Source of the DNA: Dyella acidisoli | GTDB taxonomy: Bacteria; Pseudomonadota; Gammaproteobacteria; Xanthomonadales; Rhodanobacteraceae | Assembly (NCBI RefSeq): GCF_030160295.1 | Contig: NZ_BSOB01000010.1 | Coordinates: forward strand, 272,084 to 336,083 | Length of the DNA stretch: 64,000 nucleotides | Direction of reading: 5' to 3' | Shown: positions 1 to 64,000 of the stretch, one piece after another | Numbering within the stretch: position 1 is the first letter of the stretch | How the letters are laid out: each line of letters begins with the position of its first letter | The notes under the pieces: generated by a model | Told to the model about the DNA's origin: nothing | Seen by the model: the letters and a program-made list of their open reading frames with translations, nothing else | Database searches by the model: none | Program-made: the position numbers and the translations under genes

Positions 1-150
1 AGGTAATGGATCAGCGGAAAGCATGTGCAACAGCGCCAACGTCGTCATGCTCGCAGCCAGGCCAATCGCCACCGTCAGCACGGCCAACGCCGTCGTCTTC
101 GGATAACGACGCAATCCCCGCAAGGCCAACTCCATGCTGTATCCAACCAT
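1..150 (-). CDS. ABC permease, long (L) type, 5' part only
   Basis: Only the first 50 codons are in the window; the gene runs off the left edge. It begins MVGYSMELALRGL and continues through a hydrophobic segment (about residues 18-40) to LLHMLSADPLP. These are the same landmarks as in the L-type permeases at 1423-2748 and 3997-5301 (LSGDPLP). The ATG at 148-150 follows a GGGGAG ribosome site. It lies just behind the S-type gene at 201-1412, so the L-S alternation continues beyond the window. It is an FtsX/MacB-type permease subunit by homology to its neighbours; its partner S gene should follow to the left. Confidence 0.85.
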   Translation of the reverse strand, partial: MVGYSMELALRGLRRYPKTTALAVLTVAIGLAASMTTLALLHMLSADPLP

Positions 151-200
151 ATACAACGTCACTCCCCTGTCCCTGTTGCCAGTAGCGCTTCGTTACGTCG

Positions 201-1412
201 TTATACGGATCGTGTAGCAACCACCGGCGGCACCGCTGCAGCGCGCAAGGCAGGCCCCAGCACCGCGAGTTGGCCTAGCAGCCAGAGCACGATGGCGCTT
301 GTCGCAACGTAAGCGGCGGGCAAATGGGTGACTTCGTAAGCTTTCATCAACATCACGTTCAAGGCGTAAGCCAGCAATACACCGAACACGATGCCCATCG
401 TCACGATGAGGAAATTCTCGGTTTGAAAATAGCGAAGGATGTCGCCGCGTGTCGCGCCAATCGCGCGGCGGATACCGATCTGCTTGCGGCGCTGCTGCAC
501 CCAGAAGCTCGCCAGGCCAACGATGCCGAGTGCGGTAACCAGCAGCAGCGCTGCAATCACCCCTACTAGTACTCGGGCCATGGCGCGGTCATTTTCGAAA
601 TAGGCGTAGCGAAATTCACTGATCGTCTTGGAGTCGTCCATGTCGAGCACCGTGTCAGGGGCGACTTTGGCTACGGCTGCGCGCACGTCGCGTAGTACAT
701 GCGAGATATCCTGTGGCCGCGCACGCAGAAGGTAACTGCCAGTCAGAAACGGCCCGGGTTGTGCCGGCACGAACACCGACCAGTCCACGCTGTACTGGCC
801 GCGACTGCCTGGCTGGGCGATCGCCAGGTGTTCAAGCACGCCTGCCACACGGTAGTGGCCGCCGGACCAGAACTCTTTGCCGAGCGGGTCTGCGCCCGGC
901 CATAGGTGGTCAGCTAATGAGCGCGTGATCCAGACCTGGGCACTACTAGGCAAGACATTGCTAAGCGACACATAGTCACTCGCCTGCGGCAAGCGGCCTG
1001 CAACAAGCTTCAAGCCCAACGACTGGAAACTGCTGGGTCCGCCGAGATAGAAATCGATGACCGCGTTGATTTGCTTCATCGCCGGGTCGAGAGACATGCC
1101 GTTCGCACCAGCCTGCGGTCCGAACGGCACCGTGTTGATCACGCTGACGGATTGCACCCTGTCGATCGCGGCAAGTCCGCTCAGCATTCGAGCATTGAGA
1201 TCGCGCGCCATTGCGTTGTCGAAACCGGTCAGCTGGACGATGGCCAGGGACGATTCATCGACACCGCTGTTGAGCTTCATACGCTGCTCGCGCCCCATGA
1301 TCAGAAAACAGGCATTGCATAACACGGCGCATGCCAAGGCGATTTCCATCGCAATCAGCAGGGTGGCGAGCCGGTGCCGGCGCAAAGCGGTGATGATGGG
1401 TCGAATCTGCAT
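201..1412 (-). CDS. ABC permease, short (S) type, pair 5
   Basis: MacB/FtsX-type permease of 403 aa. It has one N-terminal membrane segment (about residues 15-38), a large periplasmic region of roughly 230 residues, and three C-terminal membrane segments. The cytoplasmic stretch IGIRRAIGATRGDILRYF, between the second and third segments, matches the FtsX coupling region that contacts the ATPase. It ends PPVVATRSV like the S genes at 2766 and 5331. I chose the ATG at 1412 (MQIRPI) over the ATG two codons upstream, because AAGGGA is then 7-8 bases away and the start matches the other S genes. It follows the L gene at 1423 by ten bases and is inferred to pair with it. The exported substrate is unknown. 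Confidence 0.9.
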   Translation of the reverse strand: MQIRPIITALRRHRLATLLIAMEIALACAVLCNACFLIMGREQRMKLNSGVDESSLAIVQLTGFDNAMARDLNARMLSGLAAIDRVQSVSVINTVPFGPQAGANGMSLDPAMKQINAVIDFYLGGPSSFQSLGLKLVAGRLPQASDYVSLSNVLPSSAQVWITRSLADHLWPGADPLGKEFWSGGHYRVAGVLEHLAIAQPGSRGQYSVDWSVFVPAQPGPFLTGSYLLRARPQDISHVLRDVRAAVAKVAPDTVLDMDDSKTISEFRYAYFENDRAMARVLVGVIAALLLVTALGIVGLASFWVQQRRKQIGIRRAIGATRGDILRYFQTENFLIVTMGIVFGVLLAYALNVMLMKAYEVTHLPAAYVATSAIVLWLLGQLAVLGPALRAAAVPPVVATRSV

Positions 1413-1422
1413 GATCATTCCC

Positions 1423-2748
1423 TTACTGCGTCTTCAACTGCAGGGCCGGCGCAACGCGGCTGGCGCGAAAAGCCGGCAAGGCGCCCGCCAGCAAGCTGAC
1501 GGCAATGGACAGTGCAAACGTCGTCGCGAACATCAACACATCCAAGTGCACCATGTCCGCATAAGGTGTCGGCTGCCGGCGTACCAGCGATAGTCCTGCG
1601 AGCGTCAGCAACCAGCCCAGGACTCCGCCCAACACCCCAACTAACGCCGTCTCCATCAGGAATTGCGCAAAGATGGCCCCACGCGTTGCACCGAGTGCAC
1701 GGCGCACACCGATCTCGCCGCCTCGACGAAGAAACTTCGCCAGCAGCAATCCAATCGTGTTGAACAAGCAGATCGCCAGGAAGGCAAACGCTAGCCAGGT
1801 TTGCAGATGCACGTCGCTGGGCACAACGCCGTTGTAGTCAAGCCATTCCATCAGATTGGGCAAACGCGTGTTCTCAGCATGCGTAAAGCGACCCAATGAC
1901 TTTTGCTGCGCAGCGTAGTCCGCAAGGAAGCGGCGATAAGCTGCTGCCTTGCCTGCATCGCCGAGCTGCACCCACACGGTGACCCATTCGCATGGCGCGT
2001 CGATCAAATGCCCGGGTATTTTCGGCAACGCCCAGCAGGTGAATTGCTGGAAATTTCCGTCATTGATTTCCAAGCTACTGGAAAACGGCACGAACACATC
2101 TTCAGGCTTGCCATAGAAATCGGCAGTATCGCCATGCGCAAAACGGCCTCCCGCGACCATGTAGAACAACGGCGACGGTCGCCACGGCTTGAGTACGCCG
2201 ATGATGCGGACGTCCGTATTGCGCAAATGCAAGGTACGCCCAACGCTGTTGGCGCCACCGAACAACTTGTCGTTAAGCGATGCACTGATCACGGCCACGC
2301 GGGAGCGCCGCTCGTCGTCATCGGCAGTCCAACCCGATCCGTATTGGAACGGCACATCGAACATCGGGAAGAAGTCTGTCGTGGTCGAAAGCAGCATTAG
2401 CATCAACGGCGGCACGTTGGTTGCTGCAGCAACCACCTTGACCGGACTCTGCACCACCAGCGTTTGCCGGTCGGCGCGATGCGCACTCCACAGATCCATC
2501 GCGGAGCGGTAATCCATGACATCCATCGGCGTCTCGTGGGTTCTCTCTGGCGTGGGATCGGGATCCACCAACGGACGAAACAACGTGGCGCTCTTGCCAG
2601 GCAAAGGGTCGCCAGAGAGCAGATGCATGACGGTCAACGTCGTCATGCTCGCACCAATGCCCACGCCAATGGCAAGCACCATCAGCACGGTAAGCACTTT
2701 ATTGTGCTTGAGGCTGCGGATGGCCATATCAAGGTAATAACCGAACAT
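1423..2748 (-). CDS. ABC permease, long (L) type, pair 5
   Basis: MacB/FtsX-type permease of 441 aa beginning MFGYYLDMAIRSLKHNK. The first membrane segment spans about residues 18-42 and is followed by LSGDPLPGKS and a periplasmic domain of about 250 residues. The second membrane segment, around residue 320 (NTIGLLLAKFLRR), leads into the coupling motif EIGVRRALGATRGAIFAQF, and two more segments end the protein. The C-terminus PALQLKTQ is typical of the L type here. It shares TLTVMHLLSGDPLP features with the gene at 3997, which places it in the distal sequence group of the array. The intergenic gap to the upstream S gene (2766) is short, consistent with one operon. Confidence 0.92.
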   Translation of the reverse strand: MFGYYLDMAIRSLKHNKVLTVLMVLAIGVGIGASMTTLTVMHLLSGDPLPGKSATLFRPLVDPDPTPERTHETPMDVMDYRSAMDLWSAHRADRQTLVVQSPVKVVAAATNVPPLMLMLLSTTTDFFPMFDVPFQYGSGWTADDDERRSRVAVISASLNDKLFGGANSVGRTLHLRNTDVRIIGVLKPWRPSPLFYMVAGGRFAHGDTADFYGKPEDVFVPFSSSLEINDGNFQQFTCWALPKIPGHLIDAPCEWVTVWVQLGDAGKAAAYRRFLADYAAQQKSLGRFTHAENTRLPNLMEWLDYNGVVPSDVHLQTWLAFAFLAICLFNTIGLLLAKFLRRGGEIGVRRALGATRGAIFAQFLMETALVGVLGGVLGWLLTLAGLSLVRRQPTPYADMVHLDVLMFATTFALSIAVSLLAGALPAFRASRVAPALQLKTQ

Positions 2749-2765
2749 GCTCCCTCCCTAGACAG

Positions 2766-3995
2766 TTAGACGGATCGCGTCGCCACCACCGGCGGCACCG
2801 CCGCCGCGCGCAACGCCGGGCCCAGCACCGCGGCTTGCCCCAACCCCCACAACAGCATTGCGCCCACTGGGAAATAGACCGCCGGCAACCGCGGCAGCTC
2901 GTAATGCACGATTAAGAACAGATTGATGCCATAGGCCAGCACCATGCCCAGCACGATGCCCATGGTGGTGAGCAGGAAATTCTCGGTCTGGAAATAGTTG
3001 AGAATGTTGTAGCGAGTGGCGCCCAACGCGCGCCGTACGCCGATACTGCGGTTGCGTTGCGCCACCCAGAAACTGGCCAAGCCCACGATGCCCAGCGCGG
3101 TAACAATCAACAGTGCAAGACAGACCCCGACGAGGATGCCAGCCATCGCGCGGTCGTCACGAAAATAGCGGTGACGCAGCTCATCAAAAGTGCCTTTTTC
3201 GAGCACGATACGATTGGGATCAAGGCCTTTCAGTTTGGCAAGCGCCGCTTTCAGCACCTGCTCCCGGTCCTGCTGTGCACAGCGAATCACGTAGGACGCG
3301 CCACCGGACGCACTGTAGCGGATCGGATTGACTGCGCTGTATTGCTCGCCCTCCCTGATGCCGCCGCCACGTGCCAGTTCCCGTATCACGCCAATCACCG
3401 TCAGCGAGATGTTCTTCGCCACATAGATCTGCTTGCCGAGAGGGTTTTGTCCGGGCCAAAGCCGTTCGGCCATGGGTTGGGTGATCAACACGGATTTCGG
3501 TAGGGCATTCATATCCCCCTTGCGCAGCAAGGCATAGACATCGGCAAGGTCGTGATATTCATCGGCGCGAAAATCGCGACCTGCCACCAGTTGCACGCCG
3601 AGCGTGGGAATCACGTCTTCGCCCAAATATTGACTGGCGTTGATCTCATCGTTTTGTTGCTCGGGATCGGTCTTGATACCCATGTTCGAGGAAGAGCCAC
3701 CAAAAGGCAGTTGATTGGTAGCCATGGCCGACTTCACACCGGCGATCTCCTTCAGCGCAGCAAGATCGGCGGCTGAGCGCGCCATAGCGTCTGGGCGATT
3801 GTCGATATTGGCAAGCTGCACGTACACCAGTTCGTGCTCAGCCACACCGGTAGACATGTTCATGCGTTCCAGGCGCTGCCCAATGAGGAAAATGGCATTG
3901 CACACGATGGCGCAAGTCAGCGCGATCTGTGCAATCAGCAGGCAGGCGGTGAACTTGTGCCGACGCAACGTCGAGAGAATGGGTTTGATATCCAT
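2766..3995 (-). CDS. ABC permease, short (S) type, pair 4
   Basis: S-type permease of 409 aa beginning MDIKPILSTLRRHKF. One membrane segment at about residues 15-38 (CAIVCNAIFLIG) precedes the periplasmic domain. Three segments lie in the last 140 residues, with the coupling motif SIGVRRALGATRYNILNYF. The ATG is separated by one base from the stop codon of the L gene at 3997-5301, so the two are almost certainly translationally coupled and made in equal amounts. Sequence details (CLLIAQIALTCAIVCNA, TGVAEHEL) resemble the S gene at 201 more than the ATPase-proximal S genes. Confidence 0.92.
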   Translation of the reverse strand: MDIKPILSTLRRHKFTACLLIAQIALTCAIVCNAIFLIGQRLERMNMSTGVAEHELVYVQLANIDNRPDAMARSAADLAALKEIAGVKSAMATNQLPFGGSSSNMGIKTDPEQQNDEINASQYLGEDVIPTLGVQLVAGRDFRADEYHDLADVYALLRKGDMNALPKSVLITQPMAERLWPGQNPLGKQIYVAKNISLTVIGVIRELARGGGIREGEQYSAVNPIRYSASGGASYVIRCAQQDREQVLKAALAKLKGLDPNRIVLEKGTFDELRHRYFRDDRAMAGILVGVCLALLIVTALGIVGLASFWVAQRNRSIGVRRALGATRYNILNYFQTENFLLTTMGIVLGMVLAYGINLFLIVHYELPRLPAVYFPVGAMLLWGLGQAAVLGPALRAAAVPPVVATRSV

Positions 3996-3996
3996 G

Positions 3997-5301
3997 TCAA
4001 TTCGCCTTTAGCTGCAGTGCCGGAGTAATACGGCAGGCACGCCACGCCGGCAGTACGCCGGCCAGCAAACTGGCAAGCACTGCCAGCGTGAAAGTAGCCA
4101 GCAACATCGAAACATCCATGTGCGCAAGGCTGGCGTAACCGGCAGGTTGCTGCCGCACCAGCCAAAGGCCGAGCATCGCCAACAGCAATCCCCCAGTGCC
4201 GCCAGCAAGGCCAATGACGCCGGATTCCATCAGCAACTGCCCGAACAGCGCCCGCTGCGAAGCTCCCAGCGCGCGCCGCACACCCAATTCCGCAGAGCGG
4301 CGCATGAACTTCGACAGCATCAGGCCCACGGTGTTGACCAGACAAACGACGAGAAACCCCACGGACAACCATGTCTGCAAACGCGCATCACTCGGCACGA
4401 CGTGTTGGTAGTCCAGCCATTGCATGACGTTGCGCAAACGTACGTTGGGCGGGCGCTCGAAACGGCCCATTGCGTGCTGATCTTGCGAGTAATGAGTCAG
4501 GAAAGACTTGTATGCCTCCACATCAGCAGGCTTGTCCAGTTGCACCCAGAACTGCAGCCACGTGCAATTCACGCGCTCCAGATTGTCCTGATCGCCACCG
4601 GTGTTGCCCCAACAGTCTGTCGAACCGTCATGCTCCATCTTCAGATCGCGCGACGTCGATAGCGGAACGTACACATCCTCATCGCTTGCATAACTGCCCA
4701 TATAGAGCTGATAGAAGTGAGGATTGGGATGCCAATCACCTAACACGCCCACGATGCGAAAGCTCGTTTCCTGCAGCCTGAGCTCTTTGCCTACGCTATT
4801 GCCGCCACCAAACAGCTTGTCGTTCAATGAAGCACTGATCACAGCGACGCGCGCTTTGCCTTCATCTTCGTTTGCATTCCAGCCTTGGCCAAATTGGAAC
4901 GGCACACCGAACATCGGAAAGAAATCGGCCGTGGTATAGAGCGCGCTGGTCTGGAAGGGATCGACATTCGACTCGGTTGGCTGCAGCGGAACCATCCCTT
5001 CCGTCATGAGTGCTTGCCTGCTGGCACGCTTGGCTTTCAGCAAGTACATGCCGTCAGTCCAGGCGAGCTGATCCGGCGGCTCGACATTCGGCCCGTAGTC
5101 GTTCATATCGCGCGGATCGATCTGCGGGTAGTACAGCGATCCGCTGCGTCCAGGCAGCGGATCGCCGGAAAGCACATGCAGCACCGTCAGCGTGGTCATG
5201 CTTGCACCGATGCCAAGCGCAATGGCGAGCACCATCAGCGCGGTAAGCACGCGGTTCCGCTTCAGGCTGTGCAATGCGAGACTGAAGTAGTAGGACAACA
5301 T
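3997..5301 (-). CDS. ABC permease, long (L) type, pair 4
   Basis: L-type permease of 434 aa starting MLSYYFSLALHSLKRNR. Membrane segments are visible near residues 18-40, 315-340, 362-385 and 395-420. The coupling stretch is ELGVRRALGASQRALFGQL. The periplasmic part carries a short insertion rich in acidic and Cys/Trp residues (STDCWGNTGG), which also occurs, more or less altered, in other L genes and may be part of the ligand or adaptor contact. It ends PALQLKAN. It sits 29 bases downstream of the S gene at 5331, a slightly larger gap than within pairs. This fits an L-then-S pair as the unit. Confidence 0.92.
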   Translation of the reverse strand: MLSYYFSLALHSLKRNRVLTALMVLAIALGIGASMTTLTVLHVLSGDPLPGRSGSLYYPQIDPRDMNDYGPNVEPPDQLAWTDGMYLLKAKRASRQALMTEGMVPLQPTESNVDPFQTSALYTTADFFPMFGVPFQFGQGWNANEDEGKARVAVISASLNDKLFGGGNSVGKELRLQETSFRIVGVLGDWHPNPHFYQLYMGSYASDEDVYVPLSTSRDLKMEHDGSTDCWGNTGGDQDNLERVNCTWLQFWVQLDKPADVEAYKSFLTHYSQDQHAMGRFERPPNVRLRNVMQWLDYQHVVPSDARLQTWLSVGFLVVCLVNTVGLMLSKFMRRSAELGVRRALGASQRALFGQLLMESGVIGLAGGTGGLLLAMLGLWLVRQQPAGYASLAHMDVSMLLATFTLAVLASLLAGVLPAWRACRITPALQLKAN

Positions 5302-5330
5302 GACGCTCCCCTCGTGATTGTCCGTTGACG

Positions 5331-6584
5331 CTAAACCGACCGCGTCGCCACCACCGGCGGCACGTTCGACGCGCGTCGCGCCGGTACGAATACGGCGATC
5401 TGCCCCAGCGTCATGACGACCGCGAGACCCACGAGCACGTAATAGACAGGCATGCTCTGCATCTCGAATTTGCTCATCAACAGGCGGTTCAAACCGACTG
5501 CGAGCGCAACGCCGACTACTGCACCGATGCCTGCGATCATCAGGTTCTCAAGCTGGAAGTAGCGCAGGATGTCGATCTTGCGTGCACCCAGCGCGCGACG
5601 CACACCGATCTGTCGGTGACGCTGACCGACCCAGAAACTGGTCAGACCCACGATGCCCGCCGCCGTTACCGCGAGCAAGATGAGGCACACTGCCCCCATC
5701 AGTGCCGCCATGCCAATGTCGGCACGATAGGCTTCGGCGCGAATGTCTTTGAACGACTTGACGCTGTCGTCATCAAGCACCCGCATTGGACTGACCGTAT
5801 ACAGCGCGGACGGCACCGCACGCATGGCCGCCTCCAACCGACCCGGCTTGGCGCGCACCACGTAGCGTGAGAAGTTGCCATTGAGCCGAATCGGCTGGAT
5901 GGTCGAGTTCCAAACAAAGCTGCTGGCCCAACTGCCCACGGAAGGCACCTGCAGACGCTCCACTTCGCCGATGATGGTGGTCGGCTTGGAGTCGCCATTG
6001 AGGTAAATCACCTTGCCAACCGCGTTCGCCTCTGGGAACAGCTTGTCTGCCAGCGCCTTGGTAACGATCACGATGTCGGGCTGCGTGTTGGCTCGGAAGC
6101 CCATATTGGTCACATCAGCCGCAGTGAAATCGCGACCGGCAACCAGATGCAATCCCAATGTTTTCAGCCATTGCTCGTCGCCGAAATAGAAGGTGGTGCG
6201 CGCGTTACCCGAGCGCAGATCGGTACCTGGTTTCAGGGCAGCGGAACCGTTCCAGCTCGATGGCAGCAGCGGCACGGAGTTCGTCGGCGCCACGGACTCC
6301 ACATCAGGTAATGCACGTAGTGCATTCAGATCCTCACGCAACATGGCATCGAGCTTCTGAATGCTGGCGGGATCATCACCGCTGGGCGCACCGACCCATT
6401 GCTGGGTGACCAGGAACACATCGCTTTCGACCAGCCCTGTGGGCCGGCGTACATTTTCTATACGCGCATAAATGATGAAGATCGCATTGCAGACGATGGC
6501 GAGGGTCACCGCGATCTGCAGGGCGATCAGCACGACGCCGGCCTTGTGCTTGCGCAGTGCTGCGATCATGGGATGCAGGTTCAT
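5331..6584 (-). CDS. ABC permease, short (S) type, pair 3
   Basis: The longest S-type permease of the array at 417 aa. It begins MNLHPMIAALRKHKAG and shares the block KAGVVLIALQIAVTLAIVCNA with the S genes at 7966 and 10561 (proximal group). The periplasmic domain occupies about residues 45-280. The membrane segments after it carry QIGVRRALGARKIDILRYF. The C-terminus PPVVATRSV is shared with the distal S genes, so this gene is intermediate between the two groups. It follows its L partner (6595) by ten bases. Confidence 0.92.
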   Translation of the reverse strand: MNLHPMIAALRKHKAGVVLIALQIAVTLAIVCNAIFIIYARIENVRRPTGLVESDVFLVTQQWVGAPSGDDPASIQKLDAMLREDLNALRALPDVESVAPTNSVPLLPSSWNGSAALKPGTDLRSGNARTTFYFGDEQWLKTLGLHLVAGRDFTAADVTNMGFRANTQPDIVIVTKALADKLFPEANAVGKVIYLNGDSKPTTIIGEVERLQVPSVGSWASSFVWNSTIQPIRLNGNFSRYVVRAKPGRLEAAMRAVPSALYTVSPMRVLDDDSVKSFKDIRAEAYRADIGMAALMGAVCLILLAVTAAGIVGLTSFWVGQRHRQIGVRRALGARKIDILRYFQLENLMIAGIGAVVGVALAVGLNRLLMSKFEMQSMPVYYVLVGLAVVMTLGQIAVFVPARRASNVPPVVATRSV

Positions 6585-6594
6585 GGCGAAGCTC

Positions 6595-7920
6595 CTAGTT
6601 TGTTTTCAGCTGCAGCGCAGGCTGCACGCGCGAAGCGCGGAAGGTGGGATAGAGCCCAGCCAGCATCGTGGCGAGCACCGCTACCGCCAAGGTAAGCATC
6701 AGCAAAGCGAGATCGACGTGTGCCAACGAAGCGATTTCCTTGGGCAACACCCAACTGACGCAGCGCACACCTACCCAGGTCAACATCAGGCCCAGTACAC
6801 CGCCGGTCAGTCCGACCATGCCCGCTTCGATCAGAAACTGCATATAGATGGCCATGCGCGGCGCACCCAACGCGCGGCGTACGCCGATCTCCGAACTACG
6901 GCGCAGGAATTTCGCCAGCAACAAGCCCGCGGTATTCACCAGGCAAGCCACCAGCAGACCCAGTGCGACCATCAGCGAAATCTTGGTATCGCTCGGCACG
7001 ACGTGCTCGCTGTCCAGCCATGCTGGCAGATCGCGCAGCCGGTTGTTCACGGGCCAGTCGAAACGGCCGGCGGCTTTCTGGTCGCGGAAGTAGCCGTCCA
7101 GATAATCCTTATAAGCGGAGGCCGCAGCCTTGTCGTCCAGCTCAGCCATGTAGGAAATCCAGATGCACGAGGATTGCTGCAGACCGACGAAGCCCGACCC
7201 TTTGGGAATCTCCGCGCAATTGGTATTGCCGTCGTTGGGCATGCCTACATCGATGGCGCGAGTGAAGGGCAAGAACACGTCCTCCTGCCCGGTCGTGAAC
7301 CCGCCGGTATTTACGACGTCATAGAACACCGGTTTGGGGCTCCAGTTGTCCAACACACCGGTGACGCGATAATCCTTGCCGTCGATGTTGACGGTCTTGC
7401 CGATACTGTTGGCGCCGCCGAACAGCTTTTGATTGAGCTTGTCGCTGATCACAATCACGGCAGCACGCTGCGCATCGCTATCCGCGCCCCAGGCATTGCC
7501 GAACTTGAACGGCACATCGAGCATAGGAAAGAACTCGCTGTACACGGCATGGCCGCCGACATTGATCGGATGCTTGCTTGCGTCGGGCGGAACGATCGAC
7601 GGCGACACGCGATACATCGCGGACTGATACTTGGCGCGATGCTCACGCATCATCGCTACGGCATCGGTGTAATCCATCGCATCCGGTGGCTCGTTATTGT
7701 TGGTGCCGTCCCTACGCCCCTTCGGCCCCCACATGTCGATCTGCGGTACAAAAAGCCGAGATGACTTCCATGGAATCGGATCGCCCGACACGGCACGGAA
7801 CACGGAATAGCTGGTCATGGATGCAGCTACGCCGAACCCCACTATGAGGATCATCAGCGTGGTGAGCCCCGGGCTTCGTTTCAGACTACGCAGTGCCAAA
7901 TCAAGGTAATAGCCGAGCAT
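6595..7920 (-). CDS. ABC permease, long (L) type, pair 3
   Basis: L-type permease of 441 aa starting MLGYYLDLALRSLKRSPG. It has the proximal-group signature YSVFRAVSGDPIP followed by PQIDMWGPKGR at the start of the periplasmic domain. The periplasmic domain contains two cysteines (NTNCAEI and QSSCIWISY, around residues 237 and 253) that also occur in the L genes at 9204 and 11809, so a conserved disulfide is plausible. The coupling region is EIGVRRALGAPRMAIYMQF. The C-terminus is PALQLKTN. The 45-base gap from the upstream S gene (7966) is one of the larger ones in the operon. Confidence 0.92.
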   Translation of the reverse strand: MLGYYLDLALRSLKRSPGLTTLMILIVGFGVAASMTSYSVFRAVSGDPIPWKSSRLFVPQIDMWGPKGRRDGTNNNEPPDAMDYTDAVAMMREHRAKYQSAMYRVSPSIVPPDASKHPINVGGHAVYSEFFPMLDVPFKFGNAWGADSDAQRAAVIVISDKLNQKLFGGANSIGKTVNIDGKDYRVTGVLDNWSPKPVFYDVVNTGGFTTGQEDVFLPFTRAIDVGMPNDGNTNCAEIPKGSGFVGLQQSSCIWISYMAELDDKAAASAYKDYLDGYFRDQKAAGRFDWPVNNRLRDLPAWLDSEHVVPSDTKISLMVALGLLVACLVNTAGLLLAKFLRRSSEIGVRRALGAPRMAIYMQFLIEAGMVGLTGGVLGLMLTWVGVRCVSWVLPKEIASLAHVDLALLMLTLAVAVLATMLAGLYPTFRASRVQPALQLKTN

Positions 7921-7965
7921 CGGATGCCTCCCCGTTTTTGTTCGTCGTTATCGCGTTAAATCCGT

Positions 7966-9192
7966 TCATACCGATCGCGTCGCTTCCACCGGCGGCACGT
8001 GCGACGCACGCCACGCCGGTGCGAATACGGCGCACTGCCCCAGCAAAAGCAGCATCGCCACGCCGGCCAGTACATAACCCGGCGCAATCCGTTCCATCTC
8101 GAACTGTTTCATCAGCCAGAGATTCAATCCGATCGCCAGCAATCCACCCAGCACGACACCTGCCATGCAGATCAGCAGGTTTTCGGTAAGGAAATAGCCA
8201 AGGATGTCCTGCCGGGTGGCGCCCAATGCGCGCCGCACACCGATCTGCTTGCGGCGCTGTCCAACCCAGAAACTGGCAAGACCCACGATGCCCGCAGCAG
8301 TGGTCGCCACCAGAATCACACTGATGACGCCCATCAAAATGGCCATGCCGCGATCACTCTTATAGGCAGCGGCACGCACCTGCGCAAACGTCTTCACGCC
8401 ATCCTTGGGACGAATGACGCGCAGGCGCTGCGTCGCATATAGCGTCGCGCGCACACGTGTCGCCACATCCTCAATCTCCTCCGGCTGTGTGCGAATCAGG
8501 TAATGCGTGATGGTCACCAGGTTCCGGAATGGCAATAGCGTGGAGCAATCAGCCCATCGCGCCATGCTGTTGTCCACCCATGGTATTTGCAGGCGGTCGA
8601 CAATGCCGATGATGATGCTTGGCTCGTTGCTGATATAAGCGGTTTTTCCGAGCGCCGAACCATCCGGATAAAGCCGCCGCGCTAATTCGCGAGTGACGAT
8701 GATCACGGCCGGTGCGATCTTGTCGTTATCACCCAGTCCATTGATTTCATCAGCGTTGAAATTGCGCCCCTCGACCAGCTTCAGACCCAGCGTGGAAAGG
8801 GTGTTCTCATCCGAGAAATAGACTGCCGTTACGGAAACGTAATTGCGCTTGTCAGGACTATGGCCGATGCCGTTGGCGAAACCACCATTAGATAGGGGAT
8901 AGGTATTGGTTGCGTATACGTTCGCCACGCCAGGCATCTTCCGCAGGGTGTCGAGATCGGCCGCCATCAGCGATGCGATCTGGCCCGTAGCCGGCTTACC
9001 CGCCCATTCGTTCTTCACGACCAAGAGGCCCGATTCCTCTACGCCGCTGGGCTTATCCATACGGACCAACCGCTGATGGATGATGAACATGGCGTTGCAC
9101 ACAATCGCCAGCGTCAAAGCGATCTGCATGGCGATCAGCACGACGCCGGCCTTGTGGTAGCGGAGCGCGGCGAGGATGGGACTTATCTGCAT
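7966..9192 (-). CDS. ABC permease, short (S) type, pair 2
   Basis: S-type permease of 408 aa. The open frame extends 34 codons further upstream into the preceding gene. I take the ATG at 9190-9192 (MQISPILAALRYHKAG) because it lines up with the S gene at 10561 and has AAGG eight bases before it; the ATG two codons upstream would leave only two bases. One N-terminal and three C-terminal membrane segments are visible, with QIGVRRALGATRQDILGYF between them. It ends PPVEATRSV. It begins 11 bases after the stop codon of its L partner at 9204. Confidence 0.9.
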   Translation of the reverse strand: MQISPILAALRYHKAGVVLIAMQIALTLAIVCNAMFIIHQRLVRMDKPSGVEESGLLVVKNEWAGKPATGQIASLMAADLDTLRKMPGVANVYATNTYPLSNGGFANGIGHSPDKRNYVSVTAVYFSDENTLSTLGLKLVEGRNFNADEINGLGDNDKIAPAVIIVTRELARRLYPDGSALGKTAYISNEPSIIIGIVDRLQIPWVDNSMARWADCSTLLPFRNLVTITHYLIRTQPEEIEDVATRVRATLYATQRLRVIRPKDGVKTFAQVRAAAYKSDRGMAILMGVISVILVATTAAGIVGLASFWVGQRRKQIGVRRALGATRQDILGYFLTENLLICMAGVVLGGLLAIGLNLWLMKQFEMERIAPGYVLAGVAMLLLLGQCAVFAPAWRASHVPPVEATRSV

Positions 9193-9203
9193 CGTCATCG
9201 CCT

Positions 9204-10520
9204 TCAATTTGATTTGAGCTGCCATGCGGGCTGCACCCTTGATGCACGCCAGATGGGATAGAACGCTGCCGCAAGCGTCGATACCAATGCGCACACCAGC
9301 GTCAGCCCGATCAAGCCAGTATTGACGCGAGCAAGCCTGGCAATATCCGGCTCGAACACCAGGCCGACACTCAGCGCGCCAAGTCCAGTGAAAACCACGC
9401 CAACCACACCACCACCCACGCCCACCATGGCGGCCTCAAAGAGAAACTGCGTCCAGATTTCCTTGCGGGATGCACCTAGGGCGCGACGCACGCCAATTTC
9501 CCCGGCGCGGCGCATGAACTTTGCGAGCATCAGGCCGATCGTGTTGATCAGGCACACCAGCAGAAAACCTAACGACAACCACAGCGAAATGCGTGTCTCG
9601 GGTGGCACGACCTTTTCGTAATCCAGCCATTCGACGAGGTTGCGCAGCGTGATATACGGCTTCCAATGAAAGCGCCCTGCGCGATTCTGGTCCGCTGCAT
9701 AGTTCGTGAGGTAATCGCGATAAGCAGCTTCGGCTTTTGCATCCGGCAGCTCTGCCCAGTACGACACCCAGGCGCAATCGGAATGTATGAAGCCATCGAA
9801 ACCCGGGTTGCGTCCGGCACTGCCGTAGCAGTTGGTATTGCCGTTGGTGTTTATCTGCAAATCGATTCCCCGCGTGAACGGCAGGAAGATATCGGGTGCA
9901 TCGTTGAAGCCGTCGGAATTGTTCACATCGTAAAAGCGCGGCTTTGGATTCCAGCCATCGACTACGCCCACGATCTCGTAATCGTGATCGTCCAGCCGGA
10001 TGGTGCTGCCCACACTGTCAGAGCCCTGGAACAATTGCTGATTGAGCTGACTGCTGATTACGACCACTGCCGCATGTGTATCATCCTGGGCCATGTTCCA
10101 CGCCCCTCCATAGAGGAACGGCGCCTTGAACATGGAGAAGAAATCGGCATAGGCCGCATAACCGTTTATCGCGAACGGCTCGCTACGCTCGTCCTGCGGA
10201 ACGAGCGTGAGATTGACCGGATAGATGGCGGTCTGCCGCCTTGCTTTCTTGTCTCGCAGCAACGCCATCGCATCGGTGTAAGTAAGCGCATCTGGCATAT
10301 CAGCGCCCTGCGCACGGCTCTGCGGTCCCCAAATGTCGATCTGCGGCGCGAACAGCTGCAAGGATTTCTCCGGCAAGGGATTGGCCGAAACCGCGCGGAA
10401 CACCGCGTAGGTGGTCATCGACGATGCAACGCCAATGCCGATGGTCAACACCATCAGCATCGTGAGAATCGGATTGCGCAGCAAGCTGCGCACCCCTAAG
10501 CGGAAATAGTAGGCAAGCAT
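9204..10520 (-). CDS. ABC permease, long (L) type, pair 2
   Basis: L-type permease of 438 aa. A longer open frame exists upstream, but the ATG at 10518-10520 (MLAYYFRLGVRSLLRNP) has a GGGAG site and matches the starts of the other L genes. It has the proximal-group signature YAVFRAVSANPLP and PQIDIWGPQSR. A paired-cysteine stretch (NTNCYGS and HSDCAWVSY) sits in the periplasmic domain. Coupling residues are EIGVRRALGASRKEIWTQF, and the end is PAWQLKSN. Together with 7966 it forms a complete L-S pair. Confidence 0.92.
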   Translation of the reverse strand: MLAYYFRLGVRSLLRNPILTMLMVLTIGIGVASSMTTYAVFRAVSANPLPEKSLQLFAPQIDIWGPQSRAQGADMPDALTYTDAMALLRDKKARRQTAIYPVNLTLVPQDERSEPFAINGYAAYADFFSMFKAPFLYGGAWNMAQDDTHAAVVVISSQLNQQLFQGSDSVGSTIRLDDHDYEIVGVVDGWNPKPRFYDVNNSDGFNDAPDIFLPFTRGIDLQINTNGNTNCYGSAGRNPGFDGFIHSDCAWVSYWAELPDAKAEAAYRDYLTNYAADQNRAGRFHWKPYITLRNLVEWLDYEKVVPPETRISLWLSLGFLLVCLINTIGLMLAKFMRRAGEIGVRRALGASRKEIWTQFLFEAAMVGVGGGVVGVVFTGLGALSVGLVFEPDIARLARVNTGLIGLTLVCALVSTLAAAFYPIWRASRVQPAWQLKSN

Positions 10521-10560
10521 GCCGATCACTCCCTCCCCTTGCGCCTCGACGAATGCATGC

Positions 10561-11793
10561 TCATACCGGCCGCGTCGCCTCCACGGGTGATACACGCGAT
10601 GCACGCAGCGCCGGTGCGAACACTGCGCCTTGACCCAGCAGTAGCAGGATCACTACGCCACTGAGCACGTATGCCAACGGCATCACCCTCAACTCGAAGC
10701 GCGTGACCAACCAGAGATTCAGGCCGAACGTCAGCAGTACGCCAACCGCGATACCACCCAGGCTGATCAGCAGATTTTCGGTAAGGAAGTAATGCAGGAT
10801 GTCGCGATGCGTGGCACCCAGCGCGCGTCGCACGCCGATCTGCTTGCGACGTTGTCCCACCCAGAAGCTGGTAAGGCCCACAATGCCCGCACCCGTAATC
10901 GCCAGCAGTACGACACAGATGATGCCAAGCAGAACTGCCATACCGCGATCACGGTTGTAAGCGCGTTGGCGTACCTGCGCAAAGCTCAGGAGCCCATCAT
11001 GAGAATCGATGATGCGCATACGGTTACGCCCATACAACGCCTTGGGCGCCTCTTGCATCGCCGCGGCAAGCTGTCCGGGCTTGGCGCGCACAATGTAGTA
11101 GAGACCAATCGGAATCGCCTGGCGCATGGGCCATATCAACGATTGATTGACGAAGGGTGCACTCCAGGTGTTCACCTCCTCGCGCTGCAAACGTTCGACG
11201 ATGCCGATGATGACGGTGGGTTCTGCGCTCATCGAATAGAGCGGCTTGCCTAGCGCATTGCCGTCCGGGAAAAGCTTGTCAGCCATGGCCTTGCTGACGA
11301 TAACCACGGGCGGGTGGATGTTCTCACGCGTCCCCATGTCGCGTACTTCATCGGGCGTGAAGTCTCGGCCGGCGATCAATTTGACGCCCAAGGTATGTAT
11401 CAGGCTCTCATCACTGATGTACACCGAGGCATCGGTTGTCGGCTTGATCTGTTCGGGCGTCAACGAAATGAAGTTGTCCCAACCGCCGCCGCGCAGAGGA
11501 TAGCTGTTGCTCGGTGCAGCATCCTCGACGGCGGGGAGCTGGCGCAGCGCAGCCAGGTCCGCCTTGATTTCAGAGGACGCCTCCTGGGTGGAGTACTGCA
11601 CTCCCCAGAAATTTTCGATCACGAACAGATTGGCTTCGTCGACACCGCTAGGTTCGGAAAGGTGCGACAGACGCTGGTGAATGATGAACAGTGCGTTGCA
11701 CACGATCGCCAGGGTCAAGGCGATCTGCAAGGCAATGAGCAACGTGCCGGCCTTGTGTCGACGTAGGGCAGCCAGAATAGGTTGAATCTGCAT
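10561..11793 (-). CDS. ABC permease, short (S) type, pair 1
   Basis: S-type permease of 410 aa beginning MQIQPILAALRRHKAG, the S gene nearest the ATPase. The periplasmic domain follows TLAIVCNALFIIHQRL. The C-terminal half has three membrane segments and the coupling motif QIGVRRALGATHRDILHYF. It ends PVEATRPV, the only S gene whose last residues differ (PV rather than SV). Sixteen bases separate it from the L gene at 11809. Confidence 0.92.
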   Translation of the reverse strand: MQIQPILAALRRHKAGTLLIALQIALTLAIVCNALFIIHQRLSHLSEPSGVDEANLFVIENFWGVQYSTQEASSEIKADLAALRQLPAVEDAAPSNSYPLRGGGWDNFISLTPEQIKPTTDASVYISDESLIHTLGVKLIAGRDFTPDEVRDMGTRENIHPPVVIVSKAMADKLFPDGNALGKPLYSMSAEPTVIIGIVERLQREEVNTWSAPFVNQSLIWPMRQAIPIGLYYIVRAKPGQLAAAMQEAPKALYGRNRMRIIDSHDGLLSFAQVRQRAYNRDRGMAVLLGIICVVLLAITGAGIVGLTSFWVGQRRKQIGVRRALGATHRDILHYFLTENLLISLGGIAVGVLLTFGLNLWLVTRFELRVMPLAYVLSGVVILLLLGQGAVFAPALRASRVSPVEATRPV

Positions 11794-11808
11794 ACGTGCT
11801 CCCTCGCC

Positions 11809-13119
11809 TCAATTGGATTTCAGTTGCCACGCCGGCTGCACTTGCGCTGCACGCCAAGCTGGATAGAACGCAGCCGCGATCGTCGCCAGAATGGCCACCA
11901 TCAACGTCAGACCAATCAGCGAAACATCCAGATGCGCCAACTTTGCAATCTCAGGCTCGAACAGCAGGCCGACACCCGACATGCCTGCCGCCGTCAACAC
12001 CAAGCCCAGTACACCGCCGGCCAGCCCGACCGCTCCGGCCTCCACCAGGTACTGCGCGTAAATTTCATGACGTGTCGCACCAAGCGCTCGACGCACGCCG
12101 ATTTCAGCGGCACGGCGCATAAACTTCGCCAATAGCAATCCGATCGTGTTGACCAGACAGATGATGAAGAAGCCCGATGCCACCGCCAGCGAAATGCGGC
12201 TTTCTGGCGGCACGACTTTCTGCTCCTCCAGCCACCCCATCACATTGCGCAAACGTATATTGGGCGACCACGCGAAACGCCCTGCGTGTTGTTGGTCGGC
12301 AGCATAGGCTTCCAGGAACTGGCGATAGCGCGCCACTTCGCTGGACGAATCCAACTCGACCCAGGGCATCATCCACACGCAGTCGCTTTGCAGCCATTGA
12401 TTCCAGCCATTGAATTCCAGCCGACCGCGGCAGCTGTTTCTGCCCGAGGTGTCGATTTGCAGATCGAGCATGCGATTGAGCAGCACATAGAAATCGGGCG
12501 AATCACTAAAGGCGCTATCACTCCAGACCGCGTAGAAGCGCGGCGATGGATCCCAGTGCTTCGCCACGCCGACGACGCGATAATCGTGGCCCGACAGGGT
12601 AATGTTCTTGCCTACGCTGTTCGCACCGCCGAACATGCGCTGATTGAATTCTTCGCTAAGCACGATATCTGCGGCGCGCTTCTCGTCATCACTGCCAGTC
12701 CAGGCATTGCCGTACAAGAAAGGCACATTGAACATCGGAAAGAAGTCGCTCATGACCGCATAACCACCGGTCGAAACGAGCGTACTGCTGGAACCCGGCT
12801 GAGGCGAAGAAAGCATGACCGGATAAATCAAGGTCTGGCGCGAAGCCTGATGCGCCCTCATCAACGCTATGGCATCGATATAATCCAACGCTCCGGGCGG
12901 CTCACCCTTTTCGTTTTGCTGCGGCCCCCAGTTATCGACCTGAGGCACGAACAGCTGCGATGACTTTTCTGGAATCGGATTGCCCGACACGGCGCGGAAT
13001 ACCGAGTAGGTAATCATCGATGCGGACACGCCGAAGCCGATCGCCATCACCATCAGTGCGGTGAGCATCGGGTTGCGCCGGAGGCTGCGTAGACCGAGCT
13101 GGAGGTAGTAGGTGAACAT
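11809..13119 (-). CDS. ABC permease, long (L) type, pair 1
   Basis: First permease after the ATPase; L type, 436 aa, beginning MFTYYLQLGLRSLRRNPML. It has the proximal-group signature YSVFRAVSGNPIPEKSSQLF, then PQVDNWGPQQ. Cysteines in NSCRGRL and QSDCVWMMPW (about residues 225-250) match those in the L genes at 6595 and 9204. The coupling region is EIGVRRALGATRHEIYAQY, and the end is PAWQLKSN. A family A repeat (13151-13229) lies between this gene and the ATPase gene. It could lower or stabilise the downstream part of the transcript. Confidence 0.92.
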   Translation of the reverse strand: MFTYYLQLGLRSLRRNPMLTALMVMAIGFGVSASMITYSVFRAVSGNPIPEKSSQLFVPQVDNWGPQQNEKGEPPGALDYIDAIALMRAHQASRQTLIYPVMLSSPQPGSSSTLVSTGGYAVMSDFFPMFNVPFLYGNAWTGSDDEKRAADIVLSEEFNQRMFGGANSVGKNITLSGHDYRVVGVAKHWDPSPRFYAVWSDSAFSDSPDFYVLLNRMLDLQIDTSGRNSCRGRLEFNGWNQWLQSDCVWMMPWVELDSSSEVARYRQFLEAYAADQQHAGRFAWSPNIRLRNVMGWLEEQKVVPPESRISLAVASGFFIICLVNTIGLLLAKFMRRAAEIGVRRALGATRHEIYAQYLVEAGAVGLAGGVLGLVLTAAGMSGVGLLFEPEIAKLAHLDVSLIGLTLMVAILATIAAAFYPAWRAAQVQPAWQLKSN

Positions 13120-13150
13120 GAAAAGTCCCGATAGAGCCCATTTGTTCTGC

Positions 13151-13229
13151 CGTCATTCCCGCGAAAGCGGGAATCCATCTTGAAGATGTACCAAGAGCAA
13201 AATGGATTCCCGCTTTCGCGGGAATGACG
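13151..13229. repeat. Dispersed palindrome, family A
   Basis: Two inverted arms of about 29 bases surround a 20-base spacer. Each arm is itself a hairpin built on TTCCCGCgaaaGCGGGAA. It lies in the 169-base gap between the ATPase gene and the first permease gene, inside the operon. Related copies occur at 19873, 22199, 31281, 40441 and 59191, and a more diverged one at 24581. Confidence 0.9.
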
Positions 13230-13288
13230 CCACAGAGGGAAGATCACGCGACTGTGTGGCTATCCATGTCCACAAGCAGTGCGTTGAG

Positions 13289-14011
13289 CTATCCCCGCAC
13301 CTGTCCTGCCGCTGCTGCATACGCCGTGTGGAAACGCGGATCCTCCGCCAGATCCACCACTTGACCATCGATGATGTGCACGTTGCGCTGCGCGCGCGCA
13401 GCGAGTTCCGGATCGTGCGTTACCATCACAATCGTTGCGCCTTCGCGATGGATCTCTTCGAGCAGTTCCAGCACGCCGCGCGCCATCTGCGTATCCAGAT
13501 TGCCGGTGGGTTCGTCGGCGAGCAGCAAACGCGGGCTGCCGGCGAGCGCGCGGGCAATCGCCACGCGCTGTTGCTGACCGCCAGAAAGCTCTGCCGGATA
13601 GTGCTTGGCGCGCGAGGCAAGACCGACGCGTTCCAGCGCGTCCATGATGCGTTGCTTGCGTTCCGGTGCCTTCATGCCGCGATAGCGCAGCGGCACTTCT
13701 ACGTTGTCGAACACGTTGAGGTCGGGAATCAGGTTGAATGCCTGGAAGATGAAGCCGATTTTTTCGTTGCGTATCCTTGAGCGTGCGTTGTCGTCGAGGT
13801 GGCTCACTTCGACGCCGTCAAGGTGGTATTCACCGCCAGTAAAAGTTTCCAGCAGGCCAGCAATGGTGAGGAAGGTGGTTTTGCCCGAACCGGACGGACC
13901 GGTTACGGCGACGAACTCGCCTTCCTTCACGTCGATGTTGAAATCGCGAAGCGCGTACGTTTCCACGACTTCGGTGCGATAAACCTTGGAGAGATGCGTC
14001 ATCTTCAGCAT
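13289..14011 (-). CDS. ABC transporter ATP-binding protein, MacB/LolD type
   Basis: Stand-alone ATPase subunit of 240 aa. Walker A is GPSGSGKTT (about residues 38-46), the Q-loop lies in IFQAFNLIPDL, the signature is LSGGQQQRVAIARAL (about 143-157), Walker B is RLLLADEPTGNLD (about 163-175), and the switch histidine is in MVTHD (about 198-202). This is the arrangement of the MacB/LolD/FtsE branch, whose members drive mechanotransmission rather than classical transmembrane pumping. It is the only ATPase gene seen next to eleven permease genes, so it probably serves all of the pairs. The ATG at 14011 follows AAGGAT at about eight bases. It is 29 bases downstream of the adaptor gene. Confidence 0.95.
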   Translation of the reverse strand: MLKMTHLSKVYRTEVVETYALRDFNIDVKEGEFVAVTGPSGSGKTTFLTIAGLLETFTGGEYHLDGVEVSHLDDNARSRIRNEKIGFIFQAFNLIPDLNVFDNVEVPLRYRGMKAPERKQRIMDALERVGLASRAKHYPAELSGGQQQRVAIARALAGSPRLLLADEPTGNLDTQMARGVLELLEEIHREGATIVMVTHDPELAARAQRNVHIIDGQVVDLAEDPRFHTAYAAAAGQVRG

Positions 14012-14040
14012 GAGTTTTATCCTTCGGTTGGTGTTTGCCG

Positions 14041-15312
14041 TCAGCGGCTGATCACGACGCGCTGCGCGCCTTTGAAATTGTCGGTACCGGAGATCACGAT
14101 GTTGTCGCCTTCCTTCAGGCCATCGAGGATTTCCACTTTGTCGATGCTACTTTCGCCTGCGCGAATCGTGGTCTTGGTGGCGATGCCGTCGCGCACGACA
14201 TAGGCATAGCTGCCGCCGGATTCGTCTACGAAGGAACCACGCTGCACCGTGAGCACGTTGTCGCGATGGTCGAGCAGAATGCGCACGGACAAGCGCTGGT
14301 TCTGACGCAGTTGCTTGGGCGTGCCACCTTCGAAGCGCACGCGCGCGGCCACCTCGCCATTCACCACTTCAGGCGAAATCGCGCTGACCAAGCCCTTCCA
14401 GTTGTTGCCGTTGCCGCTGATTTCGCCGCCCATGCCCACCGCAAGATCGCGTGCGAAGCTTTCAGGCACTTTCACTTCCACTTCCAGCGCAGAAAGATCG
14501 ATCACGCTGAGCAGTTGCGCATCTTTCGCCACCGTGGCGCGTTCGGCGATGAAAAGCTGACCCACCTGGCCGTCCACCGGCGAGCGCACGTTGAGGTTGT
14601 CGACTTGGCGCTGCAGATCCTGCACCAGCAATACCTGGCGATCATGCGCGAGTTTCTTCGCCTTGATGTCAAAAGTGCCGGTATCGCTGTCGAGATTGAG
14701 ATCGCCCTGCGCGTGCGCCATGGTGATCTTGGCTTTGTTCAGCGCATCCTTCATTTTGTCCACTTCCATCTGTGGCACGCCGCCGAGTTTGTATGCTTCC
14801 TGGTAGCGGTCGTAATCGCGCGATGCGGTTTCCTGGTCGATCTTGGCGTTGTCATACGCCTTTTGCATTTCCGACTGTTTCTTGCGCGCATCAATCTGCG
14901 CACGCAGATAGTCGACCTCCATCGCGTCGGCGTTGGATTGTTCCTGCGCAAGCTTGTTGACCAGCTCGGGGCTTTCGATCACTGCCAGCACCTGGCCCTT
15001 CTTTACCGTATCGCCCGCATGCACTTTTAGCGTGACTGCCCCGCCGTAGGTGGCATACATCGTCGGGCTGACCGCGGCAACCACTTGGCCTTCGGCCGCG
15101 ATGTCGCGAATGAAGGGGCCGCGTTGCACGGTGGCGAACGCCAAGCGCGAGGCGCTCACTGATGCGTCGGCGGAAAACAAACGCGTGACGCTGGGCATCA
15201 AGAAGGCCAATACGATCACGGCAGCCACCGCGCCGCCTATCCATAAGAATTTTTTCTTGGGATTGGATTTGACCTCGACCAGACGGTCCTGGGCGGAAGT
15301 GTCACGAATCAT
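14041..15312 (-). CDS. HlyD/MacA-type periplasmic adaptor
   Basis: Membrane-fusion protein of 423 aa. After about 23 cytoplasmic residues (KKKFLWIG) there is one membrane segment (about residues 26-44). A lipoyl half follows (VQRGPFIRDIAAEGQV to VIESPELVNKL), then an alpha-hairpin of about residues 100-200 rich in Gln, Lys and Glu, and then the second lipoyl half and beta-barrel domains (VRSPVDGQVGQL, VEVKVPESFARDL). Adaptors of this type bridge an inner-membrane MacB-like pump to a TolC-like outer-membrane channel; no channel gene is in the window. I chose the ATG at 15310-15312 (MIRDTSAQDRL) because AAGGA lies seven bases upstream, and not the earlier in-frame start. It is the first gene of the operon, behind a sigma-54 box. 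Confidence 0.93.
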   Translation of the reverse strand: MIRDTSAQDRLVEVKSNPKKKFLWIGGAVAAVIVLAFLMPSVTRLFSADASVSASRLAFATVQRGPFIRDIAAEGQVVAAVSPTMYATYGGAVTLKVHAGDTVKKGQVLAVIESPELVNKLAQEQSNADAMEVDYLRAQIDARKKQSEMQKAYDNAKIDQETASRDYDRYQEAYKLGGVPQMEVDKMKDALNKAKITMAHAQGDLNLDSDTGTFDIKAKKLAHDRQVLLVQDLQRQVDNLNVRSPVDGQVGQLFIAERATVAKDAQLLSVIDLSALEVEVKVPESFARDLAVGMGGEISGNGNNWKGLVSAISPEVVNGEVAARVRFEGGTPKQLRQNQRLSVRILLDHRDNVLTVQRGSFVDESGGSYAYVVRDGIATKTTIRAGESSIDKVEILDGLKEGDNIVISGTDNFKGAQRVVISR

Positions 15313-15355
15313 GGTGCAGTCCTTGGCCGCGGACAGTGCGGCCCCTGACCATGAG

Positions 15356-15372
15356 TTGCAATCCGCGTGCCA
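15356..15372 (-). promoter_or_regulatory. Sigma-54 (RpoN) -24/-12 promoter of the ABC operon
   Basis: Read on the minus strand the box is TGGCACGCGGATTGCAA. The GG (15371-15370) and GC (15359-15358) are exactly ten bases apart, and the flanks match the RpoN consensus TGGCACG-N4-TTGCA completely. Transcription would start about 12 bases after the GC, near 15346, leaving a leader of about 35 bases before the adaptor ATG. The match, spacing and position upstream of the first gene make chance unlikely. The activator is not in the window. Confidence 0.85.
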
Positions 15373-15437
15373 ACGCTCGGAAAGCAAAATAGACGCGTTT
15401 ATTCAAACACTTGCATACATCACAGGACTATCGCCGG

Positions 15438-15469
15438 CTGTCCGCGGACACTCGCCGGACAGCGGACAG
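15438..15469 (-). promoter_or_regulatory. Candidate upstream activator sites for the sigma-54 promoter
   Basis: The segment has a perfect 12-base palindrome, TGTCCGCGGACA (15439-15450), followed by two direct half-sites, CCGGACA (15455-15461) and GCGGACA (15462-15468). CTGTCCGC and GCGGACAG also form an 8-base inverted repeat (15438-15445 and 15462-15469). They lie about 80-110 bases upstream of the -12 element, the usual distance for an enhancer-binding protein. The segment also sits just past the stop codon of the gene at 15477, so a terminator hairpin is an alternative reading. Confidence 0.55.
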
Positions 15470-15476
15470 ACGGGCT

Positions 15477-16046
15477 CTACGATTGCAGCACGGTGGATTC
15501 GGCGTGTGCGATGCGCGCGGCGATGCGATCGCCCAATGGCGACAGCGCGGTGTACGTGTCTTGTTCCAGCAGCAGCATTCCGGCTATTTCGCGCACGCGA
15601 AAATTCACCACGCTGGCACGATCGGGGTGCAGCGGTTGCATATCGATGGATGGGAACGTTATGGAACACGGCACGCAGGGTGCAGTAAGCGCATCCCAGG
15701 CGAGGTAGTCCGTGTCCGGCAATAAATGCCAACGTGCACGCACGCGGCCGAGGTGATCCAGGCATTCACACCATTCGCGCGGGCCATCATCAGTCACTAC
15801 GCTGACGGCCACTAGCCAATGCGCATTCAACAAAGGCGCGAAAGCAGGTTGTGCGACTAATAAACCTGATGCTGACGCATTCGGCGGCGCGTCCTTCGAT
15901 GCAGCGTGCAGGTAGAGCACACTGCCAAGGCCAGGTAGTGCGCTGATCAATGTATGCGGTGTGATTCGCCGAATGCGTCGCGACGCGAGCAGACGCAGCG
16001 CACGACGGCAAAGCAAAGGGGAGCGGGCGGCAAGCCAGCTGAACAT
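15477..16046 (-). CDS. Unknown protein next to hemP
   Basis: A 189-residue protein I do not recognise, beginning MFSWLAARSPLLCRRALRLL. The first 30 residues are Arg/Leu-rich and could be amphipathic; there is no clear signal peptide or membrane span. The middle contains HLGRVRARWHLLPDTDYLAWDAL and a nearby CVPC motif (about residues 129-132). It starts 70 bases after hemP in the same direction, so it is probably on the same Fur-controlled transcript and may have a role in iron or heme handling. That link rests only on position. Codon use looks like that of its neighbours. Confidence 0.7.
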   Translation of the reverse strand: MFSWLAARSPLLCRRALRLLASRRIRRITPHTLISALPGLGSVLYLHAASKDAPPNASASGLLVAQPAFAPLLNAHWLVAVSVVTDDGPREWCECLDHLGRVRARWHLLPDTDYLAWDALTAPCVPCSITFPSIDMQPLHPDRASVVNFRVREIAGMLLLEQDTYTALSPLGDRIAARIAHAESTVLQS

Positions 16047-16116
16047 GACGATCTCCTGCTTGAAGATCCGGCTGGCGTAAGCGTGCTGGCGGATGAGTTG
16101 GAAACGTTCCGACGAA

Positions 16117-16335
16117 CTACTTGGTAAGGATCAGTTTGCCGTTACGTGTGAGGCGCAAGTGGTATTCGCTACCCATATGCTGGATGACCAACTCGCGCTC
16201 GCCGGCCAGCAGTCGATGGCTGGAAATGCGGCGAACTGCAGCGGTTGGCGTATGGCTACCGTCGTCATCCACATTGGGTGGCTGCGGCAGCTGAGGCAAG
16301 CGGGAAAGAGTGAGTAGCGTGCCGGTGTTGGACAT
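16117..16335 (-). CDS. hemP: Hemin uptake protein HemP/HmuP family
   Basis: A 72-residue protein whose second half, from RRISSHRLLAGERELVIQH to LRLTRNGKLILTK at the C-terminus, matches the HemP/HmuP family throughout, including the invariant GKLILTK ending. HemP-type proteins are small cytoplasmic proteins encoded at the start of heme-uptake operons; in some bacteria they help switch on heme receptor genes. The open frame extends upstream, but those codons lie in the Fur box. The ATG at 16333-16335 has GGAG seven bases upstream and is taken as the start. No TonB-dependent heme receptor follows here, which is unusual. Confidence 0.88.
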   Translation of the reverse strand: MSNTGTLLTLSRLPQLPQPPNVDDDGSHTPTAAVRRISSHRLLAGERELVIQHMGSEYHLRLTRNGKLILTK

Positions 16336-16368
16336 AGCAGAACTCCATTCGTCGGGGGACGATTGGAT

Positions 16369-16387
16369 GATAATGATTCTCATTTGC
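16369..16387 (-). promoter_or_regulatory. Fur box upstream of hemP
   Basis: The plus-strand sequence GATAATGATTCTCATTTGC agrees with the 19-base Fur consensus at 15 positions; on the minus strand it reads GCAAATGAGAATCATTATC. It ends 33 bases before the hemP ATG, where bound Fe-Fur would block transcription. Iron-repressed expression of hemP and the following gene is the natural inference. Confidence 0.85.
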
Positions 16388-16420
16388 TAGTCAAGCCGGT
16401 AAGCCGGTACCTGCTGGCAG

Positions 16421-16461
16421 TTTTGTAGGATGGGGGGGGGGCAAACCCCAATCCTACAAAA
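16421..16461. repeat. Family B palindrome with a run of ten G
   Basis: The arms TTTTGTAGGAT and ATCCTACAAAA enclose a loop with ten consecutive G (16432-16441), then CAAACCCC. The structure lies 20 bases past the stop codon of the aldo/keto reductase gene and could end its transcript before the hemP promoter. The G run is long enough to slip in replication and in sequencing. Confidence 0.75.
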
Positions 16462-16481
16462 CACCCCACCTAAGCACCTGG

Positions 16482-17450
16482 TTACGCCAACGCCTGCTCG
16501 ATCCGCTCCTTCAAGGCGAGATCGAAGCGCGGCAGCAGTTCCAGCGCTTCCAGGTTGTGCTCCAACTGATCCTTCCTGCTTGCGCCAAGCATCACTGTCG
16601 ACACATTCGGGTTGGCCAAGCACCACGCGATAGCAAGCTGCGCCGGCGTGGCACCTATTTCGGCGGCAATGGCCGGTAGACGTTTCACTTTTTCAACGCG
16701 TTCGCCGCCCTCGCCCAGCACCATGTCGCGCAGCCATTCATAACCTGGCTGCGTGAGACGCGAACCATCCGGAATACCTTGGTTGTACTTGCCGCTCAAC
16801 AGGCCCGATGCCAGCGGCGACCAGATCGTGGTGCCCATGCCGTAGCTCGCATACAGCGGTGCGTATTCCTGCTCCACACGTTCGCGATGCAGCAGGTTGT
16901 ACTGCGGCTGTTCGACTACAGGCGCATACATATGCATGGCTTGCGCGACGCGATGTGCTTCATGGATAGCCGCGGCGGGCCATTCGCTGGTGCCCCAGTA
17001 CAGCACCTTGCCTTGGCGAATCAGCGTATCCATCGCGGCCACCGTTTCTTCGATCGGTGTTTCCGGATCGGGGCGATGGCAGAAATATAGATCCAGGTGT
17101 CCCACGCGAAGGCGCTCAAGCGCCTGATGGCAAGCCTCGATCACGTGCTTGCGTGAAAGGCCACGCTGCGTGGGACGAGGCTTTTCCGCCGAGCCGAAAT
17201 ACACCTTGCTCGACACGCAGTAGCTGTCGCGCGAAAAGCGCAAATCGGCCAGCACATCGCCCATCAGGCGCTCTGCTTCGCCGTGGTTGTAGGTTTCGGC
17301 GTTATCAAAAAAGTTGATACCGCGATCCCAGGCAAGCGCCATGATCTCGCGCGCTTCGGAACGGCCGATCTGCCGACCGAAGGTGACCCATGCGCCGAAG
17401 GACAGCGCGGACAGTTGCAAGCCGGTGCGACCAAGACGACGGTATTGCAT
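16482..17450 (-). CDS. Aldo/keto reductase, potassium-channel beta-subunit-like
   Basis: NADPH-dependent oxidoreductase of 322 aa with a TIM-barrel fold. It starts MQYRRLGRTGLQLSAL. The catalytic Asp and Tyr lie in FFDNAETYNHGEAE (about residues 47-60), the catalytic Lys in SSKVYF (about 80-85), and the His in YFCHRPD (about 122-128). A cofactor-binding end follows (SPLASGLLSGKYN, then VMLGASRKDQLEHN). The sequence is closest in style to the Kv-beta/YghZ branch, which reduces small aldehydes such as methylglyoxal. The true substrate cannot be told from sequence. It has its own upstream region of about 80 bases and no obvious operon partner. Confidence 0.9.
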   Translation of the reverse strand: MQYRRLGRTGLQLSALSFGAWVTFGRQIGRSEAREIMALAWDRGINFFDNAETYNHGEAERLMGDVLADLRFSRDSYCVSSKVYFGSAEKPRPTQRGLSRKHVIEACHQALERLRVGHLDLYFCHRPDPETPIEETVAAMDTLIRQGKVLYWGTSEWPAAAIHEAHRVAQAMHMYAPVVEQPQYNLLHRERVEQEYAPLYASYGMGTTIWSPLASGLLSGKYNQGIPDGSRLTQPGYEWLRDMVLGEGGERVEKVKRLPAIAAEIGATPAQLAIAWCLANPNVSTVMLGASRKDQLEHNLEALELLPRFDLALKERIEQALA

Positions 17451-17533
17451 GGGGAATCTCCTGATTCGTGCTTGCAGATGGTGTCGTCACTCACGCGAAT
17501 CCCTGAATGACAGCTCTCGGTGCTAACAGCGTT

Positions 17534-18304
17534 TCAGTGAACGCTGAAGTCCTGAATCGTGCTCTCCACTGTGCGCTGCGCATTATGCGTATGCAGCGTG
17601 ACAGCCACGCTATATTTTTCGAGATAAGCCAGTGTCACTTTGTCGGTTTCGATGCCATTCGCATCAATGACACGGCAACTCAGCTCCGTCACCTGTCCTT
17701 CGATCGACGAATTGAGTTGCGACGCGTCATAACGCTTGCCGCTATCGCACAGAAACTGGCCGGGATCCTGAAGGGTTTGTCCACCTGTACTGCCGTAGAG
17801 ATAGACGAAGGCGACATGCCCATTCGTGCCCGTGTCGAAACGCAGCACTTTGCGCGCTTCCTGCACCGGCGGCAGGCTGGTGGCGCGCGTGGATATTCCC
17901 TGCGTGAGGAATGAAAAGTAACCGCGGTAGGTGAGATCCAGGCGCGTAGCAATTGTATTGCCGTTGCTGTCTTGTATGGCCTCCACGCGACGCACCAGTC
18001 CATGCCCAGCATTTTCCAGCGACATAGCGGTGGTGTAGTTGGAAGGCTTCGACTGGTCCGCCGACGTCGCAACATCGTGTGTATGCAGTGTGATCTTTGC
18101 GAACGGCACGGCCGCGAGATTCGCGCGCGTGATCGCATCCTTCACATCAGGATTGAGCGCATCGAAGCTGAAATGCTGCGCGAGGTAGTTCGACCCGCTG
18201 GCATCGCCGCCTTGTGGCGCGTTTTGCGCATGCGCAGTCTGTGCAATCGCCAGCAGTGCAACCATTGCCGACGCCGTCAGCTGTTTCGTCCATGCCATGC
18301 CCAT
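17534..18304 (-). CDS. Exported protein of unknown function
   Basis: A 256-residue protein with a clear signal peptide (about residues 1-26: Lys, hydrophobic core AMVALLAIAQ, cleavage after AHA). The mature part has two motifs of similar shape (KITLHTHDV and VAVTLHTHNA), suggesting an internal duplication or a two-fold beta structure. One cysteine pair (FLCDSGK and LSCRVID) could form a disulfide in the periplasm. I do not recognise the family. A second ATG two codons in (18298) is equally possible as start. It stands alone between the aldo/keto reductase and pgpA. Confidence 0.75.
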   Translation of the reverse strand: MGMAWTKQLTASAMVALLAIAQTAHAQNAPQGGDASGSNYLAQHFSFDALNPDVKDAITRANLAAVPFAKITLHTHDVATSADQSKPSNYTTAMSLENAGHGLVRRVEAIQDSNGNTIATRLDLTYRGYFSFLTQGISTRATSLPPVQEARKVLRFDTGTNGHVAFVYLYGSTGGQTLQDPGQFLCDSGKRYDASQLNSSIEGQVTELSCRVIDANGIETDKVTLAYLEKYSVAVTLHTHNAQRTVESTIQDFSVH

Positions 18305-18382
18305 GGCCGCCTACCTTGATGAACTTGAGAGAGCCTTACGATAACAAGGACGCGCGATCTTTCGTAAGCAGTCCGTCGTGCA

Positions 18383-18880
18383 TCACGCCCAAACAAGCAC
18401 CAGTTTCAGCACGACCGCAGCGAAAATGCCGGCTATCACATCGTCCACCATGACGCCCAGGCCACCTTTCAGGTGTTGATCGAAGTAACGGATCGGCCAC
18501 GGCTTCCATACATCGAATAGACGGAACAAGGCAAAGCCGAGGACCACTGCCCACCAAGGCGCGAGCAATGCAGGCAGCAAGGCAATCCATTGGCCGATGA
18601 ATTCATCCCACACAAGGCTGCGGTGATCGTCCACACCCAAAGCGCGTCCCGCGACGTCGCACGCCCACACGCCCACGACAAAGCCGATTGCGATCACCAG
18701 CACGTTGACAGACAGCGAATATTGACGCAGCAGCAACCACGGCAAGATCGCGGCGAGTGATCCGAAGGTTCCCTGCGCTACGGGCGCAAGTCCGGAGCCG
18801 AATCCGCAAGCCAGCCAACCTGCCGGTGTGGCAAGCAGCGCGCGGCGTTGTTCCGGGGTAAGGACTTTGCGTTCGCTCAT
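18383..18880 (-). CDS. pgpA: Phosphatidylglycerophosphatase A
   Basis: Inner-membrane enzyme of 165 aa that dephosphorylates phosphatidylglycerol phosphate to phosphatidylglycerol. Family features are FGSGLAPVAQGTFGSL near the N-terminus (about residues 26-42), VDDHRSLVWDEFIGQWIAL in the middle and, at the end, LKGGLGVMVDDVIAGIFA. These hold the conserved acidic residues of PgpA. Three to four membrane segments are visible. The start at 18880 (MSERKVL) overlaps the thiL stop codon in ATGA, so the two are coupled; the open frame upstream of this is thiL out of frame. thiL-pgpA is a conserved neighbourhood in gammaproteobacteria. Confidence 0.93.
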   Translation of the reverse strand: MSERKVLTPEQRRALLATPAGWLACGFGSGLAPVAQGTFGSLAAILPWLLLRQYSLSVNVLVIAIGFVVGVWACDVAGRALGVDDHRSLVWDEFIGQWIALLPALLAPWWAVVLGFALFRLFDVWKPWPIRYFDQHLKGGLGVMVDDVIAGIFAAVVLKLVLVWA

Positions 18881-19836
18881 GCGCTGAAGTGATCCCATCC
18901 TCGCTGGACTGGTTCGAGCCATTGTCCGTTCGCGTCGCGTACTTTGACGCCCTCGCCTTCCACGATGCGACCGATGCGCGTGGCACCGCAACCGAGCTTG
19001 GCGAGATCGGTTTGCACGGATGCCACCCGTTGCGCGGGCACGGTAAAACACAATTCGTAATCATCGCCGCCGCTCAGGGCAAAATGGAGCGAGCTGGCAT
19101 CATCGAACAAACTAAGCAAGGCAGACGAACGCGGCAACAACGCCGTATCGATTTCAGCGCCGACACTGCTTGCTGTGCAGATATGCCCAAGGTCAGCGAG
19201 CAGACCGTCGGAAACGTCGATGCATGCGTTTGCGCGTTCGCGCAAAGCCAGCCCAGCAGCAACACGCGGCGTAGGGCGATTCAAGCGATCGATCAGATAA
19301 CCCGATTGCGCATCAGCGCGACCATCTTGCTGCAGCATTCGCAAGCCACCCGCCGCGTCGCCCAACGTGCCGGTGACCAACACCGCATCGCCCACTTGCG
19401 CACCTGCGCGCTTGAGCGCTTTGCCAGGTGGCACGAAGCCGTGCACCGCCACACTGACGGTGAGTGCACCACGCGTAGTGTCGCCGCCCACCAACGCCAG
19501 CCTATACATTTGCGCCAGTTGCGCGAAGCCGTCGGCGAAACCGTCGATGAAAGCCTCATTCGCGTTGGGCAAGGTCAACGCCAATAGCGCCCAAGCCGGT
19601 GTTGCGCCCATCGCGGCAAGATCGGAAAGGTTTACGGCCAGCGCTTTCCAGCCGATATCGGCGGCGACCGTGTCGCGTGGGAAATGTATGCCTTCGACCA
19701 TGGTGTCGATGGCCATCGCCAGCTCCTGGCCGGATGGCATGGCCAGCAATGCGGCGTCGTCACCGATGCCGAGGCGTACGTCGTCGCGGCTTTGCGCGGT
19801 GCGCTGGCGGATGCGGTCGATGAGGGAGAATTCCAT
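18877..19836 (-). CDS. thiL: Thiamine-monophosphate kinase
   Basis: A 319-residue enzyme of the PurM/ThiL/SelD/HypE family that phosphorylates thiamine monophosphate to thiamine diphosphate with ATP. It has the Mg-binding motif GIGDDAALL (about residues 23-31), DTMVEGIHF (about 44-52), ALAVNLSDLAAMGA (about 66-79), GGDTTRG (about 116-122), a later ATP-site stretch DVSDGLLADLGHI, and SGGDDYELCF. The length is normal. It follows nusB at a distance of 190 bases that includes a family A repeat, so it may have its own promoter. Confidence 0.95.
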   Translation of the reverse strand: MEFSLIDRIRQRTAQSRDDVRLGIGDDAALLAMPSGQELAMAIDTMVEGIHFPRDTVAADIGWKALAVNLSDLAAMGATPAWALLALTLPNANEAFIDGFADGFAQLAQMYRLALVGGDTTRGALTVSVAVHGFVPPGKALKRAGAQVGDAVLVTGTLGDAAGGLRMLQQDGRADAQSGYLIDRLNRPTPRVAAGLALRERANACIDVSDGLLADLGHICTASSVGAEIDTALLPRSSALLSLFDDASSLHFALSGGDDYELCFTVPAQRVASVQTDLAKLGCGATRIGRIVEGEGVKVRDANGQWLEPVQRGWDHFSA

Positions 19837-19872
19837 GGAATCTGCTTGCTCCCGATACCTAATCTTGCGCTG

Positions 19873-19979
19873 ACGTCATTTCCGCGAAAGCGGAGGCGCT
19901 TTACAACAGCGAAGCTGGTCAATCCATCTTCGCCTTTGCTATAGAGCAACATGGATTCCCGCTTTCGCGGGAATGACGG
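19873..19979. repeat. Dispersed palindrome, family A
   Basis: The left arm is degenerate (TTTCCGCGAAAGCGGAGG), while the right arm is the perfect ATTCCCGCTTTCGCGGGAAT. They are separated by about 55 bases, with CAATCCATCTTCG between them. It fills most of the nusB-thiL gap. Confidence 0.85.
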
Positions 19980-20026
19980 CGAGGTAAAACGACCCATTGC
20001 ACCAAACCGAGGTTCCAGATCGATCG

Positions 20027-20473
20027 TTACCCCTGCTTCTCCGTCACCCGAACCTGCGTCGCCAACTTATCCAGCACGCCATTCACATAGCTGTGCCCAT
20101 GATCTGCCCCGAAGCGCTTGGTCACTTCGATCGCCTCGTTGATGATCACGCGATACGGCACATCCGGCCGATACTTCAATTCATACGCGGCCAGGCGCAA
20201 CGCGGCACGTTCCACCGGATCGATCTGCTCGACGTCACGATCGATATAGGGCTTGAGCGCTTCGTCCAAAGCGTCGACGTTTGCTTCCACGCCACGCAGC
20301 AGATCTTCGAAGTACTCCAGGTCGGCGACTTCCATGTCCTGCTCGTGGCGGAACTGCTCGATCACCGATGTCATCGAGCTGCCGCTCATCTGCCAGGCGT
20401 ACAGCGCCTGCAGCGCACGGCGACGGGCGCGCGAGCGCGCGGCGAGATCGATGCCCTCGGGACGGTGATTCAT
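20027..20473 (-). CDS. nusB: Transcription antitermination factor NusB
   Basis: A 148-residue all-helical RNA-binding protein that works with NusE (S10) in antitermination on rRNA operons. Family features are RSRARRRALQALYAWQMSG near the N-terminus, LKPYIDRDVEQIDPVERAAL in the middle, and VINEAIEVTKRFGADHGHSY to VNGVLDKLA at the end. The start codon overlaps the ribH stop by one base (TAATG), the usual ribH-nusB coupling. Confidence 0.96.
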   Translation of the reverse strand: MNHRPEGIDLAARSRARRRALQALYAWQMSGSSMTSVIEQFRHEQDMEVADLEYFEDLLRGVEANVDALDEALKPYIDRDVEQIDPVERAALRLAAYELKYRPDVPYRVIINEAIEVTKRFGADHGHSYVNGVLDKLATQVRVTEKQG

Positions 20474-20934
20474 TACAGCTTTCCGTACAGGTTGACCATT
20501 TCGAGCGCGGCGATGGCAGCGTCGGCGCCCTTGTTGCCGGCCTTGGTACCGGAGCGCTCGATGGCCTGTTCAATGGTATCGGTGGTGAGCACGCCGAAAG
20601 ACACCGGCACGCCGGAACTGAGAGCAGCCTGGGTGAGTGCCTTGGCGCATTCACCGGCAACGAAATCGAAATGCGGCGTGGCGCCACGGATGACTGCGCC
20701 CAGCGCGATCACCGCGGCATATTTGCCCGAGTTCGCCAGCTTGTGCGCAGCCAGACCGATTTCCCATGCGCCCGGCACGCGGATCACGTCGATGGCATCA
20801 TCGCTTACGCCGTGTCGCACCAGTGCATCGCGTGCACCGGCCACCAGCGGTTCGACGACAAAGCCGTTGAAGCGGCCGGCGACAATGGCAAAACGGCCCT
20901 TGGGCGTGGCGAAATCGCCTTCGATGATCTTCAT
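20473..20934 (-). CDS. ribH: 6,7-dimethyl-8-ribityllumazine synthase
   Basis: A 153-residue subunit of the icosahedral or pentameric enzyme for the penultimate step of riboflavin synthesis. It joins the RibB product (dihydroxybutanone phosphate) to the pyrimidine from the RibA/RibD branch. Motifs include [10 protein letters not shown] (about residues 21-30), [11 protein letters not shown] (about 53-63), [17 protein letters not shown] (about 78-94; the His is catalytic) and [14 protein letters not shown] (about 110-123). It is not adjacent to ribE/ribBX, which lie 5 kb away. Confidence 0.96.
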
Positions 20935-21090
20935 GTTGCGTGGATTCCTGTGATGGGCGGCCTGCCCATGGCGAGCGGGGTATTTTACGGGTTTTGGTGA
21001 ATGCCGGTCAGAAGGCAGGCTGGGATGACAATCCCAGCCCGGTGACCCCTTCCGGATACCGGGATTTCACCCAGCCTACTTAAGTGCCGG

Positions 21091-22044
21091 TCAGGCCATG
21101 GAAGGTTCGTGGCCGCGTCGCAAATGCGGGTAACCGTGGAAATCCAGGCTGGCCCGCTGTCCCACCACCCGCAACCGCGCGGGTACGCCGAACGGCAACG
21201 TGAACTTGTCCGGATCATGGCCGAACGGCATGCCGGAAAGCACAGGAATGCCTGCAATGCGGCGAATCTGCTCGAAGCCGTCTGCCAGGTCGTAGCCGTT
21301 GTCATACGGAGCCGGGCGGCACTGGGTGAAATCCGCCAGGATCAAGGCCCGCTGTCGTCCCAGCACGCCGGACAGATGCAACTGGTAAAGCAGGCGCTCG
21401 ATACGGAATGGCGGCTCGCCGATGTCCTCCACGAACAGAATGCCGCCCTCGATGCGCGGGAAGTACGGCGTCTGCAGCAGGCTGCACAGCATGGCGAGGT
21501 TGCCGCCCCACAGCGGCCCCTCCACCGACAGTTCCGCCGCCTCGCCGCAATCCCAGCTTGCATTGCCTTGCGGCGCGCTGAGCGTGCGCCAGAAGTGACG
21601 CCAGGTAAGCGGACTCAGTCGATGCGCGCCGAAATCCGGACCCAGCATCGGTCCGCCGAACGTCACGATGCCGCTCATTGCATACAGCGCCATCTGCACG
21701 GCGGTGAAATCGCTATGCCCGACCAGCGCGATCGGCTGGTCGGCAAGACGCTCGCGCAAGGCGTCGTAATGCAGATGTTCCAGCAGGCGTGTGGCGCCGT
21801 AGCCGCCGCGAATGGATAGCGCAATGTCCGGCAAGGTATCGAGCGTAGCGAGCCCGTTGATATCCGCGGCGCGCTGCGTATCGCTACCCGCGTAACGCAG
21901 CTCGGTGCGATCGATCACCTCAGTGCCTTCCACCAGGCAACCTGCATCGCGCAGCCGTGCGATGCCGCGCGTCATGGCGTCGCGATCGTGCGGATAGCCA
22001 GAGGGGGCGATCAGGCGGATGCGGCAGGCGGGGTTGGATGACAT
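21091..22044 (-). CDS. ldcA: LD-carboxypeptidase, peptidase family S66
   Basis: A 317-residue serine peptidase that removes the terminal D-Ala from murein tetrapeptides during cell-wall recycling. The N-terminal half has IRLIAPSGYP (about residues 9-18), IRGGYGATRLLEHL and the nucleophile serine in LVGHSDFTAVQ (about 127-137). The C-terminal half has the catalytic Glu in LFVEDIGEPPF and the His in GMPFGHDPDKFTLPFG. There is no signal peptide, fitting a cytoplasmic enzyme. It stands alone, with 155 bases on one side and 200 on the other; the downstream gap has small inverted repeats (TGGGATGACAATCCCA at 21020-21035). Confidence 0.92.
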   Translation of the reverse strand: MSSNPACRIRLIAPSGYPHDRDAMTRGIARLRDAGCLVEGTEVIDRTELRYAGSDTQRAADINGLATLDTLPDIALSIRGGYGATRLLEHLHYDALRERLADQPIALVGHSDFTAVQMALYAMSGIVTFGGPMLGPDFGAHRLSPLTWRHFWRTLSAPQGNASWDCGEAAELSVEGPLWGGNLAMLCSLLQTPYFPRIEGGILFVEDIGEPPFRIERLLYQLHLSGVLGRQRALILADFTQCRPAPYDNGYDLADGFEQIRRIAGIPVLSGMPFGHDPDKFTLPFGVPARLRVVGQRASLDFHGYPHLRRGHEPSMA

Positions 22045-22198
22045 GCGGGGCTCGTTTCGTCATTCCGTTGGCGGGGAATGCACTCTATATCATTCGAACT
22101 GCCCCACTGGAGGAGTCGCGATGACACAGTTGCGGCGAAATCGTGGCTTGCCTTGCACTTACTGACTGAGTGCGTAGCCATACCTGCCATCATGCAGT

Positions 22199-22236
22199 AC
22201 CTCCGTCATTCCTGCGAAAGCGGGAATGACGGAGGT
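22199..22236. repeat. Family A palindrome at the 3' end of the GH3 gene
   Basis: Perfect 14-base arms, ACCTCCGTCATTCC and GGAATGACGGAGGT, enclose a 10-base loop. It lies ten bases past the stop codon of the beta-glucosidase gene and would form a strong hairpin in its transcript. There is no U-run, so it is more likely a stabiliser or attenuator than a classic intrinsic terminator. Confidence 0.85.
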
Positions 22237-22245
22237 ACGGGTACT

Positions 22246-24447
22246 TCAAGGGGCAACCGTGGACGCCACAACGGCAGCTTCGCCCTTCAACGCCAGATCC
22301 CGCGACGAATGTCCAACCTGGATCGGATAGCTGCCCGCGCCAATCTTCCACTGATGCCCCGACACATCAAACGTCGCCAGCAAACGCGGATCGATCGTGA
22401 CGGAAACCGTGCGACTCTGTCCCGGCTGCAGCGACACCTTTTCGAATCCTGCCAACCGGCGCGGTGCTTCGCCGCTGTCGCCCGGCAAGCTCACATACAC
22501 CTGCGGTGTATCCATGCCGGCGTGATCGCCAACATTGCTGACCTTGAAGCTGACCGTCACGCGCTTGCCCTGCGTATTCACATGCAGATCGCTGTAATCG
22601 AAGCGGCTATACGAAAGACCAAAGCCAAACGGAAATAGCGGCTGCAGATTCTTTTTGTCGAACCACTTGTAACCGACTGCAGCGCCTTCAATGTTGTAGT
22701 CGACTTCTTGCGCGTTGGTGATTTGCGGACGTGGCAGTTGCTGTTCGTCCTGCGGGAATGTTACGGGCAGTCGGCCGGATGGATTCACCTTGCCAGCGAG
22801 CACGCCCGCAATCGCCTCGCCGCCGCGCGCGCCGGGATACCAGGCTTCCACGACTGCATTGACCTTCGACAGCCACGGCATCTTCACCGGGCCACCGTTT
22901 TCCAGCACAACCACCGTGTGCGTATTGGCTGCCGCCACGGTATCGATCAAATCATCTTGCTTATCCGACAGCGAAAGGTTCGGCTGATCGACGCCTTCGC
23001 AGGTCCACTGTGTTGCGAACACCAGCGCAACGTCGGACGACTTTGCCAATGCCGCGGCCTTCGCCGGATCGGTGCCATCGTCGTAGGTGATCTTCGCGTT
23101 TGGCAGCAGCTTCTGCAGCGCCTTCATCGGTGAGGATGGGTCGTAGACCTTCCATTGCCAATCCGGGCCCTTCACTGCGGGAATCGCGGGGCCACCGATC
23201 GGCCACACTTCAGCCGAACCACCGCCCGACAGCACGCCGACATCGGCATGGCTACCGATGATCGCTACCGTCTTGATGTCCGATTTAAGCGGCAGCTGAT
23301 CCTGTTCGTTCTTCAGCAGCACGATCGCCTGCTCAGCGGCACGCTGCGCAACCAGTGCATCCGCTTCGACATCGAGCGGCTTGATCACCGGTGGATGATC
23401 AAACAGGCCCACTGCGTACATGGAGCGCAGAATGCGATGCACCATGTCTTCCAGACGGCCGCGCGGAATCTCGCCTTTGCCGATCGCCTGCAGCAGCGGT
23501 GCCCCGAAAGTGCTGGACGATTGCCCCAAGCTGAAACCACTACCCGCATCGATACCGGACACCTGATCAGTGCCCGCCATCGCATCCATCACGCCGTGAT
23601 CGGCGCCCCAATCCGTCATCACCCAGCCGGGGTATTTCCAATCACCTTTGAGAATGTCGTTGAGCAGATGCTTGTTGGAGCAATCCCAGACACCGTTGAC
23701 CTTGTTATAGCCGCACATCACCGATCCGGGATGACCGTCTTCGATCGCCAGTTCGAAAGCGAACAGATCTGACTCGCGCATGGCGCGCTCATCAATGTTC
23801 GAGCTCACTGTCAGGCGATTGGTCTCCTGATCGTTCAAGGCGTAATGCTTGATGGTGGAGATGACGTGCTGCGATTGAATCCCGCGGATTTCCCCGCCGT
23901 CGATGCGCGCGGCGAGCAACGGATCTTCGCCTAGATATTCGAACGTGCGTCCATCACGCGGTTCGCGTGTAAGGTTCATGCCGCCAGCCAGCAACACATT
24001 GATACCCTGGCGATGCGCTTCGCCCGCAATCATGCGGCCGCCTTCATACGCAATCTGCGGATTCCAAGTGGCAGCAATGGCAAGTGTTGAAGGTAGCGGA
24101 GTGGTGTTGCCCGCTTCACCACGTACGTGCGCGGGCTGCTTGCCTGGCCCTTGATCGATCGGGTAGTTGTGCACGCCGATGCCGGCGTCGTTCTGCTGCT
24201 GGGCGGGAATGCCGAGCTTTGGCAACGCCGGCACATAACCTGCTGCACCGATGCCGCCCGGCTGCTGCTGCAGGGCCATCATGTCGTTGTAGCTCTGCAC
24301 CATGTGATGCATGTCTTCCAGCGACATGCGCTTGAGCATGGTTGCGGCACGTTGATCCGGCGAAGCAGTCTGGTCAGCCAAGGCTGGCGACAGGCTAGCC
24401 AGCGAGAGCGCGGTAAACAGAGCGGTGCGAGCAATGGTGAGCTTCAT
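22246..24447 (-). CDS. Exported beta-glucosidase, glycoside hydrolase family 3
   Basis: A 733-residue enzyme with a signal peptide (about residues 1-24, cleavage after ALA). The GH3 N-terminal domain has the catalytic nucleophile Asp279 in GWVMTDWGAD, with KHYALNDQET (about 200-209) shaping the sugar site. The GH3 C-terminal domain follows (AIIGSHADVGVLSGGGSA to GAAVGYKWFDKK), then a fibronectin type III-like domain from about residue 610 (VSFKVSNVGDHAGMDTPQVY, RRLAGFEKVSLQPGQS). This architecture is typical of periplasmic or secreted beta-glucosidases and xylosidases of plant- and soil-associated Xanthomonadales. The substrate cannot be fixed from sequence. No operon partner is seen. Confidence 0.93.
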   Translation of the reverse strand: MKLTIARTALFTALSLASLSPALADQTASPDQRAATMLKRMSLEDMHHMVQSYNDMMALQQQPGGIGAAGYVPALPKLGIPAQQQNDAGIGVHNYPIDQGPGKQPAHVRGEAGNTTPLPSTLAIAATWNPQIAYEGGRMIAGEAHRQGINVLLAGGMNLTREPRDGRTFEYLGEDPLLAARIDGGEIRGIQSQHVISTIKHYALNDQETNRLTVSSNIDERAMRESDLFAFELAIEDGHPGSVMCGYNKVNGVWDCSNKHLLNDILKGDWKYPGWVMTDWGADHGVMDAMAGTDQVSGIDAGSGFSLGQSSSTFGAPLLQAIGKGEIPRGRLEDMVHRILRSMYAVGLFDHPPVIKPLDVEADALVAQRAAEQAIVLLKNEQDQLPLKSDIKTVAIIGSHADVGVLSGGGSAEVWPIGGPAIPAVKGPDWQWKVYDPSSPMKALQKLLPNAKITYDDGTDPAKAAALAKSSDVALVFATQWTCEGVDQPNLSLSDKQDDLIDTVAAANTHTVVVLENGGPVKMPWLSKVNAVVEAWYPGARGGEAIAGVLAGKVNPSGRLPVTFPQDEQQLPRPQITNAQEVDYNIEGAAVGYKWFDKKNLQPLFPFGFGLSYSRFDYSDLHVNTQGKRVTVSFKVSNVGDHAGMDTPQVYVSLPGDSGEAPRRLAGFEKVSLQPGQSRTVSVTIDPRLLATFDVSGHQWKIGAGSYPIQVGHSSRDLALKGEAAVVASTVAP

Positions 24448-24580
24448 CCTGATCCCTTCGTGCTGGTTTGAACCGGACGAAGGATGCCACGAAGCGAAGT
24501 GCGTGGCAGTGATGAATATGGCCAGTCGTGCTTATGATCCTTGAAGCCGCAAGTTGCTATGAAAGTCGCCTCCCTGATTC

Positions 24581-24660
24581 GTCGTCCCGGCGAAGGCCGG
24601 GACCCAGCGACTTGTGAGTCCTCAAAGTCACTGGGCCCCGGCCTTCGCCGGGGTGACGAC
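24581..24660. repeat. Dispersed palindrome, diverged family A
   Basis: The arms GTCGTCCCGGCGAAGGCCGG and CCGGCCTTCGCCGGGGTGAC flank a spacer that itself holds an AAGTC repeat. It has the same build as family A, but with CCCGGCgaagGCCGGG instead of TCCCGCgaaaGCGGGA. It lies between ribBX and the GH3 gene. Confidence 0.8.
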
Positions 24661-24668
24661 GAGTTATG

Positions 24669-25760
24669 TCATTCGGCGTATTCGACGACCTCTAGCCCGA
24701 ATCCCGCAAGCCCAACCAGCTTGCGCGGCGTGCCCAACACGCGCAGGCGACGCACGCCCAGATCCGTGAGGATCTGCGCACCAAGGCCATGCTGGCGCCA
24801 TTCTTGATGCTGATCGGCGGGCGCCTGCGGCGCAGGCTGCCGATTGAGACGACGCAACAATGCCTCCGGCGTGTCTTCGCCAGACAAGACCAGCAGCACG
24901 CCGCGGTTTTCGTCGGCGATGCGGCGCAAAGCAGCGGTGACGGTAAGGCCAAGATCGTCGCGCTGCAGATGCAGCACGTCAGATAAGGTGTTGCGCACAT
25001 GCACACGGCTCAGCACGGGATGGCCATCATCCACATCGCCGCGCACCAAGGCAAAGTGCAGGCCGTGGCGGATCGCATCGCGATAGGCCACCAGGCGGAA
25101 CGAACCGAATTCAGTTTGCACTTCTTCTTCGTGCACACGCTGCACGGTTTTTTCCGTTTCCAGGCGATAACGGATCAGATCGGCGATGGAACCGATCTTC
25201 AGGCCATGCTTTTTGGCAAACACTTCAAGCTCGGGACGGCGCGCCATCGAGCCATCTTCGTGCAGCACTTCGATCAGCACTGATGACGGTTCCAGGCCCG
25301 CGAGTGCGGCGAGATCGCAGCCAGCTTCCGTGTGGCCCGCGCGCGTCAGCACGCCACCTGGTTGCGCAGTAAGCGGAAACACATGGCCGGGCTGCGAGAG
25401 ATCCTGCGGCTTCGCATCCGGTTTCACCGCCACCTGGATGGTACGAGCGCGATCGTGCGCGGAAATGCCGGTCGTAACACCTTCAGCTGCTTCGATCGAA
25501 ACAGTGAAATTGGTGTGGTACGGCGAGGTGTTGTCGCTCACCATCGGACGCAGGTTGAGCTGACGCGTGCGTTGCTCGGTAAGCGTGAGGCATAGCAGGC
25601 CGCGCGCCTCGCGCACCATGAAGTTGATGTCTTCGGGCCGCACCATTTGCGCGGCCATGATCAGATCGCCCTCGTTTTCGCGATCTTCGTCATCGACGAT
25701 CACGACCATGCGGCCAGCGCGAATGTCTTCGAGGATTTCGGGGATAGTGTTGAATGACAT
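24669..25760 (-). CDS. ribB: RibB fused to a degenerate RibA-like domain (RibBX type)
   Basis: A 363-residue fusion. Residues 1-200 are 3,4-dihydroxy-2-butanone-4-phosphate synthase, with the metal and substrate sites DDEDRENEGD (23-32), SAHDRARTI and RAGHTEAGCDLA. The rest resembles GTP cyclohydrolase II (EFGSFRLVAYRD, RVHVRNTLSDVLHL, LGAQILTDLGVRRLRVLG), but residues 205-363 contain no cysteine. The HSEC...CDC zinc ligands and the RQEGRGIGL-type catalytic loop of true RibA are gone. Such proteins have been described as RibBX, with the second half lacking cyclohydrolase activity. It follows ribE in the FMN riboswitch operon and supplies the four-carbon precursor. A separate ribA must exist elsewhere. 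Confidence 0.93.
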   Translation of the reverse strand: MSFNTIPEILEDIRAGRMVVIVDDEDRENEGDLIMAAQMVRPEDINFMVREARGLLCLTLTEQRTRQLNLRPMVSDNTSPYHTNFTVSIEAAEGVTTGISAHDRARTIQVAVKPDAKPQDLSQPGHVFPLTAQPGGVLTRAGHTEAGCDLAALAGLEPSSVLIEVLHEDGSMARRPELEVFAKKHGLKIGSIADLIRYRLETEKTVQRVHEEEVQTEFGSFRLVAYRDAIRHGLHFALVRGDVDDGHPVLSRVHVRNTLSDVLHLQRDDLGLTVTAALRRIADENRGVLLVLSGEDTPEALLRRLNRQPAPQAPADQHQEWRQHGLGAQILTDLGVRRLRVLGTPRKLVGLAGFGLEVVEYAE

Positions 25761-25778
25761 GTTCTGCTCCTTGAGGAC

Positions 25779-26420
25779 TTACGCAAACCCGTGCTGCTTC
25801 AGAAACGCTTCATCGATGCGCGATGCTTCACCGCCACCGATCAAGCGCTCCACGTAACGCGCAACCACATCCACTTCGATATTCACCGCATCGCCTGCCC
25901 GCCGCGCATGGAACACCGTGTGTTCCACCGTGTGAGGAATCAGGTTGACGCCGAAACGCTGACCGTTCACTTCGTTGACGGTAAGGCTGGTGCCATCGAT
26001 GCAGATGGAGCCTTTGGAAGCGATGTAGCGCGAGAGCTGCGCGGACACTTCGAACGTCCAGCGCTGCGAGCGGCCGTCCGGTGCGATGGAAACCACCTTG
26101 CCCACGCCATCGACATGGCCGGATACCAGATGGCCGCCCAGGCGATCTGCGAGCCTCAAGGCTTTTTCCAAGTTCACCGGATCGCCCGGCTTGTGCTTGC
26201 CCAGCGTGGTAAGTGACAGCGTTTCATTGGACACATCGGCAGCGAATCCGCGCGATTCGAGCGTGACCACCGTAAGGCATGCGCCGGATACCGCAATGCT
26301 GTCGCCCAATTGCACATCGGAAAGATCGAGATCGGCGGTATCGATATGCAGACGCACGTCGCCGCCGCGAGGTTCCAGCCGCGCGACGCGGCCGACGCTC
26401 TGGATGATGCCGGTAAACAT
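25779..26420 (-). CDS. ribE: Riboflavin synthase alpha chain
   Basis: A 213-residue trimeric enzyme that dismutates two lumazines to riboflavin. It shows the expected two repeats: repeat 1 begins MFTGIIQSVG and has SIAVSGACLTVV; repeat 2 has LADRLGGHLVSGHVDGVG and GSICIDGTSLTVNEV. The open frame extends ten codons upstream, but the ATG at 26418-26420 starts the invariant MFTGI and has GGAGG seven bases before it. It is the first gene after the FMN riboswitch, followed by ribBX after 18 bases. Confidence 0.95.
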   Translation of the reverse strand: MFTGIIQSVGRVARLEPRGGDVRLHIDTADLDLSDVQLGDSIAVSGACLTVVTLESRGFAADVSNETLSLTTLGKHKPGDPVNLEKALRLADRLGGHLVSGHVDGVGKVVSIAPDGRSQRWTFEVSAQLSRYIASKGSICIDGTSLTVNEVNGQRFGVNLIPHTVEHTVFHARRAGDAVNIEVDVVARYVERLIGGGEASRIDEAFLKQHGFA

Positions 26421-26710
26421 CAGCGCACCTCCAGGGGTGATCTGGTCCATTCAACGTAGGTGGCAGCGTTTCTGTCTGTTCGCAGGCCACAGGGCCGACG
26501 GCGAAGACAGACTGGCTGTCTGTTGAGACGGCGGACCGATGGCATGCGGGCAGACAGGAACGCTGACATCTGCGGGGAATGGATCAGAGCATCCCCTAGG
26601 AAGGTAGGCGAAACGAGGTAATGACTGGCTAGCATGAACGTTCTCCACGTAAGACGAATGTGGGAACGCCCCAAGGCATGAGGCACACGCATCGCTTGCG
26701 CGACGCATGC
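26421..26710 (-). other. Leader between FMN riboswitch and ribE
   Basis: About 290 bases without a convincing gene. It contains three CAGACA/TCTGTC motifs, two of which form ACAGAC-TGGCT-GTCTGT (around 26505-26521). These could take part in a terminator/antiterminator switch or an initiation-blocking fold. A 90-codon open frame crosses it but resembles no protein. Confidence 0.4.
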
Positions 26711-26883
26711 CGCCGTCTTCTTTCATCCGGACTGTGAGCCGCCCCGGCGAACCGGAAACAGCTTGACCGTCGGCTCCGGCATTGGACCGGATCTGCTGAC
26801 CTTCCGGCGGGACCGGAAGCGCTCGCGGGCTCAGACCTTACGGTCCCTACCGCCGGTGGGGAATTCCACCCCGCCCTGAAGAC
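26711..26883 (-). ncRNA. FMN riboswitch (RFN element)
   Basis: Read on the minus strand the element runs from GTCTTCAGGGCGGGGTGGAA through ATTCCCCACCGGCGGTA and AGCCCGCGAGC, then GGTCAGCAGATCCGGT, GCCGGAGCCGACGGT, and closes with AGTCCGGATGAAAGAAGAC. All the conserved blocks of the six-way FMN aptamer are present in order, with a variable P2-type hairpin between TAGGGACCG and GGTC. When FMN is bound, such elements turn off downstream riboflavin genes, here ribE and ribBX. The expression platform is in the 290-base leader that follows. Confidence 0.96.
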
Positions 26884-27029
26884 GTTTGTTGTGAGTGCCG
26901 GAAACCGGCTGGGGAAGTTTAACATCGATCACTGTGCCGTCCGTTCACTCGGGTGCACAGTGCGTTGCCCTTGCTCTCCCTCTACAGGCACCGGGTTGGC
27001 GCTATACGTCAGCTGCGCGAGATGCGGCT

Positions 27030-27056
27030 CCCTCCCCTATGCGCAGGGGAGGGGGT
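27030..27056. repeat. Hairpin after the LysR gene
   Basis: CTCCCTCCCC-TATGCGCA-GGGGAGGGGG forms an 8-base GC stem 14 bases beyond the LysR stop codon. It resembles the CCCTCTCCCC hairpins at 36246 and 40390. It may stop transcription coming from the regulator gene. Confidence 0.65.
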
Positions 27057-27069
27057 AGCTTGCGGCAGC

Positions 27070-27981
27070 TCATTGAGCCCCCAGCGTCTTCACCAAAAAA
27101 TCGATCAAGCTCCGCACTGCCGGCGCGCGATCGGCTCCCGGAAGCCACAGCAAATGAATCGGCGAGTTGCTGGGCGGCCAATCGGTCAGCACTTCCACCA
27201 GACGCCCTTCCGCCACCAGCGCGTCCGCCATGTAATCGCCCTGGATACCGATGCCGACGCCGGCCAGGATCGCGTCGCGCACGGCTTGCGAGTCGTTGCA
27301 GGTCAGCACGGGGTCCACACGCACCGAGCGCCGCTTCCGCTGGCGTGCGAATTGCCATAAGGTGCCTGTGCGCAGACCGCTGAAAACAATGCAGCGATGC
27401 CGCTTGAGTTCGGAGGGATCGTTCAACGGCGGCGCCGACGCTAAATAATCAGGAGCCGCGCAAAGATAACGGCGCATAGTGCCTACCCGTCGCGCCACAC
27501 AGCGTGTATCGGCCAGTTTGCCCACGCGCACGGCCAGATCCACTTTCGCTTCGACCAGGTCGACATACCTGTCGTCGTAGGTCGTTTCGATATGTAGCTG
27601 CGGATGGCTGCGCATGAACTGCGCAAGCAGCGGCGCCATGCACATGCGTCCGTACGAAGCCGGCAGATGTACGCATAACCGCCCGCCCAGTTCGCCGGTG
27701 CGCGGGCGCAAATTGACTGCCAGTTCTGCCATCACCGCCTCGAGGCGTTCGCAGTAGGCAAGCAATTGTTCGCCGCGTGCAGTCAACGTCATGCGTCGCG
27801 TGGTGCGCAAGAACAGCGGATTGCCAGTGGTTTTTTCCAGCGCAGCGATGCGGCGACTGAGCACCGATGGCGTGCACCCGGCCACGCGAGCCGCCTGGGA
27901 GAAATTCAACAGGCGCGCGGCAGCTGCAAAACCTCGAAGCTCCCGCAGGCGGGTCGGCGTCAGTTCGAACGATTTGTTCAT
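27070..27981 (-). CDS. LysR-family transcriptional regulator
   Basis: A 303-residue regulator. The N-terminal winged helix-turn-helix is LRGFAAAARLLNFSQAARVA followed by CTPSVLSRRIAALEKTTG. Next come the linker helix (EQLLAYCERLEAVMAEL) and an effector domain with GRLCVHLPASYGRMCMAPLL and VDLAVRVGKLADTRCVARRV. It is divergent from the quinone-reductase-like gene at 28073 with about 90 bases between them, the classic layout for a LysR protein controlling its neighbour. Neither start is backed by a good ribosome site; 27981 is preferred over 28020 because of the family length. The effector is unknown. Confidence 0.88.
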   Translation of the reverse strand: MNKSFELTPTRLRELRGFAAAARLLNFSQAARVAGCTPSVLSRRIAALEKTTGNPLFLRTTRRMTLTARGEQLLAYCERLEAVMAELAVNLRPRTGELGGRLCVHLPASYGRMCMAPLLAQFMRSHPQLHIETTYDDRYVDLVEAKVDLAVRVGKLADTRCVARRVGTMRRYLCAAPDYLASAPPLNDPSELKRHRCIVFSGLRTGTLWQFARQRKRRSVRVDPVLTCNDSQAVRDAILAGVGIGIQGDYMADALVAEGRLVEVLTDWPPSNSPIHLLWLPGADRAPAVRSLIDFLVKTLGAQ

Positions 27982-28072
27982 AGAGTGAATAAAAGATATG
28001 TATTTGTGCGAGATTATCATCCCTCACTGAAAGTCAGACCATGGCGGCGTCCCCAAACAAGGAACACCCGCC

Positions 28073-29080
28073 ATGCGCAGCATCCAGCTCACCGCCTTCG
28101 GACTCGATCATCTGAAGCTCGTCGACCTGCCCTCGCCACGCCCCAAGCCCAACGAGGTTCTGGTACGGATGGAAGCGGCCTCACTCAATTACCGCGATCA
28201 TCTGTTAGTAAGCGGCCAGCTTTATCGCGGCGTGACATTGCCGATCGTGCCGATATCCGATGGCGCCGGCGTCGTGCTGGAAGTCGGCGAAGCAGTGACG
28301 CGTTTCAAGCCGGGCGATCGCGTCACCACGTTCTACAAGTCGCGCTGGTTATCCGGTGCCATGCGTCCCGAATGGGAAGGTGCGGAAATCGGAGGCCCGG
28401 CCGAAGGCATAATGCGCGAGCTGGCCTGCTTCGATGCGTATTCGCTCGCCCACGCGCCTTCGCATATGGACAGCCTGCAAGCGGCGACGCTGCCGATCGC
28501 TGCGCTCACTGCTTGGCAAGCATTGGAACAGGCCCGCGTCACCACTGGCCAGACCGTACTGGTGCTGGGTACCGGCGGCGTGTCTTTGTTCGCCTTGCAA
28601 TTCGCAAAGCTGCGCGGTGCGAAAGTGATACTGCTTTCATCGAGCAACGAAAAGCTGGCACGCGGCAAGACGCTGGGTGCGGATGTCGGCATCAACTATC
28701 GCGAAACGCCACAGTGGGGTGCTGCCGTGCGTGAAGTTAGCAGGGGCGGCGTGGATGCCGTCATCGAAACCGCCGGGGCTTCAACCTTCCCGCAATCGCT
28801 CGAAGCCGTACGCATGCACGGTTTTGTCGGCGTGGTGGGCTTTTTGGGCGGCAACGATGCGCAGGTCTCGCTCCTGCAGGTGATTCTCAAGCGCGTGCAT
28901 GTGCAAGGCATTTCGGTCGCTTCGCTGGAGCAGCACGAACGCATGGTCGCAGCCCTGGAGGCTACGCAGCTGCAACCTGTACTCGACAAGGTCTACGGTT
29001 TTGAAGAACTTCCCGCTGCATTCGAGCACATGCTGGCCGGCAAGCATTTCGGGAAAATTGGTATCGATTTCGCTCGTTGA
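28073..29080 (+). CDS. Zinc-independent MDR oxidoreductase (quinone reductase-like)
   Basis: A 335-residue NAD(P)-dependent enzyme of the medium-chain dehydrogenase superfamily. The N-terminal GroES-like fold has SLNYRDHLLVSGQLY and PISDGAGVVLEVGEAV. The Rossmann fold is marked by VLVLGTGGVSLFALQFAKL (about residues 160-178). The catalytic-zinc Cys/His set is missing and there is no structural Cys4 lobe, as in zeta-crystallin-like quinone reductases. The divergent LysR gene at 27070 probably controls it. The substrate is probably a quinone or an activated alkene, but this is not certain. Confidence 0.88.
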   Translation: MRSIQLTAFGLDHLKLVDLPSPRPKPNEVLVRMEAASLNYRDHLLVSGQLYRGVTLPIVPISDGAGVVLEVGEAVTRFKPGDRVTTFYKSRWLSGAMRPEWEGAEIGGPAEGIMRELACFDAYSLAHAPSHMDSLQAATLPIAALTAWQALEQARVTTGQTVLVLGTGGVSLFALQFAKLRGAKVILLSSSNEKLARGKTLGADVGINYRETPQWGAAVREVSRGGVDAVIETAGASTFPQSLEAVRMHGFVGVVGFLGGNDAQVSLLQVILKRVHVQGISVASLEQHERMVAALEATQLQPVLDKVYGFEELPAAFEHMLAGKHFGKIGIDFAR

Positions 29081-29083
29081 CGG

Positions 29084-30184
29084 TTATGCCGGACGCAATT
29101 GCAAACGCCAGTCGTTGCCTATCTGCCGCTGATCGACTACCCGCAACGACCAGCGCGACGCCATCTCGCTTAACGAAGGCAGATGCATCAATGGACGTGC
29201 GTGGTCGCCGAGCATGATGGGTGCGATGTAGAGCAACAGCTCATCGGCCAACCCTGCTGCGAAAAGTGCACCGCAGAGTGTTGGACCGGCTTCGACGTGC
29301 AATTCGCTGCAGCTTCGTCCAGCAAGCAGACTGAGGACGGCTTGCAGATTGAGCGCATCGCCCTGCTCTGGAATGGCGATGCGCTCGACGTTTGCGAAAC
29401 GATCATCGGTGACTTCCGCCGACGCCGCATGCAACACGAGGGTGGGCGTTTGGCCGTCCAAAACATGGCTTCCGGCAGGGGTACGCAGATGACGGTCGAG
29501 AATGACTCGCGTGGGAGAGAACGTCTCACGCGGTAGATCCCCGGCGGGAAGTCGCACTGTCAGTTGTGGATTATCGCCAAGCACCGTACCGACGCCACTC
29601 AAGATGGCCGAGCTACGTGCGCGCCAACGCTGTACATCCGCTCTGGCCGCTTCGCCGGTGATCCACTTCGACTCGCCATTCGCGAGTGCTGTGCGGCCAT
29701 CCAGACTCATCGCCAACTTCACGCGTACCCATGGGCTATGGCGTTCGATCCGACTGAAGAAACCGATGTTGATCTCCCGTGCTGCTTCCCGCATCAGGCC
29801 GCTTTCCACCGTGATACCTGCAGCGCGTAGCTTGGCGATGCCCTGGCCTGCCACTTGCGGAAAAGGGTCCTCTGCGGCGATCACCACACGGCCGACACCG
29901 GCAGCGATCAGTGCATCGGCGCACGGTGGTGTACGACCATGATGCGCGCAGGGTTCCAGCGTGACATAAGCGGTGGCGCCACGCGCTTCTGCTCCCGCCT
30001 CCCGCAACGCATATACCTCGGCATGCGGTTCGCCGGCGCGTTCGTGCCAGCCCTGCCCCACCACCCGCTCGCCATGGGCAATCACGCAACCCACTCGTGG
30101 ATTGGGCTGCGTCGTATAGAGACCTTGTTCGGCCAAGCGCAGCGCGTGCGCCATGTGCTTAGCATCGACGACGGAAACTGTCAT
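29084..30184 (-). CDS. ribD: Bifunctional riboflavin deaminase/reductase RibD
   Basis: A 366-residue two-domain enzyme for the second and third steps of the pyrimidine branch of riboflavin synthesis. The deaminase domain has HAE (residues 54-56, His as zinc ligand and Glu as acid) and PCAHHGRTPPC (78-88, the two Cys zinc ligands). The reductase domain starts near residue 150 (VRVKLAMSLDGRTALANGES) and has ILSGVGTVLGDNPQLTVR. It is encoded apart from ribE/ribBX and from glyA-nrdR, with which ribD is often clustered. It ends just 3 bases from the end of the convergent gene at 28073. Confidence 0.95.
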   Translation of the reverse strand: MTVSVVDAKHMAHALRLAEQGLYTTQPNPRVGCVIAHGERVVGQGWHERAGEPHAEVYALREAGAEARGATAYVTLEPCAHHGRTPPCADALIAAGVGRVVIAAEDPFPQVAGQGIAKLRAAGITVESGLMREAAREINIGFFSRIERHSPWVRVKLAMSLDGRTALANGESKWITGEAARADVQRWRARSSAILSGVGTVLGDNPQLTVRLPAGDLPRETFSPTRVILDRHLRTPAGSHVLDGQTPTLVLHAASAEVTDDRFANVERIAIPEQGDALNLQAVLSLLAGRSCSELHVEAGPTLCGALFAAGLADELLLYIAPIMLGDHARPLMHLPSLSEMASRWSLRVVDQRQIGNDWRLQLRPA

Positions 30185-30299
30185 GGAGGCGTCTGAATAT
30201 GGTTATGCAAGATCGTCAGTGTGCGCGATCGCCCGGCATTTGTCGCGCCAGTGGAATCGGGAGTAGCCTAGAAATCTTACTTGCGAAAAGGCCACGGTC

Positions 30300-31256
30300 A
30301 TGATTTACGACAACATTCTCGACACCATCGGCAATACGCCCATCGTTCGTCTGCATCGTATAGCCCCCTCGCACGTAACGCTCTATACGAAGGTGGAAGC
30401 CTTCAATCCCGGCGGCTCGGTGAAAGACCGCTTGGCCATTGCCATCATTCTCGATGCAGAAAAGAAAGGTTTGCTCAAGCCCGGCGATACGGTGGTGGAA
30501 GCTACTTCGGGTAACACCGGCGTAGCACTGGCGATGGTGTGCGCCTCACGCGGTTATCGCTTCGTGGCCATCATGACTGAAACTTTTTCGATCGAGCGCC
30601 GCAAATTGATGCGTGCTTACGGCGCCAAAGTCATCCTTACACCCGCTGCCGAACGCGGCACCGGCATGGTTCGGCGTGCAGAGGAATTGGCAAAAAAGCA
30701 TGGCTGGTTTCTGGCTCGGCAATTCCAGAACCAGGCCAACCCTTCTTACCACCGCAACACCACCGCGGCGGAAATCCTGCGCGATTTCGCCGGCAAGCGA
30801 CTGGATGCCTTTGTCACCGGCTGGGGCACAGGCGGCACGCTTACCGGCGTCGGTGAAGTGCTGAAGGTTGCCCGGCCCGAAGTGAAAATCGTGGTCTCCG
30901 AACCTGCGGGCGCATCCTTGCTGCAGGACAAGCCATGGCAGCCACACAAGATCCAGGGCTGGACCCCGGACTTCGTGCCCGAGGTGCTCAATCGCAAAGT
31001 ATTCGACGTGGATCTGCCGGTGGACGAAGTGGTGGCCCGCGACACCTCGCGTCGACTGGCCAAGGAAGAAGGCATTTTCGTCGGTATCTCAGCCGGCGCT
31101 ACGGTTGCCGCTGCACTTCAGTATGCAGAAAAGGCCGAGCAAGGCAGCGTGATTCTGGCGATGTTGCCGGATACCGGTGAGCGGTATTTGTCGACCTTCT
31201 TGTTTGAAGGTGTGGACGAGGGTTCGGATGATGCTTGGCTAGAGAGCCTTGGCTAA
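30300..31256 (+). CDS. cysK: Cysteine synthase, PLP-dependent
   Basis: A 318-residue O-acetylserine sulfhydrylase-type enzyme making cysteine. The PLP lysine is Lys42 in NPGGSVKDR. The phosphate/substrate loop is EATSGNTGVALA (about residues 68-79), GTGGTLTGVGEVLK (about 178-191) holds the cofactor phosphate, and a C-terminal GISAGATVAAAL is present. The MQPGQ/SPG-type details do not clearly separate CysK from CysM, so the symbol is tentative. It follows a short gap from the divergent ribD, and family A and B repeats lie beyond its stop codon. Confidence 0.88.
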   Translation: MIYDNILDTIGNTPIVRLHRIAPSHVTLYTKVEAFNPGGSVKDRLAIAIILDAEKKGLLKPGDTVVEATSGNTGVALAMVCASRGYRFVAIMTETFSIERRKLMRAYGAKVILTPAAERGTGMVRRAEELAKKHGWFLARQFQNQANPSYHRNTTAAEILRDFAGKRLDAFVTGWGTGGTLTGVGEVLKVARPEVKIVVSEPAGASLLQDKPWQPHKIQGWTPDFVPEVLNRKVFDVDLPVDEVVARDTSRRLAKEEGIFVGISAGATVAAALQYAEKAEQGSVILAMLPDTGERYLSTFLFEGVDEGSDDAWLESLG

Positions 31257-31280
31257 CTGATAGAGCTTGCAAACCTCACG

Positions 31281-31363
31281 GTCGTCATTCCCGCGAAAGC
31301 GGGAATCCATTGTCAACCTCGCCAAAAGCAAAATGGATTCCCGCTTTCGCGGGAATGACGACT
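31281..31363. repeat. Dispersed palindrome, family A
   Basis: Nearly perfect arms GTCATTCCCGCGAAAGCGGG and CCCGCTTTCGCGGGAATGAC enclose a spacer with CAATTG-type ends (TCCATTGTCAACC, AAAATGGA). It lies between the convergent cysK and nrdR genes, directly beside a family B element. Confidence 0.9.
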
Positions 31364-31373
31364 ACGTAGTCGA

Positions 31374-31448
31374 GTAGGTTGGGGTGCAAGCCCCAACATC
31401 GCTAAGCACGGTGACATCCATGCGTTGGGGTTTGCACCCCAACCTACG
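31374..31448. repeat. Dispersed palindrome, family B
   Basis: The arms GTAGGTTGGGGTGCAAGCCC and GGGTTTGCACCCCAACCTAC are separated by about 35 bases that include ATCGCTAAGCACGGTGA. It ends five bases after the nrdR stop codon. It shares the core ATCGC(T/C)AAGCAC with the copy at 49553. Confidence 0.9.
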
Positions 31449-31453
31449 AAAGC

Positions 31454-31987
31454 TCAGCTCTTACGATGACCACGCTTCGCAGCCGCAGCACCCGCTTCAC
31501 CCAGCAAAGACAGCTGCAAATTCTCCAGGCCAGGTAAATCGCGCTCCAACTTCTCGATCTCTTCGCGGAACGCATGCACGTCTTCGAACTTGCGGTAGAC
31601 GGACGCAAAACGCACGTACGCCACCTGATCGAGCTTCTTCAACTCGCGCATCACCAGCTCACCAACGTGGCGCGAAGGCACTTCACGCTCGCCACTCTTA
31701 CGTAGATCGTCGATCACCGCACGAACCGCGGCGTCCACGTCATGGCTTGCCACCGGCCGTTTCTGCAACGCACGCTCGAAGCTTGTGCGCAACTTGCGTT
31801 CATCAAAGATCTCGCGTCGCTCGCCACTTTTCACGATCGCCGGCAGTTTCAGCTCAGCCGTTTCGAACGTATTGAACCGCTCACCACACTGCGGACACTC
31901 GCGACGACGGCGCACGGTGGCGCCATCGTCGGCGAGGCGTGAATCGATCACGCGGGTGTCTTCATGCTGGCAGAAAGGACAGTGCAC
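31454..31987 (-). CDS. nrdR: Ribonucleotide reductase repressor NrdR
   Basis: A 177-residue transcriptional regulator of ribonucleotide reductase genes. The zinc ribbon uses Cys3, Cys6, Cys31 and Cys34 ([22 protein letters not shown]). The ATP-cone domain follows ([22 protein letters not shown]). The C-terminal tail after [17 protein letters not shown] is somewhat long, ending basic (KRGHRKS). It lies 21 bases after glyA in the same direction, a conserved neighbourhood. Confidence 0.96.
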
Positions 31988-32008
31988 GTTGGGTGAGTAT
32001 GCCTTTGC

Positions 32009-33262
32009 TTAGCCGTAGACGGGGAATTTCTTGCATTGTGCGGAGACTTTCTCGCGCACAGCTTTAATCACGCTTTCGTCAGCAGGAGCATCCAGCACGT
32101 CGCAAATCCAATGGGTGAGCTCAACCACCTCGGCCTCTTTGTAACCACGCGTGGTGATGGCGGGCGTGCCGACACGCAGGCCGGAAGTGACGAACGGCGA
32201 ACGCGGGTCATTCGGCACGGCATTCTTGTTGACGGTGATGTGCGCCTTGCCGAGGGCCGCCTCCGCATCCTTGCCAGTGACTTCGCGACCGATCAGATCG
32301 ATCAGCATCAGGTGGTTTTCAGTGCCGCCAGACACGACCTTATAACCGCGTTCGATCAGCGTCTTCGCCATGACCTTGGCGTTCTTTACCACCTGCGCCT
32401 GGTAATCCTTGAAGGACGGCTCCAACGCTTCCTTGAACGCCACCGCCTTGGCGGCGATCACGTGCATGAGCGGACCACCCTGAATACCGGGGAACACGAT
32501 GGACTGCAGTTTCTTTTCGATTTCTTCGCCCGCGTCCTTGGCAAGCACAATGCCGCCGCGCGGACCACGCAGCGTCTTGTGCGTGGTCGAAGTGACCACG
32601 TGCGCGTGCGGTAGCGGGCTGGGATACACGCCTGCAGCGATCAAGCCTGCGACGTGCGCCATATCCACGAACAGATACGCGCCAACCTTGTCGGCGATGG
32701 CGCGGAAACGCGCCCAATCCATGATCTGCGAGTAAGCGCTAAAGCCGGCCACGATCATCTTTGGCTTATGTTCGACGGCGAGGCGTTCGACTTCGTCGTA
32801 ATCGACCAGGCCCTGCTCGTTCACGCCGTACTGCACGGCGTTGTACATCTTGCCGGAGATATTCACCTTCGCGCCGTGCGTGAGGTGACCGCCGTGCGCC
32901 AGGCTCATGCCGAGGATGGTGTCGCCCGGATTGAGCAGCGCGAAGTACACCGCCTGATTGGCCTGCGAACCGGAGTGTGGCTGCACGTTGGCGTAAGTGG
33001 CGCCGAACAGCTGCTTCAGGCGCTCGATGGCGAGGCGCTCGGCCACGTCCACATATTCGCAACCACCGTAGTAACGCTTGCCCGGATAGCCTTCGGCGTA
33101 CTTGTTGGTGAGCACCGAGCCCTGGGCTTCCAGCACGCGTGGGCTGGCGTAGTTCTCCGAAGCGATCAGCTCGACGTGGTCCTCCTGGCGGCGGGCTTCG
33201 TCAGCAATGGCCTTGGCCAGCTCTTCATCATAGCCGGCGATCGTTTGATGCTTCGGGAACAT
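32009..33262 (-). CDS. glyA: Serine hydroxymethyltransferase
   Basis: A 417-residue PLP enzyme interconverting serine and glycine with tetrahydrofolate, the main source of one-carbon units. Motifs are [20 protein letters not shown] (about residues 27-46), [34 protein letters not shown], and the PLP lysine in [15 protein letters not shown] (about 222-236). The open frame goes 35 codons further up. I took the ATG at 33260-33262 ([12 protein letters not shown]), as in the family, with GAGG a few bases upstream. It is probably cotranscribed with nrdR. Confidence 0.96.
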
Positions 33263-33371
33263 TCGGGCCTCGTGGGGTCGCGTGAGACGGGGTAAGACTC
33301 GAAAGTGTAATGGTCGGGGGGCTTCGCGACCACCGTGGAATGGCCGGAACATTCGTCGCGTTGCCAACAGT

Positions 33372-33391
33372 CAATGAATAGCAATTCATTG
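33372..33391. promoter_or_regulatory. Palindrome in the glyA upstream region
   Basis: CAATGAAT-AGCA-ATTCATTG is a perfect 8-base inverted repeat about 110 bases upstream of the glyA start, in an AT-rich patch (33370-33415). On the plus strand it is followed by TTTTTC, but no plus-strand gene ends here. An operator or promoter-region element is therefore as likely as a terminator. Confidence 0.35.
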
Positions 33392-33474
33392 TTTTTCATC
33401 AAAAAATTAAATCGGCATGTGCCACTTTCCGCGTATCTGGCGTCCAGTCGTGCCAATTAATCACAAGGACGAAC

Positions 33475-33502
33475 CCAGGTTGGGGCGCAAACTCCAACTT
33501 AC
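33475..33502. repeat. Family B half-element
   Basis: CAGGTTGGGGCGCAAACTCCAACTTAC is a single compact copy with both arms nearly touching. The last arm holds the TAA stop codon of the DUF817 gene (33499-33501), read on the minus strand. Confidence 0.75.
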
Positions 33503-34434
33503 TCGCCCTGCGTTCGCCGTGTCGCCACTGCACCCACCATCACGTAGCTGATGATCATCAGCAAAAACCATGATCCCAACTTCGACATCGGCACCATGCG
33601 CCAACCATGATGCTGCGTCGGATAACGCCATGCCGCACTGAAGGTACCGATGTTCTCGGCGAACCAAATGAACACCGCTACCAGCAGAAAACCCAATAGC
33701 AACGGCATGCGTCGATGTGCATGGCGAATGCGGAAATGTACCCAGGTGCGCCCGAATAACAGCGCTACCGCTGCAAACAACAGCCATCGCAGATCAGGCA
33801 AAAAGTGATGTGTGAAAAAGTTCGCATAGATCGCCACTGCTAACCACACCGTGGCCATGAATGGCGGATGCCGCGTGAATTCAAAATCGAACAACCGCCA
33901 CGCCCGTGCGATATAACTGCCCACCGATGCATACATGAAACCGCTGAAGAGCGGCACGCCGCTGATGCGCAGCAACGAAGGCTCCGGATAGATCCACGAA
34001 CCCACCGAAGTCTTGAACACTTCCATTGCCGTACCCACAACGTGAAACAGCAGGATCACCTTCGCCTCTTCCAGCGTTTCCAGTCGACTGGCGATTAGCG
34101 CGCATTGCATACCCAGAGCAGCGATGGTGAGAAAGTCGTAACGCGCCAGCGCTGCATGCTGCGGATAGAACGCCCAGGTGAGCCCAAGCAGCAGCACCAT
34201 GCTGCCGCCGAATAGGCAGGCAGAGGCCTGCTTTGCCCCAAAACAGACGAACTCGTGCAAAGCAACGGCGCAACGGCCACGCGAGTGCGCCCAGTGTCCG
34301 GTTCGCTTATCCCACGCACGCAGCACTTCGAGCACGCTGCCAAGGATGTCGATTGTCGATGGTCTCCACATTCCCAGAAGCCTGGCGGCGCGGCATGACC
34401 AGGCGGGCGCGAAAAGTGGCACACGGCTAGCCAT
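33499..34434 (-). CDS. DUF817 family membrane protein
   Basis: About 311 residues with seven or eight membrane segments. The family block is HVVGTAMEVFKTSVGSWIYP, then EPSLLRISGVPLFSGFMYAS, then VGSYIARAWRLFDFEFTRHP, which is highly conserved in DUF817 proteins. Members are integral inner-membrane proteins without a known biochemical role. The start is uncertain: an upstream GTG (34473), the ATG at 34434 and the ATG at 34371 are all possible, and none has a good ribosome site. The stop codon lies in a family B repeat. It is separated from glyA by about 235 bases. Confidence 0.88.
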   Translation of the reverse strand: MASRVPLFAPAWSCRAARLLGMWRPSTIDILGSVLEVLRAWDKRTGHWAHSRGRCAVALHEFVCFGAKQASACLFGGSMVLLLGLTWAFYPQHAALARYDFLTIAALGMQCALIASRLETLEEAKVILLFHVVGTAMEVFKTSVGSWIYPEPSLLRISGVPLFSGFMYASVGSYIARAWRLFDFEFTRHPPFMATVWLAVAIYANFFTHHFLPDLRWLLFAAVALLFGRTWVHFRIRHAHRRMPLLLGFLLVAVFIWFAENIGTFSAAWRYPTQHHGWRMVPMSKLGSWFLLMIISYVMVGAVATRRTQGE

Positions 34435-34574
34435 TGGCTTGCGATAAGGCGGCGAATGACTTCCCGCCGTCACCGGCGCTTACGCACAACCCGCTATAAT
34501 CGGACGTTTGATACCCACGCCCTGCGCGTCGCCCGTCCTTGCGGGCCGACCACGCGTACGCCAACGGAGCCAGC

Positions 34575-36236
<1,662 letters not shown>

Positions 36237-36245
36237 CGCGACGCC

Positions 36246-36384
36246 TCACTCCCTCTCCCCTCCGGGGAGAGGGCTGGGGTGAGGGGCCAACGCTTGCCTC
36301 AAACTCCAATAGAACCGCGCACTGATCTACCACCACTGCAAGATTCGCCCCTCACCCTACCCTCTCCCCGGAGGGGAGAGGGAA
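36246..36384. repeat. Long inverted pair of CCCTCTCCCC hairpins
   Basis: The left copy (about 36246-36287) and right copy (about 36346-36384) are each small hairpins built on CCCTCTCCCC(TCC)GGGGAGAGGG, with flanks GGGGTGAGGGGC and GCCCCTCACCC. The two copies are also inverted with respect to one another. They lie just past the ettA stop codon, ahead of pyrF. Related single hairpins occur at 27030, 40390 and 54276. Confidence 0.85.
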
Positions 36385-36414
36385 AAAGAAACATGGCGGC
36401 AAGGAGAGAGACAC

Positions 36415-37233
36415 ATGCACTTCATGCAGAGCCTGCAAACCGCATGGACCCGCAACAACTCCCTGGTCTGCGTCGGCCTCGACCCCGAACCCGCCAAATT
36501 CCCTGCGCACCTTAAAGGCCGCCCCGATGCGGTATTCGAATTCTGTGCTGCGATCGTCGATGCCACCGCCGACCTAGCCTGCTCCTTCAAGCCGCAAATC
36601 GCCCACTTCGCTGCGTTGCGCGCGGAAGAAGCGCTGGAACGCCTGATCGCACACATCCACGCCAAGCACCCTGGCGTGCCGGTGATCCTCGACGCCAAAC
36701 GCGGCGACATCGGCAGCACTGCGCAGCATTACGTCACCGAGGCATTCGAACGTTTCGGCGCCGACGCAGTGACACTCAATCCGTATCTCGGCCGCGACTC
36801 CGCGCAGCCGTTCCTCGATCGCGCCGACAAAGGCGTGATTCTTCTCTGCCACACCTCCAACCCCGGCGCCGCCGATCTGCAGGACCTGGACGTCGGCGGC
36901 AAGCCGCTGTATCAGCACGTCGCCCGCCTCATCGCGCAGGAATGGAACACGCATGGCAATTGCGCGCTGGTCACGGGCGCCACGTATCCAGAACAATTGG
37001 CGGAAGTGCGCGCACTGATCGGCGACATCCCGTTGCTGGTACCCGGCATCGGCGCACAGGGCGGCGATGTACAAGCCGTGGTGCGCAATGGCCGTACCGC
37101 CGCCGGCGCCGGCCTGATGATCAATTCGTCTCGCGCGATTCTTTACGCCGGCAGCGGCGAGGATTTTGCCGAAGCAGCGCGCACAGCAGCACTCGACCTG
37201 CGCGACAGCATCAACCACTATCGAGCGAGTTGA
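36415..37233 (+). CDS. pyrF: Orotidine 5'-phosphate decarboxylase, long subfamily
   Basis: A 272-residue TIM-barrel enzyme giving UMP, the last step of de novo pyrimidine synthesis. The catalytic block is [17 protein letters not shown] (about residues 83-99). The N-terminus holds [15 protein letters not shown] and [11 protein letters not shown]. The C-terminus holds [17 protein letters not shown] and [13 protein letters not shown] for the phosphate site. The length and the [11 protein letters not shown] form fit the longer subfamily also seen in mycobacteria and Xanthomonadales, not the 230-residue E. coli type. Confidence 0.95.
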
Positions 37234-37268
37234 TTCAACCGATACTTTTTTTCGGGGAACGTGCGTCC

Positions 37269-38234
37269 ATGCCGGACTTCGATCGTGATATCGACCTGCA
37301 ACGACGGCGTTGGCTGCAAGCAGCGGGCATGTCGCTTGGCTTCGCTGCAATAGCAATACTGCCTCGCGTGCTCCGTGCCGCGCCCGTGTCACGCTCGCGC
37401 CTGATTCTGCTTGGAACAGCTGGTGGCCCCACACCGAAACCGGCACGTTCCGCACCGGCCAGCGCGATCGTGGTCGACGGTGTCATCTACGTGATCGATT
37501 GCGGCAACGGCGTCGCTCGCCAGATGGTAAAGGCGGGGCTGGATCTCGGCGCCATCCGAAATGTCTTCATCACGCACCAGCATTCGGACCATAACGCCGA
37601 TTACGGCAACCTGCTGTGGCTGGCCTGGGCGGCCAAGCTGCACACGCGGGTCGATACCTGGGGGCCGCCGCCGCTCTCTGAGATGACCCGGCTGTTCCTG
37701 CAGATGAATGACTATGACATCCGCACACGGATAGCCGATGAAGGGCGGCCTCCACTGGCGCCATTGATCGCGCCGCATGAAATCAGCCAGGGTGGACTTG
37801 TGATGCAGGACGAGCGCGTCAAGGTGACAGCCGCCCTGGTGCAGCATCCGCCGGTATCGCCCGCCTTTGCCTACCGTTTCGACTGCCCGGATCGATCTAT
37901 CGTTTTTTCCGGTGACACGCGACCTTCCGAAAACCTCGTCAAACTCGCACGCGGAGCGGACGTGCTGGTGCATGAGGTGATGTACCTGCCAGCACTGGAC
38001 AAGCTGATCGCCAGCGAGCCGAATGCCGCGCGTTTGCGCGAACATTTGCTGGCCAGCCACACTACTACCGAGCAGGTGGGACGCATCGCTACCGAGGCGG
38101 GTGTGAGAACGCTGGTACTGAACCACTTTGTGCCGGGCGGCGACCCCAGCCTTACCGACGAGGTATGGCACGACGCCGTCGCCCCGCACTTCAAGGGCCG
38201 GCTGATCGTCGGACGCGACCTGATGGAAATCTGA
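37269..38234 (+). CDS. Tat-exported metallo-beta-lactamase-fold hydrolase
   Basis: A 321-residue protein. The N-terminus has a twin-arginine-like signal (LQRRRWLQAAGMSLGFAAIA, residues 10-29). The MBL fold is shown by FITHQHSDHNADYG (residues 100-113, HxHxDH), VFSGDTRPSENLVKLARGAD (the metal Asp and nearby) and LVLNHFVPGG near the end. It resembles RNase Z-like and arylsulfatase-type MBL proteins in the long spacing between metal motifs. With an export signal, a role in tRNA processing is excluded. The ATG at 37269 was chosen because it starts the signal; the frame upstream is in pyrF out of frame. It is 35 bases from pyrF. The substrate is unknown. Confidence 0.85.
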   Translation: MPDFDRDIDLQRRRWLQAAGMSLGFAAIAILPRVLRAAPVSRSRLILLGTAGGPTPKPARSAPASAIVVDGVIYVIDCGNGVARQMVKAGLDLGAIRNVFITHQHSDHNADYGNLLWLAWAAKLHTRVDTWGPPPLSEMTRLFLQMNDYDIRTRIADEGRPPLAPLIAPHEISQGGLVMQDERVKVTAALVQHPPVSPAFAYRFDCPDRSIVFSGDTRPSENLVKLARGADVLVHEVMYLPALDKLIASEPNAARLREHLLASHTTTEQVGRIATEAGVRTLVLNHFVPGGDPSLTDEVWHDAVAPHFKGRLIVGRDLMEI

Positions 38235-38350
38235 TAGTCCTGAGCCGCCCGCTGGCTGCCTTCCAGCCCTCCCCCGCTCAACCACACTGTGTCAGTATCA
38301 CGAGCGAAAATCGGCCTTCGCGCCGGTCGGGGAATCTAAAGAGGGAACGT

Positions 38351-40378
38351 ATGCAGACATCGAATGGGCTAGGTCGAGAAGCGGTCTCAAAAGCTTGCGC
38401 CGTTTTGTATCGGGTAGCGTTGACGGTGTGTCTGGTCGCGCTTGCGCTGGGGCAGTCGCCGCGCGTTTATGCGGCCAGTCCCGATCCATCCATGGTCTCG
38501 AAAATCGACGCGGCCACATTCGAAGTGGTGATTCCGCGTGCGGTAGATGACCCGCTCACCTACGAAAAACCGCTGCCGCTCGATTTGTTGCCGTATCAGG
38601 AACGCACCGACAAATACTTTTCCATCGGCACGGCGTTTGCCATCGGCCACAATCGTTACGTCACGGCCGGTCATGTATTTCTGGCCGCCGTCGGCGATCT
38701 CACCGGCCCGCCGGCGCTGCGCGATGCCAGCGGTCGCGTGTACGCCATCGACAAGATCGAAAAATTCTCCCTGCAGCAAGACTTCGTGATGTTCTCGCTG
38801 AAGGAACAACCCAACGGCGACGCTGCGCTGGAAACGAACGCCAAGCCGTCAATGAACAGCGTGGTATACGCAGTAGGTAATGCGCTCGGCACCGGCGTGG
38901 TGATTCGCGACGGCTTGTACACCTCCGACACGCCGGAGGACGAAAACGGGCGCTGGAAGTGGATGCGCTTCTCCGCTGCCGCCTCGCCCGGTAACAGTGG
39001 CGGCCCGCTGCTCGATCAGAACGGCAAGGTGATCGGCGTGGTGTTGATGAAGTCGCCGAACGAAAACCTCAATTACGCGCTGCCGATCGGCGAAGTGCTC
39101 AACGCATCCGATAGCACAGCCGTGATGGACAAGCGCGAATCCTACGAACTGGACATCATCGAAGAAAACCAGAACGGTGCATTCAAAGCGCAGTTTCCGT
39201 TGCCCACCAGCTATGACGATTTCAGCGCCAACTACCTCAAGCTGCTCGATCGCAACAGCGAAGATCTGTTGAAGGCGCTACTACAGCAGCAAGGCAAGGA
39301 TCTGTTTCCGCATGGCGCCGGCTCCAACCATATCCTGCACGACACGCCGGAGTTGAGCCTGTTCCCCGAGCTGATCGTGCGCAACCGCAGCGGCCAATGG
39401 GTGTATTCCGGACGCGAACTCAACCGTGTGCCGCTCAGCGGCAACGGCTATGTGGCCAGCGGCTACGTCGGTCACAATTTCCTGACCCATCTGCGTCGTC
39501 CCGACGACATGAAGGCCGCCACGTTCTACAACGATCCCAAGCAGATGATGGATCTGGTGCTCAAGACCGGCTATTGGACGCGCCAGGTCGGTCCGGAGAA
39601 GGTCAAGATCGTCTCGCTGGGCAAGCCCGCCTCAGATACCACTTATACCGACAACTGGCAGCGTCGGTGGAAAGTGTTTGTCTGGTCACTGCCGTACATC
39701 AACGCGCAAATGGTGGTGTTCGCACTGCCAACGCCTGATGGCTACACGATCATGATGCGGATGAATCCGTCGGTAGGCACGCACGACAGCATGATCGATC
39801 TGAAGGCATTGACCGATTTCTTGAACGTCGACTATGGCGGCACACTGGCGCAATGGAAGGATTTCCTTGCTGATAAATCGCTGCTGCCGGAAGTGTTGAA
39901 AGATGCCCGCGTCGATGTCGATTACGGCAAGCATTTCAGATACACCGCCAACAACGTTACCTTCGGCTATCCCATTACCCTGCAGCCTATCGACCCGGAC
40001 AACCTGCTTGCCGTGGGCGTGGGCTACTACGAAAACCACGACAAGTTCGCACTGCAGACCGGCGTGGTGCAATTGCGCCTGAACACCACCGATCCGGATC
40101 GCATCAGCATCAAGCGGCATATCGCGCCCAGCGCAGATCTCGACGATAACTTCAAGGAAGGCTGGGGCAAGCTAGTGCACAAACAGCATCCCTACGATGG
40201 CGTGCCCTACAACGATGGCGACGAGATGGACATCGCCACGGTGGTCGATGCACCGGCGAACAATGCACCTTCCGAGCTGTACACGGCGTTCTATGCCACA
40301 CAAGGTACGCACAAGCCTGAAGAGATGAAGGCGAAACTGGATCTGTTGACGCAACAGCTCAAGGTGAAATCGCCTTGA
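38351..40378 (+). CDS. Large exported trypsin-like serine peptidase
   Basis: A 675-residue exported protein. The signal peptide covers about residues 1-42 (long, with core VALTVCLVALALG). A trypsin-like domain follows with His108 (VTAGHVFL), Asp144 (SLQQDFVMF) and Ser216 (SPGNSGGPLLDQNGKVIGV), a complete catalytic triad. The remaining 420 residues or so (about 250-675) match no domain I can name. They hold no membrane span, almost no Cys, and Tyr/Trp-rich blocks such as WKVFVWSLPYINAQMVVFAL. The start at 38351 has GAGGGA at a good distance. The upstream gap is 116 bases. Role and targets are unknown. Confidence 0.85.
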   Translation: MQTSNGLGREAVSKACAVLYRVALTVCLVALALGQSPRVYAASPDPSMVSKIDAATFEVVIPRAVDDPLTYEKPLPLDLLPYQERTDKYFSIGTAFAIGHNRYVTAGHVFLAAVGDLTGPPALRDASGRVYAIDKIEKFSLQQDFVMFSLKEQPNGDAALETNAKPSMNSVVYAVGNALGTGVVIRDGLYTSDTPEDENGRWKWMRFSAAASPGNSGGPLLDQNGKVIGVVLMKSPNENLNYALPIGEVLNASDSTAVMDKRESYELDIIEENQNGAFKAQFPLPTSYDDFSANYLKLLDRNSEDLLKALLQQQGKDLFPHGAGSNHILHDTPELSLFPELIVRNRSGQWVYSGRELNRVPLSGNGYVASGYVGHNFLTHLRRPDDMKAATFYNDPKQMMDLVLKTGYWTRQVGPEKVKIVSLGKPASDTTYTDNWQRRWKVFVWSLPYINAQMVVFALPTPDGYTIMMRMNPSVGTHDSMIDLKALTDFLNVDYGGTLAQWKDFLADKSLLPEVLKDARVDVDYGKHFRYTANNVTFGYPITLQPIDPDNLLAVGVGYYENHDKFALQTGVVQLRLNTTDPDRISIKRHIAPSADLDDNFKEGWGKLVHKQHPYDGVPYNDGDEMDIATVVDAPANNAPSELYTAFYATQGTHKPEEMKAKLDLLTQQLKVKSP

Positions 40379-40389
40379 TGCTTCCAATG

Positions 40390-40412
40390 CCCTCTCCCTT
40401 TCGAGGAGAGGG
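40390..40412 (+). terminator. Hairpin after the trypsin-like gene
   Basis: CCCTCTCC-CTTTCGA-GGAGAGGG is an 8-base stem 12 bases after the stop codon, followed by TTGTCAT. It belongs to the CCCTCTCC hairpins also found at 36246 and 54276. It lacks a long U-run. Confidence 0.5.
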
Positions 40413-40440
40413 TTGTCATGAATGACACTTCATCCCATGG

Positions 40441-40521
40441 CCGTCATTCCCGCGAAAGCGGGAATCCATCTTGCGCTGATGCATCCTTGAAAATAGATTC
40501 CCGCTTTCGCGGGAATGACGA
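40441..40521. repeat. Dispersed palindrome, family A
   Basis: The arms CCGTCATTCCCGCGAAAGCG and CGCTTTCGCGGGAATGACG enclose a 30-base spacer with CATCTTGCGCTGATGCATCC. It lies between the serine peptidase gene and uppP, about 110 bases before the uppP start. Confidence 0.9.
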
Positions 40522-40628
40522 CCGTGGGCAAGAACGAGGGTTTTCATGGCAACCGATGCATCACACACTCAGATGCCTTTCACTCCTGCAATGGCATCCT
40601 GTTCAGACTGCCCCTTAAGGATTGCCGC

Positions 40629-41459
40629 GTGAGTTTGTGGTTCCTGATGTTCCTGAGCGTGCTGCAAGGTGTGACCGAGTTGTTTCCGGTCAGCAGCCTT
40701 GGCCATACCCTGCTGATTCCTGCGCTGTTCGGTGTGCACATCGACAAGCACGCACCGCAACTCATTCCTTTTCTTGTTGCCTTGCATCTGGGCACGGCGC
40801 TGTCGCTGCTGGTTTATTTCCGGCGTCGGTGGGTAGCACTTATCCGCGGCTTCTTCGGTTCGTTGTCAGGTCGACACAACGATGAAGGCCACATGATGTG
40901 GGCACTGATCATCGGCACCATTCCCGCTTGCGTCGTGGGGCTGCTGTTGGAGAAAAGACTGGAACTGGTGTTCAAGGATCTGCGCATCGTCGCCGTGGCA
41001 TTGATCGTCAATGGCGTGCTGCTGTGGATCGGCGATCGCATCGAGCGCACGCGTCCTCACAAGGCTCCAGAGAAACTCAGCTTTCGGCAAGCCTTTCTGG
41101 TCGGATTGGCGCAAGTTGGCGCCCTGATTCCAGGCTTCTCGCGCAGCGGGCTCACCATGATCGCGGGTTCTGCGACGGGCCTGGACAAAGAAAAAGCCGC
41201 CGAATTTTCTTTCCTGCTCGGCACACCGATCATCCTTGCGGCAGGCCTGCTGGAAATTCCCAAGCTGTTCAAAGCACCGGAGCAACTGGGTGACGCGCTG
41301 CTAGGCGGCGTACTGACCGCCATCGCCGCATGGCTCAGCCTGCGCTTTCTAATGCGCTACTTCGAAGGACGGGGACGGCTGACCTCATTTGGCACGTACT
41401 GCATCATTGCCGGCGCGGTTTTCCTAGGCTGGTTCCTGCTGCATTCGCAGCCTGTCTGA
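40629..41459 (+). CDS. uppP: Undecaprenyl-diphosphatase UppP/BacA
   Basis: A 276-residue integral membrane phosphatase recycling the lipid carrier for peptidoglycan, and a source of bacitracin tolerance. The active-site blocks are [20 protein letters not shown] (about residues 11-30) and [20 protein letters not shown] (about 171-190), with Glu, His, Ser and Arg in place. About eight membrane segments are visible. I chose the GTG at 40629 because AAGGA lies seven bases before it and the product then has the family length; the ATG used by a longer reading sits in the repeat. The motif has LFPVSSLG rather than the usual FLPVSSSG, a variant form. Confidence 0.92.
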
Positions 41460-41498
41460 TGCGCTGCCGTTGTATCGACATGCAGTGCGCAGAAACAG

Positions 41499-42038
41499 TC
41501 ATTCGTCAGCGCCAGCATCCATGCCTGGAAACAGCACTTCGGTAAAACCGAACTTGGTGAAGTCGGTAATGCGCGAGGGATACAAGCGCCCGATCAAGTG
41601 ATCGCACTCATGCTGCACTACGCGGGCATGAAAACCTTCCGCGTTGCGATCGATGCGCCCACCCTTGGGATCGATGCCTTCGTAGCGGATCAAGGAATAG
41701 CGGTTGACTGCGCCGCGCAAGCCCGGCACGGAAAGGCAACCTTCCCAGCCCTCCTCCATGTCCTGCGACAGGGGCGTGATGATGGGATTGAGCAGGATGG
41801 TCTGCGGTACCGGCGGAGCATCCGGATAACGCTCGGAGCTGTCGAAGCCGAAAATGACCAACTGCAGGTCCACACCGATCTGCGGCGCGGCAAGGCCGAC
41901 GCCGCCCGCGGCATGCATGGTTTCGAACATGTCGGCGATCAACGCATCGAGTTCCGCACTGCCGATCATGCTGTCGGGCACGGGCGGAGCGACACGCAGC
42001 AATCGCGGATCACCCATCTTCAGAATCTCGCGGATCAT
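41499..42038 (-). CDS. def: Peptide deformylase
   Basis: A 179-residue metalloenzyme that removes the formyl group from nascent proteins. Motif 1 is [10 protein letters not shown] (about 46-55), motif 2 EGCLSVPG (99-106, with the metal Cys101), and motif 3 QHECDHL (142-148, metal His143 and His147, catalytic Glu144). It lies alone, convergent with uppP and divergent from cstA, not next to fmt as in many bacteria. It may be one of two deformylases in the genome. Confidence 0.95.
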
Positions 42039-42215
42039 GCCAACCTCGTAACGGTATGCCTGTTATCTGGAAGTCTAACTGCGGACGGCATGAAGTGAAC
42101 GCAAGCCTTTCCCGGTTCGCTAGCTGTCCCGTCAATCAACGTGCCGGATCCGGTATTGACCCCTGCCCCGGACAGGCAGAACCTTAAGCGAGCTGACCGA
42201 ATCGGAGTTCCTTGT

Positions 42216-44300
42216 ATGGCTACCGCTGCAATGAGGCCGGCCGGCATTACGGGCAAAATCGTCTGGGCGGTCATCGCCGCCATCGGCGCCGCGTGTCTGG
42301 CTGTGATTGCGCTGCGGCGCGGCGAGCCGATCAACGCCATCTGGCTCGTAGCGGCCGCCGTGGCGATCTTCCTGATTGGCTACCGCTTCTACGGCAAGTT
42401 CATCGAGCACCACGTGCTGCAGATGGATCCCACCCGCGCGCCGCCTTCGGTACTGCGCAACGACGGCCTGGATTACGTGCCGACCGACAAATGGGTGGTG
42501 TTCGGCCACCACTTTGCGGCAATCGCCGGCGCTGGCCCGCTGGTGGGGCCGGTGTTGGCGGCGCAGATGGGCTATCTGCCGGGCACCTTGTGGATTCTGT
42601 TCGGCGTGGTGCTGGGTGGTGCGGTGCAAGATTTCATGGTGCTGGGGCTGTCGGTACGCCGCGACGCACGTTCGCTCGGCCACATGCTGCGCGAAGAGCT
42701 GGGCGCGCTTGCCGGCGTCGTCGCCATGTTCGGCCTGCTGGCCTTGATGATGATCGTGCTGGCCGTACTGGCACTGGTGGTGGTGAAAGCGCTGACGCAC
42801 AGCCCCTGGGGTACGTTCTCGGTCGCGTGCACCATTCCCATCGCCTTGCTGATGGGTGTCTATCTGCGCTGGCTGCGACCGGGGCGCATCCTGGAAGTGT
42901 CGTTGATCGGCCTGGTGCTGCTGCTCAGTTCCATTGCATACGGTGCGCACATAGCCGCCACGCCGGATCTGGCCAGACTGTTCGATTTTGATGCGAAATC
43001 GCTGGCGTGGCTGCTGATCATCTATGGCTTCGTCGCGTCGGTGCTGCCGGTATGGCTGCTGTTGGCGCCGCGCGATTACCTGTCCACGTTCCTGAAGATC
43101 GGCACGATCGTCCTGCTGGCGATCGCGATCATCTTCGCTGCACCGTACTTGCAGATGCCCGCAGTATCGCGCTTTATCGACGGCACCGGGCCAGTGTTCC
43201 AGGGGCAACTGTTTCCGTTCCTGTTCATCACCATCGCCTGCGGGTCAGTCTCGGGTTGGCATTCGATCATTGCTTCAGGCACCACGCCGAAATTGCTTTC
43301 GAATGAAGGCGAAGCACGCATGGTCGGCTACGGCGGCATGCTGATGGAAGCGTTCGTGGCGATCATGGCCTTGATCGCAGCAGCCTCGCTGCATCCGGGT
43401 GTGTATTTCGCGATGAACTCGCCATCGGCCCTGATCGGCACCACGGTGGAACATGCCGCCACCGTGATCAGCCAATGGGGCTTCGTGGTCACGCCGGACG
43501 AACTGACACGCACCGCGAAAGACATCGGCGAAACCAGCATCCTCAGTCGTGCCGGCGGTGCTCCCACGCTGGCGGTCGGCATGGCGCAACTACTGCACAA
43601 CATCCTGCCGGGCGAGGGCATGGTCGCGTTCTGGTATCACTACGCCATCCTGTTCGAAGCCTTGTTCATTCTCACCACGGTGGATGCCGGCACGCGCGTG
43701 GGTCGCTTCATGATCCAGGAAATCGCAGGTTTGGTTTATGCCCCTCTGAAGAGCACCGAATCGTGGATCGGCAACGTGCTGGCCACCTCGATCTGCGTGG
43801 GCTTGTGGGGCTATTTCCTGTATCAGGGTGCGGTCGATCCACTGGGCGGCATCAACACCTTGTGGCCGCTGTTCGGCATCGCCAACCAGATGCTTGCGGC
43901 GATCGCATTGATGCTCGCCACCGTAGTCACGGTGAAGCTCAAGCGCGAACGCTATGCGTGGGTGCCGGGCATTCCCGCGTTATGGCTGGTCACCTGCACG
44001 CTCACCGCTGGCTTCGAAAAGCTCACCGGGCCGATTAGTTTTACCGCTTCCGCGCAGAAGTACCAGGACGCGATGGATACCGGCAAGTTGCTGGCGCCGG
44101 CCAAATCCTTGGGTGAAATGCAGCGCATCATCACGAACAACAGCGTAGACGCTACGCTGACGGCCGTGTTCGTGCTGCTGGTGGTCACGATGCTCGGTTT
44201 CAGCATCTACGCCATCCTGAAAGCTTTGCGCAGTAGTGCGCCCACCGCGCAAGAAGCACCGCGTGTCGCGCTGGCCAGCGTGGCAAGCCGGAGTACCTGA
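42216..44300 (+). CDS. cstA: Carbon starvation protein CstA (peptide/pyruvate uptake)
   Basis: A 694-residue membrane protein with about 16-18 hydrophobic segments, the normal size for CstA. Typical blocks are AIAGAGPLVGPVLAAQMGYL (about 105-124), GAVQDFMVLGLSVRRDARSL, ITIACGSVSGWHSIIASGTT and SRAGGAPTLAVGMAQLL. CstA-type proteins take up peptides or pyruvate as carbon runs low. I set the start at 42216 (MATAAMRPAG), with GGAG ten bases upstream. The next gene is a YbdD-like protein two bases later, the same pair as cstA-ybdD and yjiY-yjiX in E. coli. Confidence 0.95.
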   Translation: MATAAMRPAGITGKIVWAVIAAIGAACLAVIALRRGEPINAIWLVAAAVAIFLIGYRFYGKFIEHHVLQMDPTRAPPSVLRNDGLDYVPTDKWVVFGHHFAAIAGAGPLVGPVLAAQMGYLPGTLWILFGVVLGGAVQDFMVLGLSVRRDARSLGHMLREELGALAGVVAMFGLLALMMIVLAVLALVVVKALTHSPWGTFSVACTIPIALLMGVYLRWLRPGRILEVSLIGLVLLLSSIAYGAHIAATPDLARLFDFDAKSLAWLLIIYGFVASVLPVWLLLAPRDYLSTFLKIGTIVLLAIAIIFAAPYLQMPAVSRFIDGTGPVFQGQLFPFLFITIACGSVSGWHSIIASGTTPKLLSNEGEARMVGYGGMLMEAFVAIMALIAAASLHPGVYFAMNSPSALIGTTVEHAATVISQWGFVVTPDELTRTAKDIGETSILSRAGGAPTLAVGMAQLLHNILPGEGMVAFWYHYAILFEALFILTTVDAGTRVGRFMIQEIAGLVYAPLKSTESWIGNVLATSICVGLWGYFLYQGAVDPLGGINTLWPLFGIANQMLAAIALMLATVVTVKLKRERYAWVPGIPALWLVTCTLTAGFEKLTGPISFTASAQKYQDAMDTGKLLAPAKSLGEMQRIITNNSVDATLTAVFVLLVVTMLGFSIYAILKALRSSAPTAQEAPRVALASVASRST

Positions 44301-44302
44301 CC

Positions 44303-44491
44303 ATGACACTCCAGAAATTTTGGCAACGCCTCGTACAGACCGCCCGCCTAAGCTGCGGCGTGCCGGACTACGACGTCTACGTTGCCCATCTGCGTACCCA
44401 CCATCCAGACCGCAAGATACCCACCTACGCCGAGTTCTTCCGCGACCGGCAAACGGCGCGGTACAAGGGCACGGGTGGGCGCTGCTGCTAG
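44303..44491 (+). CDS. YbdD/YjiX family small protein
   Basis: A 62-residue protein of the YbdD/YjiX family (DUF466) beginning MTLQKFWQRLVQTARL, with the family blocks GVPDYDVYVAHLRTHHPD and PTYAEFFRDRQTARYKG, and the C-terminal GRCC. It starts two bases after the cstA stop. Members always accompany CstA-type transporters and are thought to be needed for transport. Confidence 0.93.
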   Translation: MTLQKFWQRLVQTARLSCGVPDYDVYVAHLRTHHPDRKIPTYAEFFRDRQTARYKGTGGRCC

Positions 44492-44518
44492 CCCCTGCCT
44501 TTCGTCACGCTGGAAATC

Positions 44519-44550
44519 CAAGGCCATGTCCATATAAAGACATGGCCTTG
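44519..44550 (+). promoter_or_regulatory. Perfect 12-base hairpin before the first DUF2127 gene
   Basis: CAAGGCCATGTC and GACATGGCCTTG flank the loop CATATAAA. It lies 28 bases after the stop of the YbdD gene and 63 bases before the next start. A related hairpin recurs 673 bases on (45192-45223), before the second DUF2127 copy. It may be a terminator for cstA-ybdD or a control element. Confidence 0.65.
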
Positions 44551-44612
44551 TCGTATCTACCTGCGATTACACTGTCCCCTTTCACCCGAGCTGTGGCCGT
44601 GGGCGCTCTTAC

Positions 44613-45098
44613 ATGACCAAGCCCGTTTCCGAAATAGAGGCCCGGCATAGCTTCGGCTTGCGCATCATCGCCGTCTACAAAGCGATCAAATCGGTGTGCC
44701 TGATTTTGGTGGCCATCGTCGCCTTCCACCTGCACCAGGAACAGAACTTCGAGCGTCTAGTGCACATGCTGGAGCACCTGTCATTGCAGGACAGCAGCGG
44801 CATGCGCTGGCGCCTGGTCGGATTGCTGCAGCAATGGGGACCTAGCAAGTTCATCGCTGTCGGCATCGTGGCGCTGGCCTATGCGGCGATCTTTGCGACG
44901 GAAGGCACCGGCCTTTGGCTGCGCAAGCATTGGGCGGAATGGTTCACTGTGATCGCCACCGGTTCGCTGATCCCGGTGGAGGCATACGAAATGTTCCACA
45001 AGTTCAGCTGGCTAAAGCTGGGGGCGTTTATCGGCAACATCGTGATCGTGATCTATTTGATCCGCATAGCGATGCAGCCTCACGGGCGCAAGCCCTAA
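44613..45098 (+). CDS. DUF2127 membrane protein, copy 1
   Basis: A 161-residue inner-membrane protein with about four segments. It starts MTKPVSEIEARHSFGLRIIA, with a long first segment ending in FHLHQEQNFERL, a block GMRWRLVGLLQQWGPSKFIA, and LWLRKHWAEWFTVIATGSLI near the third segment. It fits DUF2127, a family with no known activity. The following gene is a close copy. The upstream region shared with the copy contains a 12-base hairpin. Confidence 0.85.
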   Translation: MTKPVSEIEARHSFGLRIIAVYKAIKSVCLILVAIVAFHLHQEQNFERLVHMLEHLSLQDSSGMRWRLVGLLQQWGPSKFIAVGIVALAYAAIFATEGTGLWLRKHWAEWFTVIATGSLIPVEAYEMFHKFSWLKLGAFIGNIVIVIYLIRIAMQPHGRKP

Positions 45099-45191
45099 TT
45101 TTGATCATCCACTGACGTCAACCACATCAGGCCGCCGTGCGGCGGGTAGGCGCGTCACTACGGACCTCGGTCATTCGCGACGCTGGAAATT

Positions 45192-45223
45192 CAAGGCCGT
45201 GTCCATACAAAGACATAGTCTTG
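45192..45223 (+). promoter_or_regulatory. Diverged copy of the 12-base hairpin
   Basis: CAAGGCCGTGTC and GACATAGTCTTG occupy the same place relative to copy 2 as 44519-44550 does to copy 1 (offset 673). As RNA, nine pairs remain standard, two become G-U and one is C-A. The stem has therefore weakened but not been lost. Confidence 0.55.
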
Positions 45224-45285
45224 TTGTATCTACCTACGGTTAGACTTCTCCCTTTCACCCGAGTCATCGCCCTGGGCACCACCAC

Positions 45286-45771
45286 ATGACCAAGCCCGTT
45301 TCCGAGATCGAAGCCCGACACGGCTTCGGCCTACGTGTGATCGCCATCTACGAGGTGATCAAAACGATGTGCTTGATCTTCGTGGCCATCGTCGCGTTCG
45401 GCTTGCACCAAGAACAGAACTTCGAGCGTCTGGTGCACACGCTGGAGCATCTGTCGTTACAGGACAGTAGCGGCATGCGCTGGCGACTGGTCGGATTGCT
45501 TCAGGAAATGGGGCCCAGCAAATTCATGGCCATCGGTATCGTGGCACTGGCCTACGCAGCGATCTTCGCGACAGAAGGCATAGGCTTGTGGCTACGCAAG
45601 CACTGGGCGGAATGGTTCACTGTGATCGCCACCGGTTCGCTGATTCCGGTAGAGATGTACGAGGTGTTCCACAAGTTCAACTGGCTGAAGGTTGGTGCGC
45701 TGATCGGCAATGTGGTGATCGTGATCTACTTGGTCCGCATTGCGATGCAGCCACATCATAAAAGGGTCTAG
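45286..45771 (+). CDS. DUF2127 membrane protein, copy 2
   Basis: A 161-residue copy of the previous gene. Compared by eye there are about 26 substitutions and no gap (about 84% identity), mostly conservative in the membrane segments. Changes cluster in YEVIKTMCLIF (first segment), LQEMGPSKFMAIG and the last four residues. Blocks such as NFERLVHTLEHLSLQDSSGM are nearly invariant, suggesting both copies are under selection. It has its own upstream region from the duplication and is followed by an AT-richer stretch. Confidence 0.85.
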   Translation: MTKPVSEIEARHGFGLRVIAIYEVIKTMCLIFVAIVAFGLHQEQNFERLVHTLEHLSLQDSSGMRWRLVGLLQEMGPSKFMAIGIVALAYAAIFATEGIGLWLRKHWAEWFTVIATGSLIPVEMYEVFHKFNWLKVGALIGNVVIVIYLVRIAMQPHHKRV

Positions 45772-45947
45772 GCTAGCCACTTGAACGCTATGCGTTGCAT
45801 CGCCCCTAACCGTAAACATGCAGCGCTTTGGGCTAGCACTATTTGCAGGATATAAACGAACGGGTTCAATCGATTGCTTGGCGCTCGTAGCTAAAGATTT
45901 TGGCTATTTCCCTACCCTTCAGAAGAAGGGGGCAAACGATCAAGAAT

Positions 45948-47225
45948 TTAGAGCATGTACCACCCATGCATGATTCCGTGTGTCAGAGTCACGGAAATGA
46001 CTACCCACGCGAGCAAAACGAACGAATCGGCCTTCTCGTTACGAACCTGTTGCAACCCCATCCAAAGGACAAGCGGGATGATTGAATATCTGTTTTCAAT
46101 CATCCATGAGGATGAGAGATAAAAGGCAGAAAACGGATAAATGAGCCATCCTTGCGATACTGCAAAGCGCGTGCATACCAGGCAACACGCGGCCAGCGCA
46201 CATAGAGCAGAAAACAGTATGTGATAACCCAAGCCACTGCGTACTACTGCAATGACTCCGTTGTGAAAGATGGAATGCTCCGCAACCAAATTAGCGAAGT
46301 TGCCGTCGAGCTTCGCCAAGGCGAAAACAACGAGCGGGATCAGCACCATTTGCGGGCGCTCCCAAACTTTGGCAAAAAAATCCTTCACGCAAAACCAAAC
46401 TTGGTTCGGAAAGAAGACAAATACGAGAAACAGAAAAAAGTAGATATTTCCGCGATGCCATTGCAAATCAGGGTGGCCGTATGCCTGGGACTTTTCCAAG
46501 GCTATGGTGCCATTCCATGCCCAGTACCCAATAAAAATCGAGAGTGGAAGCAGGTACGGGAGACCGGCACGGAAGACGTCTTTAAACGTCCTACCAACCT
46601 GCCATTGGCCCTCCTGCAAGATCGGCCAAATGGCAAACATTGCCATAAAGCCAACCCAAACCACATTATTTTGTCGCACAAAGATGGATAAGGTCAGGGC
46701 CGCGGCCGACAGCATGTGCCGTCGCTTCAAGACCGCAAGCATGGCTGCCAATACAAGCGCTGCTGAAAGGACGTCTGTATAGATCAGGAAATCATAAGGA
46801 TAAAGCAGCGGCAGAAAGAGAAACATCATCGCTCGTTTGAGTGGCGATGAATCATTCACTGTGCGCCTGATGAGATAGAAAATTAAGGCGGCGAGTAGTC
46901 CGAACAGCGATGTTATTACTCGCATCGCGCTGATCGAATGCACGTTAGTAATCTGCAGCAGAACGGCCACCAACAAGTGATAGCCGGGAATCATGGTCAG
47001 CGCATCATTTGCTACATAATTTCCGTGTAAGAAACTCTCGATCTGCGGAATGTGGACTAGCTCGTCTCCAATGTGGCGCATCCGTCCGGCACGTAGCGAC
47101 TCAACGAGCGACGCAACCCATATCACTAAAAGCAAAAATAATGAAATGTTGGAACTTACGGGTTTCCTAAGCTGTTGCATCAGACGGTCCGTGTACCATG
47201 CTTCGTCTTCAAGAATACGTACCAT
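45948..47225 (-). CDS. ALG10/DIE2-like polytopic glucosyltransferase
   Basis: A 425-residue protein with about 11-12 membrane segments and three blocks typical of the eukaryotic ALG10/DIE2 family: GDELVHIPQ (residues 53-61), in the place of the DEIFHIPQ luminal loop; LYPYDFLIYTDV (141-152) with FVRQNNVVWV (182-191); and, near the end, SSWMIENRYSIIPLVLW. ALG10 transfers the last alpha-1,2-glucose from dolichyl-P-glucose onto the N-glycan precursor. A bacterial form would probably use a polyprenyl-P-sugar and an unknown glycan. Three 60-base lines I counted hold 38-48% GC, far below the flanks, so recent transfer is likely. The start is uncertain (47225 or 47180). Confidence 0.75.
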   Translation of the reverse strand: MVRILEDEAWYTDRLMQQLRKPVSSNISLFLLLVIWVASLVESLRAGRMRHIGDELVHIPQIESFLHGNYVANDALTMIPGYHLLVAVLLQITNVHSISAMRVITSLFGLLAALIFYLIRRTVNDSSPLKRAMMFLFLPLLYPYDFLIYTDVLSAALVLAAMLAVLKRRHMLSAAALTLSIFVRQNNVVWVGFMAMFAIWPILQEGQWQVGRTFKDVFRAGLPYLLPLSIFIGYWAWNGTIALEKSQAYGHPDLQWHRGNIYFFLFLVFVFFPNQVWFCVKDFFAKVWERPQMVLIPLVVFALAKLDGNFANLVAEHSIFHNGVIAVVRSGLGYHILFSALCALAACCLVCTRFAVSQGWLIYPFSAFYLSSSWMIENRYSIIPLVLWMGLQQVRNEKADSFVLLAWVVISVTLTHGIMHGWYML

Positions 47226-47735
47226 CCTCAAGGATGCACGCGATCAGTTAGTTCCAGCGCTTTCGATTGCTTCGGCTAAGCGTATGGTAGCGCACCATCG
47301 ATCGGCAATGTCCGCATATGAACTCCTCGCCTTTTGCCAAGCCCCCCAACTCTGGCATCCGTGGTCACTGCATGCATATATCCGGCCTCCAATTGCCGCA
47401 CAACCATCCAGTGCCAAGCCATGGTGAGCAAGTCGCGTAGCACTCCCAATCGCTTTGGCGCTGCGAGCACGCGGGCATTTCAGGGTTTTGCCAACGCCGG
47501 CCCGACCACCATCGCTCAAGAGCTTCATAGTCGGAAGAAGTCGTTTCGGGCACTCTTCCAAGTCAACGGCTAACTCGGGTCCGCAGTTCGCATCATGGCG
47601 CATGCATTGTCCAAGCCATCTGCGTCGTCTTGTTGGTCATCGCCATGCAAACCACATTCGAATGGGAGCAGACCGCCAGACGATCCATCGGCTAAGCATA
47701 CATACGCATGACGGTGTTTGGGTTTCCACCCCAAC
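47226..47735. other. 510 bases without a convincing gene
   Basis: Open frames of 60-119 codons exist in several phases, but none has a ribosome site and a recognisable product. The minus-strand frames between about 47250 and 47600 have fairly ordinary residue composition but are out of phase with each other, as in a decayed gene with frameshifts. A family B half-element closes the stretch at 47711-47740. Confidence 0.5.
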
Positions 47736-47740
47736 CTACA
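47711..47740. repeat. Family B half-element at the EamA gene end
   Basis: ACGGTGTTTGGGTTTCCACC followed by CCAACCTACA corresponds to the right arm of family B. The TAG stop codon of the transporter gene (47736-47738, minus strand) lies in its terminal CCAACCTAC. No matching left arm was found. Confidence 0.75.
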
Positions 47741-48632
47741 CCTCGTGATGGATTGCTTCGGCCGGTGGTTCGCGACGCGGCGTCAACTCCACCAAGTACA
47801 TCGCGGCAAGCACCAGGCCGCCGCCGCAAAGCATGCGCCAGGTGAGCACATCGCTGCCGAACATCACCGCGAATGTGGCGGCGAAGACGGGTTCCGTAGT
47901 CATCACGATGGCCGCACGTGTAGCAGGCAGATGGGCCTGCGCCCACGTCTGCATCAGCATGGCGCCCGCGCCGGCCACCAACGCCATGTACAGCACGGCG
48001 ATCCAGGCGCTGCGATCGGGTGGCAACGTCGGCCCGCCGTGACCTGCGGTGGCCAGCAGGCACACCAACGCAATCACCGCCATCTGCACCGCGGACAAAC
48101 CAAATGCTTCGTCGGCACGCGCCCAATGGCCCAGCCCGACGATATGCAAGCCATAGAGCAGGGCCGAAATCAGTGTGAGCCATACACCGAGATCGACTGA
48201 AAATCCATTGAGCGTCAGCAACGCCAAACCCAACGTAGCCATGCCCACCGCCAACCACACGCTGGTGGACATGCGCTGGCGTAACAGAAACGTGGCTAGG
48301 ATCGGCGTGAACACCACATACATGCCGGTAACGAAACCGCTGACGCTCGGTGAAATCAGCGAAAGACCCCAGGTTTGCAGCAATTGCCCCAGGCCATACA
48401 GTGCGCCCAGCATCACGCCACGCCATAGCTGACGACGTTCCAGCCGTGCTACGTGGCGATGGAACAGCGCGAACATGACAACTGCCGCGACGATGAATCG
48501 CACGGCCAGGAAATCCGCTACCGGCATGCGATCAACCACGTCCTTGATCAGCACGAAGGTGGAACCCCACACCGCCGCTGTCACCAGCAGACCGATGGTC
48601 GCCAGCAGGCCCACGCGCGATGTCGTAGTCAT
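47736..48632 (-). CDS. EamA/DMT-family transporter
   Basis: A 298-residue protein with ten membrane segments in two five-segment EamA halves. The first half holds LLVTAAVWGSTFVLIKDVV and ISPSVSGFVTGMYVVFTPIL, and the second holds YMALVAGAGAMLMQTWAQ and AAIVMTTEPVFAATFAVMFG. Members of the drug/metabolite superfamily export amino acids, nucleotide sugars or drugs; the substrate cannot be told. The ATG at 48632 overlaps the stop of the glycosyltransferase gene in ATGA, so they are coupled. The long open frame above it belongs to the glycosyltransferase gene, out of frame. Confidence 0.9.
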   Translation of the reverse strand: MTTTSRVGLLATIGLLVTAAVWGSTFVLIKDVVDRMPVADFLAVRFIVAAVVMFALFHRHVARLERRQLWRGVMLGALYGLGQLLQTWGLSLISPSVSGFVTGMYVVFTPILATFLLRQRMSTSVWLAVGMATLGLALLTLNGFSVDLGVWLTLISALLYGLHIVGLGHWARADEAFGLSAVQMAVIALVCLLATAGHGGPTLPPDRSAWIAVLYMALVAGAGAMLMQTWAQAHLPATRAAIVMTTEPVFAATFAVMFGSDVLTWRMLCGGGLVLAAMYLVELTPRREPPAEAIHHEV

Positions 48633-49495
48633 CGCTTGGCCGTCCGCAACCATTGCCCGGGAATCTTCAACAGGAACCGTGTCCAGATACCGAACCACAC
48701 CACGATGGCGACAAGCGGATTTTGCGCGGCACGATCGAACTTGCGGAACCAGCGCCACATGCCGCGATGCTTGTGATAACTCACGAAGATTGGACGATGC
48801 CGGCTTGACCCACCCTTGCCATGCATCACGCGGACATCGCCTGCCAGCAGCACGCGCCAGCCCGCATCGCGCACGCGGCGGCACAGATCGAGATCTTCGC
48901 AATGCAGGAAATACTTTTCATCAAAGCCGTGCAAGGATTCGAACACCCGCTGCGGCATCAGCATTACGGCGCCGGAGACAGCCTCTGCATCAACCACGTG
49001 ATCGGGAATGGATGATGCGTTCACGCCTCCGTTGCGCTTGAACAATGTGGCAAGCGCCCGCCCCAGCAGCGGATCACGACGAAACGAAGCGGGATCGGGC
49101 ACACCGTTTGCATCGCAGACCACCGCACCGACGAGGCCCACTTTGTTTTCCGTCGCCACGATGTCGAGCAAGCGCTGCAAGGTAGTTTGGTCGACCAGGC
49201 AATCCGGATTGAGGATCAAAAGATTCTCGCCGCGCGCCTGAGCCGCCGCACGATTCACCGCAGGACCAAAGCCAAGATTGGCGTGGTTGTACATCACCTT
49301 GAAACGAGGATCGGCTTCGCGAGCGCGTGCGATAGCCTGCGGAATGCCATCGGTCGACGCGTTGTCGATCAGCAGCAGTTCGAGCGGAATCGTGCATGCG
49401 AGCACGCTCTTGACGCAGTCGCGCAAGCTCGGCCCGCTGTCGGCGGAGACGATGATGACGCTGAGCTGCAGTTGAAACGGATCAGGAGCTGGCAT
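48629..49495 (-). CDS. Glycosyltransferase family 2 (GT-A)
   Basis: A 288-residue GT2 enzyme of the rhamnosyltransferase (WbbL/RfbN) style. The nucleotide-sugar site holds LSVIIVSADSGPSLRDCVKS and LLLIDNASTDG (about residues 41-51). The metal motif is ENLLILNPDCLVD, in place of DXD. The acceptor block is VSGAVMLMPQRVFESLHGFD, then YFLHCEDLDLCRRVRDAGW. A C-terminal hydrophobic helix (AIVVWFGIWTRFLL) may tie it to the membrane. The start at 49495 (MPAPDPFQ) was chosen over an upstream frame that runs through a family B repeat. Its coupling to the EamA gene suggests a joint role in glycan or sugar handling. Confidence 0.9.
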   Translation of the reverse strand: MPAPDPFQLQLSVIIVSADSGPSLRDCVKSVLACTIPLELLLIDNASTDGIPQAIARAREADPRFKVMYNHANLGFGPAVNRAAAQARGENLLILNPDCLVDQTTLQRLLDIVATENKVGLVGAVVCDANGVPDPASFRRDPLLGRALATLFKRNGGVNASSIPDHVVDAEAVSGAVMLMPQRVFESLHGFDEKYFLHCEDLDLCRRVRDAGWRVLLAGDVRVMHGKGGSSRHRPIFVSYHKHRGMWRWFRKFDRAAQNPLVAIVVWFGIWTRFLLKIPGQWLRTAKR

Positions 49496-49552
49496 AGCTG
49501 GACGGTGGCTTCCGGGGCTGTGATCGTACTGCAACGCGTTTGCGGAACTGAT

Positions 49553-49625
49553 GTAGGTTGAGGCGCAAACCCCAACATCGCCAAGCACACACATTACGAT
49601 GTTGGGGTTTGCACCCCAACCTACC
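49553..49625. repeat. Dispersed palindrome, family B
   Basis: The arms GTAGGTTGAGGCGCAAACCC and GGGTTTGCACCCCAACCTAC flank a 30-base spacer with ATCGCCAAGCAC. The right end supplies the TAG stop codon of the gene at 49621-50367. The element separates that gene from the glycosyltransferase gene. Confidence 0.9.
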
Positions 49626-50367
49626 TTTCTTCGAATACATCCTGCCCTAACACATGCGACAGCGCCAACGGCGGTTGGTCTTCGCCGCGGCTCAACCATG
49701 CTTCGCCAGCATGCCAGCCATACAGCTGCCAACCGCGCAGCCGGTACTGCTTGTCGTGGGCGCGATCGTACAACACCACACCGCTCCATGCCGTCATCGG
49801 CATGGCCATCCATCGCTGCCCCGGCGCCATGGAAACCTGCGGCTCGATGTCATGGATATGCGTGTTGGTGCCGATGCGGCAGTTACGCATGTCGATCATC
49901 GTCATGTCGGTCGCGCTTTCGCCCAGGGACGCCCATATCGGTGACTCAAGTTCGATCAAAGTGTCCGCAGGGCCAATCTGCGCAAGCGCCATATCGCGCC
50001 ACTCGGGCGAGGTGGCTGCAAGGACGGCATTGCGTTGCGGCTTGCGATCCTGCCACGACTCCAGCAACACCAGCAGGGAGAAACCCACCAAGGCCGCCAG
50101 CATCGTCAAAGTAAGGCCCAACGCGTGGCGATCGAACGCGAGGTAACTCGCCACCAGCAAGCCGGCAAAGCCCCAGCGCAAGGCGCGTCGAAGTAGGGCG
50201 TTATGCGGCTGCAAGCGAGGCAATCGCGCCACCTGGATGGCAGCAAGTCCTAACAACAGAGGCAGTCCGGCCCACCACGGCAGACACGCCAGCAACACCA
50301 TCCATGCGATGGCCAGCGCCAAGGCCGGCCATCGATTGCGCAATGCGGTGAGGCTTAGCCGCACCAC
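49621..50367 (-). CDS. Membrane protein of unknown function starting inside purL
   Basis: About 248 residues. The N-terminal half is hydrophobic, with three to four membrane segments ([50 protein letters not shown]-like) and the loop [10 protein letters not shown]. This loosely recalls the first part of TgpA/DUF3488 transglutaminase membrane proteins. The C-terminal half is soluble ([20 protein letters not shown] and [13 protein letters not shown]), with no family I can name. The start is probably one of two GTG codons (50367 or 50364) in the last codons of purL, read in another frame, which implies coupling; the ATG at 50301 is the alternative. The stop codon lies in a family B repeat. Confidence 0.65.
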
Positions 50368-53300
50368 ACCCTGGCGTTGCGGAACATGCGCATCCACGGC
50401 GAATCCTCGCCCCAGGTATCCGGATGCCAGCTCATTTGCACGGTGCGGAACACGCGTTCCGGATGTGGCATCAGGATCGTCACCCGCCCATCCGCAGCGG
50501 TAAAGCCGGCCAGGCCGCCGGGCGAACCGTTGGGATTGAGCGGATAGTGTTCGGTGGGCTTGCCGCGATTGTCTACGAAGCGCACCGCACCGCCTGCCTT
50601 CGACGGGCTGCACGACGCCGAAAAGCTCACGCGCCCTTCACCGTGCGCCACCACCACCGGAATACGCGAACCGTTCATGCCCTTGAAGAAAATGCTGGGC
50701 GAATCCAGCACTTCCAACGTGGACAGACGCGCTTCGTATTGCTCGGAAGCATTGCGCAGGAATTTCGGCCAATGCTGCGCACCCGGAATGATGTCCTTGA
50801 GTTGGCTCATCATCTGGCAACCGTTGCACACGCCCAGTGCAAACTTGCTGGTGTCAGCGAAGAACGTGCTGAACTCCGCACGCAGCATGTCGTTGTAGAG
50901 AATCGACGCCGCCCAGCCGCGACCAGCGCCGAGTACGTCGCCGAAGGAGAAACCGCCACACGCCGCGAAACCGCGAAAATCGCCGAGCTTGATACGTCCG
51001 CTGACGAGATCAGACATATGCACATCGACTGCTTCGAAACCGGCGCGGGTGAACGCAGCCGCCATTTCCACCTGGCCATTGACGCCCTGCTCGCGCAGGA
51101 CCGCCACGCGCGGGCGCGTGCCTTTGCCGATGTATGGCGCGGCGATGTCCTCGGCCGGATCGAATGTAAGCTTGGGACTGATGCCCGCATCCGCATCATC
51201 GATGCGCCATTCCAGTTCCGCATCCGCGCTGACCGGGTTGTCGCGCAGGCGTTGCATCGCGTAGCTGGTTTCGTTCCACGCCTTGAATAGCTGCGTCCAG
51301 TTCCACTTGAACAACGTGTCGCCGTTGAGGAACAGCTTAATGCCAAGCTTTTCCTTCGGACGGCCGATGCGATTGCTCATGCCAGCCAAGCCGTGCTTGA
51401 TCAGCAGTGATTCGAACGCTTCGCGATTGGCTGTTGCCACCTGCAGCACAGCGCCAAGTTCTTCGTTGAACAAGGCGCGCAGCGTCGCTTCGGCCCAGCC
51501 ATCCAGCGTGATCTCAAGACCGCAACGGCCGGCGAAAGCCATTTCCAGCAGCGTGATGATCACACCGCCGTCGGAACGATCGTGATAGGCCAGCAGCATG
51601 CCGGCGCGGTTTGCTTCCTGCACCAGATCGAACAAGGCCTTCAGGCGCTTGGCATCATCCAGATCGGGCGGTACGCCGCCGCCGCGATTGAATACTTGCG
51701 TAAGCGCAGAACCGCCGAGACGTCCGCGGCCCGCACCGAGATCGATCAACCATAAATCGGAGTCGCCGCGATCGAGCCGCATTTGCGGCGTCAGCGTGCG
51801 ACGCGCGTCGTCGACACGGGCGAAACCTGTGATGACCAGCGACACCGGCGCCACCGTACGCTGCGGTGTTTCGCCGTCGTGCCACACGGTTTGCATGGAG
51901 AGCGAGTCCTTGCCGACCGGAATGGAAATATCCAGTTCCGGACACAGTTCCATGCCGACAGCTTTCACTGCATCGAACAGGGCGGCGTCTTCGCCCGGAT
52001 GATTCACTGCCGCCATCCAGTTAGCGGAAAGGCGCATTTCACTCAGCGATTCAATCGGCGCCGCGGCGAGATTGGTGATAGCCTCGCCAACGGCAAGACG
52101 CGCAGCACCTGCACTGTTGAGCAAAGCGACCGGCGCGCGCTCGGCCATCGCCATCGCTTCGCCTTTATAGCCTTCGAAATCCACCAGCGTAACCGCGCAG
52201 TCGGCCACCGGCACCTGCCACGGACCCACCATCGGATCGCGTGCGCACAGGCCGCCGACAGTGCGATCACCGATGGTGATGAGAAAGCTTTTGCTACCTA
52301 CGGTCGGCAGACGCAGCACGCGCATCAGCGCTTCGTCCATGCCGATGCCGCTCAAATCCGGAATCAGATCGATGCGCGGTTTGATGTGCTTGGTATCGCG
52401 ATGCATGCGCGGTGCCTTGCCAAACAGCACATCCATCGGCAGATCGATGACGGTGAGGTTGCGGCGCGGATCAGTGACACGCAGCACGCGCGCTTGCGTG
52501 GCGGTACCGACTACAGCGTATGGGCAACGCTCGCGCACGCAGTACGCTTCGAACTGAGGTAGATGTTCTTGCGCGATCGCCAGCACGTAGCGCTCTTGCG
52601 ATTCGTTGCTCCACACCTGCATCGGTGACAGCGAAGGATCGTCGCACGGCACTTTCGACAGATCGATCTCGCCACCTACGCCCGCATCGTTGAGCAATTC
52701 CGGAATAGCGTTGGACAAGCCGCCCGCGCCGACGTCGTGAACGCTGACGATGGGGTTGTGTTCGCCCAGCGACCAGCAGGCGTCGATCACTTGCTGGCAG
52801 CGGCGTTCCATTTCCGCGTTGTCACGCTGCACGGAAGCGAAGTCGAGTTCCGCGCTGGATGCGCCGGATGCCATCGACGAAGCAGCACCGCCGCCCAGAC
52901 CGATCAGCATGGCCGGGCCGCCCAGCACGATCACCGCATGACCCGGCTGCAGCTCGCGCTTCTGAACGTGTTCGCTGCGGATATTGGCGATACCGCCAGC
53001 AATCATGATCGGCTTGTCGTAGCCGCGGCGCACCCCGGCTTCGCCGGTCTCGTGCTCATACGTGCGGAAATAGCCGCCCAGGCACGGACGTCCAAACTCG
53101 TTGTTGAATGCAGCAGCGCCGAGCGGGCCATCGCGCATGATCTCGAATGCGCTGGCCATGCGCGGCGGCAGCGGGCGTTCCACTTCCCACGGCTGCGAAT
53201 GGCCTGGAATGCGCAGATCCGACACGGAGAAACCGGCCAGTCCCGCCTTGGGTTTGGCGCCACGACCGGTAGCGCCCTCGTCGCGGATTTCGCCGCCGGC

Positions 53301-54215
53301 ACCGGTGGCCGCACCAGGCCATGGCGCGATCGCAGTGGGATGGTTATGCGTTTCCACCTTGATCGCGTAGTCGATGCGTTCTCCGCGAGCGCGCCACACA
53401 CCATCGGTATCGCAGACGAAGCGCTCGCCCGCATGACCTTCGATCACCGCCGCATTGTCCTTGTAGGCGGACAGCGTGTATGCCGGCGAATGCTGGTGCG
53501 TGTTCTTGATCATGGCGAACAGGCTCTTCTCCTGCGCTTCGCCATCCAGCGTCCAGCTGGCGTTGAACACTTTGTGGCGGCAGTGCTCGGAGTTGGCCTG
53601 CGCGAACATGAAGAGTTCGGCATCGGTGGGATCACGGCCCAGCTCGGCGTAGCGCGCGGCCAGGTAATCGATCTCGTCATCGGCCAGCGCCAGACCCAGC
53701 TCGGTGTTGGCCTTCGCCAATGCGCCGCGCGGATCGCTGCCCAGCGCGACGTACACCAGATCGCCCGGCTGACCCGCCAGGAACAAGCCTTGTGCCTGAT
53801 CGAGGCGCGTAAGCACCGATTGCGTCATCGTGTCGTGCAGGACCGCGAGCAGTTCCTGATAGCTCGCATCGTCAGTCGCCGGCAGGCCGCTTACCTGGTA
53901 GGCCGTACCACGCTCAACGCGGCGTACGTCGAAACCGCAGTCATGCAGGATGTCGGTGGCTTTGCTCGACCATGGCGAAATGGTGCCCAGACGCGGCACC
54001 ACCCACAGCGAGGCGATTTCCGGTTTGCTGTCCTTGGCTTCCAGTGCCTCCAGCAGGCGCGTGCGCTGTTCGCCCTCGGGCTCGGAAGCGGCGTCGATGA
54101 AATAGACGAACCAGCACGCCTGCACCCTGGTGCCACGATGCAGGGCATCCAGGCGGGCATTAAGACGTTCCAGACGAAAAGGCGAGAGGGCGCTCTGCCC
54201 GTCGAGTGCGATCAT
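50355..54215 (-). CDS. purL: Phosphoribosylformylglycinamidine synthase
   Basis: A 1286-residue large-form PurL (FGAM synthase) for step four of purine synthesis. The N-terminal PurS-like part is followed by the linker and two PurM-like ATP-binding halves ([20 protein letters not shown] around residue 290; [26 protein letters not shown]-type [12 protein letters not shown]). The C-terminal glutaminase domain has the nucleophile Cys in [12 protein letters not shown] and the His/Glu pair in MPHPERVFR. The length matches the gammaproteobacterial enzyme. It stands alone, with about 160 bases upstream holding a family B repeat and a CCCTCTCC hairpin. Confidence 0.97.
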
Positions 54216-54303
54216 TGCGGGGGAAAAGGCGCTAGCGATGGAAGCGGCTTATTGTACCTGAGCGGCGGCCGGCTCGCCCCCTCTCCTCTCTGGGGAGAGA
54301 AAG

Positions 54304-54380
54304 CAAGGTTGGGTTAGCGCAGCGTAACCCAACGATGCTGCCACGAGACGTTGGGTTACGCTGCGCCAACCCAACCTACG
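54304..54380. repeat. Dispersed palindrome, family B (variant)
   Basis: The arms AAGGTTGGGTTAGCGCAGCG and CGCTGCGCCAACCCAACCTA enclose two inner copies of GTAACCCAACG and CGTTGGGTTAC. The variant has TTGGGTTAGCGCAGC in place of TTGGGGTGCAAACC. Its right end holds the TAG stop codon of the DNA ligase gene (54376-54378). Confidence 0.88.
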
Positions 54381-55245
54381 GCTCGTCCCTTATCCGCATG
54401 AACCGCGCAAACCGTGGCTTCCCACCAGACGTCATGCCTTGATACCGATACGTCACCAAACTGCCCACGGGCGGGGGATTGCGGCGTTGCTCGTCGGTGA
54501 AGCCTGTGCCGATGCGGAACTGTGTGCCGTCAGGCATTTCCACCAGCAGTGAGCCCATCATGCCGGCGTACTTGCCCTTGCCCGGCACATGGTCGACCAC
54601 GCGGGCTTCCGCATCGTCGAATGGCTTGAATTTCAGCAGATCGTCGCTACGGCCGGCACGGTACAGCGACGCACCACGGTGCAAGACCAAACCTTCGCCG
54701 CCACCTTGCACAATTTCATCGAGCTTGCGCTTGAGTTCGGCTTCGTTGGCCACCTTGAATTGCAGCACCGGCTGCACCCATGGCTGGTCGATCTGCGCGA
54801 CCCACTTACGCAACGCCGGGATGCGCTCATCGAACGTGCCCGCATGTCCGGGTACGTCGAACACCATGTAGCGGATGTGATGCCAGGCCTGATCATCGGC
54901 AGGCTGCTGACGGATGGTGGCCGAAGCCAGTTCGAACTGATCACGTCCGGCCCACAATTCACCGTCCATGGGTGTTTTCGGCCAACCTGCCGTGAACCAC
55001 GCTGGCGCGTCGATCACTGCGCCGCTGCGAGTGCGAAGTTTCTCGCCATCCCAGTAGCCGCGCACGCCGTCGTATTTTTCGCTGACCCAGTAATCGTTTA
55101 GCGCGGCGCCAGCGTGATAGACGTTCGCCAGCATCACCGGCGAGGGTGAAAGCGTTGCCGGATAAACCGGCCAAGCGATAAATAGCCAGATCAGTACGAT
55201 CAAGCGCGCTCGCCACGCGCTGATCGATGACGATGATGTCCGCAT
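54376..55245 (-). CDS. ligE: Periplasmic ATP-dependent DNA ligase (LigE type)
   Basis: A 289-residue minimal ATP-dependent ligase. A signal peptide or N-terminal anchor (LIVLIWLFIAWPVYPA, about residues 15-30) precedes the adenylation domain, with the nucleophile Lys57 in SEKYDGVRGYWDG (motif I). TPMDGELWAG (motif III), GGGEGLVLHRG (motif IV) and LLKFKPFDDAEARVVD (motif V) follow, then an OB-fold ending in YRYQGMTSGGKPRFARFMRI. The layout and export signal are those of LigE proteins, found in bacteria that take up DNA. The gene lies after dsbC in the same direction, 79 bases away. The stop codon lies in a family B repeat. Confidence 0.93.
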   Translation of the reverse strand: MRTSSSSISAWRARLIVLIWLFIAWPVYPATLSPSPVMLANVYHAGAALNDYWVSEKYDGVRGYWDGEKLRTRSGAVIDAPAWFTAGWPKTPMDGELWAGRDQFELASATIRQQPADDQAWHHIRYMVFDVPGHAGTFDERIPALRKWVAQIDQPWVQPVLQFKVANEAELKRKLDEIVQGGGEGLVLHRGASLYRAGRSDDLLKFKPFDDAEARVVDHVPGKGKYAGMMGSLLVEMPDGTQFRIGTGFTDEQRRNPPPVGSLVTYRYQGMTSGGKPRFARFMRIRDEP

Positions 55246-55324
55246 GAGGCGTCCCTGTGTGCAAGTTTGTCTTCGTTACTCCAATGAAGACATTCTTGTT
55301 ACGCCTCAAGCTCAAGTCGATGGA

Positions 55325-56110
55325 TCAACCACCCTTTGTGGAGTGCTCCTGCACCGCTTGCAGCATTTGGGCGGGCGTCAGATAGCCGCCGATCAAGGCA
55401 CCGTCTTCGGCATACACCGCCGGCGTGCCGGTCACGCCCAGCTTCAGCCCGAGGTCGAACTGATCCTTGACGGGGTTTTTGCAATCAGCAGATTTGGGGT
55501 CGCGACCCTTCTTGGCTTCGGTAAAGGCATCGTTGCGATCGGACGCACACCAGATCGATACCATTTCTTTGTACGTGGGAGTGGGCTGGCCGTCCTCGCC
55601 TGTCACACCAGAACGCGGCCACGCCAAGTACTGCACGGCGATGCCTTCCTTGTTGAGTGCCTTGATCTGCTCATGCAGCACGCGGCAATACGGACAGGTC
55701 ACGTCGGTGAACACTGTCACCGTGTATTTGGGATTCTCAGGCGCGAACACGATGCGATCGGACACCGGCACCTTCGCCAGCTCTGTTTTGCGGTAAACCG
55801 CCCACGCGTCGTCAGTGAGGCTGGTGCCCTTGGTCGCATCGATCAGCTGACCATTCATCACGTACTTGCCGTCGCTGCTGATGTAGACCAGATGGCCGGA
55901 GGCGATCACCTGATAGAAGCCCGGCAGCGGTGCCGGCATGATCTGTTCGATCTTCGCCTTGGGCACAAGCTTCAGCAACGTTTGCCGCACCATAGCTTCG
56001 GGTGTGTTGGCAGTCGGTGGCGGGGTCGAAACAGTGGCCTGCGCCAGTGCCGCACCGACTTGCATCGCCAGCATGCCCGCGCAGAGCGCCAGCCAGAACT
56101 TCTTGGACAT
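55325..56110 (-). CDS. dsbC: Thiol:disulfide isomerase DsbC
   Basis: A 261-residue periplasmic protein. The signal peptide is residues 1-23 (LALCAGMLAMQVGAALA). The N-terminal dimerisation domain covers about residues 37-100 (VYISSDGKYVMNGQLIDATK). The thioredoxin fold carries the active site Cys139-Pro-Tyr-Cys142 in TDVTCPYCRVLHEQI, and the cis-Pro stretch VTGTPAVYAEDGALIGGYL. A second Cys pair (SIWCAS and SADCKN) matches the structural disulfide of E. coli DsbC. It follows xerD in the same direction, the order kept in many gammaproteobacteria. Confidence 0.95.
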   Translation of the reverse strand: MSKKFWLALCAGMLAMQVGAALAQATVSTPPPTANTPEAMVRQTLLKLVPKAKIEQIMPAPLPGFYQVIASGHLVYISSDGKYVMNGQLIDATKGTSLTDDAWAVYRKTELAKVPVSDRIVFAPENPKYTVTVFTDVTCPYCRVLHEQIKALNKEGIAVQYLAWPRSGVTGEDGQPTPTYKEMVSIWCASDRNDAFTEAKKGRDPKSADCKNPVKDQFDLGLKLGVTGTPAVYAEDGALIGGYLTPAQMLQAVQEHSTKGG

Positions 56111-56287
56111 ACAACCTCGTTGCCGATGCGGCTAAATGGGAGAAATACGGCAAGTATCGCATATTGGCCGCGATAGCCCGTTGTAAGAGGGTGCCGATAT
56201 GGCTGTCTCGTCGCCTCTATGCGGCGCCCGTGGCGCTGCTTTGATTTGAATCTTCGATACACCCCATACACGGAAACGAAGTCCACG

Positions 56288-57211
56288 CTAGCCACGCGGA
56301 TGATGTTGAGCATGAAGGCGCTTGAGCCCTTCCTTGGCAACCAGCGTATAGATTTGCGTGGTACTCAACGCGCTGTGTCCCAGCAGCATTTGCAGCGCGC
56401 GCAGATCCGCTCCGTGGTTCAGCAGATGCGTGGCGAACGAATGCCGCAGTACGTGCGGCGAAATACGCTTGCTGTTGATGCCTACGGACACAGCATGGCG
56501 TTTCACCAGGGTCCAGAACATTTGACGCGTCATGCCCTCGCCGCGCTTGCTCAAAAACAGCGCAGGCGGCTGCCGCCCTTTGGCGAGCACCGGACGCGCC
56601 TGGGTGAGATAGGTCTGGATGTATTCCAGCGCTACTTCGCCCACCGGCACCAGCCGATCCTTGCCGCCTTTGCCTGTGACGCGCAGCACGCCCTGGCGCG
56701 TGTTCAACGCGGCCAGTGGCAGCTCCACAAGTTCGGAAACGCGCAGGCCCGAGGCGTACATCAACTCGAGCATGGCGCGGTCGCGCAGCCCCAGAGTGGT
56801 GGAAACATCGGGTGCGTGGAGTAGGCCTTCTATCTCGCGCTCGGCCAAGGCTTTGGGCAGGCTACGCGGCGTTTTGGGGCGTTCGATCAGCAGCGTCGGA
56901 TCCTCGAAACCCGGTTGATCGCGCGCCATCGACGCGTAGAAACGGCGGAACGCCGACTGCCGGCGCGCCATCGAACGTACCGCCACGGGTTGCGAGCCGT
57001 GGAAGGCCGACAGATCTTCGCGCCTCGCCGTGCGCAGACTTTGCCCCCTTCCTACCAGCCAACGCGCCAACGCCTCGAGATCCTGCCGATACGCCTGGAG
57101 CGTGCGTTCGGCCAATCCATCTTCGGACCAGACGCGCTCGATGAAGGCAGCGATTTCCTGCTCGTCGGCGTCCGAAATAGCAGCCGCCTCTTTACTCGTG
57201 TTCTGCTTCAT
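56288..57211 (-). CDS. xerD: Site-specific tyrosine recombinase XerD
   Basis: A 307-residue recombinase resolving chromosome dimers at dif with XerC. The SAM-like DNA-binding N-terminal domain has ERTLQAYRQDLEALARWLVG. The catalytic domain has ASGLRVSELVEL (first Arg), VTGKGGKDRLVPVG (Lys), HVLRHSFATHLLNHGADLRA (His and second Arg), LGHSALSTTQIYTLV (His and the nucleophile Tyr), and the XerD-typical end LKRLHAQHHPRG. A Leu follows the tyrosine (YTLVA) where most XerD have YTHVA. The ATG at 57211 was preferred over one 12 codons upstream. The RDD gene diverges from it. Confidence 0.95.
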   Translation of the reverse strand: MKQNTSKEAAAISDADEQEIAAFIERVWSEDGLAERTLQAYRQDLEALARWLVGRGQSLRTARREDLSAFHGSQPVAVRSMARRQSAFRRFYASMARDQPGFEDPTLLIERPKTPRSLPKALAEREIEGLLHAPDVSTTLGLRDRAMLELMYASGLRVSELVELPLAALNTRQGVLRVTGKGGKDRLVPVGEVALEYIQTYLTQARPVLAKGRQPPALFLSKRGEGMTRQMFWTLVKRHAVSVGINSKRISPHVLRHSFATHLLNHGADLRALQMLLGHSALSTTQIYTLVAKEGLKRLHAQHHPRG

Positions 57212-57262
57212 GCGCACGATGCTGGGTGTTACGCACCTATTGCGCAAGCATCACGCCCATCC

Positions 57263-57763
57263 ATGACACAAACAACTTCCATCGAATTTGCCTGCCCGCT
57301 CTGGCGACGACTGTTGGCACTGATCTACGACCTCGTCGCCGTGCTGGCGATCGTGATGGTCGTGGGACTGATCTGCGAGCTGGCCACACATGGCGAACTG
57401 ATCACGTCGGGCAAGCAGGTCCACATCGCCTGGTGGTATCAGCCGCTCCAGGCGACGGTGGTAGCCGCCTACTTCGTGGTCTCATGGCTGCGTGGTGGCC
57501 AGACGCTCGGCATGCGGCCATGGCGCATTCGCGTGACGGCAATCGGTGGAGCCCGGGTGACCGTGCGGCGCGCGCTGATCCGGCTGATCGTCGCCGCCCT
57601 GCCCCTATCTTTGTTGCTGTTGGCTCCGGTTTTGGGCCTACGGATGGCCGTTTGGGCGGTCGTACTGGGCTGGGCTATCTGGTTCGGAGCATCCCTGTCG
57701 GATGGACGTCGCCGGGCACTGCACGACCTGGCCGCGGGCACAGAAGTGCGCCGGATTGGCTGA
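57263..57763 (+). CDS. RDD-family membrane protein
   Basis: A 166-residue protein with four membrane segments. The hallmark Arg-Asp-Asp residues are present in ACPLWRRLLALIYDLVAVLA (about residues 10-29) and LSDGRRRALHDLAAGTEV near the end, and the block GGQTLGMRPWRIRV lies in the middle. RDD proteins are small inner-membrane proteins; some act in ion transport, but most are unassigned. It is divergent from xerD, with about 50 bases between the starts. Confidence 0.9.
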   Translation: MTQTTSIEFACPLWRRLLALIYDLVAVLAIVMVVGLICELATHGELITSGKQVHIAWWYQPLQATVVAAYFVVSWLRGGQTLGMRPWRIRVTAIGGARVTVRRALIRLIVAALPLSLLLLAPVLGLRMAVWAVVLGWAIWFGASLSDGRRRALHDLAAGTEVRRIG

Positions 57764-57900
57764 AACAGTCGTCGCCCGCCTGCTTGAGACAGGCAAATCA
57801 CTAACTGATTGATGTATAAGGCATCTCAAGCCTGACGCAACGCAACATTTCAGGCTGTAAACGGCTATCATATGACTTTAGTCGCCGGTATCCGTTCACC

Positions 57901-59172
57901 ATGCTTTACCAGCTCCACGAATGGCAACGCGCCTTCCTCGGCCCGCTCAGCCACTACGCCGAAGCCAGCGCCCGCATGCTTACCGACCCCAGCAGTCCCC
58001 TGGCTCAGATGCCAGGTGCTCAACGCATGGCGGCGGGCTACGAGCTGATCCATCGCCTGGGCAAAGATTACGAAAAGCCGGCCTTCGACATTCACAGCAT
58101 CACCAATCCGCAAGGCAACCAGATCGCCATCATCGAGCGCATCGATCTGGAAACGCCGTTCTGCGAATTGCGCCGCTTCAAGCGCTTCAGCGACGACCAG
58201 GAAACCATCGAGAAGATGAAATCCGAACCGGTCGTGCTGGTGGTGGCCCCGCTATCGGGTCATCACTCCACGTTGTTGCGCGATACGGTGCGTTCGCTGC
58301 TGCTCGACCACAAGGTGTACATCACCGACTGGATCGATGCGCGCATGGTTCCTGCGTCGGCGGGTCCGTTCCATCTGGACGATTACGTTGCAACGATCGA
58401 GAAGTTCATCCGCCATATCGGCGCCGACTCGCTGCATGTGATTTCGGTATGCCAGCCGACCGTGCCGGTGCTCGCCGCCATTTCGTTGATGGCCGCACGC
58501 GGCGAAGCCACGCCGCGCAGCATGACGATGATGGGTGGCCCGATCGATCCGCGCCGCAGCCCCACCAGCGTCAACAACCTCGCCACCCAGCAGCCGCTGA
58601 GCTGGTTCCGCGGCAACGTCATCCACACCGTGCCAGTGAACTATCCCGGCCATGGACGCGAGGTGTATCCAGGCTTTCTGCAACACGCCGGTTTCGTGGC
58701 GATGAACCCCGGCCGTCATTTGAGCTCGCACTGGGACTTCTATCTCAACCTGCTACGCGGCGACTTGGACGACGCCGAATCACATCGCAAGTTCTACGAC
58801 GAATACAACGCCGTGCTCGACATGCCGGCAGAGTATTACCTCGACACCATCAGCACCGTGTTCCAGCAGTTCCTGTTGCCGCGCGGCCTGTGGGAAGTGA
58901 ATGGCGAACGCGTGGATCCCAGCGCGATCAAGCGCACCAGCCTGCTCACTATCGAAGGCGAGTTGGATGACATCTCGGGCATCGGCCAGACCGAAGCAGC
59001 GCACGATCTATGCACCGGCATTCCGGCTTCGCGTCGCGCGCATCGGGTGATCCAGGGTGCCGGCCATTACGGCATCTTCAGCGGTCGCCGCTGGCGCGAA
59101 ACGGTGTATCCGCAAATTCGCGATTTCATCCGTCGCTCGGATGTGGCGTTGGTGTCGAGCAAGTTCGCCTAA
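57901..59172 (+). CDS. phaZ: Intracellular poly(3-hydroxybutyrate) depolymerase
   Basis: A 423-residue alpha/beta-hydrolase-fold enzyme of the intracellular PhaZ family, acting on amorphous PHB granules. The nucleophile is Cys184 in HVISVCQPTVPVLAAISL rather than serine, as in Ralstonia PhaZ1. The N-terminus MLYQLHEWQRAFLGPLSHYA and DWIDARMVPASAGPFHLDDY are family blocks. The catalytic Asp and His are in LTIEGELDDISGIGQTEAAH and VIQGAGHYGIFSGRRW. No PHB synthase gene is in the window. The upstream region of 137 bases is AT-rich. Confidence 0.94.
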   Translation: MLYQLHEWQRAFLGPLSHYAEASARMLTDPSSPLAQMPGAQRMAAGYELIHRLGKDYEKPAFDIHSITNPQGNQIAIIERIDLETPFCELRRFKRFSDDQETIEKMKSEPVVLVVAPLSGHHSTLLRDTVRSLLLDHKVYITDWIDARMVPASAGPFHLDDYVATIEKFIRHIGADSLHVISVCQPTVPVLAAISLMAARGEATPRSMTMMGGPIDPRRSPTSVNNLATQQPLSWFRGNVIHTVPVNYPGHGREVYPGFLQHAGFVAMNPGRHLSSHWDFYLNLLRGDLDDAESHRKFYDEYNAVLDMPAEYYLDTISTVFQQFLLPRGLWEVNGERVDPSAIKRTSLLTIEGELDDISGIGQTEAAHDLCTGIPASRRAHRVIQGAGHYGIFSGRRWRETVYPQIRDFIRRSDVALVSSKFA

Positions 59173-59190
59173 GTCGCGCAAATCCTCTCC

Positions 59191-59222
59191 GCCGTCGTTC
59201 CCACGAAAGCGGGAATGACGGC
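59191..59222. repeat. Short family A palindrome after phaZ
   Basis: GCCGTCGTTCCC and GGGAATGACGGC flank ACGAAAGC; one G-T mismatch lies in the 12-base arms. It lies 18 bases past the phaZ stop codon and 28 before the end of the convergent threonine aldolase gene, so it could serve both transcripts. Confidence 0.8.
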
Positions 59223-59249
59223 CATGAGGCTAAGTGATTCCTTAGCAAC

Positions 59250-60263
59250 CTACGCAAAGAACGTCTTGAACGCGTTGATGGTGCGTTGCACACCGTCATC
59301 ATCGATATCCAGATGCGTCACCAACCGAAGCGTCGGCAGATAGCCGATGCTGATGCGGATCGACGCGGCACGCAGATGCGCATCCAATTCTCGCAAGCGC
59401 TCGGCAGGCACATCGATGAACACCATGTTCGTGTACTGACCAAGCAGCTTGATGCCTGCAATCTCGCGCAAGCCATGAGCAAGTCGCACAGCGCGTGCGT
59501 GATCATCCGCCAACCTCGCCACGTGATGATCCAACGCATGCTGACACGCTGCCGCCAGCAACCCGGCCTGGCGCCAGCCGCCGCCGGTCACTTTGCGCCA
59601 GCGTCGCGCCTTGTCGATCAACGGTGTCGAGCCCACCAGCACTGAACCCACAGGGGCACCCAGCCCTTTCGACAGGCAGACTGAAACACTGTCGAAATGC
59701 TGCGTGATCGCGCGCGCCGGCACGCCACTGGCGACCGCTGCGTTATAAAGACGCGCGCCATCCAGATGCAAAGCGAGCCCACGTTCGCGTGCGAAATCAT
59801 GTGAAGCACGCAGGTAATCAAGCGGCAGCGCGCGACCGTGCCAAGTGTTTTCCAAGGCCAGCAGGCGCGTTCGGGCGAAATGCGGATCGATCGGTTTGAT
59901 CGCCGCGGCAACCTTGTCCAGCGGCAACGTACCGTCAACATCGTGCGCAATCGGCTGCGGCTGGATCGAGCCAAGCACCGCTGCACCGCCACCTTCGAAC
60001 TTGTACGTATGCGCATCGGCGCCGACGATGTATTCGTCACCACGCTCGCAATGCGACATCAAGGCCACCAGGTTCGACTGCGTGCCGGACGGCACGAATA
60101 GTCCCGCCTCGAAGCCAAGATCGCTGGCCAAGCGCTGCTGCAGCGCGTTCACGGTGGGATCCTCGCCATACACGTCGTCGCCGACTTCCGCATCGAGCAT
60201 GGCTTCGCGCATCGCGCGTGTCGGCTTGGTGACGGTGTCGCTGCGCAGGTCGATCCAGCCCAT
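59250..60263 (-). CDS. ltaE: Low-specificity L-threonine aldolase
   Basis: A 337-residue PLP enzyme splitting threonine or allo-threonine to glycine and acetaldehyde. Motifs include [15 protein letters not shown] at the start, [18 protein letters not shown] (about 29-46), [32 protein letters not shown], and the PLP Lys199 in [19 protein letters not shown]. The open frame continues 34 codons upstream; the ATG at 60261-60263 matches the family start. It is 77 bases from the PIN-domain gene in the same direction. Confidence 0.94.
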
Positions 60264-60340
60264 GGCGTTCTCATTAATGGATGGGGGCTTATGACTTTGC
60301 CGGGTAGCGTGGCTGTCGGCAAGTCGGCGCACGGATCGGC

Positions 60341-60787
60341 CTACGGGCTTATCGCTTCTCGCCATGAGGCCGGTGGCAAGATGGCAAACAAGCCATCCCG
60401 CTTCGCGCGCCGTGCCAGTCGCAACAGTTCATCATCACGCGTAAGCAACGCCACCGCACCTGCCTGATACGCCAGCTCCAGGAATTTCTGATCGTCGCGG
60501 TCGCGGCAACGCGGCAGTGTCACGTCGCTCAAAGCGGAAGGTGGCAGCTTTCGCACGTGCGCATCGAACATTTCGATGAACTGCGCACGGCGCTTCTCAT
60601 CCAGCTTGAGCTGCGGATAAGCCAGCACCGCCAGCCACTCGCTACGACAATCCTCGCGCGTGACCAACTCGATCTCGCCCGCATGCACTGCTGCAAGCAG
60701 CGGTGCGCACTGCGGGTCATCGAACACGAACAGATCAAGACAAACGTTGGTATCCAGCACGTAGCGTAGCGGCACGCCGCTACGCAT
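60341..60787 (-). CDS. PIN-domain protein (putative ribonuclease toxin)
   Basis: A 148-residue protein with a PIN-like nuclease fold. The first acidic residue is in [15 protein letters not shown] (about residues 8-22), with further acidic sites in [16 protein letters not shown] and [20 protein letters not shown], then [13 protein letters not shown]. It resembles the putative toxin/COG1569 branch. The start overlaps the last eight bases of lptG, so it is translated from the lptFG transcript. There is no antitoxin gene in front of it, where VapB-type genes usually are. A housekeeping RNase role is as likely as a toxin. Confidence 0.85.
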
Positions 60788-61886
60788 TCTTGCGGAAGTA
60801 GAAGAACCCGATGAACACCATCAGCATCGCCGGTATCACGTTTGCAGCCAGCGGCGGAACGCCGTACACGGTGCCGAAGCTCACGATCGCCTTCTGCACG
60901 AAATACCAGCTGATGGCGATGATCATGCCCATGAAGATGCGCTTGCCCAGGCCGCCCGAGCGCAATGCACCAAAGGCGAACGGCATGGTGCACAAGACCA
61001 GCACCAGCACATTGACCGGATACATCACACGCCCCCAGAACGGAGTTTCATAGGGCCGGGTGTTTTCACCGTTCTTATGCTTGTAGTCAATGATGTGCTG
61101 CAGATCGCGCATCGCCAGATATTGTGGCTGGATCAGCGACTGCTGCAGCACTTCCGGATCGAGCTTGGAATCCCAGTGCTCATCGGCTGACGTGCTGCTG
61201 TGCACGCCGTTGTCATCCAACGTCGTGGTGCGCACGTGGTGCAGCACCCATTCCTTGCCCACCTGCTCAGCCGTGTTGGCCTGGTCGAAGCGGCTCAATT
61301 GCCGGCCATCGGGTGTGAGCGTGAATACGCGCACGTCGATCAGCTGCACGAAAGAATGATCGCCTGCGGTGCGCAGCGTGCTGTTCTTGGCGTTGATGAT
61401 GCGGTCGCCATCGCGCGCCCACGTGCCGCTGCTGGTCAAGCCGAGATTGCCGCCGGAGCGCAAGCGCAATTGCAACGCCTGCGCCTGCTGGTCGCCCCAC
61501 GGGCCGATGGTTTCACCCATCACGACCACGCCCATCACCAGCACCGCCACCACACCCACGGCCGACACTGCAATGCGCAGACGCGACATGCCTGCCGCAC
61601 GCAAGGCTGTCAGTTCACCGGTGGAAGCCAGGCCGCCAAGACCCAGCAGGCCGCCGATCAGCGCCGCAAAACTGAACATCTCGTACATGCGGCGCGGGAT
61701 CGTCACCACGATGTAGAAGATCGCGTTGCTGAGCGTGTAACCGTTGCGTCCGATAAAACCAAGCTGGCGTACGAACTGGATCATCGCATCCAGGCCTACC
61801 AGAATCAGCCACACCATCAGCATCGAACCGAGCACGGTGATGCCGATCAGCCAATCCACCCGCTTGATACGCAGGCTTGCCATCAT
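60780..61886 (-). CDS. lptG: LPS export ABC permease LptG
   Basis: A 368-residue permease of the LptB2FG complex, which lifts lipopolysaccharide out of the inner membrane. Six membrane segments are visible: three near the N-terminus (WLIGITVLGSMLMVWLILVG and on) and three at the C-terminus, with a periplasmic jelly-roll (about 120-270) between them. The motif MYEMFSFAALIGGLLGLGGL precedes the coupling helix LTALRAAGMSRLRI (about residues 86-99). The start ATG at 61886 overlaps the lptF stop (ATGATGA); an ATG one codon further in is possible. The longer open frame upstream is lptF out of frame. Confidence 0.95.
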   Translation of the reverse strand: MMASLRIKRVDWLIGITVLGSMLMVWLILVGLDAMIQFVRQLGFIGRNGYTLSNAIFYIVVTIPRRMYEMFSFAALIGGLLGLGGLASTGELTALRAAGMSRLRIAVSAVGVVAVLVMGVVVMGETIGPWGDQQAQALQLRLRSGGNLGLTSSGTWARDGDRIINAKNSTLRTAGDHSFVQLIDVRVFTLTPDGRQLSRFDQANTAEQVGKEWVLHHVRTTTLDDNGVHSSTSADEHWDSKLDPEVLQQSLIQPQYLAMRDLQHIIDYKHKNGENTRPYETPFWGRVMYPVNVLVLVLCTMPFAFGALRSGGLGKRIFMGMIIAISWYFVQKAIVSFGTVYGVPPLAANVIPAMLMVFIGFFYFRKNA

Positions 61887-62986
61887 GCCCTCGCCTTGCG
61901 CGGCGAGCGCGCGGCGTATTGATTGCGGAAACTCCATGCGGCCAACGCAAACAGCATCAGGCTGAGCGCCCACATCGGCGTCGCGTGATGCCAATGGCCC
62001 TTGGCGAGCTGGCCGCGGCACAACCCCAGCAGGTTGTTGTACAGGAAGAAGCCGAGCACAGCGATCAACAGGCGTCCGTAGCGCGGTTCGCGGGGGGTCT
62101 GCCGCGACAACGGCATCGCCAGCGTCAACAACGCCAATGTCATCAGCGGCAGGATCGTGCGCCAGGCGAACTCAGCGCGCGCGTCGGGGGTGGTATTGCG
62201 CGCGAGGTCAACCATGCCGAGGTTGTGGATCGGATCTTCTTGATCATCCGACTGGATCGAGGAAAGCGCACTGTCGTTGCGCTCATATTTCATGCGGCGC
62301 CAGTTGTCGGCGCCGAGCGGAATCTCATACTGCCAGCCGTCGTACAGCGCCAGAAAGCGGTTGCTGTTGTCGCTGCTGGAATAAAGATGCCCGTGTTGAC
62401 CGGAGACCATTTTCATCACCAGGGTGCCGTCCTTGTTGGTGCGCTCGGCGGCGATGAAGGTACGGCCGAGCTGCTGTCCGTCGCGGCTCAGCGAATCGAC
62501 CAGGATGATGCCACCCTTGCCCGGCAGTTCCGTAAAACGGCCCGCATCAAGGCCCGCGGCGATGATCGAGCGGTTGGCGGCCTGGACCAGGTTGTCGGAG
62601 GTTCGCGCAGCCAGCGGCCCCAGCCACATCGACACCGTGCTTACCAAGGCCACCATGATCACCGCGACGATCACCATCGGCCGCAGCAGTCCGCCCATGC
62701 CCATGCCGGAGGAGGCAAGCACGTGCATCTCGCTTTCGCGGTACATGCGCCCGAAGGTTTGCAGTACACCAAGGAAGCCCGCCAACGGCAGCATGGTGGA
62801 CAAGGTATCGACCATGTTCAGCCCCAGCACCTGGAACATCACGCTGGCGGGGAAGCTGCCCTTGGCCACCTGTTCGAGCACGTGCGCGAAAGTGGTGCCG
62901 GCCATGATCACCAGCAGCACGATCACCGTGGCACCGATGGTTGTGCCCAGCTCGCGCAGGAAATACCGGTCTAGGATGCTCAGCAT
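61883..62986 (-). CDS. lptF: LPS export ABC permease LptF
   Basis: A 367-residue partner of LptG. It begins MLSILDRYFLRELGTTIGAT. Three N-terminal membrane segments frame LPLAGFLGVLQTFGRMYRES and the coupling stretch EMHVLASSGMGMGGLLRPMV (about 82-101). The periplasmic domain runs about 125-275, and three further segments follow (TILPLMTLALLTLAMPLSR and on). It is divergent from pepA, with 95 bases between, the layout common to Xanthomonadales and pseudomonads. It is coupled with lptG by a four-base overlap. Confidence 0.95.
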   Translation of the reverse strand: MLSILDRYFLRELGTTIGATVIVLLVIMAGTTFAHVLEQVAKGSFPASVMFQVLGLNMVDTLSTMLPLAGFLGVLQTFGRMYRESEMHVLASSGMGMGGLLRPMVIVAVIMVALVSTVSMWLGPLAARTSDNLVQAANRSIIAAGLDAGRFTELPGKGGIILVDSLSRDGQQLGRTFIAAERTNKDGTLVMKMVSGQHGHLYSSSDNSNRFLALYDGWQYEIPLGADNWRRMKYERNDSALSSIQSDDQEDPIHNLGMVDLARNTTPDARAEFAWRTILPLMTLALLTLAMPLSRQTPREPRYGRLLIAVLGFFLYNNLLGLCRGQLAKGHWHHATPMWALSLMLFALAAWSFRNQYAARSPRKARA

Positions 62987-63081
62987 GCGATAGAATTATG
63001 GGTTCCGTGCCTGCCCTGTCCTGGGAGGCAAACCCGTAGTCTAGCCGGTTCGGTGCACGCCGGTCTTCCCGCAGGATCTTG

Positions 63082-64000
63082 ATGATGACGCTTCAATTCA
63101 GTCTTGGCTCCATCGCTCCCGAAACCGTCGACACCCCTTGCGTGGTGGTCGGCGTCTACGAAAACGGCCTGCTGACCAGTGCCGCGGCGCGTGTGGACAG
63201 CGCTGCCGGCGGCGCGATCAAGCGCCAGATGGAAACCGGTGACATCACGGGCAAGGGTGGCAGTACGACCCTGCTGTTCGCGCCATCGGGTGTGCAAGCC
63301 AAGCGTGTGCTGGTGGTGGGCCTCGGCGCGCAGAAGACGTTCGACGGCGCACGTTTCCAGAAGGTGAATCTGGAAGCGGCGCGCGCGCTCACCCGCCTGC
63401 CGATCGATAGCGCGGTCTCCTTCCTGGCCGAAGCCGATGTGCCGGGACACGATCACGCGTGGCGCGTGCGCATCGCCGCGCTGGCCGCCGATTACGCCGC
63501 CTATCGCTACACCGCTACCTTCAAACCGCGCGAGAAGAGCAGCCAACCGGAACTGCACAGCATCACTTTCGCTGCGGACGAGCATGCGCAGCCGGGTCTC
63601 GATCAAGCCATCGCCATCGCCGAAGGCGTGCGCTTCGCGCGCGAGCTGGCCAATCTGCCGCCGAACATTTGCAATCCTGCCTACATCGCCGAGCAAGCGG
63701 TGAAGTTCGCCGAAGGCCACGAGTCCGTCAGCTGCAACGTGCTCGATCACGAAGAAATGGAGCGCCTCAAATTCGGCTCGCTGCTCGCTGTGGGTCGCGG
63801 CTCGGCCAACAAGCCCAAGCTGATCGTGCTCGAATACAAGGGCGCCGCCGCCGATGAGAAACCCTACGCGCTGGTCGGCAAAGGCATCACCTTCGACACC
63901 GGCGGCATCAGCCTCAAGCCTGGTCCGGGCATGGAAGAAATGAAGTTCGACATGGGTGGCGCGGCCGGTGTGCTCGGTGCCTTCGTGTCGGCGGTAAAGC
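63082..64000 (+). CDS. pepA: Leucyl aminopeptidase PepA, 5' part
   Basis: The gene runs off the right edge; about 306 codons are present. The N-terminal domain starts MMTLQFSLGSIAPETVDTP and has VLVVGLGAQKTFDGARFQKV. The catalytic domain starts with ANLPPNICNPAYIAEQA and reaches LVGKGITFDTGGISLKPG, which holds the first metal-binding Lys and Asp, and MEEMKFDMGGAAGVLG. PepA is a hexameric two-metal aminopeptidase and in some bacteria a DNA-binding regulator. The first of two adjacent ATG codons (63082, 63085) is used, with AGGA upstream. Confidence 0.95.
   Translation, partial: MMTLQFSLGSIAPETVDTPCVVVGVYENGLLTSAAARVDSAAGGAIKRQMETGDITGKGGSTTLLFAPSGVQAKRVLVVGLGAQKTFDGARFQKVNLEAARALTRLPIDSAVSFLAEADVPGHDHAWRVRIAALAADYAAYRYTATFKPREKSSQPELHSITFAADEHAQPGLDQAIAIAEGVRFARELANLPPNICNPAYIAEQAVKFAEGHESVSCNVLDHEEMERLKFGSLLAVGRGSANKPKLIVLEYKGAAADEKPYALVGKGITFDTGGISLKPGPGMEEMKFDMGGAAGVLGAFVSAVK

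Follow-up and report, generated by a model that had tools for sequence, protein, structure and literature searches.

Gene content of the array

The window, a 64,000-nt stretch of a Dyella acidisoli contig, carried at its left end an array of genes lying entirely on the minus strand in the order adaptor, ATPase and six L-S permease pairs, L and S being the two separately encoded halves of an ADOP/MacB-type permease. Five complete L-S pairs and the first codons of L6 fell within the window (Table 1). The ten complete permeases there were full-length open frames and the nine intergenic gaps from L1 to S5 measured 1-45 nt each. These gene calls agreed with an earlier note on the same DNA, which had described one adaptor, one ATPase, five complete pairs and the beginning of another L gene on one strand with short gaps. 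The note had counted at least eleven permeases; extension of the contig to the left showed pair six and then the end of the array, and the total is therefore 12 permeases in 6 pairs. No second ATPase was found within the array, flanking contig to the array end included, which ruled out tandem ATPases outside the window as well as the interleaved ones by which the note would have been refuted. A pseudogene array, which the note had likewise named as refuting, was also ruled out, as the complete permeases were full-length, the incomplete ones lay at the ends of contigs or examined stretches, and the pairs were intact frames conserved across the genus.

Table 1. Coordinates of the array and associated features in the window.
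Feature	Position	Strand	Basis
Palindrome TGTCCGCGGACA, likely enhancer (UAS) of NtrC-like regulator	15439..15450		exact match, G000:C10:287522-287533
Sigma-54 (-24/-12) promoter TGGCACGCGGATTGCA	15357..15372	-	perfect consensus match
Second near-palindrome TGTCCGCGGCCA (11/12), between promoter and adaptor start	15324..15335	-	-23 from adaptor start
Adaptor, periplasmic (MacA/HlyD type), 423 aa	14041-15312	-	PF16576, PF13437, TIGR01730 above cut-off
ABC ATPase (LolD/MacB/DarD type), 240 aa	13289-14011	-	PF00005; DarD as best NCBIfam match, under its cut-off
REP-like hairpin, 35-nt arms, between ATPase and L1	13148..13232		sequence
L1 permease	11809-13119	-	PF12704 + PF02687; ADOP N-half
S1 permease	10561-11793	-	PF12704 + PF02687; ADOP C-half
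L2 permease	9204-10520	-	start trimmed from 10604 by alignment with other copies; L profile
S2 permease	7966-9192	-	start trimmed from 9294 by alignment with other copies; S profile
L3 permease, 'core' head class	6595-7920	-	model pLDDT 87.8
S3 permease, 'core' head class	5331-6584	-	model pLDDT 91.8
L4 permease	3997-5301	-	ORF, alignment, L profile
S4 permease	2766-3995	-	ORF, alignment, S profile
L5 permease	1423-2748	-	Pfam/NCBIfam, L profile
S5 permease	201-1418	-	PF02687; ADOP C-half
L6 permease, start only in window	1-162	-	rest beyond window (locus L011)

Pfam and NCBIfam searches confirmed the adaptor, ATPase, L1, S1, L5, S5, L6 and S6, and searches with L and S profiles recovered every permease of the array. 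FtsX was above cut-off in 6/6 permeases scanned; MacB_PCD was above cut-off in four of these six, weak in S6 and not found in S5. Structure models of L and S, made as separate chains, had MacB 5gko as the top structural match, and LolCDE and BceAB were also among the matches. The permeases thus showed the four-helix fold, MacB-like periplasmic domain and FtsX C-terminal domain of type VII (MacB/FtsX) systems. The ATPase was of the LolD/FtsE/MacB group with intact motifs, the Walker A, signature and H-loop motifs being found by pattern and Walker B (LLLADEP) by eye. To the left of the window, S6 was followed by genes for an alpha/beta hydrolase, a YkuD-domain protein, an NtrC-like response regulator and a histidine kinase. 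No outer-membrane channel gene was found among the array genes; the rest of the genome had 47 OEP domain matches.

Permease pairs, ATPase and adaptor in the genus

A search for adaptor-ATPase-(L-S)n operons, as the earlier note had proposed, found one in 16/16 genomes of the genus sample with n from 1 to 8, two arrays being interrupted by contig ends; the arrangement is therefore not a chance one. Each genome had a single copy of the array ATPase at 94-100% identity (next best ≤59%) and a single copy of the adaptor at 84-100% (next ≤29%). Divergence of the ATPase was 3.3% compared to 6.1% and 8.6% for control ATPases and a median of 6.1% for an FtsE-like control, over 120 genome pairs that are not independent of each other; the median is quoted for the FtsE-like control because of divergent outliers (maximum 62%, mean 12.8%). 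Slow evolution of the ATPase may possibly stem from causes other than motor sharing. The permeases diverged more than control permeases.

Cluster agreement between L and S was 0.954, where shuffling reached at most 0.069, and the L-S heads therefore look like fixed pairs and not mix-and-match subunits, a reading of the trees in which duplication of pairs as units would yield the same agreement. The earlier note had proposed interchangeable heterodimers sharing one motor and adaptor. That many pairs go with a single ATPase and a single adaptor was borne out, the sharing itself indirectly, whereas swapping of partners between L and S was not supported as the two trees agree closely. There is also an 857-aa natural L-S fusion. 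The 'core' head class, represented by L3/S3 in the window, occurred in 15/16 genomes and was the sole head of the n=1 genome. That the heads are redundant copies doing the same job, with extra copies only raising dosage, would accord with a copy number of 1 to 8 among close relatives, but is very improbable given that in the window's array identity to the first copy was only ~33-55% for L and 34-53% for S, and that classes were common to several species. Cytoplasmic coupling segments were conserved and periplasmic parts variable, and array copies gave much the same profile as unlinked ones (r 0.90).

Unlinked pairs and the sigma-54 promoter

Outside the arrays, the 16 genomes held 55 further L-S pairs, and several of them clustered together with array pairs. 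One genome (G008) reached 17 L-S pairs, seven in its array and ten elsewhere. No array-like ATPase (E≤1e-20) was found in the surrounding stretch examined for any of the 55, by a search that would miss distant ABC types and with some stretches stopping at contig ends. A weakly matching ABC ATPase lay 2.8 kb from one pair (L119) on the opposite strand, and a C39-peptidase ABC exporter lay 1.5 kb upstream of another (L072).

The promoter TGGCACGCGGATTGCA was one of three perfect sigma-54 consensus matches in the genome. Upstream of the array, both the palindrome and the sigma-54 promoter were present at 12/12 letters in 16/16 genomes of the genus. Palindrome-promoter sites numbered 63 in the 16 genomes versus 0 for the reversed pattern, and five of 20 loci elsewhere in the order were without a convincing sigma-54 site. 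With the -24/-12 promoter, the upstream site at fixed spacing and the gene of an NtrC-like activator at the 3' end of the array, the features of a sigma-54/NtrC-type regulon were present, with putative binding of the regulator. The same site pair stood before 13/55 unlinked pairs and before the genes of one-helix 'MKFET' micro-proteins, a family of 28 to 76 residues for which the Pfam search gave no name. This promoter-palindrome pair before array, unlinked pairs and MKFET genes is new here. Neither the unlinked pairs nor the sigma-54/palindrome switch nor the micro-proteins were within view of the earlier note.

The palindrome was missing before 41/55 unlinked pairs, including the sole one of the window's own genome. 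A LytTR two-component system came before 10/55 and BlaI/M56 before 13/55, and 18/55 had no recognised regulator. Unlinked pairs with their own regulators (BlaI/M56, LytTR) and no ATPase of their own would therefore probably borrow the array motor, and pairs lacking the palindrome or a recognised regulator may use other ATPases. It is also conceivable, if unlikely, that the array shares its own ATPase and the unlinked pairs rely on other cellular ATPases (LolD, ADOP-type, MacAB-type). Every genome had further MacB/Lol/FtsE-type ATPases (≤59% identity to the array ATPase), and five had one at 57-59% with its own adaptor, adjoining fused ADOP-like permeases in all four of these five genomes that were examined. 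Against this stand the clustering of several unlinked pairs with array pairs, and the palindrome- and promoter-bearing unlinked pairs of G002, G014 and G015, where no other ATPase exceeded 49% identity.

Many heads could also mean many signals, if the pairs serve chiefly for sensing or stress relief, in the way that BceAB-type permeases sense drug flux. The LytTR and BlaI/M56 neighbours, the NtrC-like regulator after the array and the BceAB structural match favour this reading, but the kinases have sensor parts of their own and a MacA-type adaptor was present in every array, which points to export and leaves the sensor role rather improbable. About equally improbable is a role in maintaining the envelope (Lol-like handling of lipoproteins, lipids or cell wall) in place of export out of the cell, with the MKFET proteins as cargo or helpers. 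It would account for the YkuD-domain and hydrolase genes that follow the last pair, the LolCDE match and the micro-proteins within the same promoter set; the adaptor again speaks against it, and the YkuD and hydrolase genes were missing beside several other arrays.

Known systems and the proposed mechanism

No described MacB-type exporter with a shared ATPase, nor this system itself, was found in the open-access literature searched. MacB is described as homodimeric, each chain comprising both ATPase and permease (PMC5985334). The array shares with MacAB-TolC (type VII) the MacB_PCD/FtsX permease fold, a related ATPase and the MacA/HlyD-type adaptor encoded in the operon, and differs in that the ATPase is encoded separately and one operon can hold as many as eight different L-S pairs. 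For ADOP (TIGR03434), L aligned to the N half of the model and S to the C half. However, L and S are split into two genes, the scanned array copies scored 135-186 bits each, and the natural fusion, which spans the model, reached 341 bits; an ADOP operon was ruled out by the curated cut-off of 622.3. True ADOP-scoring proteins occurred in some Dyella genomes in a separate adaptor-ATPase-permease operon. For DarBCD, the darobactin exporter, DarD was the best NCBIfam match of the ATPase and DarC was among the adaptor matches, but both were below cut-off (255.7/375 and 81.2/450 bits, respectively) and the DarB model is one fused permease. LolCDE has one fixed LolC-LolE pair and is not known to have a MacA-type adaptor. 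Its similarity to the array lies in heterodimeric four-helix permeases with one ATPase, which is present in two copies in the LolCDE complex (PMC8277102).

A single ATPase, MsmX or MsmK, is described as energising several transporters whose operons are without an ATPase (PMC7658222). Several ATPase-less permease sets and one candidate ATPase were likewise found here, as a genomic pattern only. MsmX/MsmK serve type I sugar importers with a binding protein, whereas the array permeases have the MacB/FtsX fold (type VII) and motor and adaptor head the largest permease cluster. ECF importers are another importer parallel for a shared ATPase. A further one is MceG (PMC9947336).

The main reading, with a probability of roughly 65%, is a shared-motor, many-headed type VII (MacB-like) export system in which one motor and one adaptor would serve many fixed L-S heads, partly in trans. 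The single close ATPase per genome, its slow evolution and the conserved coupling segments versus variable periplasmic parts suggest, at the level of sequence, that one engine drives many exporters. In the proposed mechanism, L and S, each of the MacB/FtsX four-helix fold, would form a fixed heterodimer or head, any head would offer its conserved cytoplasmic coupling segments as docking sites for two copies of the single ATPase, and the single adaptor would join the heads to an outer-membrane channel encoded elsewhere. As most of the differences between heads lie in the periplasmic parts, each head probably has a substrate of its own, which would enter from the periplasm, export being the presumed direction. 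The array-end kinase and NtrC-like regulator would act via TGTCCGCGGACA on the sigma-54 promoters of the array, some unlinked pairs and the MKFET genes as an envelope-response type of switch. Peptide-like antibiotics or metabolites are a guess for the substrates; the neighbour genes gave hints only (NRPS/thioesterase, C39-peptidase ABC exporter) and the other scanned neighbours were inconsistent. A variable resistance or communication system, as the earlier note suggested, is possible.

If the shared-motor reading is true, MacB-type exporters are modular like some importers, with one energy module and many substrate modules, and permease pairs annotated without an ATPase are explained. The heads would then form a natural set for studying the recognition of many permeases by one ATPase, and the assignment of substrates to heads would be directly testable. 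The conserved palindrome-promoter pair offers a simple genomic handle for finding more members and ties an unnamed micro-protein family to an exporter. In general description the MKFET proteins resemble small membrane proteins of the AcrZ type (PMC7267776): both are tiny, have one helix and co-occur with an efflux pump, a putative one in the case of MKFET. A fuller version of the shared-motor reading is tentative and stands somewhat below even odds: as many as 17 heterodimeric heads per genome may depend on one MacB-type ATPase and adaptor, the one sigma-54 switch may also make MKFET membrane micro-proteins as accessory subunits or cargo, and heads may be gained, lost and moved, so that a cell could add a substrate without adding a motor. 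In one genome, an unlinked pair was located in an NRPS neighbourhood with a thioesterase.

Array of the window genome and nature of its permeases

The window covers G000:C10:272084-336083 of Dyella acidisoli (G000, genome size 5.34 Mb), and its array started with an adaptor whose closest named relatives were found in Dyella species. Downstream of the ATPase, the minus strand carried five L-S permease pairs and the opening codons of L6, L and S being separately encoded halves of an ADOP/MacB-type permease. The flanking stretch L011 carried the remainder of L6, S6 and genes for an alpha/beta hydrolase, a YkuD-domain protein, an NtrC-like response regulator and a histidine kinase. Since L011 completed the sixth pair, the array held twelve permeases in six pairs together with a single ATPase and a single adaptor, which bore out and extended the array of one ATPase, one adaptor and at least eleven permeases claimed in the earlier note. 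The hairpin in the ATPase-L1 gap might determine how much motor (the array ATPase) is made relative to heads (the L-S pairs).

Features located in the window
Feature	Position	Strand	Remark
MacA/HlyD-type adaptor	14041-15312	-	
LolD/MacB-type ATPase	13289-14011	-	
REP-like hairpin	13148-13232		Strong; 35-nt arms; inside the 169-nt ATPase-L1 gap
189-aa protein	15477-16046	-	Uncharacterised; 5' of the operon; conserved next to most genus arrays
FMN riboswitch (RF00050)	26711-26887	-	97 bits; in flavin synthesis region

The domain scan of six permeases (L1, S1, L5, S5, L6 and S6) showed an FtsX domain above cut-off in all six and MacB_PCD above cut-off in four; MacB_PCD was weak in S6 and was not found in S5. 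With NCBIfam, three L copies aligned to the N half of the ADOP model (positions 5-401 of 803) and three S copies to its C half (410-801), each far under the model cut-off, which makes the L-S pair the equivalent of a single duplicated permease encoded by two genes. In the genus genome G008, a naturally fused protein of 857 aa matched L at residues 2-434 and S at residues 450-857. MacB was the best solved structural match of the predicted models of L3 (pLDDT 87.8) and S3 (pLDDT 91.8). In addition, two cysteines of the periplasmic part were common to all seven L copies of the window genome. On a sum-of-squares scale, the cytoplasmic coupling segments were the best conserved in L and S (0.70-0.77) and periplasmic stretches the least (minima 0.28 for L and 0.15 for S), with alike profiles (r 0.90) in 78 array copies and 54 unlinked copies, i.e., from L-S pairs elsewhere in the genome.

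Distribution and copy number

The L profile produced 135 matches across all 16 genomes of the genus sample, comprising 80 array members and 55 unlinked pairs, including one L-S fusion. Arrays had eight pairs in G010, seven in G008, six in G000, G002, G009 and G011, five in G001 and G004, four in G003, G006, G007 and G014, three in G005 and one in G012; those of G013 (at least six) and G015 (at least three, with two more on another contig) were cut by contig ends and these sizes are lower bounds. At order level, 37 of 61 sampled genomes matched at E≤1e-60, and adaptor, ATPase and L-S were present in all 20 loci fetched from them, with a single pair in 15 and two, three, four, four and six pairs in the other five. 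In the phylum sample, 5 of 120 genomes matched at E≤1e-90, four from the order (including the window's own genome) and one from the class. Thus, the single pair is probably the ancestral state and the arrays an expansion. A Dyella-like array with an 86% identical adaptor was also seen in L022 (CAJCJD010000048.1), a record titled Candidatus Eremiobacteraeota which is probably mislabelled.

One motor per genome and probably fixed heads

A single ATPase at 94-100% identity was found in each of the 16 genus genomes; the runner-up reached 57-59% in five of them and ≤49% in the rest. The array adaptor was likewise single per genome (84-100% identity; next best ≤29%). The 57-59% ATPase was accompanied by a second adaptor in all five genomes bearing it; in the four fetched (L141-L144), this second system consisted of adaptor, ATPase and two or three tandem fused permeases, and both fused permeases scanned passed the ADOP cut-off. 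No array-ATPase match at E≤1e-20 was found in the 55 stretches with unlinked pairs, some of which end at contig ends. In L119, an ABC ATPase weakly matching a control ATPase (92 bits) lay on the opposite strand at a distance of 2.8 kb. A C39-peptidase ABC exporter was found upstream of the unlinked pair in L072, which indicates that the search overlooks other ABC types.

Divergence of the array ATPase averaged 3.3% over 120 genome pairs, which are not independent of one another. Only three control families served for comparison: a MacAB-like system having two permeases gave 6.1% and a second control 8.6%, and the FtsE-like sequences, among which were divergent outliers, had a median of 6.1% (mean 12.8%). 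The adaptor diverged by 13.0% vs 17.5% for its control, core-class L (the head class of G000 pair 3) by 19.7% vs 14.5% and core-class S by 25.2% vs 15.6% for the control permeases. These rates, like the conserved coupling segments, would fit a hub role of the array ATPase.

For the 116 complete pairs analysed from the 135 L (17 later-fetched unlinked loci and two pairs truncated at contig ends were excluded), within-genome L and S distances showed a correlation of 0.75 (after shuffling, 0.03 on average and 0.16 at most) and cluster agreement was 0.954 (shuffled maximum 0.069). Duplication of pairs as units would give the same agreement, so physical pairing is not proven by it. The core class was present in 15 of 16 genomes and was the sole head of G012; a cut G015 pair possibly of this class was excluded from the count. 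Several clusters were shared by array and unlinked members. Overall, the earlier note's interchangeable heterodimers on one motor stood in part: judged from sequence, the motor is likely shared among heads, given one close ATPase per genome, but the heads look like fixed pairs rather than interchangeable ones.

Shared ATPases have been described for type I importers (PMC7658222) and Mce transporters (PMC9947336). The searched text of two reviews on MacB-type pumps (PMC5985334; PMC8277102) mentions homodimers, heterodimers and fused permeases, and the term 'multiple permease(s)' is absent from it. Searches of an open-access library found no description of a one-ATPase system with many L-S pairs.

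Putative promoter switch, micro-proteins and possible substrates

All 16 genus arrays had a sigma-54 site (12/12 letters) upstream of the adaptor and, upstream of it, the exact palindrome TGTCCGCGGACA. An NtrC-like regulator gene followed the array in all 15 cases with the array end in view, with a kinase in 13; one end was cut and in one (G006) no kinase was seen. In the order loci, sigma-54 matches of ≥10/12 were found in 15 of 20 and a regulator within the stretch in 11 of 20. A search for the palindrome followed after 43-72 nt by a loose sigma-54 pattern produced 63 sites in the 16 genomes, and the reversed pattern produced none. The 50 sites with loci were upstream of an array (14), a micro-protein (26), an unlinked L (9) or nothing recognised (1), two assignments having been changed by eye; spacing was 64-68 nt in 49 of them.

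Palindrome and promoter accompanied 13 of the 55 unlinked pairs, and palindrome with a weaker promoter one; BlaI/M56 neighbours were found for 13, including the window genome's own unlinked pair, and LytTR two-component neighbours for 10. No regulator or site was recognised near 18. At L012 and 12 more unlinked loci the BlaI/M56 (BlaR1-like) genes were immediately upstream of the L-S pair, which a DPP IV-like peptidase gene faced in several.

The micro-proteins start with MKFET or similar, are 28 to 76 residues long with a single hydrophobic stretch, are frequently in tandem and had no Pfam match. Their genes are coding, as judged from differences per codon position of 0.159, 0.089 and 0.390 (10 sequences, 28-residue type). 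In the window genome, MKFET genes lay downstream of palindrome and sigma-54 site at G000:C10:873, C10:529269 and C18:37449 (L198, L231 and L237). Eleven genomes of other genera had eight such sites, in four genomes, preceding three arrays, three micro-proteins and two other secreted-looking proteins (L250, L254); because of the latter, the set outside Dyella may hold further gene types.

The outer-membrane channel must be supplied from outside the array, since 47 OEP domain matches were found elsewhere in the genome and none in the array. The darobactin-exporter model was the best for the array ATPase but below cut-off. In G002, an unlinked pair was downstream of a C39-peptidase ABC exporter, and in G003 (L102/L103, G003:C26) another unlinked pair, with a LytTR system, neighboured a thioesterase gene and a divergently oriented NRPS frame of 2991 aa. 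Because of the NRPS neighbourhood, the C39-peptidase exporter and the darobactin-exporter match, the leading guess, though no more than a guess, is that the substrates would be peptide-like metabolites or antibiotics. Finally, a MATE domain shared its frame with an adenylation domain at the G003:C26 locus.
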